Source: Ianthella basta
Lineage: Eukaryota; Porifera; Demospongiae; Verongiida; Ianthellidae
NCBI GenBank assembly: GCA_964019415.1
Contig: OZ025868.1
Span: 9,609,143 to 9,673,142, forward strand
DNA length: 64,000 bases
Direction of reading: 5' to 3'
A program made the position numbers and the translations under genes. The notes beneath the pieces were generated by a model. The model was not told where the DNA came from. It saw nothing but the letters and a program-made list of their open reading frames with translations, and searched no databases. This document shows positions 1 through 64,000 of this stretch, one piece after another. Numbering within the stretch: position 1 is the first letter of the stretch; every line of letters starts with the position of its first letter.

Positions 1-383
1 ACAGTCACAGCATCTGGTTAAAACAACAACAATGTTCCACCCCAATGTTCAAGATGGCAACTATTTGGAGAACTGCCCTTCTCATGCCAGCTACGTAAGA
101 AGCCCTCACTTTAGGCGCATCAACAAGCACAGGAGGGAACACAGAGGCACCACATCACCACAACAGCCCCTCCCAGCAACGGCCCAGGAAGTCAGCCATG
201 CCCCACAGCACTAACCTAACACAGCATGCAGTGGCCCTGGGACATGTATGCCCAGGACATGCACAGAGTGCTCTAGTGTTCACCACAGACAGGCTGACGA
301 CACAGTGGTGTGACCGCATGGAGAATTGCTAAGAATTCTATTATTGGAAGTGTAATTACCAGCTGCACACTTTGAGGACCCAC

Positions 384-2644
384 CTTGATTTTGTAGTCAT
401 CACCACCAGTGACAAACAGAGGCTGGTTTGGGTGGAAGTCAACACCTCGAACAGGGCCTGGGAAGAGTGGAAGGGGAAAGCCTAACACACACTCAGAAAG
501 AGAAAAAATAATTTCTCAATAGATGTTATGTGTATAGGAGTTGTCAAAACAACATTCTTGCGTCTGAAAGAACACACAAAGCGTGGGAACATTTCAATTT
601 CAAAAGAGATAACAGAACAGCTACTGTACAAACAGACAAGTGCACAACCACCAGTCCAGGCCATGCACACCACATGCTCTTGTCGCTGTTCCAACTACGC
701 AAAGTTATGTACTGCACAGACTGCAGCTAACTTCCCCTCTAAGGTGTGGGTGGCTGGATGGTGTACATGCCATTGGTGTACATTTATAATAGCTCCTGTG
801 AGCTAATGGCTTCCCCAGGTGAAATAAGACAAAAAATGCCATGCCACCTCTAACTCCCCTCCCCTTGTCAGATTGGCAAGTATGTAGGTCTATATCATTA
901 CTATGGTAACAAGCACAGTTACCTATGGTTGCCCAACAAACATGACCACATACAAATGCACACACACTGTATGCAGACGCCCCCAGCTTACCATCGTGTT
1001 CATCAAACCGGTCAATGAGTGTCCCCATGCGGTAGTCCCAGAGCTGCACCACTCCAGTGTGCAGACTCGCCAACACCCACGGGCGAATGGGGTGGAAGGC
1101 AATGCCTACACACAGACAGACAGACAGACAGACAGACAGAGGCAGGCAGGTACATGTCTCGGGTACAACCATCACAGCACAGTAAAGGGACATTGCACAG
1201 CAGCACATGCACACACATCCAGTGGCATCCCATTCATGCATTAGCCTCTCCAGCACTCCTCGTGCCCTATAGAGTATGACATGCACTTCACTTTCCTGCC
1301 ATTGGTTTGCTGCTGGGAAGAAGAGTGATTCAACAAAGCATGCACTGTGGCAGCTGGGTGCGCTTTGTGGAGCTTACAAACAGACATACCACAGTTGAAC
1401 AGAGCAATTGTGTGCGGCAGCTGCACAATTTGTGTGCCATGTTTGATAATAATGAACAAGTGAATGAGTTTTGACACTATGGCTGATGGACCATGAGCTT
1501 GTTACAAGTACTTGCTTCATTACAACATCCAACACTGTCCAATGCCAGTATCTAATAATGCTTTACTAGCACTCCAGGGGTGGGATGAACATGCCAAACA
1601 AGTACATACCAGAGCACCTCTTCAGGGCTGGGTCACGAGACTAGCTGCTGTGCACAAAACTGAACACTCTAATGATAACTAAGGGTTGAACGAATAGCAC
1701 ATTTCAAAGTTACGTACCTATTCATTATTGCAACAAATGAATGGTCAAATACTTGTTCCCTGGATGGGATAACTAAAAATATGGCAGTTGGCTGTGTAGC
1801 AAATAATGGAAGTGGGAAGACAAAGCAGGAGAAAGAAAACAGGTGCTTTTGGCCCAAAGACAGCACTTTGCAGTCGTCTACATGTAATCTGTGCAAGTTA
1901 TGCAGCACTCTGTTCAATACATATCACCTGATTAATGAATGAAACGATGATTTGGGGTAACAAAGGCCATTTTAGTGACATAAGTCCATACAAATATTTA
2001 AACAATAAAATAATCACCAACTATTTGGCTAACAAATATTTGACTGTTCAGTTATTCGTTCAACCCCTTAATGCTAGTCACGTCAATGCAGTACAGCAGT
2101 TGATAAAGACCTCAAGTCAAATGTCCTGCATTTGAGTTCTCATTGGCACTTGTGTCCCTGCTCAGGGCATGGCTTAATATGCAACATGATCGTTCAATGC
2201 ACAGAGCCTCCACAGTACCACTATCACTATAGAAGCTTGCACACCAACCTACAGATAACATTACAGTATTACTGCAGAGGTTCTTAACTATTCCATCACT
2301 ACCCAACACACACAAGAGAAGGCGACGGCCCCAGCACAAGGGACGGGCGTCTATTTAGCCCCTTTGAGCCGACATTTGCAATGGTGGGCATTTAATAGAA
2401 TAGCCAACGTGACTGCCGAAAATCGTCCACAAAGAGACGCTTTCCTCTCTCCTCCAAACTAAGTGACCATGTACCACATGCACAACACCACTACTCAGTC
2501 TCGGATGCCCTGCTGGCAGTCTCACTATGCCTGCATCGCATGGCACACAAGTCATCAACTTGGCAGCTTTTGCCGGTCTCTCCATCTCTCAGTCACCTCC
2601 TCACCTTTCACCCTGTGCGACTGTGTCTCAAACTTGGTCAGCAT
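384..2644 (-). CDS. COPA: Coatomer subunit alpha, N-terminal exons 1-3 (gene continues beyond the left edge)
   Basis: Coatomer alpha is the large WD40 subunit of the COPI coat, which drives Golgi-to-ER and intra-Golgi transport. Three exons can be read on the minus strand. Exon 1 (2644-2605) starts at an ATG and encodes [13 protein letters not shown], close to the usual animal N-terminus. Exon 2 (1105-992) carries [20 protein letters not shown] and ends at DEHDG. Exon 3 (457-384) carries [20 protein letters not shown], the second WD40 repeat. Every junction has AG/GT sites (donors GTGAGG, GTAAGC, GTGGGT) and the phases agree. Intron 1 is about 1.5 kb and holds the only sizeable gap in the gene so far. 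The next exon should begin with the codons after DDYKIK and is not found in bases 1-383, so it lies outside the window. The gene is head to head with ATP5PF. The identification is firm. Confidence 0.95.
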
Positions 2645-2846
2645 CTTCACCCATACGCTAGTCTCCCTTCAACAGTAGGACACAATGGGGACAGGTCACC
2701 AGCGTGCTCCAGAGAACTATGTTCAGAATACGAGATTATCCGGAATTTGGCAGCCAGAAGCAATTAATACGTGTCAGTCAACGTTGCTACTAATACTTTT
2801 ATCATAAAGAAGTTAAATATTATATAGCGGTAGCCTAGAAGAGAAA
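2645..2846. promoter_or_regulatory. Shared divergent promoter region of COPA and ATP5PF
   Basis: Only 202 bp separate the start codons of two oppositely oriented housekeeping genes, so both promoters and 5' UTRs must lie here or overlap the coding starts. No convincing TATA box sits at a suitable distance for either gene. The ATP5PF side ends in AGAAAATGG, a good initiation context. That the promoter is bidirectional is inferred from spacing alone. Confidence 0.55.
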
Positions 2847-3152
2847 ATGGCGCTGTTTAGTGGGCTGAGATCCGTGTGGTTGCGAGGCGCTTGGACAAGC
2901 TTAGCCTCTAGAAATGTCTCCACTACTTGCGCCGTGTCTGCGCAAACCAAGTCCACCACGGCCCAAGACCCCGTTCAGAAGCTCTTTCTGGAGAAAATGA
3001 AGGAATACAAGCAGAAAAGCAAAGGTGGTTCTCTTCCAGACTCCACCCCTGCCTTCGAGGCGAGGTACAAGGAGGAAATGGAGAAAGTCAAGCGGCAGTT
3101 CGGAGGAGGTGAACTAGACAAGTTCCCTCAGTTTAACTTCAAGGATGAGTAG
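2847..3152 (+). CDS. ATP5PF: ATP synthase-coupling factor 6, mitochondrial (F6 subunit), complete and intronless
   Basis: F6 is a small subunit of the peripheral stalk of mitochondrial F1Fo ATP synthase and helps hold F1 against rotation. The 101-residue product begins with a basic, Ser/Thr-rich, Asp-free stretch (residues 1 to about 35) typical of a matrix targeting peptide. The conserved F6 body follows: DPVQKLFLEKMKEYKQK near residue 41, then a charged helix and the FPQFNFKDE end. Animal F6 proteins share the DPxQKLFxxKxxEY and FPxFxF blocks, and the length (about 100-110 residues) fits. The ATG is preceded by AAA and followed by G. The coding region is a single exon. The product ends shortly after the FxFxD block, without the longer C-terminal extension of vertebrate F6. 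Confidence 0.93.
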   Translation: MALFSGLRSVWLRGAWTSLASRNVSTTCAVSAQTKSTTAQDPVQKLFLEKMKEYKQKSKGGSLPDSTPAFEARYKEEMEKVKRQFGGGELDKFPQFNFKDE

Positions 3153-4563
3153 AGCTCTCCTTAACTATCTACTTGGTACTCTAGTGCAGTTAATGTGGTT
3201 GTAATGTAACCCTATTTGGAGCCTATAGGTACGTTGTACTGGTGTATAAGTGCCTGGTATTGCAGTGTTCATGTGCTGCTATGCTTTGTTGGAGTGAAGG
3301 GGACTGAGTGATGCTACAACACTTGCACGACATGTGCATGCACACCATTCCATAATGAGGAACGGACATGGCCCCATGTACCAGGGGCTCAAACAGCTAT
3401 GGGCTGTGTCCTTAGGGAGCCTGTACATAATGCACAGCCAAACTCCTCAACCTAAACAGTCCACCTCATGTATGTGAATTGTTCAGGACTTGCACAATAC
3501 AGTGAGTCCATTACACCGTAGACAGCTGGACAGTGGTATAATTAGTACTGTTGGAGGTGTATTCCACTGTAGACTTGCATCTCAAGCCAATCCTTAGCTC
3601 TAATTGGACCCGCCCACACTGTACGCACACACCTATCAGCTGTGTATGGTCTCACGCAGCCAGACAATCTGTCTACATGAGACTATTAGTCTCCTGTGCC
3701 AGCCTGTTGTGCTGTGACCTGTTGAAATAGGCAGCTAGGTGGAGAGGTAGGGGCTGGGAAGTTAGACTGCTGATAACATGCATGCTCTGCACAAACTACA
3801 CTTGTGTTGCTTCATGTACAATTAACTGGAATGATGCAATTTATCCTGCAGTCCTGGCCAGCAGGGCCAGGTGTGTACAGGCTCCACAGGGACTGTGTGT
3901 GCAAGAGACTAATCAAGTAGTGAACAGGCCCGTAGGCTGGGGGGGTTGGGGGGGTTGGAAGAACCACCCCCCCCCCCCCCCCCCCCCACAGCACTGGATT
4001 AGTTCCACCTGCCTCTGAAAACTCTACATGCATTATAGTCCCACAAACTTGTCATTCCAAGTTAACTTCTAATACCAAGGCCTGTAGGTAGTAATGGCTC
4101 AACAGCACTCATAGTATTGCACTGTGTTCCACTTTGGCTGGACAAGAACCCCCCCCCCCCCCCCCCCATTTTCTGACCAGGGTACGGGCCTGGTGAATGC
4201 AAGCAGAAACCTGTAATCCATGATATTAACACATTGTATCCAGCAAATCCAATTTCATAGCCAACTTAAGACACAGATGGTGCACACACACATAACAGTA
4301 TAAGTAAATTGGTGCTGTGTAGTCCAGCTAAACAACAGGTCATGAGTGTCAGACACTGTAGGCAACACACACACACACACATACAGACATGCATACACGT
4401 GTACAGAAACAAGCACATATAGGGACTAGCCCTAATGGTGGGTTTTGTACAAACAGTAAACTGTTAAATAAAGATGTATTGTTAAACACAGAAACTTCTA
4501 CCATAAATGAATCATTACTGCAAAAGTGAACAATAACAGTGCTACGTGTTGACATGCAAAGTG
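3153..4563. other. Intergenic region between the ATP5PF and gene A 3' ends
   Basis: The two flanking genes converge here. I see no coding exon. The notable content is two C homopolymers (3967-3987 and 4149-4167), the G-rich run just before the first, and a short (CA)n at about 4363-4382. The 3' UTRs of both genes are expected in this interval, but I could not place their ends. Confidence 0.5.
3938..4167. repeat. G-run and two poly-C homopolymer tracts
   Basis: Two runs of G lie at about 3940-3957. A C21 run lies at 3967-3987 and a C19 run at 4149-4167. The adjacent G-rich and C-rich blocks can pair with each other or form G-quadruplex-like structures. Run lengths are likely to be unstable between individuals or assemblies. 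Confidence 0.85.
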
Positions 4564-7186
4564 TCACAGGACACGAAGTTCCTCTTGGAGAAATGCAAAT
4601 GAAGGCCGTTGCGATTGGCTCTGTTGCAAGCAGTTTTGAATGCATGACTGGATCATGACGGGGCAGTTGCGGGGAATATCGGGTTGTGTTCCATTTGTCA
4701 CCATGGCCCTGACTTCCCTCAGGCCAACGTGACTGTAGGGCTCATAGCCCTGGGTGAAGAGCTCAACGAGCACCATGCCAAATGACCATACATCTGACTT
4801 TGAGGTGTACTGTGGATCTGCTGTGTACACTTCCGGTGCAGTCCACCTGGGATTGGACACCATGGCATACTCCTTAGCAGTAAAGGGCTCACGAGCCTTG
4901 GCAATCGTGAGTGCGCAGTGAAATCCGCTCAGCTTGCAGTCAGCACCCTCGCTCACTAGCACGTTGGCAGCTTTGAGCTCGCGATGGACAATGTCCTTCT
5001 CCTCGAGGAAGGCCATGGCTGAGGCTATCTGAGATGCAAAGTGTGAGAGGTGTTCGCTTGTATATAGGTCCGAGTGTTGCTGCACAATCTGCTGCAGGTT
5101 GAGCTTGAAGCACGATTCAACGATGATGTGAGGCTGTTCACTCCACACACAAACCCCAAACATCTTGAGAATATTGGAGTGGCCTCCTGATCGGGAGACT
5201 AAGTTGAGAACGCTAACCTCGTTGTATAATGCCGCCATGTTTGCCCTTCGTTGGTCCTGATCCGGGGCAATGGTCTTCACAGCCACTGGAATAGTGCCTT
5301 CACCCGTCGATGACGCAAACTGGCCACTCCACACCACAAAATGCTTCTCCTGGTGCAACTCCTTGTCCATGGAGAAAGAATCACGCACCAGCTCCATCCT
5401 TTGGCTAATGAAGGGAAGAGTCAGAAGCGTGACCAATCCAAGTCTCTTCTGTGTGTACTCTCTAACCAGTTCGCTGATGGTAACAAAGTTAGGTGATCCT
5501 TCCTGGTTCAGTGAATACATGTCATTGGCATTGTGGAAGATCTGGTAGGAGCACGCTTTCCCCGCGTGCTTCACTGCAAGCACGTATCCATTCCTGCCTT
5601 TTCGTACAAAGAAGCTGCCTTCCGGGTTGATTGGCTTCTGCATGTGTATTTCCGCTTCTTCTTTGCACATCTGTGTGTACCACCTGAGGGGGAGGGGAGG
5701 GGTAGTCATAAATAGTCATAACTGCTGTGTAAACCAAAGCAAATTCATGAGCTGTTATGCTCATAATATGGAAATATGGACCACTGGTCACGTTCATACT
5801 ACTACAATCAGGTGTGGGTAGACTGGTGAATGCTGTATTTACTCAGTTTCACATTCCATCACACAACAGGAGTGGCCGCTAGACTACAGTGGATTATGCA
5901 TCACCGATTCATGTACTGTCCATTCAAAAGAAATGCATTGTACTGACACAGAATGCAAAGGTAGTTCTTCCTGTTGAAGCCGTCTTTATCTCTAGCCCCA
6001 CCAGCCGTATGCCTCATGTCTATATTAGTGGGGGCCATGGCACCTTACTACTATGCATGCATACGTACTGACATTAGCTCAAAACAGTATAATAAGCACA
6101 TATGCTACATGTGCAGGAGCTCACAGCCCACTCAGCCCATGCATGCAGTCACAAATGTACAGCGGCCCCAGCTGTCCTGGCCACCTCATGATCTGACACA
6201 ACATTAAAACTGTCCATTGTCCCACTCCTGTACATGTCGGTCCATTTGTATTATGGTACACTTGTAGCTATGTCCAGGGCTCCACACAGCTACACACATG
6301 CACTGACAGCAGCCCGCTTGTGAGTCATGTGGTGAGGTGGTGAGCAATAGAAGCAAGCGAACTGTCCCACGTGTCTACCAAACTGCCCCGCTCACACCAA
6401 TTGAAGACGCAAGTCTACCACACACCCAATAACAGAAGACTAGCATTTGTAACTTACTGTTACGCCCGCTACAGGGAAGCCTTCAAAATGCACTGCCGCC
6501 CCTGCAGGCACACACCACACAGGATTCAAACATTAGCTACTTAGAGTGGTACGACTGCCACACCGGGAGGACTCTGGTGTGGGAAGCCACACACATCCAA
6601 AGGCACTGTATGGCCGTACACAACATGTCTCAGTAGTAAACTAACTTTAAATCTAATACTTCAGCACAATGGTTATTGCATTACACTCTACACATGACAC
6701 AAACTCAGTGGAGGAAATGACTTCTGCAGCAGTGAGGCTTACATTTCTTCTGTGATTGGTCTCAGCTCCTCGAGGTACCTGGAGGCAGGCCGGACATGGA
6801 CACACTCCTGCAAGTGTTCACTCTGCACCAGGCAGCTGTCATCGGTCTTGTCCCAGGCAGTTGGAAAGATCACCACCCTCTCTCCTCTTTGAAGGTCCTC
6901 ATAATCCTTTCTCAGCACGGCTTTGGTGAAGGGAGCTGGAGAGCCAGCTTCAGAGGAGGGAGGCTGCAAGGAGAGGAGGAGGAGGAGGAGGGGAGGGGGA
7001 GGAGGAGGGGGAAGAGGAGGAGGAGGAGGAGGAGGAGGGGGAAGAGGAAGAGGAGGGGGATGGTGAACAAATTGAGTACAAAGTGTACAGTCTATTTCAG
7101 TATGCAATGTTGATGGTGAATGCGGTTTGAGTAAGTGTACGGTAACATCAGTATGCACTCAAGCATGCATGCACAGCTGGACAAGG

Positions 7187-7262
<76 letters not shown>

Positions 7263-8094
7263 GTGTGTGCGCGCGTGCGCGTGTGTGTGTGCATGTGTGT
7301 GTGTGTGTCAGGGGACCAAGGTGGCCCAACATAGGCTCAGTTCACTACCACATGCCATCCAACATGGTTAATGAAGGACAACATTCACTACACTCACTGA
7401 TGTGCTTGATACTCTGAGTTCATGCCTGGAGGGATCAGTAGGGCTTTCATTAGACGAGATAGACACTGGTGAACCGGAGGAAAGGCGTGGTTTAGCTGGG
7501 AGGGCAGGTGGTGACGGCAATCTGGTTCTGTCCTGCAGACAAAGGAGGCGTGCTTATTTGATTACATTGCTGCTTCAAAAGCCTAGCCTATCTACACACT
7601 GTAGCAGACACTGCCACTTTGAACTATTAGCCCATCACTTAACTCCACAGCTCACTGTTTTGTAAGCACAGGAGGAGTCATGGCTTAAGGCGATTAGCAC
7701 CTTTGCCACTGGACTCCTTTACATGAAATGGGATTAACAAACATAAGAAAATTATGTACACTGAATAGTATACTGAATGCTCCTAATTAAATAGACAGCT
7801 TTGGATGGCTCAACACTCAAAATTAATTATGAACCACAGATTGGGAACCCACTTGAAGGGCAGGTATTCAGCTAGTGCATACAAAATGCGAGCAAAACAA
7901 ATTTCTTTAACTTCCTCTACAAACAGCACAACCACATTTGGAGTCATGTACATGCAAAAACACACCAAACCACTGACACTTAGCAGCAGTGTGTGTATAA
8001 GCAGAATCCACGAGATACATACACCACAAACACCACATACATCACACACAGACATACACAGAGACACATGCGAGTGCACACACACACACGCACG

Positions 8095-8125
<31 letters not shown>

Positions 8126-9910
8126 CTAACTAGAGACAATGCTACTCAACTCACAAGTGGTTCCCTAGCAGGAGGTGGGGATCTCGACACTTCCCTTTCA
8201 GCAGGAGAAGACGGTTCGCCTTTAACTGAGGTACTGTGGGCCAAGAAAGGGGAATTTGGAGCTCCATTTGATAAGCCACTTCTTCTGTGTCCCTCTGGAG
8301 AATACTGCGGGCCAAGCAGAGGCAGACACAAGTATGTCAATAGTTGTACTTGCTATGCGTACAGGACTGGGATCAAACCACACTCCACACAACCATAGGC
8401 TAGTGTCCCCTGGTAGCTAATGTGAACTAAGGGCATGGCATGCTGCGTTGGTGTAGTCACTCACAGCATTCCTTCCTGCTCCAGTCAAGCTATTGGCAGG
8501 ACTAGGATTAACACTTCTGGAGGGTCCACAGGGCTGCCTGCCAGGAGTAGAGGGAGGTCTTTCTTCCTGGATTGATAGGACAACAAAAGCACTCACATTA
8601 CCTCAAACACACAAGCTACAGGAGTGGAGGGTACAATATCATGTAACATCACATGGTGACCACTGCATGCAGCAGACCCTCGCTACTCTGGTACATGTTC
8701 AACTCACAAAGTCAGACTCTGTGCTCCATGCTGACATTCTGATGCCACCTCCAGGGCCCATTGTCTGGTAACCCTCGTCCTTGAGTGATAGCTTAGAGAC
8801 GCAGTGAAGTTGTTCTCTGCTGGAAGGATGAAACTGCTTCCCTGGGAGAGGTGGTGCATAAACTGACTCTGGTGGCTCCTTCCCAGTTTGCAATAAGCTC
8901 CTGATGGACATTTGCATGCGTGTTAGAGTTCGTTTTGATGCGTGCAATTCCTCCTCCTTGCTCCTGAGCTGAGCCTGCAGCTGGAGAATATCCCTTGCAT
9001 TTCTACTCACATTTGATTTGGTGCCAGTGAGGTGGGTAATGATGAGCTCTATACTGGTGCTGAGTTGGGAGAAGGCCGGCCTACCCTTGGGATCATCTGT
9101 AAAGCACTGAGCAAGAATTGGCTGAAAGTTCTTTTCTGCATTCGTCAGCTGCTTGAGGTACTTGTCTCGTCGTTGTAGCTCTCTTACAACCTCGCCCTTG
9201 TCGCTCTTACCGGACCCTTTCTTGACCTTTGAATCTGGCTCAGGAAATTCATGCAGTAAAGTGTGGAGGACAAGACTACCAAATGAGAATGCGTCTGAAG
9301 CGAAGGACGCGTACGGCTCGGGCCAGCGATTAGAGCCAGTGACTGGAAGGGTTGCTTGACCTTGGCCTCCTCTGCCTTCATTCTCGAGCTTGGTCGCTGT
9401 GCCGAACTCTCCCAGTTTGGCCGTTAGAGCCGGAGTGAGGTAGACGGAAGAGGCACTGAGGTCCCTCATCAGGATGGCAGGCTTCCGCGAATGGAGGTAG
9501 CGGATAGCGAGGGTGACGTCCCGCATTATGAATGCCTTGGTGACCAGGGGGAAGGCCTCTCTTCGCACATCATTGAGGTAGCGACCAAGGTTGTGCTGGA
9601 GCAGCTCCGTCACAATGACGGGATAGCCGCCCTCGATGGGGAAGTAGACGCCATAAAACTGCATCACGTTCGGGTGCTTGAGTTCGCTCCAGAGAGTGCA
9701 TTCACAGAGGAAGCGATCGGAGAGGTACTCTGTGGCGTCTTCTACCCGCAGCCGCTTAATGGCGCAGGGTGCACCCATCCATTTGCCTTCCACCAGAGCG
9801 GTCCCTACTAACCCAACATCAACTGGTGTTTCCGTAATCTCGACACCGTCTGTCGCCAAGTGCTCCAGGGTGCGTCGCAAGAACTTCGAGCCTCCTCCTG
9901 CCGTGGCCAT
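4564..9910 (-). CDS. Gene A: kinase-like, SH3-like, SH2, tyrosine-kinase-like protein; both kinase domains predicted inactive
   Basis: Six exons fit with consensus sites: 9910-8708, 8566-8465, 8304-8155, 7532-7398, 6963-6743 and 5683-4564. The first four junctions are phase 0. The last is phase 2 (AT|G). The model gives 976 aa. Residues 25-310 are a TKL-like kinase fold with CAIK (Lys52) and alpha-C Glu70, but MRD(L)SASS replaces HRDxxxxN and EFG replaces DFG (168-170). Residues 311-530 are a Ser/Pro-rich linker with APPLPGK, PPALPAK and a YQTM motif. Residues 531-604 resemble an SH3 (ALRKDY-like start, weak). The SH2 starts at Trp605 and keeps the FxVR arginine (Arg631). The tyrosine-kinase-like domain (about 715-970) keeps VAVK Lys740 and WTAPE but has HRE (837-839) and GFH in place of DFG (857-859). 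An adaptor or scaffold role is inferred. The MATA start matches gene B; an in-frame TTG further upstream is unlikely. Confidence 0.85.
6968..7060. repeat. 93-nt pure purine/pyrimidine tract before the SH3-like exon of gene A
   Basis: The plus strand is uninterrupted A/G (mostly GGA and GAA) from 6968 to 7060. On the coding (minus) strand this is a very long pyrimidine tract ending at CTTGCAG, the acceptor of the exon that starts at 6963. It therefore doubles as an oversized polypyrimidine tract. Mirror-like purine tracts of this length can form triplex DNA; that is a general property, not something visible here. Confidence 0.85.
7187..7308. repeat. (GT)n microsatellite, about 120 bp, in a gene A intron
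   Basis: Nearly pure GT dinucleotide run with a few GC interruptions near its 3' end. It lies between two exons of gene A. The cysteine-valine reading frames across it are artefacts of the repeat. Confidence 0.95.
8073..8126. repeat. (CA)n/(CGCA)n microsatellite in a gene A intron
   Basis: CA repeat with a CGCACGCA interior. It lies just downstream (in gene orientation) of the donor at 8155. Non-coding. Confidence 0.9.
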
Positions 9911-10272
9911 GCTAGCTCCACCACCCCGAGAGCCCCGTATCAGCAACTGATTCGATCACTGTAGAAAGAACGATTTGTACACTGTCTCAGGTGGTCTGAC
10001 ATCACTGATATGTACAGCCACGCCCACAAAGAGAAGCCATTTTGGCCGTGCATCGTACCATAAAGCCCGTCATCACAAGGTTACCCTAGGCCTGCCTATA
10101 TGCGTACATAGCTTAGCATGCAGAGTGTTGTAGGTATTAGAATGCTATTATTAGACATGCTCACCACTCGTGCACCCATGGCCACCCATATAGATATCAG
10201 ATCCACTCACTTGAGTAATCGTTCATGCACATATATATATGTATGCATAATGCGTACAGCACAATCACATCT

Positions 10273-10350
<78 letters not shown>

Positions 10351-11022
10351 ACGCACGCACACACACACACACACATATAGTTACAGAGCTATACGTACAA
10401 TGATACCCACATGAACACGCGTAGACACATATGCACTTATAATTCCATTACACATACGTATATGTGCACACACAACTAAAATGAAGCTGTAAATGTGTCT
10501 TGTGTACACATCTCTAGAGTGCTTGTGTTTTCAGTATTCTCTATTGTATAACAAAACAGTCATTTGCCACAAATGCGTGCGCATGCAGCGTTACAATACA
10601 TTTAAATGTACACTCTATAGACAGTCACTGGTGCACTGGTGCATAGCATACCAGGCAATAGAATAATCCTATAAGCTGCCTACATGCACTCTGGGAGCAC
10701 TATTGTTGGAACACTGTGTGTACATTGGGACGAAATCCACACAGAACAGGTGTGTACAGAAATATGTCCTGAATATTACAATAGCTAAAGACGGGAAATA
10801 ATCATAAGATGCACAATCATGCACTGGGTTACATGCAGGCCAGCTATGTACATTATGTAAGGAGCACACGTTTAGATACAACTATAAAATGCAAATATAA
10901 AATTGTGTATTATGTACAAAATGTAGAAAAATAAACTTTCCTGTTTCTCAGATAGGTGTCACCACTACACAGCTCCTTTTGACAATTTCACACTCACATA
11001 TTTCAGACAGTCAGCTGCTCAG
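9911..11022. other. Intergenic region between gene C (3' end) and gene A (5' end), with (CA)n at 10277-10375
   Basis: Upstream sequence of gene A and downstream sequence of gene C, both on the minus strand. The main feature is a (CA)n array of about 100 bp at 10277-10375 with CGCA interruptions. No exon with splice sites was found. The first 200 bp upstream of 9910 should hold the gene A promoter and 5' UTR, but no core element stands out. Confidence 0.6.
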
Positions 11023-14000
11023 CTACATTGTCTCATAAGCAGGATTGCGTCTCATTGGTGGGCAGCTCTCGATGGATGCATAGGCAGGATTGCGGCTCAT
11101 TGGTGGACTGCTCTCGATGGATGCATAGGCAGGATTGCGGCTCATCGGTGGGCTGCTCTCGATGGATCCATAAGCAGGGTTGGGGTGCATTGGTGGGCTG
11201 CTCTCGATGGATCCATAAGCAGGGTTGGGGTGCATTGGTGGGATGCTCTCGATGGATCCATAAGCAGGGTTGGGGTGTATTGAGGGGCTGCTTTCTCGAG
11301 ACCGATCATTAATGGGAGCTGTTTGACGATGTGGGAAAACTGGTGAATCATTGAGGCTCTGCCGTAAATGGCGGGGAAGGTCAGGTGAGAAGCTCAACTT
11401 CTTGGATGGATGGTGTGGCAGGACTGGCGAGAAGTTAAGGTGGACATAGTCATATGACCCAACCCTCGTTGCCTGTGGTAGTAAAGGGACACCAAGTGTT
11501 ACCACATATCAGGGGACACATCTGCACAGAGCCCTATGCTACCCACCAGGCCTCCGTACTCTGTACAATTACCACATCTCCACTAGTAGGGCTCCACTCT
11601 GCAGCATGCATGGTTGTGAGACGACACAATAATTACATGCAGAAAGGCAGAGTAACTTGGCCAACTTGAGTTCTTCCTCACTTCACAACAAACTCTAAAC
11701 TTATCCACTACTTCCCCACTGACTTCTGAGCACACACATCCACACATCTGTGCTAGTGCTGTGATACAATTAGTGTCCATACAGTGCACTTCATGTCAGT
11801 GTAGATAGAGACATGAATCGTAATACCAATACTAAAACTGCTACTGAATGCTGATCCACAGCTTCACCACACTACCTGAGGACCAAGAAGCATGTGTTAC
11901 AGCATGAGTGAACAAGTGAACAGTATGTTGATCACTTCAATAGTATACCATATAAGAAAATATATCGTAAAACCATGATTATGGACAATGAGTATTATAC
12001 ATTTTGTTTTATTCTATATACATCCTCATGCAATGTACATACCCCAAATCCATTTCCACTTTTAATTAAGCAAATTGATATGAAGAATGTGTTTGAGTGC
12101 TAATTGATTCAAGACTGATATGGACTTTCAAAGGCCAAACAAAGCATGCTGCATGTGTGAGCTCAACACTGGTGCAGCACCAGAAAGAAGTTAACTTGGA
12201 CAGTCAGTTACAAGAATGGATTCTCGAATGACGTCATACCCCGTCCACCTTAATTGATCAGGTACTGCAGTGACCACAGAAACCATTTAGGTAGTGTGAT
12301 TCCATTGCATCAGAAGTGTAATTAACAATCTTGAATAGGATTGGAATGACAAGAGTCACAAGACTGCTAAATGGTGTGCATTCACTTCATGTTCAGTTCA
12401 GTACTGCAGTCAAACACTATTAGAACATTCCCGAACAATACCCGTATGACATCACAGACACATACAGACATCATCACACACATTAGTGCTGACACAGGAG
12501 GAGACGCAAACAGCTTCAAGCTCTCCAGCACTACACACATATGTAGTCTCGTCCCCAGACCCTTCCCGCAGGGGAGGGTCGCTCGCTCGCGCGCGCTTCG
12601 GAAGGGTCTGGGAACGAGACTAACACATATGGTAGTGGGCCATGTGAATGGCCTTCTATACTGCTGAATATAGTGGTGAGAGGTTCCTGTCACTAACTAA
12701 AAGGTACTGAAAGGCAGTGGTGCACATCCTCTGGTGAATTAGGGGCCCTTTTGCATTCTGTGTTTCAAGGTGAATGTGACTTATGTATATGTACACCATA
12801 TAAGTAGGTGAGCTCCACTTTCACCAATGCTCTCCCCATATGGTACACCAATAGCGTTGTAGGAAGTGTTACGGAGATGCTTATGGTAAAGTTACTTTAG
12901 TGTTTGTTTACAGCAGCCTCTGTGGTGTCCTGGTATGACCAACTTGTGCAAACTTCCACATTAGAAGGTACAGTCCCTGGTCAGGATGGTTCTCATTGCG
13001 ACACATGGAATGGAGAGATAGCATGACCATACTTACTCACCAACACATTGCTAAAGGAGTTCTGTCTAGGTGCTGACACACATAGGATGCTTTGCATTCC
13101 TCTCTGTTTGGTTGTAGTCATAACCATGGCGACCATAGGCATAACATGCTATTACAGGAGATTGCAACATCTTTGCAAGAAGTGAAGCAATTCCACGTCA
13201 CACGTGCCCTTACAAAGGGGGCATGGTTACATGTCTACAATACTTACGTAATTGGAGGGATCTCATTGGCGAGCATGACTCACTTCTCCTTACTGTATGT
13301 GGTTTGTAACATGCCTTTCAGTTTATGTTACAAACATTTACAGATGAGTTATACATGTACACATACATTTGTATGCATGCCATGTGTATGGTACAGTGTG
13401 TAACGCAAACACAGCTCATTTCTAAAAACATATACACACATACGTAAAGACATTTTCTACACTCAGTGATAACTACAAGCTGCAATGCCCCCACTTGTCA
13501 GCCCACAGAGGACCACTTTGTGTAGCTATATGCTACGTATGTACAAGGAAGCCATTCCTACAGTGAAGGGGCAGTTTGTAATTAGAGGGCAAAGCACCCC
13601 AAAATGAGCTCAGCCAGCATACTCCAGCTCAATACTATACCACACCTGTCTAGCTTGTAGACCTGTTGTCTAGGTGGAAAAGAAGGGAATTAGCCTATCC
13701 CACTGTCACTGTGACTGCATGCCTCATTTGAACAACAAGTAACCCGCCCTCTCTCCTCTACAATATGTGTACTAAATAGGCAATGAAGGGACACAGTTTG
13801 AGGACATTCGACTCTACACCCAGTGGCAGCTACCAGCTGTTACTGTAGCTACAAGCAGTAACCCAAGGTAGGGAAGGAAAGAGGGCTATGCTTGTTTGGA
13901 GGAGAACGATGTACAGTAATTTTGTAGTTATTGTGCTATTATCACTAAGTTGTGTGACTCTGTGATACCATTCACCCTTCACTAGACCAGTGAGCCCAAC

Positions 14001-14881
14001 AGCTCAAGGCACACACACTGCACACTCTTCATCACCGCACGTGGTAACAGAGAGTTTGCTACAGCACTAGCTGGAGAGGCTGTAGGTCAGTGTTACTGTG
14101 CATTCACACCAGACCTCTCCTCTAGATCTCCTCCTGCATTCAACACATCAGCAATACAGCCCTACAGACACTTGGAGGATGACTGTGTCAGAGGTTGATT
14201 GTGCCAAGGAAAGCATGATTTATCCTATTGGGCTTTACTCCTGTTTAATTAATTAGGAGTGGTTCAGTTTGGGTGGCTAGACCAGACAAACAAAGCATTT
14301 AAGTGGGTTGGGCAAATAATTGCTGAATACCTACTACCACATCACATACACAGTAAGGAGATACGCGCATTAGGTACATATGTAATAATATTTGTAGAAA
14401 AATATAACTAAAAAATTGTACATTTCAACTCTGAGAGTGCTCTCCGGGGTAGCATTGCGTGCCAGACCTCCTGCGGAAGGGTCTGGTAGTATTGCATAAG
14501 CCAACATGTGCCACAGGAATGTAAGGATTGCATAATTACAGTTAACTCCAGCACAATGTCATTCATAGGTGGCAGTGTGGCTGATAAAGTGCCCGGATTC
14601 ACTTTGATTTGCTTGCACAGTTTGCTCTTGCTCTGCTTTCAGAGTGTACCTGAACATCGTTGCAGCGTGTCTAATGATATCCTTTGAGCAAGCCATTGCT
14701 ATGTCTCTAAATTTAGGCTGATGCCATATAGCAATTGGCAAATCTGATTGGCCAGGACAGGATCTTGTCCTGGACACAAATTGATGTATGAAATTATACC
14801 ACACCCTTCCGCAGGGGGGTCTGCCACATGAGACTACCCTGAGATAGTTAGAATGCACACTTGCTCACAACCATCTCAACA

Positions 14882-14961
<80 letters not shown>

Positions 14962-17628
14962 ACACACATGTCGTTATGTCCACACCTCAATATAAGGGTC
15001 TCTGCACTCGAGCTGTCTGAAGCAGCATACATATTAAAACACTTGTGTGTGGGTGGGGGGAGGGTGTTTCTTGGGATGTACTGAGGCTAATGAACAGCTC
15101 ACCAGTCTACACATGAACCTATCAACCTAGCTGTGGTTGAGTTGATAGCTAAGGCCACCAATGCCAGCCGGTGCATGTGTTTGCCACTTCAGTGGGATAT
15201 ATAGAGAGTGAGGACTCTGGGTAAGGCATTCCACAAGGCTTTTACCAGTTTGTTGCTGTGCTTCCATACCCCATACAAACAAACTCCCTAAACAGAAGTG
15301 CACATAGCTTTGAGGTCCAGTCCCATTTCTCTGCAAAATAATTAAATTTATGCAATAAATAGCTTGCAGAGAACAGGGTCTCAATAAGAGACTACAGGCC
15401 CATGTTGGTTTACTTGGCTACAGGCAGCTATGGCTACACTGGCCATTAACAAGACCAAGACCCTTTGTTCTTGTAATTGCAAAAGCCAAGCACACCTACA
15501 TAATGTAGGGTAGCAAGGTCAGGTGCAGAAAGCACTCCTACGAACGTAAATGTGAAGTAAATATGAATTACAGGTGGAAATAGGCTAAAAACATGAAAAT
15601 GCTACATATTGAAATCAAAACCCACACCAAACAGAACTTTGTCATAGCTACTGTACCTAGATTAGGACAACACTGACAGGTGACAAACACAAGCTAATGA
15701 AAGTAAAATGATCAATACATCTTTGTGAACTCCCTTCCTTAACGTCACTGCGAGGTCACACTGCCAGTTCCAGTGTAAGCAATAGTGTGTAGGAAAGACC
15801 CATGCACCTCTGGCAGAAACAATGGAGAATGCACCCACCACACGGACCAATTATAAGATTGAAGCTCATCAACAACTCATGCTTTCCAAGTGAGAGCTGC
15901 TACTAGTAAAAGTGTGTCAGTATTTAAAGGTGCATTTCAATGAGCTGTATATGCCTTAAAGTTAGGTATTAATTTCAGCTAATTTAGGAAGTGGGGGAAA
16001 ATGCACTAAAATTTGTACCCACTAAAACACTTTTGTACAGCCAAAAATGACCCCCAAAATGCTTGAAAATTGTTATAATTAGTACCAACCAAGTCCTGGA
16101 CTGTTCAAAACACTAAGTTAGTAGCCGCCAGATGTGTACCCTTAAGGTACACCTCACAAGGGTAAACACAGGGCAGTACACAACTCAGACAGAAACAGCG
16201 CACAGCAGATAGCCTAATGGCCAGAGACATTGTGGCTCAAGGGACACGTCTGTACACACATACAGAAAGCACGTACACACATTGGGAAAGTAGCACAGCA
16301 AACCCTGTGTGTACAGTGTGTGTACATTGTGCACCAGTTCACCAGTGGAGAATGTACCGACATTGAATACATGTGTAGGGACATACCCTTACCTGGTGTT
16401 CTCCTTTCTCATCAATGTCCCGTTCTGAGGATGTAACAACAGGCGGTCTCCATCCATGTCTGTAGTGGCCAGGCAGTGACTTGAGCCGTGCGAATGGAGG
16501 GGAGTAGCTGTATTGCTCCCCTTCTGCTGTTCTTGAAAGAATAGGGGTATTTGGCACTGGTACCGGTTCATCATCAGCTAGGCCCATGAGTGAGCGAAGT
16601 GTCCTTTCAAACGATTCCAGCTCATCTGCAGCTGCATCAGCACTCGCTGAGATGTGCTGGAGATGATGGCTGACGTCAACCATAGTTCCACCATTGAGCA
16701 CACTCTCGCCGCACTTTCCCTCACTCAGCTGAGGTTGCAACTGGCTAAGCCTGAGGCACAAGTCTGTCATGCTTGGCCGATGTGCGGCCACAGGGTCCAA
16801 GCACTGGGCGATGATAGGCAGAAAGAGCTTCTCCTTGCCCTTCAAAATGCTGGTGTAATCAGATCGCCTCTCCTCTTCGCTGAAGAATATAGCATCATCA
16901 TTGTTGACAACTATCATGGCCTCCTTTGGTATGGGGACCTTGTGCACGAGAACGTGCAAGCAGAGCACGCCGAAGGAGAACGTGTCAGAGCCGGTCTTGC
17001 CAGACTGCTTCACAGCTTCACAGCCCTCTGCAATCACCTCAGGGGACAGGTGGAATATAACCTCCAGGTCGGAGTTTAGCATACCCTGGGCAATCTCTCT
17101 TCGCATCTTCTGGTTGCTGGCGAAGAAGGTGTCCCCTAGATCTAGCTTGGCGCGGACACTCGGTGTGAGGAAGACGTGTCCGGCTTGCAGGTCGCCGTGG
17201 AGGAGAGGACGCGGTGTTAAGGAGTGTAGATAGCGTACGCCGCAGGCGACATCACGGAGGATGGCGAGCTTGAACGGTAAAGACACCATCGAGTGTGGGC
17301 TGCTCTGGAGCAGGTTAGCCAGGTTGACCGTGAGTAGTTCCGTCACTGCCCAGAGGGTGCCGTCGGGCGAGGCGAATGCGCCCATAAGCATGACGATATT
17401 CGGGTGATTGAGGGAGTTCCAAAGGATACAGCTCTTCACCTGCTCGTCTCTCTTCTCTTCTAGTAGTTTTCGGGCAGCCAAAGGCGTCCCCATCCACACG
17501 GCCTCTTTCAGTTCGCCAAAAACGCCTACGTTTAGGACCTCGTTCATCACCTCGACATCCTCCAGCAGGAGACGGGGTAAGGCGCGTGGAGCAGCAGCAG
17601 GTGGCTTGCCAGAGGAGACCTCCATCAT
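11023..17628 (-). CDS. Gene C: kinase-like protein with a tail of six NPAY motifs, predicted pseudokinase
   Basis: Exon 1 (17628-16393) encodes 412 residues with a kinase-like fold related to the first domain of genes A and B (shared LxHPN, VTELL, VRYLHS and TFSFG-type landmarks). It has AARK Lys54, but the alpha-C Glu is Ser, HRD is HGD (144-146), the catalytic-loop Asn is His, and DFG reads DLGD (163-166). The donor CAG|GTAAGG is phase 0 and joins in frame to an exon at 11472-11023 (acceptor CCACAG). That exon encodes 149 residues rich in Ser/Pro, ending in six NPAY motifs with Tyr at residues 483, 498, 513, 528, 543 and 558. Three read NPAYGSI, two NPAYASI and the last NPAYETM. A YDYVHL motif lies upstream. 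NPxY can bind PTB domains, YxxI/YxxM SH2 domains. Joining the exons across a 4.9 kb intron is inferred from phase and strand; small exons in between are possible. Confidence 0.7.
11033..11285. repeat. 45-bp coding tandem repeat (NPAY unit) in the last exon of gene C
   Basis: A 45-bp unit encoding NPAY[GA]SIES[IS]PPMHP and variants is repeated about five and a half times, with near-identical DNA between neighbouring copies. The copy-to-copy similarity shows recent expansion. The number of tyrosine motifs may differ between alleles. Confidence 0.9.
12544..12622. mobile_element. 79-bp palindromic MITE with 23-bp terminal inverted repeats and 9-bp target duplication
   Basis: Both ends read TAGTCTCGTYCCCAGACCC going inward (12544-12566 and the complement at 12600-12622), with one mismatch in 23 bp. 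The flanking bases ACACATATG occur directly on each side, a 9-bp target site duplication. The short interior is GC-rich (CGCTCGCTCGCGCGCGC). No coding capacity. A 9-bp duplication fits Mutator-like or related transposases, but the family is not proven. Confidence 0.85.
14460..14840. mobile_element. Non-autonomous element with imperfect terminal inverted repeats related to the 79-bp MITE
   Basis: The left end contains GCCAGACCTCCTGCGGAAGG and the right end, read on the other strand, GCAGACCCCCCTGCGGAAGG preceded by TAGTCTCATG. The CAGACCC/GGAAGGGTCTGG core and the TAGTCTC terminus are shared with the element at 12544-12622. About 380 bp, no open reading frame of interest. The outer boundary on the left is uncertain. 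Confidence 0.55.
14885..14970. repeat. (CA)n microsatellite, about 85 bp
   Basis: Nearly pure CA run with one TA interruption, inside the large intron of gene C. Confidence 0.95.
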
Positions 17629-19750
17629 GATTTCCTAACACTAGAAGCCTAACCGATGAATACTAATAAGCGCCTGTCCAATATAAGGGCCTTGTCGCGC
17701 ACAATGTAATGTAGGGCTACTTCATGATGTAGCTATGCGCTGTATGGCCTAGCTGTGGATGAGTTGATAGCTGAATAATCGTAACAACACCATCTCTGGA
17801 GTGTATTGACTGAACTGTACAGAATATGATGTAGGTACATAACCCGCGTGAGCTGCATACTGCAGGTGCATGGGTAACCTCAATCAAGAGCTGCTGTGGA
17901 TGCATATATTGTGAATATTTCTTCAAGATTGTACTGGTTGCCATGGTGTGGTCCTTGGTGTCCATTCCATGGTCTGGCATGTACACTCTAATACTCAACT
18001 TGCACTATTATTCTGGTAATACTCATCGCAGCTTGCACCGTACATGTACATGTGTGGTAGTGGTGGTTGTACTTGCATGATCAGTGGTCATTAATTGTCT
18101 CTATGTTTTCCTGCCTCACTGGTGTTGATCTATGCAGGTTGCCTGCTTTTCTTGGTGAGTATACATGTGTGCTTGTATAGTGGTGATGTGCATGATGGCA
18201 TCAGTTAGAAAGCATTGGTGGTACTATGTGATGGCACCACTGGTAGCAGAATCACCTGGTGTACTTACGGTGGTGATGGTAGTGTGCTTGAGTGGATATG
18301 CAATATGCACATTTGGCTGTGAATACATGTGCACACCGCCATGCAGAGCTGCGGGTGTCTTTCAGTGCAACACACTACAGAAACTGTATACATATGGCTG
18401 CCACACAATGGGATGGGATCTACAGTCAGTGATCTCAAGCCAAGTGCAGCCCAGAACCACCTGCTATCCAGTACTGTAGACAGCATCCCATTTTGCCATT
18501 GCAGTGGAAGTGCTATAGCAGAGCATTTTACGGCTTTGATCCAAGTATTAATGTCAGCAGGCAGCATGCACTGCACCTCTCAGTGGCTAGCCAGCAACAC
18601 CCAGACAAATCAGCGACCTGTCAATGGTTAAGGTGTACATATACATGGGCCTTCTTGTGGCAGTGCATATATACATGCATGAGGGGCCGGTGGGCCAGGG
18701 GCCTTGGGCCGGGAGAGGCAGAGAAAATTATATAAACTTTACAAGCAGCACAGGCCTGTGTGTGTATGTAAGCTTGTGAAAATGCAAATTGAATAGTAAC
18801 TAATTGAAACAATGACAAATGTACACCACATTAATAATGTATGTATGGCTAGTAAACTCATCAAATTAATTGTTGGATTGTTGAGACTAACACTTGATAT
18901 GCATTCCAGTTGTAGCCATCTATTTCACACGCACTTCTCAATTTAAGAAGCAGGAACATCAATGGGATGTTGCTTAATTATTAATGGGTAGCTGCGTAAT
19001 TTCAATATTGTATATCTTTGAATTCCTGCAGTACATCAATAACACATTATGTTAACAGTAGCACTCAGTCTGATACCAGTACTATCAGTCTTTTTATGCA
19101 CTCAAACATATTGAAGGAGCCCATGTAGACTAAGAGTGGATGCAGCATTGCTTACCGTGGTGTCTGTGATCATTAGTGACTCACTCTTCATACAAATGTT
19201 TGTATGTATTGTGTACTAGGTGAAGCTGCCCCTGCATGTCCTGTACAATCATCCAGTTAACATGATACATTGGTGTGTGTACATTCTTTAACAATGGTAT
19301 ATGAATCTCATGCATACAGAGGAGTGCTCAAAGTTCATGGGAGAATGAAGTAGAAAAACAAACATTCATTGAAACATTTGTTCGTTGTTTTGCACATTCA
19401 CACTTATACTTGTACCTGTATTCCTATACTGCTCACTGCAGGTACCACAGCTGTACAGAAGGTCACTTCCTAGCAATACAGTGTTGACTACAATACCACA
19501 GGTAGCTGCATACAAACCAGCACTGTTTCTGCAACACACAGTCATTGCAAGGAGTGACATGTGGCAAGCACATCACCATACTGTGCACATGATTATAGAG
19601 TAGCTACTGAGTGAAACACCACAATAATAGGCTCCCTGAGCTGAATCTAGAACCATAGCCAATGCGGACAGTACTTACTAATCCCAGAAAAATGATCTAA
19701 CTAGATCAAATCAGGACATATGCATCTAGATCTGGACTCCATCCAACAGC
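17629..19750. other. Intergenic region between the 5' ends of gene C and FBXO3 (with its relic)
   Basis: Gene C (minus) and FBXO3 (plus) diverge from this region. It should hold the gene C promoter near 17.65-17.9 kb. I see no exon with credible splice sites or homology, and the short open frames show no recognisable motif. Confidence 0.5.
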
Positions 19751-19753
19751 ATG

Positions 19754-20060
19754 TCACGTGATTCTAAAAATAACATGGCTGCCTCAGCAGTCCATCTTCT
19801 TCCAGCCACTGCTCTCTCACGAATCAACCAGTTTCTCGATGCTCCCGATGTAGTCTCCTTTGCTCTTACCCATGTGCCCATATTAATGATGCATTGCATG
19901 CATTATGATTTAGTCCATATTTCCTCAGATTCTTCATCCCACTCCAAACTGTACTGATCAATACTGGTGCCCAGCTCCCCTGACCTTCAGCAATTGCAAC
20001 TTGCATTGTATGGTGTTGTCTGTATCACCATCTGGTGCAAAACGCAATCATTTTTAGATG
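19754..20060 (+). pseudogene. FBXO3 relic 1: 5' end fused to 3' flank by an internal deletion
   Basis: Starting at the ATG at 19775 the sequence encodes a near copy of the first 30 residues of the downstream FBXO3 (TALSRINQFLDAPDVV block). The frame then leaves the F-box. From about 19928 it matches the 3' flank of FBXO3 near 21985-22065 (TGATCAATACTGG and CTGACCTTCAGCAA blocks). The relic thus keeps both ends of a former whole-gene copy and has lost about 2 kb between them. The TCACGTGA motif upstream of the start is also retained (19754-19761). Confidence 0.8.
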
Positions 20061-20422
20061 CTCTGTGCATGCACACATGCATGGCCTTGATCGAAATATC
20101 AACAGGCAGTGTTAGTACATGTCTCTTTACGACACGCTGTTTTGACAGCTTTAATTCGTATTGCCATCCAAATGAATTTGAAGTTGTATGGCTGATCAGT
20201 AATTTGTGCCTGCCCTGAGCACAAGTTATGTGTTGAGTCATAGTCAATGAGGACCTTTGCTACTATGTAGTTATATGTAAACTGCAAATAGCTATATAAT
20301 ACAAACTAACTATATTAAATTAGGAAGTGTAACTGGAGCTCTCCACAACTGTCTAAACATAGCTAGCTAGTTGTGATAATGTATCACTGGTGACAGTGAC
20401 ATGACACATCACGTAGAGCATG

Positions 20423-20430
20423 TCACGTGA
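20423..20430. promoter_or_regulatory. Palindromic E-box TCACGTGA next to the FBXO3 start
   Basis: TCACGTGA lies 10 bp upstream of the FBXO3 ATG and recurs at the same place in relic 1 (19754-19761). The same octamer occurs about 365 bp upstream of the gene B start (29038-29045) and in its duplicate at about 58427. This is the core recognised by bHLH-zip factors such as USF and MITF/TFE. Function here is inferred from sequence only. Confidence 0.4.
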
Positions 20431-20439
20431 TTCCTTGAC

Positions 20440-21786
20440 ATGGCTACCTCAGCAGTCCACGCACTTCCGGCTACTGCTCTCTCACGAATCAACCAGTTCC
20501 TGGACGCTCCCGATGTAGTCACCTTCGCTCATACCTGCTCTTTCCTGTACTCCTCCGTGACGCAAGATGACCCGCTGTGGAAGAGACACTGTCGACGCGA
20601 TTTCGTGTGCGATGAGTTCCTCAGTGAAGGCGTGAAGAGTTGGTACGAGCAGTGGCTGTACCTGTGTAGGGAGTTCGGTCAGTGCAGATCCTGCTATGTT
20701 CAGGTGAAGTTGGCGTGGAAGCAGATCGAGTCCCTCCTCCAGGAGCGGTGTCCCCATGCCTATAGCGAGTTGATGGCTTCTGGTGCCGTATCGGAGGCGG
20801 AGTTGAAGGAGTTGGAAGGAAGGTTGGAGATTCAGCTACCTGAAGACTACAGGTGCTCATTGAGGCTTCACGGCAAGCTGTCTGTGTCACTCGGTTCCGT
20901 CAGCTACCTAGTGACTGAGTATTGCGAACATTCAAAGGAGACTCGAGTCAACCACCAGACCTTCAAACTGCATGGAGCGAGTGACGTAGGATTCGAAACC
21001 ATTCGTGTGGATTGCTGGCCTGAATTGCGCATTGGCTTTTTGGCTATTGGCGAGAACATTTCCAGCATTCCCACAAAGTCATCATTTGAGTTGGATGATG
21101 AATCAGCAGAGTCAGCTAGGGAGTTTCTTGTTATGGTTAGCAGTGACGAAGGTTCCACGCATGCAGATAGCCCACTTGGTCATATTTTCACTGCGTTTTC
21201 CAGTCCTATACAGTATGGATTCTGCCAACCTGGTGGATGCTGTGTGGATATGGACCGGCTGTACGAGTGGCTGCGAATAGCTGAGTTTGGCACTTTTGCA
21301 GACTGGCTGTCTTCTGAAGCTGACAGGCTCCAGCACTACTACATCACTGCTAAAGAGAAGCAGCTGACGCGCTTTGTCCTCAAACCAGGGAGTGAGGCTG
21401 TCACTGGCTACTTCACTGTACATGTGGCTACTGCTATTCTTTGTGAGACCGGTGGTTGGTCTGACAACTGCAGTGTTGCTTTGTGCCTCATTATGGAATT
21501 GTCTAAAGATGCCCCGGTTGAGGACAGTTGTCAGCTAGTTCAAGACTGCCTGATAGTCAATGGCGAGAGAGTAGATCCTCAATACCGCTCCTTTGTGCAG
21601 ACACCTCCATCAATTACTCTTCATCCTGGTCATGTGGTGGAGTACCTGAGCCAGCCACTGTCAGCTGAAGTGGATGCAGTCCTGGAAGGCTACGTCATCA
21701 TGCGAACTATCCAAGGCAGTAGAGAGGTTCGGGTCAAACTACCACAAGTCACCTTTGAAACAGTTTCACCCCAGCGTTTTGGCTAA
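20440..21786 (+). CDS. FBXO3: F-box only protein 3 (F-box, SUKH, ApaG), single exon
   Basis: FBXO3 is a substrate receptor of SCF (SKP1-CUL1-F-box) ubiquitin ligases. The 448-residue product shows the family's three parts in order. An F-box lies at about residues 9-52 (LPATALSRINQFLDAPDVV through DPLWKRHCRRDF). A SUKH/SMI1-KNR4-like domain covers about 115-295, with LPEDYRCSLRLHGKL at its start, the stretch best conserved in FBXO3. An ApaG/DUF525 immunoglobulin-like domain covers about 310-435, with VHVATAILCETGGW and MELSKDAPVEDSCQL. The long acidic C-terminal tail of vertebrate FBXO3 is absent. The whole coding region is one exon. The start ATG matches the start in relic 1. Nearby truncated copies show the locus has been duplicated. 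The identification is firm. Confidence 0.93.
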   Translation: MATSAVHALPATALSRINQFLDAPDVVTFAHTCSFLYSSVTQDDPLWKRHCRRDFVCDEFLSEGVKSWYEQWLYLCREFGQCRSCYVQVKLAWKQIESLLQERCPHAYSELMASGAVSEAELKELEGRLEIQLPEDYRCSLRLHGKLSVSLGSVSYLVTEYCEHSKETRVNHQTFKLHGASDVGFETIRVDCWPELRIGFLAIGENISSIPTKSSFELDDESAESAREFLVMVSSDEGSTHADSPLGHIFTAFSSPIQYGFCQPGGCCVDMDRLYEWLRIAEFGTFADWLSSEADRLQHYYITAKEKQLTRFVLKPGSEAVTGYFTVHVATAILCETGGWSDNCSVALCLIMELSKDAPVEDSCQLVQDCLIVNGERVDPQYRSFVQTPPSITLHPGHVVEYLSQPLSAEVDAVLEGYVIMRTIQGSREVRVKLPQVTFETVSPQRFG

Positions 21787-23069
21787 TTTTGGAAAGATTT
21801 CTCCATGTATTGTTAACCCTGAAAGTCGTATAGTTAACTTCTGTCTTTACCACTAGCTAGCTAACTCTTTGTATATACCTTTATGAATTATAAAGTTTGT
21901 TTGTCATGCAACTTTGGTACAGGTTCTGTGTATGCCCATGCTATGATAATATTCTGTAAGTATGACGGTTTGTGCAATTCTTCTGATTCTGCATCCCGCT
22001 CCAACTAGTGCTGATCAATACTGGTACCCAGCTCCCTGACCTTCAGCAAATGCAACTGCAAGTACTGCATGGGTACCGTGTTCTCTGACTTGATCATGCA
22101 CTTATATAGTGACAACACCCTATATACTTGCACCAGTCCTGTGCATGAGGTCTGAGTATGTTCAAGGCAGACAAGAAGAAAAACACTTGCAATGGACAAG
22201 CAATCAAGTTTCTAGTTCATTGCATTTGATCAATATCATGAATTCATTGCACATACGTATCTACATGACAGAAGTCACAATGGCATAGCATTGTACTAAT
22301 GTAGTCACAATACAACAGTAACATATACCTGATGAGCTCCAAATAGGTATAAGGCCACATACATATGCATGCACATGTGGTCCCTGCATGTACGAATAGC
22401 GCAAGTGTTTAGACTCATTATTATAATCTTAAGTCTAAAGCCATGTACATAGGTGAAATAACTATAGCAACACATTTGTCAAGTTTGCTGAATGTGATGA
22501 ATGGAAGGGCTTTTCCGAGAAACCCATGCATCCTTGTTTGTATCAATTGCTCTGTACATGTGTGCATGGCCTTGTGGCTTGATCCAGCTAACAGCTGCAT
22601 GCAGGCATGCAGCATCTACACGTGACTCTGTGGCCCACATAATTAGGACAGTTTCACTTCATATCATCATCCTCATGACGCTGAATTTTGATGGTCCATC
22701 ACTAGCTAGGTAGCTAAATTGTGTCCACTCTGCACTCAGGACATGTACACCTTTAGAACCACTGTCAATGAGGTCATCACAATCAGTTGCTATTCATAAT
22801 AGCTACGTAGCTAGTTTGATTGGTGAAAAGAAGTAAGGTAAATAGCTATAGCTACTTAGCTTGCTAGCTAGCTAATAATTGAAATGTGACATCATTTGTA
22901 AGTGTAGCTAGTTGAACTTTAGTTACTCGCATCATATTAATCATTCATAATTATTCTATTATTGATGATCTATAGCAACATAGATTGACACATGTCTGGT
23001 TTAGTCTGGAGGGCTATGATAGCAAGGCATGAACATGTATACTAATGCTTGGATCTGATATCATTGATT

Positions 23070-23170
23070 GATTGTCAAGTGACTCTACTAGCAAGATGAT
23101 TACCCCAGCAGTCCATTGCATTCCTGCCACAGCTCTCTCATGAAACAATCAGTTCCTCATGATGTCATAT
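23070..23170 (+). pseudogene. FBXO3 relic 2: degenerate 5' end
   Basis: The stretch CAGCAGTCCATTGCATTCC then CCACAGCTCTCTCATGAAAC then CAATCAGTTCCT follows the order of the FBXO3 start region, with substitutions, small indels and no usable frame. The ATG is replaced by ATGATTACC. It is a third, older copy of the same 5' end. Confidence 0.7.
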
Positions 23171-24481
23171 TTTGCTATGGTGGCCGTGTCCGTATATTAT
23201 GAATGATCCAGCTTTGTGGCTATTGCAGAGTGCAACATTCCTGCAAAGTTAATTAGAATTTGGTTCTGACTCTTTGTATATGTCTAAATTTGTTTTGCTA
23301 CTTTGCTACAGGCTTGTTGCGTATAAAATTATTGTGTGCATGTGGTTTAGTGTAAATTTTGCTATAAGAAAATCAAATACTTAAATGTCCCTGCATACAT
23401 GAGAGCTGAGCAATACCCATAGCCACATGTAGTCTATGCATGTGCCACAATGCATGCTGCATAATTATATAGACAGCCACATTCACTGTCAGGATGTGCC
23501 CTATAATAAGTTTAGAGTAATACACATTACATTGACCAAGTGCAGGTTATAGCCATAATTATTTTAGTATGTAATAAGCACAATGCCATAAACGTAAGTA
23601 GCTAAATGTATATATTTTTATACCGCTGCCTCCATATATAGCCTCCCTGAATTGTGTTATTCATTTTATTTATTTATTTAGATTAGTGCAATATATTGTT
23701 ACTTGTACTGTATACAGTATCATGTATTATTTCTAGACATGTGTGGCTGTGTGTGCACATGCACATGCATGCCTTGCAGCCCAGATGTAGGTACCACTGC
23801 ATGCTATTAGTACAGCAAACTATATAGTGCTCACATGCATGCAATGGGTGTCTGTAGGTATGGTCATTTACTTATATTAACTAATCACACTGACTTCTTG
23901 AGCTGTACAGTCATCATATGGCCATGCACAGGTATGCTGTCCTGAATAGACAGGTTGTTACATACAATGTCACATACACCTGAATACATTGGCACTCAGC
24001 AGACTAAATAATGCAGACCCACTAGCCACCATTCGTTAAGCACAGTGTAGAGCTATGGACAGAAGATGGTCACTGTAGATTAAGCTAAGTCATGTGCTGT
24101 TATATATGGAAGACTACAAACTTGGGACATGTATCCAGAAAGCAGTGGTACAGCCCATGTATTGTGTGCGCCTATTGCACAAGACATCTTATATAGGTTT
24201 GGCGATATTTGCACGACTATATCAGCTAGCTGTGGTGTGTAGTGCAACATCATTGGTAACTAGTCCACAAATTGTTTTAAACTTACTGTACATCATAATG
24301 GACTGTAATTATGAGTAGTTAATTGAGTGTTGCAAAATACCCCACATTGCCACCATCTGTACATGTAGTCGGGCATCTTGTGACCACTCCATGCACACAT
24401 GTATTAGACTCCACCTGATCATGACCCTTCCGTGAGTGGAGGGGTCACGTGGCACCTGACTATATACTGTTCATGTAAGTA

Positions 24482-24484
<3 letters not shown>

Positions 24485-24519
<35 letters not shown>
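24485..24519. repeat. (GAT)n microsatellite
   Basis: About twelve GAT units, intergenic, between FBXO3 and gene B. Confidence 0.95.
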
Positions 24520-24520
<1 letters not shown>

Positions 24521-24961
24521 ATAATCGGAAGCATGCCCAGTGTATTAATATAAAGTGATGTACAGCATGTAGCGTACAGTACATAGTAAACAATGCAAAA
24601 TTTACAGCCGAATGACTCGTGATTATACATGTACATTAAACATTACATGCATACCAATTTTAGCGTTATTAGTTGTATCTATACTGTACATACAATTTTG
24701 TACCAATCAAAGTTTCAAGTGGAGTTGAAACATATAAAGCTCAGCAGAGAGTGTTCAAAGGTAGTTAACACTGTATATTGTGAAGCAGTATTGTAAGCAC
24801 TGCCATTATTGAATAATTATATGACATCTTGTCAGTAAAAAGTGAGATATAAAAAGTCATCCTGAATAATAAGATTATTTCAAAATCTTAAATACAGTGA
24901 ATAGCAGCGTTAACATATAAATTATGCAAGTCCAGCTTGCAGCAGTGTCTTTACATGATCA

Positions 24962-27900
24962 TTAGGCAAATGCCATTCCAACATCCTTAAATGAAGGGCG
25001 CTGTGAAGGGTTGCTTTGTACACATCTCTTGATAAGGGACTGGATGTTATGGGGACAACTGTAAGGAATGTCAGGAGGAGTGCCATTTGTTATTACGACC
25101 TTGACGTTTTGATCCTTGATCTTGTGGTATGGCTCACAGCCCTGGGTGAATAGCTCAACGAGCACCATACCAAACGACCACACGTCTGACTTTGAGGTGT
25201 ACTGTGGATCTGCTGTGTACACTTCTGGTGCAGTCCACCTGGGATTGGACACCATGGCATACTCCTTAGCAGTAAAGGCCTCATTTGCCTTGGTAGTTGT
25301 CACTGCACAGTGAAATCCGCTGAGCTTACAATCAGCATCATTGCTGAGTAGCACGTTGGCAGCTTTGAGCTCACGATGGACAATGTCCTTGTCCTCAAGG
25401 AAGGCCATGGCTGAGGCTATCTGAGATGCAAAGTGCATTAGGTGATGGTTGCTGTAGAGTTCTGCATGTTGGGACACAACCTGTTGCATGTTGTCCTGGT
25501 AGCAAAGCTCAACGATAAGATGAGGTGGGTGCTTCTGCACATAGATCCCAAACATTTTCAGGATATTTTTGTGCCCTCCAGATCTGGACACAAAATTTAG
25601 AATGCTAGCCTCATTGTATAATGCTGCCATGTTTGCCCTCCGTTGGTCCTCATCTGGGGCAACGGTCTTCACAGCCACTGGAGTTGCGTTTGCACCCGTC
25701 GATGTTGCATACTTGCCGATCCACACCACAAATCGCTTTCCCTGGTGCAACTCCTTCTCCATGGAGAATGACTTGCGTGACAGCTCCATCCTCAGGCTGA
25801 TGTAGGGGATAGTCAGGAGTACTGCTAGCCCCATTCTCTGCTTTGTGTACTCTCTAACCAGTTCACTGATGGTGACAAATCTTGGCTCTCCATCTTCGTT
25901 CAGTGAATACATCTGGTCAGCATCGTACAAGATCTGAAACAAGTGTGCCCTCCCAGAGTACTTCACTGAGAGCACATATCCATCGCTCCCTCCCCTTCGC
26001 ACAAGGTAGCTTCCATCTGGAATGTGTTCCTTCTGCATGTGTTCCTCTGCCTCATCCCTGCACATCTGTGAGAACCACCTGTGCATTGGAGAGTAGATGA
26101 ACACAATCATATAATATGGTATATTTATGTGAGTGCATGTGCTCTTTGAATGATCACTGCATTTGGGTTGGAATTGCATCAACTATTAATAAATTCTACA
26201 GTGGTTGATTGTTAAACTGATACTTCAATATCGGTATACAAAATATAGCTGCACAATAAAATGAACAATTTATAGATACATTTGTGAATGCAGCATTACC
26301 ACATTGAAGGGGTCACTGCACTTCTGCAACCTGAATGATAGCTTTAAAATTTCTTCTTCAATGAGCAAAGAATATATGCATGCAATCTTAGAAGACAGTG
26401 CACTTCTGTATCCACGCCTTAGTTTTGTGGGAACAGCTAGTTAGTTTCACCTGTTTTGATCACCTCTGGATGGCTCAACTCCCCAAATAACAGGTGACTA
26501 ATAATTGCCCATTATACCGAATTTGGTTGTGTCAATATATGCAAATCAGCTACTAAGTTGGTGTCATTTACAATTATGGCCACTTACACTTCATCTGTAA
26601 TTGGCTTCAGTGCTTCTAGGTACTTGGAAGCAGGCTGGACATGCAAGCATACACTGGTACTTTCACGGTGAACAGTGCAGCTGTCGTTATCGCTGTCCCA
26701 GGCTCCAGGTGAGATGATGACCTTCTCTCCTTTCTGCAGACTTTTGTAGTCCTTCCTCACCAGAGCATAGGTGAAATGTTCCATTTGGGGTTTGCAGGCA
26801 CCTGAACGCGATACAGCAGTTGCATTAGAGCCACTGGGAGCAGACCCACAAATTCTATGGGAGCCGGCTGGAGCTGGGCCAATGGCTGCACGAGAGCCTG
26901 TTGCTATGGGAATGGAGACTCCTGATACTGCAGGACCACTGGAGGTGAAGGCGGTACACCTTGAGCTACTGGAAGAGGAGCTGGATGATGCCTGAGTGCT
27001 ACTGGGCGTGGTGCTATGGGGTGAGCCACTGGATCTGGATGTAGATTGAGAGCTAGTACTGGTAGGGGAGACCAACGTTCCAACCCAGTGAGTGGAGCCT
27101 TTTCCTGCTGTTGAGTGAGGACTGGGAGAGACTGATGTGGCAGGGTGGAAAGCCCTGTTGGTAGCTTCTGAACCGTCATGAGTGGAATCAGGACTCCTGA
27201 AAGTGCTGTGTGGGGAGTGGACGGACTTTGATTGGAACCGGCGAGGTATGGAGCTTTTGCTCGCTTTCACCTGACCGTTTGCAGGGGGACAGTTGACTGC
27301 AGTGTGGTTGTACTACAGGGTTAAACAAGAATAACATCAGAAAGTCAATCCATGGCATTGTACTTTACATAATTATATGACAAGACTATATGGTAATGCA
27401 AAAGCAATAGGAAGGATGAGTTATTTGAGGTTAGTGATAGAGGCTGTCAACTATGTATGCAATTAGGTTGCATTTGTACCCTTTAAAAGACATAATGCCT
27501 TGCTTTAATTAAGCTAATGCCCATTCACTAGATTATATAGAAGCCCTGTGCAGCACTTACTGGGTTGCCTGTGCCTTCTACCTGTGTGTGTACCCTTGTA
27601 GAGCCGGACAGAGGCTGTAGCTGGCTAGTGATGTCTGGCTGAGAAGGCCATCTCGACTTATTTGCTAGATGCAGATGAGCTAGTGTCAACTGTCCTCTGT
27701 CCTCCTTGCTTCTAGGCTGGGGCTGCGAAGGATTTGCCCCTCTTGCATTTCCCGTTGAGTCCACACTAGCGGCGCTGAGGTGGCAAAGGACCGTTTCTAA
27801 GCTGGTACAGAGATGAGTGAAGCTGGGCCTGGCTTTTGGATCATCCTCGTAGCACTGAGCAAGAATTGGTTGGAATATCTTCTCAAGGTTCGACAGCGGC

Positions 27901-28673
27901 ATGAGGTACTTTTCTCGCCGCTGCAGCTCCCCCAACACCTCGCCTTTCGCGTGTCCTCCTCTGCGAATCTTTGGATTCGGCTCAGGGAACGCATGCAGTA
28001 GAATGTGGAGGATGAGGTCTCCGAAGGAGAACGCGTCCGAAGCGAATGACGAATATGGCTCTGGCCAGGTGGACGATCCAGTGATTGGGAGCGTCTCCGT
28101 ACGTTGAAGTCTGTAGTCATCAGTGGCGTCATTGTCGTCTCTCCCTAGCTTAGTCGCAGTGCCGAACTCGCCCAGTTTGGCCTTCAGAGAGGGGGTGAGA
28201 TAAACGAAAGAGGCATTCAGGTCCCTGAAAATGGTAGCCGGTTTCCGCGAATGAAGGTAGCGAACGGCCAAAGCCACGTCTCGCAGAATACTTGCCTTCG
28301 TAGTCAAGGGCACTGCAGGTTTAGGGGTGGTCTTGAGGTACTGATCAAGGTTGTGCTGCAGCAGTTCCGTCACAATGACGGGATAACCGCCCTTGATGGG
28401 GAAGTGGAGGCCATAGAACTGCAGCACGTTCGGGTGCTTGAGCTCGCTCCAGAGAGTGCACTCGTAGAGGAAGCGATCGGAAAGGTATTCCGTGGCGTCT
28501 TGCGTTCGTAGCCTCTTAATGGCGCAGGGCGCACCCACCCACGTCCCTTCTACCACAGTGCCGAACAGCCCCACGCTAATGTGCCTCTCCGTGATCTCAA
28601 CACCTTCAATCGCCAAGTGCTGCAGGGCGTTGTTGATGAATTTGCAATTGTAACCGCTCCTCGCCGTGGCCAT
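24962..28673 (-). CDS. Gene B: paralogue of gene A (kinase-like, SH3-like, SH2, tyrosine-kinase-like); both kinase domains predicted inactive
   Basis: Three exons: 28673-27561 (donor GTAAGT, phase 0), 27312-26588 (acceptor CTGTAG, donor GT|GTAAGT, phase 2) and 26078-24962. The model gives 984 aa against 976 in gene A. The first kinase-like domain has CAIK Lys53, FRD (149-151) with Phe instead of the catalytic-loop Asn, and EFG for DFG (169-171). Residues 372-540 form a Ser/Thr-rich linker, including a polyserine run. The SH3-like segment follows (ALVRKDYKSLQKGEKV). The SH2 starts at Trp614 with YLVR Arg640 and ends in the [10 protein letters not shown] block shared with gene A. The last domain keeps Lys750, SDVWSFG and WTAPE, but has HRE (847-849) and GFH (867-869). 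The same two losses as in gene A point to an old, retained non-catalytic state. R1 lies upstream on the same strand. Confidence 0.87.
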
Positions 28674-29789
28674 GGGTGCAGTGTTGCACAGTCACTGTAG
28701 TCCGCAGCACCGAGGACACTTTGCACTGTCGAAATATATACTTTGAAGCCTTAATGTACAATGTCATATATGCACGTACTCGTACTTTTATCAGATTCTT
28801 CAGTGTTTGGGTTTCAGGTTTACTGGTCAGGTGACTTATGCGTTTGTGGTTGCTGCGCCCAAGAAGCCATTGGTAATCAAAAGAGTCATCAGACTTCACA
28901 TGAACAGCATAATCTGTCAGTGAACGTATGTAATCACTGCAGCTCTCCACGCGATAATTATACATCTGGCCATGTATAGTTAGATAGAGAGAATCTGTCT
29001 ATAATCATAATAACTTGTAGACTAGGAGGTATGAACATCACGTGACTGCTAGCTAATCATGGATGACTGAAGAAGAGGGCCACCATCAATCACATTCTAC
29101 TGGCACTGGGAAAACTGCACCCCAAGCGCATGCAACATATATTTTTTAGCTATACTGGCCAACAAAAAAGTGTGCAGGAAATTATTAGGAGAGGGCACAG
29201 GGTAAGTCACACGACAAAGGAACCTGTGTGCCCAGTGCCATACCTATAGCTCTTTGTAGGTAGCGTGACATCACTGCAGTAGGCACAAGGATTGTAGTTG
29301 GAATCCCAACTTTCTTATGTCCTGTGTTGGTCTGCCTTGTCTTATAACGCTGCGTACTCAACTCAACAAAGTAGGAAGCTATTGTTATGTCAGTAAGTCA
29401 TAAAGTAGCTAGTGCCCACCATACTGGAGCTCTGCAAGGAATGACGCGTGACATGTACAGTCACTCTTAGTGTACACACATACCATGTCATCTGAAACCA
29501 TAGCTCACTTGCCAAAACAGGTACACTAACAGATAGCAGTAGCATTATTGCTGTGCATTGCATACAGACAGAAAGCATGCATAAAGGTGTGCGTGCAATA
29601 ACAATGAAACTGGGAAAGATTTTGCCTCAATCCTGTTATAGACACATAATAGAATAATTGCTGAAACTGTAAGTATTGCTCACATCGTGCACCAAACTGT
29701 CAAGCATACAAATTATTGACAAAAGTAAATCTCAGTTCAAGAACTCTGCTAAGATAAATGATAACCCTGCTGCCTATTACTGTCAACTG
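28674..29789. other. Intergenic region between R1 (3' end) and gene B (5' end)
   Basis: About 1.1 kb between the stop codon of R1 and the start of gene B, both on the minus strand. It must contain the R1 3' UTR and the gene B promoter. A TCACGTGA octamer lies at 29038-29045. The whole interval is duplicated at 58061-59198. No exon seen. Confidence 0.55.
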
Positions 29790-32700
29790 TCACTTCACTT
29801 GCTCCACAGACTGGTATGCTGGACTGGGCTGCATCTGTACACTGCCTGACTGAACAGTTTCATAGTACACACTCTTCTCTTTAGGAGGTGGAGAAGTGCT
29901 CTTCTTGTTGCAACACCTCCTGGTGCAGAGGAAGGTGATGACACCAGTAGTGATGACGGAGAGCACTAGCAGCAGTGCCAAGGCACTTGTAGTTCCAGCA
30001 AATACACCTACATCAACTGCAATAGAAGATATACTGTAGGGGGTACATACAAATGACTACACATCTATAATTCAGTTCATTTGTTTGTTTGTTTGTTGTT
30101 CGCTTTTGGCGCAAAAACTACGGAACAGAACGCCACCAAGCTCACAGGGATTATAAGGTGGAGCTCCAGAAGTGTCCTCCGTGGGTTGAAATCACCCATC
30201 TTGCAGTTCCTGAAGAGATATCCTTCAATTTCCGGGTTTTCGTTCACCGCTGACGGCCATTGTATTAATTATCGCTTATTAACTTCCGGTTATTGGGCGG
30301 TTTGATTCGCTGTCTTCCAACAATCAAATTTAAAATCGGCCATCGTTATAGCAGCTACCCTCTGTTGCTAACTAGCTGTCGTGCGACTCGCCAAGCAGAA
30401 GCCCGCCAAAGGTGGGTGCCCTGCTAGTGTATCATAACACAATAGAGGTATTGTGCATGTAACGTGGCCAAAATATAAGTTTGATCAAAAACTAAAGTCA
30501 TATGTATTGTAATTATGTCAAGCTGTATTTATTTGTGCTCATTCACTATATATAATGAGACGTACCAGTGTCTGAAGTCACTCCTGGGGATGGTAGTGCT
30601 GCAGTAGAAATGGGTATAAATAGGTAAAGCTGTATGCGCATGCACGCAATTGAGATTGAGCAGACGTGTAGTAGAAACGAGGTTGAAAGCACACAGTGTC
30701 ATATAAATTCCTTATCACTACTATCATTAGGTACAGAAACACACAATGTTAGCAAATTTAGCAAACATTGCAATAATCATCAACGTTTGTAGGCATAACT
30801 GTATATATATGTTACGAGCATACCTCCAACCTGCGCAAACCTCCAACTCTTGACCATGTGACCGTAAAAGGGGTTACATCGTATACAGTCACAGAACCGC
30901 AAACACATATATACAGTCCTTATTGCAGTTGAAGTAACATTTTAAATGCATGGAGCAGAGTTGAAGTTGGAGTGAGTTGAAGTTGGAGTGAGTTGAAGTT
31001 GGAGTGAGTGGAAGCAAAAATGTTCTTGGTATAGATTACAAATGTAACTTCGTTTGGAACAGCCCAGCCCATTCATATTACAAAGACACTAATGAGATAG
31101 CAGCCAGGTAGCGAGTAGTCTGGCATTACCAGACCTTGCCCCTTACTTCATTTTATTGAACAACCCCAACTGGGGTATGATATAGTGTAGAGATAGAGGA
31201 AAGATAGTGATCTGGATTATGCAAAAGTATATAATAGGAGATCTGAATATGGTTGTCATACATGCTTTAATCATTGCTGCAAGGAATGCTGAGCACACTG
31301 GCCTTTCCCTGATGGTTGTGCTTGTGTGCAGACAATTACAAGTAGCTACTGCAAGGAAGCAGTGACTGAAGGTGGCAACATATGGCCTCCACAAATGCGC
31401 AGAGTCTAAAGGAGGTGTTCTGTGAACATACTGAAGTTGCGCCTACAATAACTAGACAGTTGGTCAAGTAGTGGACTTTTCCAGCCTAATATTTCTTATA
31501 CCAATTACAAGTAGGAAAGCACATGAGAGCACACCTGAAAATGTTCTGCTGCAAGTCAGCACACAAGATAGTGACTTAAGGTGGCTCAACTGTTACATAT
31601 ATCACCACTACCACCACACAGTGCAGTTGAAACACCTTTCATTTCTTCACATTAGTAGCTGAAAAGTACCACCAGTGAAGTTGTAGAGGGTGAGGCCCAC
31701 ATATGGACGCAGGTGCAGTTATATGCACTAATTGATGGTAGAAAGTACCACTAACGTAAGATATAGAGGATTAGGATCAGCATGAGAACAAGTTGGAGTA
31801 CACATGGGGTGCATGCACTTGCAAGAACTACAACATAAGTGCAGTAACCATGGGCTATGACCAGGCTATAACAAATTATAATAAATTAAAATTGGAGCAC
31901 AATTAAAACTCACTGATTGACTGAGTTGAAGCTGTAGCTACATTGTTCAAACATCCCCGACTGACACATCCTCCACTGGATGAACTGACTACAGTGATGG
32001 TGTAGTTGGTGTTTGCGGACAGACCAGTGGCTGTTAGTGACATGCAGTCAGTGCAGTTGATTAGGTTAGAGCACAAGGGGGAGTCTTCTGGACACACTCG
32101 TGTACTGTACTGCAACCCAGGAGATGGTCTTGTCCATGTGTAGGTAATGCTGCTACAAGTCCTTGTTTTGACCTGTACAGCTGACACACATTGAGGGACT
32201 GCAAGGGGAGAACAAGTGTAACACACAGTATAGCACCAAATTTGTGATAAACAAACTTGAGATAAGACTGCTTCCTATCATGCAGTATATTCACATCACC
32301 AGTAAAAGAAAGCCAAAACATGTCACACCATATTATCCACATACATATCGTATATGTCCAAAAGAGTCTGAGATGCAATATTATTGTTCAAGTGTTTTGT
32401 CCATAACATGCCAACTGCGTAGCACATCCTATAGATTGATGAAGAGATTTGGACACTTCAAGAAGTGACAATTCACTTGACAAAGAAGTATAAATGACAT
32501 AAGGTGAGTGTACGTGCCATAGTGAAGTTAGCCTGCTTTGTGCTCTCCTGGCAGCAAGATAATCGTTGTTACTTGTGGCATTTAATTGCTCCATAGCGAA
32601 ACTCTCCAGGTTCTCATGCCAGTTTGCTGGGTATCGAAGGAAAGCCAAAGAAGTACAGAACACTTTCCTGTATTGCAAATTCTGTGGCCACATTCGTACT

Positions 32701-35700
32701 TCGCATTTCAAAGCATTTATTAGCAATGTTTTCCACCATTTTTATAGGCCTATGCTACAATATGTCGAAATACAGTGTTAATAAAAGCATTCAAAACTTG
32801 AAGTACAAAAATCAGCAGAATACGCTATACAGGCCAGTGTTCAGCACATCTTTGGCTGTCCTTTAATACCCTGCAAACTGGCAGAATAACCTGGAGAAGT
32901 TCACTATTGGGTGATTAACTACCATGAATAACGTACAGTGAATATCTTGCTGCCAGGAGAGCATAAAGCAGGCTAAGATGACTTCAGCATGATTGCCTTG
33001 TGTCAGTTGTATGCCAGTGCATGTTTAATTTGAGATTGCTTCTGTGTTTGATGAGAGAAAGGCTAGTGCTAAAAATGAATAATGTTCCAATGCAGGCCAT
33101 CCCAATTCCAGTTCCCAGTTGCAATTCGGGAGTTTCAACCTCGAAACAACCGCCGTGAACTGAAGTTAGCTAATGAAGATCTAGGTAATTATAGACAAGA
33201 AACAAGAGCTGCTGGATGCCTTCAAGGCAAATGGTAGCTTACAAAGAAGATACTGTGTTACAGTGGGAGCCATGCAGAAATGGATGACTTTACTTGGCAG
33301 TAGTTCCCGTATGCTCATAGCCTGAACTTTCCAATCAGTGGACCCATGATACGTGAGCAAGTACATACATGAGGAAGCATGGGAGTGTACACTAAAGCTC
33401 AACAATAACTTCAAAGCTTCAATTGGCTGACTAGGTCACTTCAAGAGGAGACACAATATTGGAGTCTCAAAGCTATCAGTTGAGCCAGCAAGTGTGGACT
33501 CCACAACTGTTGATTTTTGGAAGGAAGTTTCTTGATTATATAGCGAGAGATCATGAAGCCTGTGACATTTATAACATGGACAAAACTGGTCTATTTTTCC
33601 GAGCACTACCAGATAATTTGATGAAGGGCTGTGATTGTGTTGGAGGAAGGAAATCAAAGAAAAGGGTTATGTGTTAATGCTGATTTAGGGGTAATCCGAG
33701 GAATCTTTGGTCAAGACTTGTTGCTTCAAGAACCTTGACACTAAAAATTTGCCTGTAAGCTGGACTACTATCCAAATTTAAGGCATGGATGACAAGTAAT
33801 ATCCAAATGGGCTAAAAAGATTAACAAGAATTTAACAAGAAGATAAATGCCAGGAAGAGGCATGCATTGCTGTTGCAATTGCTTGGCAATGCTCAGAGTT
33901 TATCAAATGTGCCCTTGCAATCTCTGCCAACAAATACCACAGTCTTATAGCCATTGGACCTTGGGATCATACAATTATAAGCAACATTATTGTATGCAAC
34001 TCCTTCGTGCTTTCCTAAGCCAAGTTGAAAAAGGTTCTGCAACTTCCATTTCAGAGGAATCAGTGTCCTGGATATTTGCCACTGGATGAGATATGCAGTT
34101 CAAAAGTCAAGCGTCATACCGTTAACAATTGCTTCAAAAATGATGGAGTTCTGCCAGTTAGAGGAAAGCAGTTTGATAGATCTGAGGATCCAATGCCCCT
34201 TAATGAACTGCTGCAAGATTCCGTTGACCAGTTGTAGCTGTAGCACCCACTGACCCTCAAAAACTATACAAATGTGGATTGTGATATTCCATCTATAGAG
34301 ATGCTTAAGGATGGGTGGGAGAATCAGCTGCTGCAGGGCTTTGTTGCTGAAAAGACCCAGACAACCAACCCAGCATCCAATGATTCTGATATTGAGGATG
34401 AAGAAACTATCAAAACACAACAAGAACAATCGTCCATAACCAGCTATGCTGAGGCCATGAAATTTGCAGCAGAGCTTATGTAGGTTGTAATAATGTATTG
34501 ACGGAAGTATGTGAAGTGTGTTCACAAGTGAGTTGATGAGTTACACAAAATGAGTAAGTTACAATAGCTACTAAATATTGATAGCACGGCAGAGACCGGA
34601 GGTAGCAAGTATTTCGAGTTGGGGCGGCAGCCCCACGAGTTTTTTAGCTCGAAATACTTCTTTTGTTCAGAGTACAGCTGTGTTGTTTTTCTATGTGCAT
34701 TTGTAGGGTTTTCACAGTATCAAGTATATGCACACCGAACGCATAATTGCATTCCACTTACCAGCAACATTTACACAGGTAGGGTCACTTCTGGCTATGA
34801 CTCCAGAAGGATAATCTGCTCGGCAAATAAAACAAGTTTGATTCATTACATCCATTCCAGAGGGGTCATTCACAATCAGCAATGCTTGTCCAATCACAGC
34901 AGGATAAGTGAAAGATCGTACTGTTCCCCCTCGAGCAATACTACTACCCAGGGGTGGGGTCACTCCAGTTACCTGCCATGAAATAACGGCTGCAGGGTCT
35001 ACTTCACACATCAGGGTGAATGACAATGGAAGCATCACTGGATCACAATATTCGACAGCTTCAGGCGTTACAGTGAACACTGTATTCAGGGGATACAAAA
35101 CAATGATAATTATGTGCATTAAGTAATCAAGAGCACAAGTAAATACCATTTATAAATTCCAACGAAGTGACGTGCACTTGGAGACTCATGTACAACATGT
35201 ACTGTCCCTGTATGTAAAGTTTGGGCAATGACATTAATGAAACTATACTGACTCTGCATGACACAGAATGACTAGGAAGACTAAGACTACAGAAGAAACA
35301 CAGACATCCACTCACAGAGAGGAATGTGGCTAATACGTAACTATTATAAGAACCTGGAAGAAGTGTCAAAACAGTCAACATTTTTATGTTGGTCTGGCAG
35401 GCTTGGTGGCTCACACTCGCCTAGCAGAGCAAATGTCACTCAACGGTCTTTACTAATTGTCATTGAAACAGGCAGAGTAGAGTTACGGGTCCGGAATCTG
35501 CAGCCTTATTCAGAGACTTACGTAGGTCAATGCCTGATATTCCAGAGCAGGGATTTGCTTTCATATACACAGCTGCAGCTATTTGGTGAAGAAACTTGCA
35601 GGCAGTGCAAAGGGGAAAGCCGCTAGGTAGTCAGTCATGGCAGCCTCCAACTGGTTTAGCTTGACTTTGATATAGCTTGCTTGCCTAAAGTGATACCCAT

Positions 35701-37158
35701 CATTATTCTGAAGTGACACACAATAGACTGCTTCCAAATGTTCTAGTCATGTCACAACACAGACAGGAAGACATTTGAGAGTCAAGAAGGCAACAGAAGT
35801 TGATGTGTGCAATTCATAATGAGAACAACTGAAGTAGGTTAATTTCAAATGTGCATAGAACTTCATCCTTGCTATGATACGAGATTCTTCAGCAAGACAC
35901 AACTGATAATGATAAATCAATCAAATCCCTGTACGCAGTTGACAAAGACCTTCAGGTTGAAATGTCCTGTACGCAGTTGACAAAGACCTTTGGGTCGAAA
36001 CGTCCTGTACGCAGTTGACAAAGACCTTCGGGTCGAAACGTCCTGCAGTTGATTGATTTATCATTATCAGTTGTGTCTTGCTCAAGAATCTCGTATCATC
36101 GTATTATCAACGAAACTATGAGCCTCTACAATATCATTCATCCTTGCTGTCATCATCACTTCAGCGATGATGACAGCAAGGATGGTGAAGATAGAAGCTT
36201 AGATACATGCATGTAGAATAGAACCATATGCATAACATTACACATTGTCGAAAACAGGCATTGACGATTAGTCGACAATGGAAACAACTCAGGTTGCATG
36301 GAGAAGGTACAATGCCAGCAGGAATATAATTGTAGTGACAGTTAAGTAGCAATATATATAACTACAGTAACTTTACAATGTCACATGAGTGTGCATACTG
36401 TGCAAAGTTAATGAGAAGCCATTCCAGGGTGAGGGATGGGTATATCACAGAGAGGCTCTAGAGGTGCACAGCATGCACAAAAGATGAAATGGTGAAAGCC
36501 TTTCACAATTATAGCAGCAGAACAAGTAATCTGAGTTAAACCTCATGGGGCACCTGCGTCCCTAAACTTGTAGCACTTGCCCATATATGTACATATACTG
36601 TGAAAGTTCAATAGCACAGTTGTCCAACTAAGATACAGAAGATCCACAGGCAGCTGTTTCACATACTGTCCAGTGATTACTGTATATCAGCAATACCTCA
36701 AGCTGTCCAGCAGCTAGCTGCAAGCACCACCCCCTCTTAACAATGCTTCAGTCTTGTGGACTTTAGCATTCCTTTATGTTTCTGTTGATATGTAGTTACA
36801 AGTGTTTAACTACTGATCGGTATAGAAGCAGTCAGTCATCCAGTATCAACCATCACCATGCCACACTGATGAGCCCAATAAGGATGAAACAGGTGTCTGT
36901 GGCGCTTCCATAACTGAGGAGTCAATTACTAATTGCTGTCTATAGGACTTCAATCAGAATCCTAGCCTGGTGAGACAAATGCATGCTGCATCAGGCAGCT
37001 TGTTTGGGGTCAATGGTTCTAATACCAATACCTCCAACAATGGAAACTGGAAATGTGAAACAAACAATAACTAATTCTTACCCACCTTGAGAATATACTG
37101 TGTAAGGCAATACTGCCAGCCACAAAGGGATCAAGAGACTTGAAAACAGTCTTCCCAT
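29790..37158 (-). CDS. Receptor R1: signal peptide, Ig-like, Cys-rich FN3-like, stalk, transmembrane, two-tyrosine tail
   Basis: Five exons, all phase 1 at their junctions: 37158-37086 (signal peptide), 35079-34762 (Ig-like), 32198-31914 (FN3-like), 30598-30566 (stalk), 30016-29790 (transmembrane and tail). The product is 311 aa. MGRLFSSLLIPLWLAVLP is a clear signal sequence. The Ig-like exon has the Cys-x9-Trp pair (MCEVDPAAVISW) and a TCFICRADY block. The FN3-like exon has TYTWTRPSPGLQYSTRVC and an NTNYTITVV strand, with many Cys. A helix (SALALLLVLSVITTGVITFL) is followed by basic TRRCCNKK, giving a type I membrane protein. The tail has Tyr288 and Tyr304 (YETV, x12, YQSV). VYYETV fits the ITIM form [SIVL]xYxx[ILV]. 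The Ig and FN3 assignments rest on spacing and motifs. Ligand unknown. The large gap between exons 2 and 3 holds a Tigger-like insertion. Confidence 0.82.
30065..30430 (-). mobile_element. SINE-like or 5'-truncated LINE insertion with (CAAA)n tail in an R1 intron
   Basis: R2 and R4 read straight from ACACATGT into ATAACACAATAG here, whereas R1 carries about 360 extra bases. On the minus strand the insert ends in CAAACAAACAAACAAA, a 3' tail typical of some SINEs and LINEs. No convincing tRNA-type A and B boxes were recognised, so its class is open. Its absence from the paralogues makes it younger than the duplications. Confidence 0.6.
32520..32985. mobile_element. Foldback (inverted-repeat) element nested in the Tigger-like region of R1
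   Basis: The arm AGCCTGCTTTGTGCTCTCCT at 32530, continuing to 32561, is matched by its complement at 32943-32974 with one mismatch in 32. The match continues inward imperfectly for about 100 bp (CTCCAGGTT, TGCCAGTTTGC and AGCCAAAGA blocks on both arms). The inner loop carries no recognisable coding sequence. It is not seen at the matching place in R4. Confidence 0.65.
34607..34659. repeat. Hairpin: 12-bp outer stem and 5-bp inner stem
   Basis: AAGTATTTCGAG (34607-34618) pairs with CTCGAAATACTT (34648-34659). Inside, GGGGC (34621-34625) pairs with GCCCC (34630-34634) around GGCA. It lies near the right end of the Tigger-like insertion. Function unknown. Confidence 0.7.
35874..36102. mobile_element. 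Inverted-repeat element with three internal 38-bp tandem repeats
   Basis: Arms of about 50 bp (35874-35924 and 36049-36102) are inverted copies of each other: ATACGAGATTCTTCAGCAAG going in from the left, and its near complement on the right. Between them lie three 38-bp direct repeats (35931-35968, 35969-36006, 36007-36044) with the core GTTGACAAAGACCTTCGGGT. A diverged relative lies at 55437-55655 and a trace near 2095. It sits in the first intron of R1. No coding capacity. Confidence 0.8.
36139..36184. repeat. Perfect 19-bp inverted repeat (hairpin)
   Basis: CATCCTTGCTGTCATCATC (36139-36157) and its exact complement at 36166-36184 flank an 8-nt loop. It abuts the foldback element at 35874-36102 and shares the CATCCTTGCT word with that element's left flank, so it may be part of the same structure. 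Confidence 0.8.
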
Positions 37159-40100
37159 TTTTAACTGGAAAAAGAAACAAGTCCATCATGACAATAGTAA
37201 ATACCAGCATACCCCAGTTACTCTTTAGCTGCACTTGGTAATACATGCAATGACATATTCTTTCAATATACAGTGGTGTCCTATATTATGCATGTACACA
37301 GTGAAGAAGGGGCAGTGTTACTGTAGGCACATGCATGGATTGACCGGCACAGCCAAATGCTAGGATACAAACATGATTAGGAAAATAGTACAAGGCTACT
37401 TTGTATGGGAATGTCTTTCATTTAAAATGTGTGATTTCTTATCAATGGCTAAGCATATCACATATCCAGCATTCAAATGTGTTTGCATGCAATGATACTT
37501 ACATAAGCTACTGATACTTACTAAGCTTCACAGCAAGTTAAAAGTGAGATAACTACACATACTGTCGTGTCATAGCATAGTGATTGTCTGGCAGTAGTAT
37601 AGCAGCTAATATGGTACTTAATGGACACACATCCCTCAGCCAGCACTTGGCAACTCACAATCAGCTAGTTGTGATGCAGTGAGAGAGTGACCACTGTGCA
37701 GTGGCTATGCATTGCAAAGGCAACAAAATACCTTAATATTTCAGCTTAGTGTTCAATTTGCTAAACTTACTCTACTGTCAATCTTTACAGCACAGATTGA
37801 GTGGCACAAAGAAATTACATAGATCAGCTATATACCTCCGCTCGGTTTGTTGCTTCTCACTGATCCTATTAAGAGTGTGGCTGTCACAGCTGGCTTCATG
37901 ATATGTCATTTTCAACAAGTGCCATAAGCGTGACCATATATGCTAATATGGCATATACTTACTGGAGACACAACCGTCAGCCAGCACTTGGCAACCTACA
38001 GTCAGCTAGCCAGTTGTGTGACACAGTGAGAGAGTGACCACTGAGCAGTGTCTATGCATTGCAAAAGCAGCAAAATGCTCTAATGTTTCAGTTAAGTGCT
38101 CAATTTGATCACACCTTCCCTTTGCCAAATTTGCTCTACTGCCAATCTTTACAGTACAGATTCAATGGCACCAAAGAAAGATAGGTAAGTCAGATTATAT
38201 ACCTCAGCTCGGTTTGTTGTTTCTAACTGACCTAATTTGGAGTGTGGCTTTCACAGCTGGCTTCATGATATCTGTGTCATTTTCAACAAGTGCCATAAGT
38301 GTGACCATATATGGGACCAGCCATGTACGTATGTAGCTACCTGAGAACACTAAAACAGCACACTCATGGCTCTCACCAAAGATACACATGTGAAGCCATA
38401 GGGCATCGCGGCATGCACCATGCAGCTGTACAGTGTACGTATGTACTATTATGACAGTGATACTAGTGATAGAAGTACATCTACTGCTGCTACCATGACC
38501 AAGAATTGGTACTGAATAGCTAATAATAGAATTGGCACTATCATAGCTAGTAAACAATATGCCCAATGACAGTAAAGATATCTGTTGGCTCTATGTAGTT
38601 GTTACATTATCTCAACAGAATTTGTTCGCGGTTACGAAGGAGATTAGAAAGTAAGATGTACGTACCTAGTTACACTGTGGCGAATAATGACTTACCTTTT
38701 TAGTTGTCGCAGCTAAGCTAGCTACCTCTTCTACTTGGTTTGTATCAAATAGCTGTAGTTGGCTATGATTACTGAAGGTAGAACAGAGAGTACGCGCAAC
38801 TTCAGCACTAGAATACGCCCCTGACTACAGGTACATAGAGTCCACAGCTCCAACTGTCAATTATCCCAGGCTGCCATTTTGTGGGCCGACGGATTAAGAG
38901 CAGCTTCGTGTTTCATCCGTTTCATTAAGGTTTGTCATATAGATTAGTGTATTTCTGCTTTTGCTCATTAACTGCGAGTCTCATATGAAATGAAAAGTTT
39001 TCTTCGGTTGGTTCCCTGAAAGTGATCATCGACGCCTGTTCAACTGGGTGGCTGCGCAGGATGAAGTTGGAATGGTGGGGCATTAGCTAAACACAGAGCA
39101 GTGGAAGTAGCTACGATTTGAAGAACAGAACCTGCTTCCCGATAGTTCACTTATGGCAATTAGTGTGCGTGTAGTAGTACAATCATATAGACATTTGGGC
39201 AATGTTTGGTTAATTCTATATAGCTATAGCTGATAGTTAGACCTACGGCTTACAAAATATATAGTAAGCAACAACAGGGACATACACGATGGGATGCGAT
39301 GTAGTACGGTAGAGCACTAGTTATATACCCTACCTGCAAAGGTGTAGTAAATAGATTTGCATGTCGCAGGACTGTATGGTGTAACCCCTAGCATGTGGGG
39401 TCCATAGCCAATGCTGCAACCATTGCAAGGAATCTTATATAGCACAAGCTCGATATAGCAACTATCAACATGAGCAGGTATGAGTTTCCGTAACCAAAAT
39501 TTGTACTCAGTTGTATTAGGAATTCAGAGAATGCATTTCTCGTTTCCTCACATAAGGGAGCGCGAATGCATCAGCTGAGCAATTTAAGGCTAGATCAACA
39601 TCTGATTACAAATATAGATGGCATCACATAGTAGTTGCGACAATCAAAGAAATCATAATGTTTGTGCAGCCACATAAGGTCATGTACTACTTACTGGACA
39701 ATGTGAGTTGGTATATAATGTCATTGCATGCCTTTTATACCGTCACCGAAGAAATTCCTTCATATTTCAGAGATTTCTCTCACATATTAAACCTATGAGT
39801 ATCAGTATCAGTGCTTATTATTCTGTAACTCCTCTCATGTTTCAGGGAGTCAATTCAACACTGGACACACATATACATATAGCTAAATAAAACCACAGTA
39901 ATAAACAAGAGCTGCAAAACACGGACAACAAGCAAATTATGCAGTACACAAAAGGAACCAAGCATACTCACTAATGAACCCTCAAACAGCATAATCAATG
40001 AACGATCAGGGGTGCATTTATAATGGGGTGGAGTGGGGGCATTTGTTCCCTCCCTTGCTATAATCTCATTCCCTTTGAAAATTTGGCAAACCATATCTCA

Positions 40101-40662
40101 GCATAGTACTGCCCCCTTACTTCATGCATTGCCCCCCCCCCTGCCCACCCATAATGTTTGAAATCTCAGTTTTGCCCTCCTCCCTCCCTTGTAGACATTT
40201 CTTAACACAATATATTGACATTAGACAACTCTGATGGCACCCTAAATGCCACTGCATATACTGACTGTACTGTACTTTGCCGTCACAGGTAAGGTTATGG
40301 TTCACCCTGGCCTGTACAAGTGGGCATAGCTATATACTTTAGCTAGCTGAATAGCTAGTGGTGTGGTACTATGCAGAAGAAAAATTAATGTAATTGGTTG
40401 GGCTAAGAAAACATGGATCTATAAACCTCTGTGAATAAAGTCTAGTATCCTCACTGCTTAGGACAAATAATGTACTTGTGCACACTCAGAGACATTTGTG
40501 GCATTCTTGGCTGCTTTGGGACTGTTCTCTACTGAAAGTTAGAGTAGCTTATAGCTAAGGTGACAGATCGTGCACCAAGCTTACAAATTATTTACAAAAG
40601 TAACTCCCAGTTCTAGAGCTCTGCTAAGGAAAGTAACCCTAGTGGGCAATTACTGTCAACTG
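37159..40662. other. R1 upstream region and the gap to the R2 3' end
   Basis: From about 37.3 to 39.7 kb the sequence is duplicated at 47.4-49.5 kb, upstream of R2. No coding exon seen. A conserved consensus donor (AAAAAG|GTAAGTCATTA on the minus strand, exon end about 38696) also occurs at about 48.41 kb and may end a 5' UTR exon. Open frames in this block are not conserved in frame between the two copies, which argues against coding. Confidence 0.5.
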
Positions 40663-43600
40663 TCACTTCGCTTGTTCCACAGACAAGTATGCTGGGCTGG
40701 GCTGCATCTGTACACTGTCTGACTGAACAGTTTCATAGTACACACTCTTCTCTTTAGGAGGTGGAGGAGTGGTCTCTTTGCTGTAGTACCTCCTGGTGCA
40801 GAGGAAGGTGATGACACCAGTAGTGATGACAGAGAACACTAGCAGCAGTGCCAAGGCACTTGTAGTTCCAGCAAACATACCTACATCAACTGCAATGGAA
40901 GATATACTGTAGAGGGTACGTACAGATGACTACACATGTAATGATAACACAATAGTGGTAATGTCTCTTGCTGTGTGTAACATCAACAATAAAATATGAT
41001 TGATCAGAAACTGAAGTGGTATTGTAATTACATCAAGTTATATTCATTTGTGCGCATTAACTATATATAATGAAACGTACCAGTGTCTGAAGTCACTCCT
41101 GGGGATGGTAGTGCTGCAGTAGAAATGGGTATAAATAGATAATTAAAGCTATATCTACATGCAGGCAGCCGAGTTTGAGCAGACATATAGCTGAAAGCAC
41201 ACAATGTTATAGAAATTCCTTAACACTACTATCATTTGGCTACCATCATTTAGTGCTGGTACAAGCAATGTTAGTAAATTTAGCTAATAGGGCAATGATC
41301 ACCAACATTTGTAGGCATAACGATGCACAGTCACAGAACCACTAACACACATACATACAGTCTCTATTGCAGTTGAAATAACATTTCTAATGTATGGAGT
41401 AGTTTTCATCAGTTCAAGCTACAAATGTTCCCGATATATAATATAACTGTAACTCCTGTTTGGAACAGCCCAGACCAACCAATGGCATTCATACTTCTGA
41501 GACACTAGTAAGAGACAGTAGTAAGATAGCAGCCAGGTAGAGAGTAGTCTGACATAACCAGATCCCGCCCCTTACTTCATTTCATTGCATAACTCCAACT
41601 GGGGTATGTTTTATTGTAGAAATAGAAGAGAGAAAGTGATCTGGATTATGCAAGGGTAGATGATCGACATACATGCTTTAATCATTGCTGCAAGGAATGC
41701 TGTACACACTAGCCCTTCCCTGCCGGTTGTGGTTGTGTGTAGACGATTACCAGAAGGTACTACAAGGAGGCAGTGACTGAAGATGGCAACATAAATATGC
41801 CTTCACATATGTGCAGCGTCTAAAAGAGGTTTGCGTGAATAAAACTGAGGTTGTGTCTATGATATCTTCTGGATGGTTGGTCGAGTATTGGACTTCAATA
41901 GCCTATAATTATTACACTAATTACAAGTAGGAAAGCACATAAGGTACACCTGAAAATGTTCTGCTATAAGTCAGTGCACAAGACAGTGAATTAAGGTGGT
42001 TGAAGGTTGACTGCTACATACTGTAGGTCACCACCGTACAACCAGTACAAGTTGTAGAGGGTGAGGCCCACATGGATGCAGGTGCACTAATTGATGGTAG
42101 AAAGCACCACTTCCGTAAGGTATATATAGAGGATTAGGATCAGCATGAGAACAAGTTGGAGTACACATGAGGTGCACATGCAGGAACTACAACATTATAA
42201 GTACAGTATAGATGGGCTATGACCAGGTTATTGCTAATTATATAATAAATTAAAATTGGAGCACAATTAAAACTCACTAATTGATTGAGTTGAAGCTGTA
42301 GCTACATTGTCCAAACATTCCTGACTGACACATCCCCCACTAGATGAACTGACTACAGTGATGGTGTAGTTGGTGTTTGGAGACAGACCAGTGGCTGTTA
42401 GTGACATGCAGTCAGTGCAGTTGATTAGGTTGGAACACAAGGGGGAATCTTCTGGACACACTCGTGTACTGTACTGCAACCCAGGAGATGGTCTTGTCCA
42501 TGTGTAGGTAATGCTGCTACAAGTCCTTGTTTGGACCTGTACAGCTGACACACATTGAGGGACTGCAAGGGGAGATCAAGTATAGCAGATAGAATAGTGC
42601 CAAATTTGTGATGAACAAAGTTTGATAAGACGGCTTCCCATCATGCAGCATTCACCTTGCCAAACCAGTAGAAGAGAGCCTGAACATTCACCATATTGCC
42701 GACATACATATCATGAGTGTCTGAAAGAGTCTTTAGAAGTTGCCAGATTAAAATGAATACAATTATCATATTCCACTTACTAGCAACATTAACACAGGTA
42801 GGATCACTTCTGGCTGTGACTCCAGAAGGATAATCTGCTCGACAAATGAAACAAGTCTGATTCATTACATCCATTCCAGAGGGGTCATTCACCATCAGTA
42901 TTGCCTGTCCCATCACAGCGGGGAATGTGAAAGATCGTACTGTTGATCCACGAACAATAGCAGTGGCCAGTGGAGGGGTTACTCCAGTCACTTCCCATGA
43001 AATCACTGCTTCAGGGTCCACCACACACATGAGGGTGAATGACAGTGGAAGTGTCTCCAGATTGCAAAACCCGACAACTTCAGGGGTAACAGTGAAGACT
43101 GCATTTGGGGGATACAAACAGTGATATGCGTGTTACGAAATCAAAAGAACAAGTAGATACCATTTATAAATCCCATAAAAATGACGTGCACTTGAACTCC
43201 TGGACTAAATGTACTGTCCCTGTATTTAAAGTTTGGGAAATGACATTAATGAAACTACTGACTCTGAGACAGGAGGAAGACCAAGACTACATAACAAATA
43301 CTGAAATCCACTCACAGAGAGAAGTGTAGTTAATAATTTTAATGTGCTTAATAATTATAAGAACCTAGGGAAAGTGTCATAAGCGTCGAATAACATTATT
43401 ATGTTGGTCTGACAGGCTTGGTAGCTAGCCTGAGTAAATGTCACTGGAGAGTCTTCACTAATTGTCACTGAAACAGGCAGAGTTACGGTTACAGAAGCTT
43501 CAGCCTTATTCAGAAACTATGTAGGTCAATGCCTGATATTCCAGACTAGGGATTTGCTTTCATTTACAGAAACTTGTGGAGGCAGTGCAAAGGGATAAGG

Positions 43601-44509
43601 CCACTCAGAAGTCAGTCATGGCACACTTCTACTGGTTTAGCTTGACTTCGACAGCTTGCTTACATATACATAGCACCATTAATATACAGTAAATTTACAT
43701 ATGAGTGGGCATAATGTGCAAAGTTAGCGAGAAGTCATTCCAGGGTGAGGGAGAGGTGCATGATAGAAAGGCTCCAGATGTGCACAGCATACACTAAAGA
43801 TGGAATAAAAACCTTTCACAATAGCAGCAGAACAGGTATTCTGAGTAAAATCTCATGGAGCACCTGTGTTCTAAACTTGAAGCAGTTGCCGATACATATA
43901 CTGTGAAAGTTCAATGGCACAGTAATCCAACAAAGATACAGAAGATCCACAAGCAGCTGTTTCACCAATGTTGGGCCTGAAGACATAATGTCCAGTGATT
44001 ACTGTGCATCAGTAATGCCTCAAGCTCTGCAGCAGCTAGCTGCAAGCACCACCCCTTCTCAACAATGCTTCAGTCTGTGGACTGTAGCCTTCCATAATTC
44101 TTCTGCTGATACATAGTTACAAGTGTTTAACAGCGATGGGTATAGAAGCAGGCAGTCATCCAGCATCAACCATCAGCATGCCACACTGACGAGCCCCTGT
44201 GGCTCCTCCACTACTGAGAAGTCGATTACTGGTTGCGGTCAATAGGACTTCAATCAGACTCCTAGCCTGGTGAGACCAATGCAATACTGATGTTGTTGGA
44301 TGGAATTATAAATTCAGTGATTATCCTTCTGTATATCATCTTTCAAATGCATGCTGCAATAGGCAGCTTGTTTGGGGTCAATGGTCCTAATACTAAACTG
44401 GAGAAGTAAAACAAACAATAATTGATACTTACCCACCTTGAGAATATACTTCGTAAGGCAATACAGCCATCCACAAAGGGATCAAGAGACTTGAAAGCAT
44501 TCTTTCCAT
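40663..44509 (-). CDS. Receptor R2: tandem paralogue of R1, complete
   Basis: Five exons with the same phases and almost the same sizes as R1: 44509-44437 (signal peptide, MERMLSSLLIPLWMAVLP), 43098-42781 (Ig-like), 42562-42278 (FN3-like), 41113-41081 (stalk), 40889-40663 (transmembrane and tail). The product is 311 aa, the same as R1. It lacks the Tigger-like and SINE-like insertions of R1 and is therefore much more compact. The Ig-like exon keeps MDVMNQTCFICRADYPSG. The tail is VYYETV, x12, YLSVEQAK, so the second tyrosine motif differs from R1 (L for Q at +1). It arose by tandem duplication with R1. Extracellular differences are concentrated in the Ig-like exon (for example EYCDPVM in R1 against GFCNLET). 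Ligand and function unknown. Confidence 0.82.
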
Positions 44510-44640
44510 TTTAACTAAAGAAAGAAACACAGACATCATGACAGTAGTACATACTGACATGCCTCAGTTACTCCTTAGGTGCATTTGGTAATACATGTCA
44601 TGACATATTCGCTCAACATACAGTGCTGTTCTATAATATT

Positions 44641-47400
44641 AAGGGCCTGGTATATACACACTGTTCAGATGATGTCACGCTTCCGTAAGATGGTGCGTTT
44701 GTATATCTCGGTGTCAGACGTCCGCGAGACTTCTTACATGTTGCTTCATGGAGGTTATAGATCTGAGAGCAGTACATGATTAATTTTTATACTTACACAT
44801 TAAAAGTAAGCTAGCAGTGGGTGGCGCCATCTCTCGGCACCAATGGGAAGTCTACCGGAGACATCTGTTGTGCAGAGGTGCAGCTTCTGGAGTCCCGCAA
44901 GGCTCTTATGGCTGATCTCAGGAGTGCAAAGGTTATTGGGCATCACAGCCATGTCATGACCAGAGGGTAACTGACCCCACACTTGTCAGCCAGACAGGCA
45001 GCCAGCCGCTTGTATAAGACGGTGCTCTCGCTCGCCAGTCTGCCTGATGTGGACACCACCAGTGGAGTGAAAGCTCCCATCTCCACCTCATGAACTCTTG
45101 CACCATACTCTTGCTTTTAGGCAATCTGTACACGGCTGACAGCTCCTTCTTGTGGTATGAGGGGGCGCTAGGGTGGAATACCCTAATGTCAAAAATGCCC
45201 CTTTGCTGCAGTCCAGGAACCCTCTCCTTTGATGTCCACTCGTGCACTGTCTTCAGTGTTGGCTGTGCATAGATCAAATGATTCCCCACTGAGTGGCTGC
45301 AAACGTGGTTCTATGCAAGTGTTGTGGCACACCTCCTTGAGCAGGTTGGCTGATATGTTACGGATCTCATTGTGGCAGGGAACCCCCCTTGTGGCAGCAC
45401 ATAGCATGGTCTACCGTTAGAATGTCTCCCCACGCACAGTGGAGTGGCAGATTTTGGATCTGCCAACCGTACCTGAGACATAGGGCATCTCTAAAGGCAC
45501 CTTTGTGCAGCATGAAGCCATGTTCTTTGAGTGGTGGATAGCTACGAGGAGACACCTCTCTCTCTGGCACATTCCTGAAGTCGCTGCTGGGGAGGGGACA
45601 GTTCGTTCAAGATAGCTGCGGCCTCAGCCAGCTAGTTGTTGCGCTTTTCTGTTCGCACCTTGGACTTGATGGTTTTTACTTTAGCGCTTGATGATATCGG
45701 ATCTGATCCCTGCAGAGCAATCATAGCAGCAATTGGGGCTGTAATCCTCCTGGAAGCATCAAAGCAGTGCTCAGCATATGAGGTGGGGTCCGTTAGCCCC
45801 AGCCCACCCATTCTTGCAGGAAGTGCCAGGAGGGAGCGTTCCATACTGGAAACTGGAGGGCATCCGGTAATGGCTGGAATGAACTTCTCCTGAATGACCT
45901 GCTCAAGAGGCTCCAAGAGGCGGCCAATTCCAGGAATAGTTCTGGAAATGAATGACCACTTGCTTGCCTGCCAATGGACGTAGGCTGCATGGGGATGACT
46001 CTGAGCTACTTGTGACAACAACTCCAACTCCTCACACCACCCCTTCACCTTTCCAGACACAAACTTGTCCCTAAAAGCCACAGATCCAACAGTTGCACCA
46101 AGGTGCCTCTTACCGTGTGTGGTTATGTTGACACTGGTACCAGCACAGGCTCTCTCAGCCTTCTCGGCACATTCCTCCTTCACCACCAGAATGGTTTTGG
46201 AGGCTTTGGGGTAGCAGCCAAAAGAGGGTCCAGATCATCCTACCAGGTGCAGAGCCATTGACAGGTGCTAGCCACAATTGCATTGTCAGCAACCACACCT
46301 GACTTGTGTTCTCATGCAGCTCTAGAAGTTTGTTGATCAAGGGAATGACTGCCAAGGCATACATAGCCATCCCTAGTGGGCCGCCTTGAGTAGTGCCTTC
46401 ACTCAAAAAAACCGATAGGTGTTGGCAAGTATAGTTGCTAGCGCGGGACAAAAGTAGTTAATGTTGTGGAGGGCAGCTTTCCTATTCAGGTTGTTGAAGG
46501 CATTTGCCACATCCACAAGAAGGCTCCCTTTGGTGTCATCTGTGTTGAAAATGTCACGTATTGCATAAACCGCTGCCTCACATCCCCCATCAAGGCCAGC
46601 ACATACTTGCATGGATCCAGCAGCAGTCAGCATGTCCTCTTTGACAATTCTCATCACAGCCTTCCCGATAATGCGTCGAAGTACCTCTCCCACATCAATG
46701 GGTCTGACCACTGGGCACTTGTTAAGAGGGATCAGGAGGTCGGCTACCATGGTCGAAATACCCTTAGGGTCTACAGTCTTGGTACAGATGTGGCGGGCAA
46801 CCCCAGCTATGGCTGAACATAGGTCCCAAGATGCCTGCTTTAATGAAGTGCACAGCATTTCCAGGCATGGGCGTCCAGTCCAGTTGGGTCAGCTGTACCA
46901 TTACACTGATGTGCCACCAGTTGGATCAGTGCACCATCCAAGGCTTCAAAAAGAATGGGGTCAGTGGGAAGTCAGTGGGAATGTAGCCACAAGTAAACGT
47001 CCTTTCGCTCATACAAGGGAAGAGCGGCAGCCAGCTGCTCACATTTCAGTGCAATGTCAGGCAGTCCGACACGAAAAAAGAGTCAGTATGAATGCACCTT
47101 CACTTAATCTGCCCTTGATTGTTATACGGATAATACACTGGCGTGTTAGATTATGTTCCCTGCTTTTCCAGGGGAAAAGTTGCGCAATCACAACAGTGTA
47201 TATATCAGACAGCACGGTACTGCTGTCAGACATATACACTGGTGGCTTGCCATGCCCTTCAAAGATACACTGCACCATCCCTACATTTGCCCTTGTTTTT
47301 GGAGGAAACATTTTTACACACCCTCTATATATACACCAGGCCGTCCTTCCCGCCCATGCTAAATATCGTGGACGGCCTGGTGATGAGGCTATATACAGTA
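44641..47400 (-). mobile_element. Decayed retroelement with reverse transcriptase and nuclease-like C-terminal region
   Basis: R1 has continuous sequence (CTATATTATGCATGTACAC) where R2 carries about 2.76 kb of insert. On the minus strand, frame-broken pieces run in order. A reverse transcriptase fingers/palm part lies at about 46.86-46.40 kb (RPIDVGEVLRRIIGKAVM, then LLVDVANAFNNLNRKAAL). The next palm block, with EGTTQGGPLGMAMYALAVIP, lies at about 46.40-46.30 kb. A C-terminal region with ARMGGLGLTDPTSYAEHC lies at 46.19-45.63 kb. A stretch with HKGAFRDALCLRYGWQ and DIRVFHPSAPSY lies at 45.57-44.95 kb and resembles a PD-(D/E)xK-type nuclease. Several frameshifts show it is inactive. I recognise the arrangement from cnidarian and sponge genomes but cannot assign the clade. 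Confidence 0.75.
47194..47382. repeat. Two hairpins at the right end of the retroelement insertion
   Basis: Hairpin 1: CAGTGTATATATCAGACAGCA (47194-47214, described here by its first 20 bases CAGTGTATATATCAGACAGC) against its near complement at 47221-47241. Hairpin 2: CACCAGGCCGTCC (47334-47346) against its exact complement at 47370-47382. GGCCTGGT followed by ATATA also occurs at the left end of the insertion (about 44644), so these may be terminal repeats of the inserted element. Confidence 0.6.
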
Positions 47401-49948
47401 TGCATGTATATGGCAGAAAAGGGGCAGTGTTACTGTAGGCACATGCATGGATTGACTGACGCAGCCAAATGCTAGGATACCAACATGATTAAAAAAACAG
47501 TAGCTAGAAGTCTACGTTTTATGGAAACGTCTTTCATATAAATGTGTGGTTTCTTATCAATAGCTAAGAATATCACATATAAAAATCACCTCTCCAGTGT
47601 TCAAACCTGTTTAAATTCAGTGATATTTACATAAGCTACTGACTTTCATTGCAATTTTCTTGAAAGTGTGATAACTATACTGTACATACTGTCGTGTCAT
47701 AGCATAGTGATTGTCTGGCAGGAGTATAGTAGCTATATGATACTTACTGGAGACACATCCGTCAGCTAGCATCCGGCAGCCCACAATTAGCTAGTTGAGA
47801 CACAGTACTTGACAGAGTGACCACTGCACATCATCTATGCATTGCAAATGCATCATAATTCTCTGATAGTTTAGTTTAGTGTTCAATTTGATCACACCTT
47901 CCAATCTTTACAACACAGATTCAATGACACAAAGAAATTTAAGTAGCTAGATTGGAGTATTATACCTCAGCTCGGTTTGTTGTTTCTAACAGACCCCCTT
48001 AGGAGTGTGGCTGTCACAGCTGGCTTCATGATATGCTATTTTCAACAAGTACCATAAGGATGACCATATATGGGACCAGCCATGTAAGTAGCTACCTGAG
48101 AACCGTAAAATGGCACATTGTGTGGCTCTCACCATAGATACACATGTGAAGCCATAGGGCATCATGGCATGCTGTGCAATGTATGCATTCACTGTTATGA
48201 CAGTGATACTAGTGATAGGAGTACATCTACTTCTGCTACCATGAGTATGAATTGACACTGCCATAGCTGGCTAATAATATGCCTCACAGCTCAATGACAG
48301 TAAAGGTATCTGTTCGCTCTATGTAGCTATTACATTACCTCGACAGAATTTGTTCGCGGTTACGAAGGAAAAATAGAAAGAAAAATGTACACTGTTGCGG
48401 ATAATGACTTACCTTTTTAGCTAGTTGTCACAGCCAAGCTAGCTACTCTTCCATTTGGTGTGTTTCAAATAATTATAGTTGGCTATGATTACTGAAGGTA
48501 GAACAGACAATACGCACAATTTCAGCACTAGAACACGCCCCTGGCTTCAGGCACATAGAGTCCACATCTCCAATTCATTTAATTCCAAGCTGCCATTTTG
48601 TGGGCGGGCCTGGATTAAGAGCAGCTTCGTGTCATGTTTCAGCCGATTCAGTAAGGTTAGTGTATTTCTGTTTTGCTCTTAAATTGTTAATCTTCTAAGA
48701 GATGAAAAGTTTTCACTGGTTGGTTCTCTCAAAGTGATTATCGACGCCTGTTCAGTGGGTGGCTGCGTAGGATGAAGTTGGGAAAAGGGAAAGGTAGGGC
48801 GTTGGCTAAACGCAGAGCAATGGAAGTAGCTAGCTACTATTTGAAGAACAGAGCCTGATAGTTCATTTATGGCAATTAGTGTGCGTGTACTAGTATATGT
48901 AGACATTTGGGCAATGTGTGGTTCATTCTAGCTAGCTATATCTGATAGTCAGACCTGGTTACACAATAGAAAGCAACAACAGGGCACATATATACACGAT
49001 GGGATGCGATATTGTACTGTGGAGCATTAATTATGTACCCTACCTGCAAAGGTGTGGTAAATAGTCTTGCATGTTGCAGGACTATATGGTGTAACCTGGT
49101 ATGTGGGTCCCATAGCTGATGCTCCAACCATTGCAAGGAATCCTATATAGCACAATATAGCAACTATCAACATGAGCAGGTATGAGCTTCCGTAACCAAA
49201 ATTTGTACTCAGTGGTATTAGGAATTCAGAGAATGCACTTCTTGTTTCCTCACATGAGGGAGCATGAATGCATCAGCTCAGCAATTTGTCATCAGGCTAG
49301 ATCAACATCTGATTAGTACAGATATGTGATGGCATCACATAGTAGTTTGCAACAATCAAAGAAACCACAATGTTTTTACACATAAGGTCAATGGCATGTA
49401 CTACTCACTGCATTAGCAATACTTTATAATAACATGCAGTACACAAAAAGAACCAAACATACTCACTAATGAGGACTCAAACAGCATAAGGAATGAACAA
49501 TCAGGGGTGCATTTATCGGGGTGGGGGGCAGTGGGTGGGGCATTTGTTCCCTCCCCTTGCTATAATCTCATTCCCTTCGAAAATGAAATTGTCTGTTCAT
49601 TGAGAACAGATGACACCTTGAATGAACATGTCAGTCAATGCTGATGGCATATCAGAAGGAAGGTAACCTGTTTGGCTGCTATTCCAAGTTTGAGAGACAG
49701 TATTGCCAATTAGATTAGTGCCATGACACTATTGGCACATTTAGTCAGCCTCTTGGTTCTATGATAGTGCAGCACACATTGGTGAATTGATCAAGATGAG
49801 GGTAGATAATGTATGAAGATTGTCAATGAAACTAGAAGAAATGGATAATTATGTGAAAATGGAATGTGATTGCCTGAGATAATGCAGTGTTACACCTGCA
49901 CTATCTGCTTGATAAATATAATGTTGCATTTGTGCTTCACAGGTGAAC
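47401..49948. other. Duplicated upstream region of R2 and divergent spacer to R3
   Basis: The part from 47.4 to about 49.5 kb is the second copy of 37.3-39.7 kb. No exon seen. R2 (minus) and R3 (plus) diverge from here, so promoters for both should lie within it. The candidate 5' UTR donor noted upstream of R1 recurs near 48.41 kb. Confidence 0.5.
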
Positions 49949-56443
<6,495 letters not shown>

Positions 56444-57477
56444 CAGTTGACAGTAATTGGCAGCAGGGTTACTAAGCATAACAAAGTTCTAGAACTGAGA
56501 TTTACTTTTGTCAATAATTTGTAAGCTTGACAGTTTGGACGATGTGAGCAATGCTTACAGTTTCACCAATTATTCTAGTACGCATATATGTCTATAGCAG
56601 GATTGAGGCAAAACCTTTCCCAGTTTCATTGTTATTGCACACTCACCTTTTGCATGTTTGCTGTCTGATAGTGTATGCAATCGCATAGCAATCGTACTGC
56701 TGTCTGTACCTGTTTTGACGAGCGAACTATGGTTTCACTGGTGCATGATAATTTTCAGCTGCTAATGTAAAGGAATGACTGTGGTTACAGTTATTGTTTC
56801 CAGGCAATATAAAGAACACTATTCTAGGGCTAGTGCTATGATTTCAGGTATTACCCATTTGCCCTCATAAACAGTTAACAGGACTTTTGTTCCAGAGGCA
56901 TTTTTGTGAGAGTATGTTTTTTTTAGAAATTTTGCTGATTATGATTCGTGTAAATATTCTCTGAACATTTTGCATCAACCCTAATATGTTCGGTGGCGAA
57001 CTAAAACAAGATGATGTCTTTTATGTAGCCTCACTGGCAGCTACAATATGAAAGTAGATGTGTGTACTCACAAAGCACAGTGCCTCGCATTTGGGCTGCT
57101 GCGAACGAATAGCTACAAGAAGGTGTGTGATTGAGCATGCTACATTGAGAGAGCTGACCATGATTTGTGCTACCTAAGACAGATAGCTCACTCTAACAGT
57201 GGCAAGTGATCCACTATCACAGATGCCAATGAAACAGTGATTCAGAAGAATTGTCTACAGTGATAATGGGAAGAGATAGATAGATAGATAGCTATATTAA
57301 CAGGAATGCTGCATCGACTACGGTGGGTTTTCATGCAGGTCCTGGGAACAAGGTACAGACAGACACATAATACAACACGAGATCACAGTAATAATAAATT
57401 GAGTAAATCAGTACAATTGTATTTCTTAATAGTGAATTATAAGCTCATTAGTCTATCTATATCTATCTATCTATCTA
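56444..57477. other. R3 3' flank and spacer to the truncated kinase copy
   Basis: The first 300 bp match, in inverted orientation, the 3' flank of R1 (29.5-29.8 kb), so the shared block with R1 extends past the stop codon. The rest shows no exon. Tetranucleotide runs (GATA)n at about 57277-57293 and (TATC)n at about 57454-57477 lie in inverted orientation around a 160-bp stretch and mark the edge of the next duplication. Confidence 0.55.
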
Positions 57478-58060
57478 GCGTTTCCGTACGTTGAAATCTG
57501 TAGGCATCAGTGGCGTCATTGTCGTCTCTCCCTAGCTTAGTCGCAGTGCCAAACTCGCCCAGTTTGGCCTTTGGACAGAGAGTGAGGTAGACGAAAGTGG
57601 CATTCAGGTCCCTGAAAATGGTAGCTGGTTTCCGCGAATGAAGGTAGCGAACGGCCAAAACCACGTCTCGCAGATTACATGCCTTTGTGGTCAAGGGCAC
57701 TGCAGGTTTAGGGGTGGTCATGAGGTACTGATCAAGGTTGTGCTGTAGCAGTTCCGTCACAATGACGGGATAACCGCCCTTGATAGGGAAGTGGAGGCCA
57801 TAGAACTGCAGCACGTTCGGGTGCTTGAGCTCGCTCCAGAGAGTGCACTCGTAGAGGAAGCGATCGGAAAGGTATTCCGTGGCGTCCTGCGTTCGCAGCC
57901 TCTTAATGGCGCAGGGCGCACCCACCCACGTCCCTTCTACCACAGTGCCGAACAGCCCCACGCTAATGTGCCTCTCCGTGATCTCAACACCTTCAATCGC
58001 CAAGTGCTGCAGGGCATTGTTGATGAATTTGCAATTGTAACCGCTCCTCGCCGTGGCCAT
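57478..58060 (-). pseudogene. Truncated copy of gene B (first 194 codons of the kinase-like domain)
   Basis: From the ATG at 58060 the frame follows gene B closely (few differences, for example LMTTPK for LKTTPK and TLCPKA for TPSLKA), including CAIK, FRDLNA and EFG. It stops at an (ATCT)n repeat, after which nothing of gene B is found. No donor, SH3, SH2 or second kinase exon follows. The upstream sequence matches the gene B promoter region. No stop codon interrupts the retained part, so the truncation is recent. It may still be transcribed, but half a kinase fold is unlikely to be stable. Confidence 0.85.
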
Positions 58061-59198
58061 GGGTGCAGTGTTGCACAGTCACTGTAGTCCGCAGCACCGA
58101 GGACACTTTGCACCGTCGAAATATATACTTTGAAGCCTTAATGTACAATGTCATATATGCACGTACTCGCACTTTTATCAGATTCTTCAGTGTTTGGGTT
58201 TCAGGTTTACTGGTCAGGTGACTTGTGCGTTTGTGGTTGCTGCGCCCAAGAAGCCATTGGTCATCAAAAGAGTCATAAGACTTCACATGAACAGCATAAT
58301 CTGTCAGTGAACGTATGTAATCACTGCAGCTCTCCACGCAATAATTATACATCGGCCATGTAGTTAGATGGAGAGAATCAGTCTATAATCATAATAACTT
58401 GTAGACTAGGAGGTACAGTATGAACATCACGTGACTGCTAGCCAATCATGGATGACTGAAGAAGAGGGCCACCATCAATCACATTCTACTGGCACTGGGA
58501 AAACTGCACCCCAAGCGCATGCAACATATATTTTTTAGCTATACTGGCCAACAAAAAAGTGTGCAGGAAATTGTTAGGAAAGGGCACAAATGCACTATGG
58601 ATGACATGAACTGGTAAGTCACACGACAAATGAACCTGTGTGCCCAGTGCCATACCTATAGCTCTTTGTAGGTAGTGTGACCAGTAGGCACAAGGATCGA
58701 AGTTGAAATCCCAACTTCCTCATGTCCTGTGTTGGTCTGTCTTGTCTTATAACGCTGTGTACTCAACTCAACAATGTAGGAAGCTATTGTTATGTTGGTA
58801 AGTTATAAAGTAGCTAGTGCCCACCATACTGGAGTTCTGCAAGGAATGACACTGACATGTACAATCACTCTTTGTGTGCACACATAACATGTCATCTGAA
58901 ACCATAGCTCACTTGCCAAAACAGGTACACTAACCGATAGCAGTAGCATTATTGCTATGCATTGCATACAGACAGAAAGCATGCATAAAGGTGTGCATGC
59001 AATAACAATGAAACTGGGAAAGATTTTGCCTCAATCCTGTTATAGACACATACTAGAATAATTGGTGAAACTGTAAGTATTGCTCACATCGTGTACCAAA
59101 CTGTCAAGCTTACAAATTATGGACAAAAGTAACTAAAATCTCAGTTCAAGAACTCTGCTAAGATAAATGATAACCTTGCTGCCAATTACTGTCAACTG

Positions 59199-62196
59199 TC
59201 ACTTCACTTGCTCCACAGACTGGTATGCTGGGCTGGGCTGCATCTGTACACTGTCTAACTGAACAGTTTCATAGTACACACTCTTCTCTTTAGGAGGCGG
59301 AGGAGTGGTCTTCTTGTCGGAGCACCTCCTGGTGCAGAGGAAGGTGATGACACTAGCGGCAATGACGGAGAGCACTAGCAGCAGTGCCAAGGCACTTGTA
59401 GTTCCAGCAAATATACCTACATCAACTGCAATGGAAGATATACTGTAGGGAGGACGTACAGATGACTACACATGTATTATAACACAATAGTGATATTGTG
59501 TCTTGGTGCATGTAATATGGCCAATAAATATAAGGTTGATCAAAAACTAAAGTCGTACGTATTGTAATTATGTCAAGTTGTATTCATTTGTGCTCATTCA
59601 CTATATATAATGAAATGTACCAGTGTCTGAAGTCACTCCTGGGGATGGTAGTGCTGCAGTAGAAATGGGTATAAATAGGTAAAGCTGTATGTACATGCAT
59701 GTAAATGAGATGGAGCAGACGTGTAGTTAAAACAAGGTTGAAAGCACACAGTGTCATATAAATATAAATTCCTTAACACTACTATCATTAGGTACAGATA
59801 CACACAAAGTTAGCAAATTTAGCAAACATCGCAATAATCACCAACGTTTGTAGGCATAACTGTATATATAATTTATAGTCACAGAACTGCAAACACATAT
59901 ACAGTCTTTATTGCAGTTGAAGTAACATTTTAATGCATGGAGCAGTTTTCACGAGTTAAAGCACAAATGTTCCTGATATAGAATACAACTGTAACTATCA
60001 AATGGAACAGCCCAACCCATTCATACCTCAAAGACGCTAATGAGATAGCAGCCAGGGAGAGAGCAGTCTGGCATTACCAGACCTTGCCCCTTACTTCATT
60101 TTATTTCATTAGAGAAATAGAGGAGAGAAAGTGATCTGGATTATGCAAGAGTATATCAGAGATCTGATTATGGTTGCCATACATGCATTGATCATTACTG
60201 CAAGGAATGCTCTGCACACTGGCCCTTCCATGTTGGTTGTGCTTGTGTGCATATGATTAAAAGTAGCTACTGCAAGGAGGCAGTGACTGAAGATGGCAAT
60301 ATATGGCTTCCACAAATATGTGAAGAGTCTAAAGGAGGCGTTCTGTGAAAATATTGAAGTTGCGCCCACAATAACTAGACAGTTGGTCAAGTATTGAAAG
60401 TTCTCCATTTGCAAAAAAAAGACTTTCTCTATCACAGACTATTCTCTATCAGTGACTACTCTGAATTGAGTTAGATTGAGTTTGAGTTAGTTGAAGAAGA
60501 AATTGGACATTTCCAGCCTAACACTTCTTATACCAATTACAAGTAGGAAAGCACATGACAGCACACCTGAAAATGTTCTGCTGCAAGTCAGCACACAAGA
60601 TAGTGACTTAAGGTGGCTCAACTGTTACATATATCACCACCGCCACGTACTACACAGTGCAATTGAAACACCTGCCATTCCTTCACATTAGTAACTGAAA
60701 TGTACCACCATTACAAGTTGTAGAGGGTGAGGCCCACATGAACACAGGTGCAGTTACAAGCACTAATTGATGGTAGAAAGTACCACTAACATAAGATTGG
60801 ATTGCTTATTTAAGCAGTGGAAGCCTTTAGCCGATGGCTACTATTCTAGGCACCCTGTAACAGACATAATACAACATGCTGAAACAAGGATATGATGAGT
60901 CACAATTTAATTTAATAAGTAGTCATGTAACAAAATGAATGTCTATAAATTGAAAGAGAGAGAGAGAGAGAAAAGAATGATCATGACTAACATGTAGATA
61001 ATTATGTGAAATTCATGCAGACTTAGGGTGTGAAGAGGTTACGCACTGCTCTTGAGAGGTTAATTATTGTGGTGAAGTCTCTGATTACTGATGGGAGTGA
61101 ACACCAGATTGATGCTCCAACGTAAGAGAAGGCGTGTTGGACAAATGATGAGCGGACTAATGGTAGATTGGTGAGGGTCCGGGTATGTGTATTATGATCA
61201 TGGGTGGGTCGATGAAACACTGATGATAAGTAAGAAGGAGCTGATGAATTGTGACACTTGAAAGTGAGCTCTGCTGCATGGATCTTCCTGCGGACTTCAA
61301 GGGAGGTGAGGCCTAGGACTGACAAGAGTTCAGTGGAGGATGACAGTTGGGGACAGTGAAGGGCTAGTCTGCATGCAAAATTAAATAGAAATTGGAGACG
61401 TGATGCATCTTTATGGGTACAGCTATACCAGACAACATCGCAGTAGTCAAGATGTAGAATGATGTAGGGCTTTAGAAAAGTGAGCTAGGAAGGAACAAGG
61501 AGAGACGTTTGAGGAGATTCACATTCCTTGACACCTTCTTAATGGCATGGTTGATGTAGTCAATCCAAGTTAGGGTGTCGTTGAGCACTACTTCTAGCAG
61601 CTTGAAGCATCGAACTTGTTCAATGCCACAGTCATTCAATGACAGCTGGAGGGGAGGTAGAACAATCCTGGCTCTTGGCGAACATATCAGCATGCACTTG
61701 GTCTTGTTGGTGCTCATTTTCAGCCCATTGTTGATGCAAGATATTAAGGATTCCATCCAAGATTCAATAGATTAAGATCATGAGAAAAAATTGGAGTACA
61801 CATGAGGTGTACTTGCAGGAACTACAACATTATAAGTACAGTATACATAGGCTATAACCTGGCTATTACAAATTATATAATAAATTAAATTGGAGCACAA
61901 TTAAAACTCACTGATTGACTGAGTTGAAGCTGTAGCTACATTGTCCAAACATCCCTGACTGACACATCCTCCACCAGATGAACCAACTACAGTGATGGTG
62001 TAGCTGGTGTTTGGAGACAGACCAGTGGCTGTTAGTGACATGCAGTCAGTGCAGTTGATTAGGTTAGAGCACAATGGGGAATCTTCTGGACACACTCGTG
62101 TACTGTACTGCAACCCAGGAGATGGTCTTGTCCATGTGTAGGTAATGCTGCTACAAGTCTTTGTCTGGACCTGCACAGCTGACACACATTGAGGGA
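59199..62196 (-). CDS. Receptor R4: FN3-like, stalk, transmembrane and tail exons; upstream exons not found in the window
   Basis: Three exons are intact and in phase: 62196-61912 (FN3-like), 59653-59621 (stalk), 59425-59199 (transmembrane and tail). They are very close to R1: the tail is VYYETV, x12, YQSVEQVK and the stalk is identical in outline. The Ig-like and signal-peptide exons should lie upstream on the minus strand. Where R2 runs into its Ig-like exon, R4 instead enters the Tigger-like remnant at about 62.4 kb, and the window ends at 64 kb. In R1 the Ig-like exon follows the same remnant, so the missing exons may lie just beyond the right edge. Whether the gene is complete cannot be decided here. 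A LINE fragment interrupts the intron between the FN3-like and stalk exons. Confidence 0.72.
60796..61768 (-). mobile_element. 3' fragment of a non-LTR retrotransposon (LINE) in an R4 intron
   Basis: R1 lacks this about 970 bp. Minus-strand fragments encode the end of a reverse transcriptase (TNKTKCMLICSPRARIVLPP, then INHAIKKVSRNVNLLKRL) and a C-terminal region (LGLTSLEVRRKIHAAELTFK, ASIWCSLPSVIRDF). This is typical of jockey/CR1-like elements in marine invertebrates. A frameshift near 61.5 kb separates the two pieces. The catalytic YxDD region and everything upstream are missing (5' truncation). It ends near a (GA)n tract at about 60954-60972. The insertion is younger than the R1/R4 duplication. 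Confidence 0.75.
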
Positions 62197-62409
62197 CTGC
62201 AAGGGGAGAATAAGTATAACAGATAGCATAGTGCCAAATTTGTGATGAAGCAAGTTTGATAGGACGGCTTCCCATCATGCAGTATTCACCTCACCAAACC
62301 AGTAGAAGAGAGCCAGAACATGCACCATATTGTCGACATACATATCATGCATGTCTGAAAGAGTCTTAGATGTTGCCAGATTAAAATGAATACAATTATC
62401 ATATTTACC

Positions 62410-63640
62410 TTTACTCAACTTTACTTATGTTTTGTCCAAAGTATGCCAACTGTGCCACACATCTTTTAGATTGATGAAGATATTCCACTGCCTTTCACTA
62501 TAGGTATGTATACACTAAGTGGCCACCTCAATAAAACAATCACCCTAGCAATACAACTGTTTTGGTTAAGTCCCAAATACTTGCCTATTGAACATATAGT
62601 AATTAGTTCAGGAAATGCGACCACTGGTTTCCCACTGGTTTGGTTCTTACATCACAGCCATGTGTCAAAATGGTTAGCAAAAGAAAGAGAGTCGATTTGA
62701 ATTTAGAACAGAAAATTGCAGTCATTAATGCAAATAAGGAGGCCAAATCATGCCATAGGAAGCTAGCTAACACAGTTCTAAGTAATTTCAGCCAAGAAAC
62801 AAGAGTTGCTGGATGCTATTAAGGCAAGTTTTAACTTACAAAGGAAGCAATTGTGTTACAGCAGGAGACGTGAAGAGATGGATGGCCATACTTGGCGATG
62901 GTTTCAGCATGCTAATAGCCTGAACTTTCCAATCAGTAGACCCATGATACGTGAGCAAGCATGGGAGTGTGCTCTAAAACTCAACAATGATTTCAAAGCT
63001 TCAACAAGTATTTTGAGTTAAAAACTCTTTGATAAGATATGCAGTCCAAAAGGTCAAGCTTTATACCATTAACCATTGCTTTGAAAATGCTGTAGTATTG
63101 CCAGGGGAAAGCAGTGTCGATGGACCTGAGGATCAGATGCCCCTTGACGAACTGCTGCAAGATGCCGTTGACCAGCTGTAGCTCTAGCACCCACTGACTC
63201 TCAAAGACTATACAATTGTGGATTGCGATATCTCATCTATAGAGACACTTAAGGATGGGTGGGAGAATCAGCTGCTGCAGGGCTTTGTTGCTGAAAAGAC
63301 TCAGGCAACCAACCCAGCATCCAATGATTCTGTTATGGAGGATGCAGACACCATCGAAACTCAACAAGAACAATCGTTGATAACCAGTTATGCTGAGTCT
63401 GTAAAACCTGCAGCAGAGCTTAGTTTAATTACTATGGAGAAAGGGCCAGACTCTGTTCTACCAAATATCATGTCTGCAGAATCTGGCCTCCAAGAGTATT
63501 TTCTGAAGTTTAATAGTACCATGTGCCAAAGTACCTTGGATTGTTTTTTTTCGGTGATTTCTTCGTCTGTCTATTTTGCATGTTCACGGCTTATGCATAT
63601 TTTTTGACTTGTGGTGGCATTTTGTCATTCAAATAAATGC
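62410..63640 (+). mobile_element. Tigger/pogo-like transposon remnant in R4 (internally deleted)
   Basis: Plus-strand pieces: an N-terminal helix-turn-helix part starting at the ATG at 62671 (KRKRVDLNLEQKIAVINANK), a CENP-B-type DNA-binding part (NSLNFPISRPMIREQAWE, 62.88-63.0 kb), then directly the C-terminal part (SIETLKDGWENQLLQGF, from about 63.22 kb). The catalytic core present in the R1 copy is deleted between about 63010 and 63030. It retains a longer N-terminus than the R1 copy, so the two copies decayed differently after the duplication. Confidence 0.72.
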
Positions 63641-64000
63641 AAATGCAACAGGTCAAGGTCACGTGCGTTTGAAAAATGGCCGACTCGGCTGCTCTTTACT
63701 GTGTATTTTACCTATACTAGCTAAGAGCAGATATATTTCAGAAACATATTGCATCGCTTGTTTCTTTGCTTCTGAGCACACAGTTGGACAAGGACTTTCA
63801 GAAAATGGTCCATTCCCCAACATCTAGGTAGGTTTTGCAAGCATTTTACAACACTGGTGTACGAGTGTTCGCTGATGCTAGCTACAAGTCAGACCGAGCC
63901 TAATCTGGAGTACTAAGCAAGTGCTGCTGTGGAAGTGACTCCTTAGAAGCTGGTAACGAGTCCTCATTGATTACTTCAGGACTGCAAGACTGATAGTTCG
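63641..64000. other. Right edge of the window, no feature recognised
   Basis: About 360 bp beyond the Tigger-like remnant. Short open frames are present but show no motif or splice pattern I can support. By analogy with R1, the Ig-like exon of R4 could lie further right. Confidence 0.4.

Follow-up and report, generated by a model that had tools for sequence, protein, structure and literature searches.

Genes and features of the window

Two similar genes, A and B, are encoded on the minus strand of the window, the 64,000-nucleotide stretch of Ianthella basta DNA analysed here, which is part of contig C1; genome searches covered the 209 Mb assembly with its 96 contigs. Gene A extends from 9910 to 4564 and encodes 976 aa, and gene B extends from 28673 to 24962 and encodes 984 aa, as given in the preliminary description. 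Consensus splice sites and matching intron phases had also been claimed there, and both were found. All seven introns of the two genes possess a GTRAG donor and an AG acceptor with open frames, and the phases are 0,0,0,0,2 in A (six exons) and 0,2 in B (three exons). The exons are listed with the evidence for each in brackets.

8708..9910, minus strand: gene A exon 1, TKL-type pseudokinase (aa ~15-292), coiled-coil remnant and linker (splicing, Pfam, tree, motifs, coil similarity)
8465..8566, minus strand: gene A exon 2, Pro/Ser-rich linker (splicing; no in-frame Met)
8155..8304, minus strand: gene A exon 3, linker (splicing; no in-frame Met)
7398..7532, minus strand: gene A exon 4, linker including a proline-rich stretch (splicing; no in-frame Met)
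6743..6963, minus strand: gene A exon 5, SH3-like segment (aa ~542-604), probable SH3 remnant (position and phase-2 end as in Src-type SH3 exons)
4564..5683, minus strand: gene A exon 6, SH2 (aa 606-680), tyrosine pseudokinase (aa 709-973) and stop (splicing, Pfam, motifs)
27561..28673, minus strand: gene B exon 1, TKL-type pseudokinase and linker (splicing, Pfam, tree, motifs)
26588..27312, minus strand: gene B exon 2, Ser/Pro-rich linker and SH3-like segment (aa ~551-613) (splicing)
24962..26078, minus strand: gene B exon 3, SH2 (aa 615-690), tyrosine pseudokinase (aa 718-979) and stop (splicing, Pfam, motifs)

Related exons were found around these genes, including those of a third gene, C.

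16393..17628, minus strand: gene C exon 1, TKL-type pseudokinase between A and B, 38% identical to the N-terminal kinase domain (N-domain) of B (Pfam, tree)
11023..11472, minus strand: possible last exon of gene C, five NPAY(G/A)SI repeats and NPAYETM (phase-0 compatible and in frame with exon 1)
57470..58078, minus strand: truncated copy of the N-terminal pseudokinase exon of B, 94% identical over aa 1-196
29793-30056, 40666-40929 and 59202-59465, same strand as B and upstream of it: three receptor-like exons, tandem copies

In a tree of 26 kinase-domain rows from the Ianthella basta genome, gene C is sister to the N-domains of A and B at 97/95, a relationship left unresolved in the constrained-clade tree. 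None of the six matches to the SH3-like/SH2 query lies near gene C, where an SH2/tyrosine-kinase exon was looked for, and no such match was seen beside the truncated copy at 57470..58078 in the genome searches. The frame and phase of the repeat exon make it a possible end of gene C; a genome search with its NPAY(G/A)SI repeats returned the exon itself and four weaker matches. Each receptor-like exon has a membrane-like segment, recognized by eye, followed by the tail SVYYETVQ...PAY(Q/L)SVEQ(V/A)K, and an fn3 exon is found near each of them. Two further partial copies of the B N-domain, 90% identical, lie on the same contig at 9687975-9688445 and 9474061-9474300, one of them with two stops.

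Domain order and catalytic motifs

The preliminary description had placed one kinase domain ahead of SH2 and a second one behind it, and a Pfam scan of the spliced proteins bore out this order in both A and B. Two stretches per protein match PK_Tyr_Ser-Thr (4.5e-80 in A and 2.2e-88 in B), and an SH2 domain (1.6e-6 in A and 2.3e-8 in B) directly precedes the tyrosine-kinase-like domain; all of these matches are above the curated cut-offs. Neither a FERM domain nor an NHL propeller was found in A or B by Pfam.

Both domains had been described as pseudokinases, and motif reading agrees, as catalytic residues are missing from both kinase domains of both proteins. The N-domains keep the VAIK Lys and the RD, while DFG is changed to EFG and the Asn after HRD is lost, being Ser in A and Phe in B. 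The C-terminal domains (C-domains) keep the Lys, with HRD changed to HRE, DFG to GFH and the activation-loop Tyr to Phe, and the C-terminal regulatory Tyr tail is absent. Judged by these residues, both kinase domains look catalytically dead in A and B. The case is less firm for the N-domain, whose retained Lys and catalytic Asp may allow residual activity. The SH2 domains retain the FLVR Arg (FFVR in A, YLVR in B) and lack the His found in the 'KHYRI' strand of Src.

The label 'SH3-like' held for exon position and phase, which are those of Src-type SH3 exons, but its support from sequence is weak. A phase-2 end was found in all six SH3 exons read on contig C4, five of which are linked to Src-type genes solely by the proximity of a kinase exon. 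Immediately upstream of SH2, the splice acceptor lies one base ahead of the Trp codon in A and B, in all four Src genes read on C4 and in locus 1 of the C8 loci described below. As these Src genes and locus 1 share the intron before SH2, it was dropped as a marker of the parent gene. No SH3 was found among the PDB profile matches of the SH3-like exon; the sole match, sorbitol dehydrogenase at E 0.72, was taken as chance. Alignment of the segment to six SH3 domains by hhalign gave a probability of 3% and an E of 0.015. Shuffle tests gave p values of 0.126 (A) and 0.024 (B) against six SH3s, and of 0.072 (A) and 0.009 (B) against seven. The segment in A and B is probably an SH3 remnant.

Origin of the kinase domains and related loci on C8

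The 26-row tree separates the two kinase domains at 100/100, with the N-domains of A and B among TKL-type kinases and the C-domains among tyrosine kinases. Within the tyrosine kinases the C-domains fall nearest to Src, grouping with the four Src genes of C4 at a moderate 90/71 and with a very long branch (83/77 after adding a C8-type tyrosine kinase). The PDB matches of the B N-domain count against the TKL assignment, as the best was a Src/Abl ancestor (1.6e-18), followed by B-raf (1.2e-15). A genome search with this domain returned at least 131 matches among the best candidates scored, most of them on contig C11 at 32-37% identity. For a member of the C11 family the best PDB match was CTR1 (1.1e-28), a TKL kinase. 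The C-terminal half of B aligns to residues 8-434 of the 439 of HCK SH3-SH2-tyrosine kinase (1.7e-38); the top-listed PDB chain for this half is an EGFR construct (8.3e-43), matched by the kinase part alone. No relatives of the SH2-tyrosine-kinase exon of B were found among prokaryote genome contigs.

C11 carries a very large tandem array of TKL-type kinase and coiled-coil exons (at least 136 scored matches genome-wide, most of them on C11). In the one C11 gene read downstream, the member matched to CTR1, an NHL-repeat exon follows at a distance of about 3 kb (6.1e-26), and the HHD/DFG motifs are intact. A and B have the N-domain in common with this family of TKL kinase, coiled coil and NHL, and A has the beginning of its coil as well. 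A and B differ from the member read by their broken motifs and by the Src module that they have instead of NHL. The coil remnant following the kinase in A also resembles the coil of the C8 loci (shuffle p 0.0035), whereas that position in B does not (p 0.62).

A set of TKL-coiled coil-SH3-SH2-tyrosine kinase fusions on C8, besides A and B, is newly described here. Five whole SH3 exons on the minus strand (four on C8 and one on C13), 80-85% identical to that of locus 1, and one fragment were found. Behind each of the five, SH2 and then tyrosine-kinase matches follow in order. A TKL kinase exon lies upstream in three of the five loci, with none near the other two among the best 136 of 811 candidates. 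The three are tandem loci at C8:1059-1082 kb, each consisting of a TKL kinase-coiled coil exon, an SH3 exon, and then SH2 and tyrosine-kinase exons; being tandem copies, they are counted as one event. In all three, the kinase-coiled-coil exon ends in AQE with a GT donor and is followed by a phase-0 intron and the SH3 exon. The gap between kinase and SH3 is 108 bp in locus 1, 114 bp in locus 2 and 141 bp in locus 3, a space in which a gene boundary would hardly fit.

The motifs of the C8 loci are unevenly preserved. Locus 1 has intact TKL motifs (HHDLSSNN, DFG), and its tyrosine kinase has NFE in place of DFG; locus 3 has NFG with HRD kept. A and B have GFH with HRE at these positions. The tyrosine kinase is thus degenerate in all four fused genes that are readable (A, B and C8 loci 1 and 3). 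HRD and DFG are both intact in the tyrosine kinase of locus 4, where no TKL exon was found, and in that of a partial set (L080 and L081). The C8 tyrosine kinases were considered as active enzymes and rejected as such, because the intact HRD..DFG belongs to locus 4 and the partial set, whereas fused loci 1 and 3 have it broken. The middle tyrosine-kinase match spans two TGA codons in locus 2 and one TAG in locus 4, and in L080 that TAG lies past the exon end. The C8 fusions differ from A and B also in their canonical SH3 sequence and in having no linker exons between the kinase and SH3.

The domain order of A and B perhaps recurs on C8 by a separate fusion. Alternatively, a single ancient fusion could lie behind both A/B and the C8 loci, with gene conversion from the C11 array later replacing the TKL part on C8; we regard this as possible but doubtful. 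A single origin would account for the part order, which is equal in A/B and C8, for the intron phases, equal where read, and for the C8-like coil remnant retained in A. For the C-terminal kinases, a grouping of A/B with a C8-type tyrosine kinase is not rejected (p-AU 0.286, with the C8-type row partial and 49% filled). However, grouping the A and B N-domains with that of C8 locus 1 is rejected (p-AU 0.0018, with a long-branch warning), and identity between the C8 TKL domains and C11 kinase exons reaches 85%. These two results together suggest that the C8 kinase exon was recently gained or overwritten. Both C11 SH3 matches listed are more than 30 kb from any C11 kinase match scored, which also counts against a single fusion.

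Probable single genes and a proposed adaptor role

A and B are very probably real single genes. The preliminary description had reached the same conclusion from the presence of two complete copies, which were held to argue against a chance fusion of gene models. The conclusion stands, but the argument from two copies is weak by itself: A and B arose by tandem duplication, and two separate neighbouring genes duplicated together would give the same picture. Each locus could accordingly consist of two adjacent genes, a TKL pseudokinase and a Src-like pseudokinase, duplicated as a pair. This arrangement we consider unlikely. Gene C, which suggests an SH2-less TKL pseudokinase gene in the same cluster, would fit it, and exon 2 of B holds one Met just before the SH3-like part, so that a separate short product could start there. 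In gene A, however, no Met codon was found in exons 2-5 or in their upstream in-frame stretches, and its SH3-like/SH2 part thus needs an upstream coding exon. The consensus splice sites are phase-consistent throughout, and the three C8 loci join the same two parts across their short introns. The two halves of A and B are equally diverged (dN 0.22 for the N-terminal and 0.21 for the C-terminal half), which is expected of a duplicated gene pair as well; the missing Met codons are stronger evidence, and the C8 loci the strongest.

That A and B are decaying pseudogenes, in which motif loss means no function, is more improbable still: truncated and stop-containing copies of the B N-domain do occur on the same contig and key residues are gone from both kinase domains, but the reading frames of 976 and 984 codons are uninterrupted and their splice sites intact, both copies share the altered motifs EFG, HRE and GFH, and NG86 dN/dS between A and B is 0.22 in the N-kinase, 0.23 in the SH3-like segment, 0.24 in SH2 and 0.31 in the C-kinase (dS ~0.7-1.4 over the four domains) versus 0.71 in the linker. 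Both the N- and the C-terminal halves of A and B look to be under constraint.

On balance we favour a history in which a TKL kinase was fused to a Src module, catalytic activity was lost and the gene was duplicated in tandem, giving a phosphotyrosine-gated adaptor with dead kinase surfaces. In this history, exon 1 of a TKL-type kinase gene, with the kinase and the start of the coiled coil, would have been placed in front of a Src-type gene's SH3-SH2-tyrosine-kinase portion. Both kinase domains would then have lost their catalytic residues, and tandem duplication would have produced A and B, each with its two halves on one transcript. The SH2 domain is predicted to dock the protein on phosphorylated tails. 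PAYxS(I/V)E, common to the tails of the receptor-like exons and of gene C, is a possible candidate for the docking sites. The dead kinase domains may offer surfaces that bind active relatives or act on them allosterically, namely on Src-type kinases, TKL-type kinases and the C8 fusions. In this way A and B could keep a TKL partner anchored where a phosphotyrosine lies, or compete with active kinases for that site. As a working mechanism, an adaptor gated by phosphotyrosine whose two dead kinase folds tether or compete with active TKL-type and Src-type relatives is put forward tentatively.

The related fusions elsewhere in the genome suggest that kinases have been merged into new signalling adaptors. 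A broader reading, which we consider possible but open to doubt, is that within this animal lineage a TKL-type kinase captured a Src module at least twice and that the tyrosine kinase decays afterwards. The resulting SH3-SH2-pseudokinase part would act as a cassette for the phosphotyrosine targeting and control of a TKL-type kinase, as on C8. A and B would be an end state in which the TKL kinase is dead too, a decoy or scaffold regulating the active fusions, TKL relatives or Src.

Several known systems share parts of this architecture. JAK kinases have the order FERM-SH2-pseudokinase-kinase, and like A and B they combine two kinase domains, at least one of them a pseudokinase, with SH2 in one protein. 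A and B differ from them in that the first kinase is TKL-type and lies ahead of SH2, and in the absence of FERM by Pfam. PEAK and HER3 are noncatalytic pseudokinase adaptors, in which dead kinase folds are used as scaffolds in tyrosine-kinase signalling. We know of no adaptor of the PEAK/HER3 type in which a TKL-type pseudokinase is combined with an SH2 domain and a further pseudokinase. The Src-module kinases (Src, Abl, Tec, Csk and Src-Aque1, the last compared by description) have SH2 followed by a tyrosine-kinase domain, as do A and B. Unlike them, A and B have an additional N-terminal TKL-type pseudokinase, a dead tyrosine kinase with Phe for the loop Tyr, no Tyr tail and a degenerate SH3. 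Src-Aque1 belongs to a sponge-specific Src family with the order SH3-SH2-kinase (PMC8662651). That no described family has a kinase domain on either side of SH3-SH2 had been claimed before, and no kinase-SH3-SH2-kinase protein was found in the literature searched, which mostly left out subscription papers; the available text of PMC8662651 and PMC7586955 describes none.

Animal phosphotyrosine signalling uses a small set of domain orders. If the proposed fusion is real, a TKL-type kinase placed before a Src module links serine/threonine and tyrosine signalling in one polypeptide. The tyrosine-kinase decay in A, B and the two readable C8 fusions would then represent a natural series from kinase to pseudokinase adaptor.

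Some further features were observed. The open frames 44957-46888 and 61026-61771 on the minus strand appear by eye to be remnants of reverse-transcriptase-type transposons, with 45635-46234 giving no Pfam match. A silicatein query against the genome returned 35 matches, with the cathepsin L GSCWAF present in all three readable loci; the best match, at C7:1270928, does not extend over the active-site motif. On the plus strand, 20431-21786 is one uninterrupted frame in which an F-box-like match is accompanied by one to SMI1/KNR4 (SUKH) that falls slightly short of its cut-off, the arrangement of FBXO3-like proteins.
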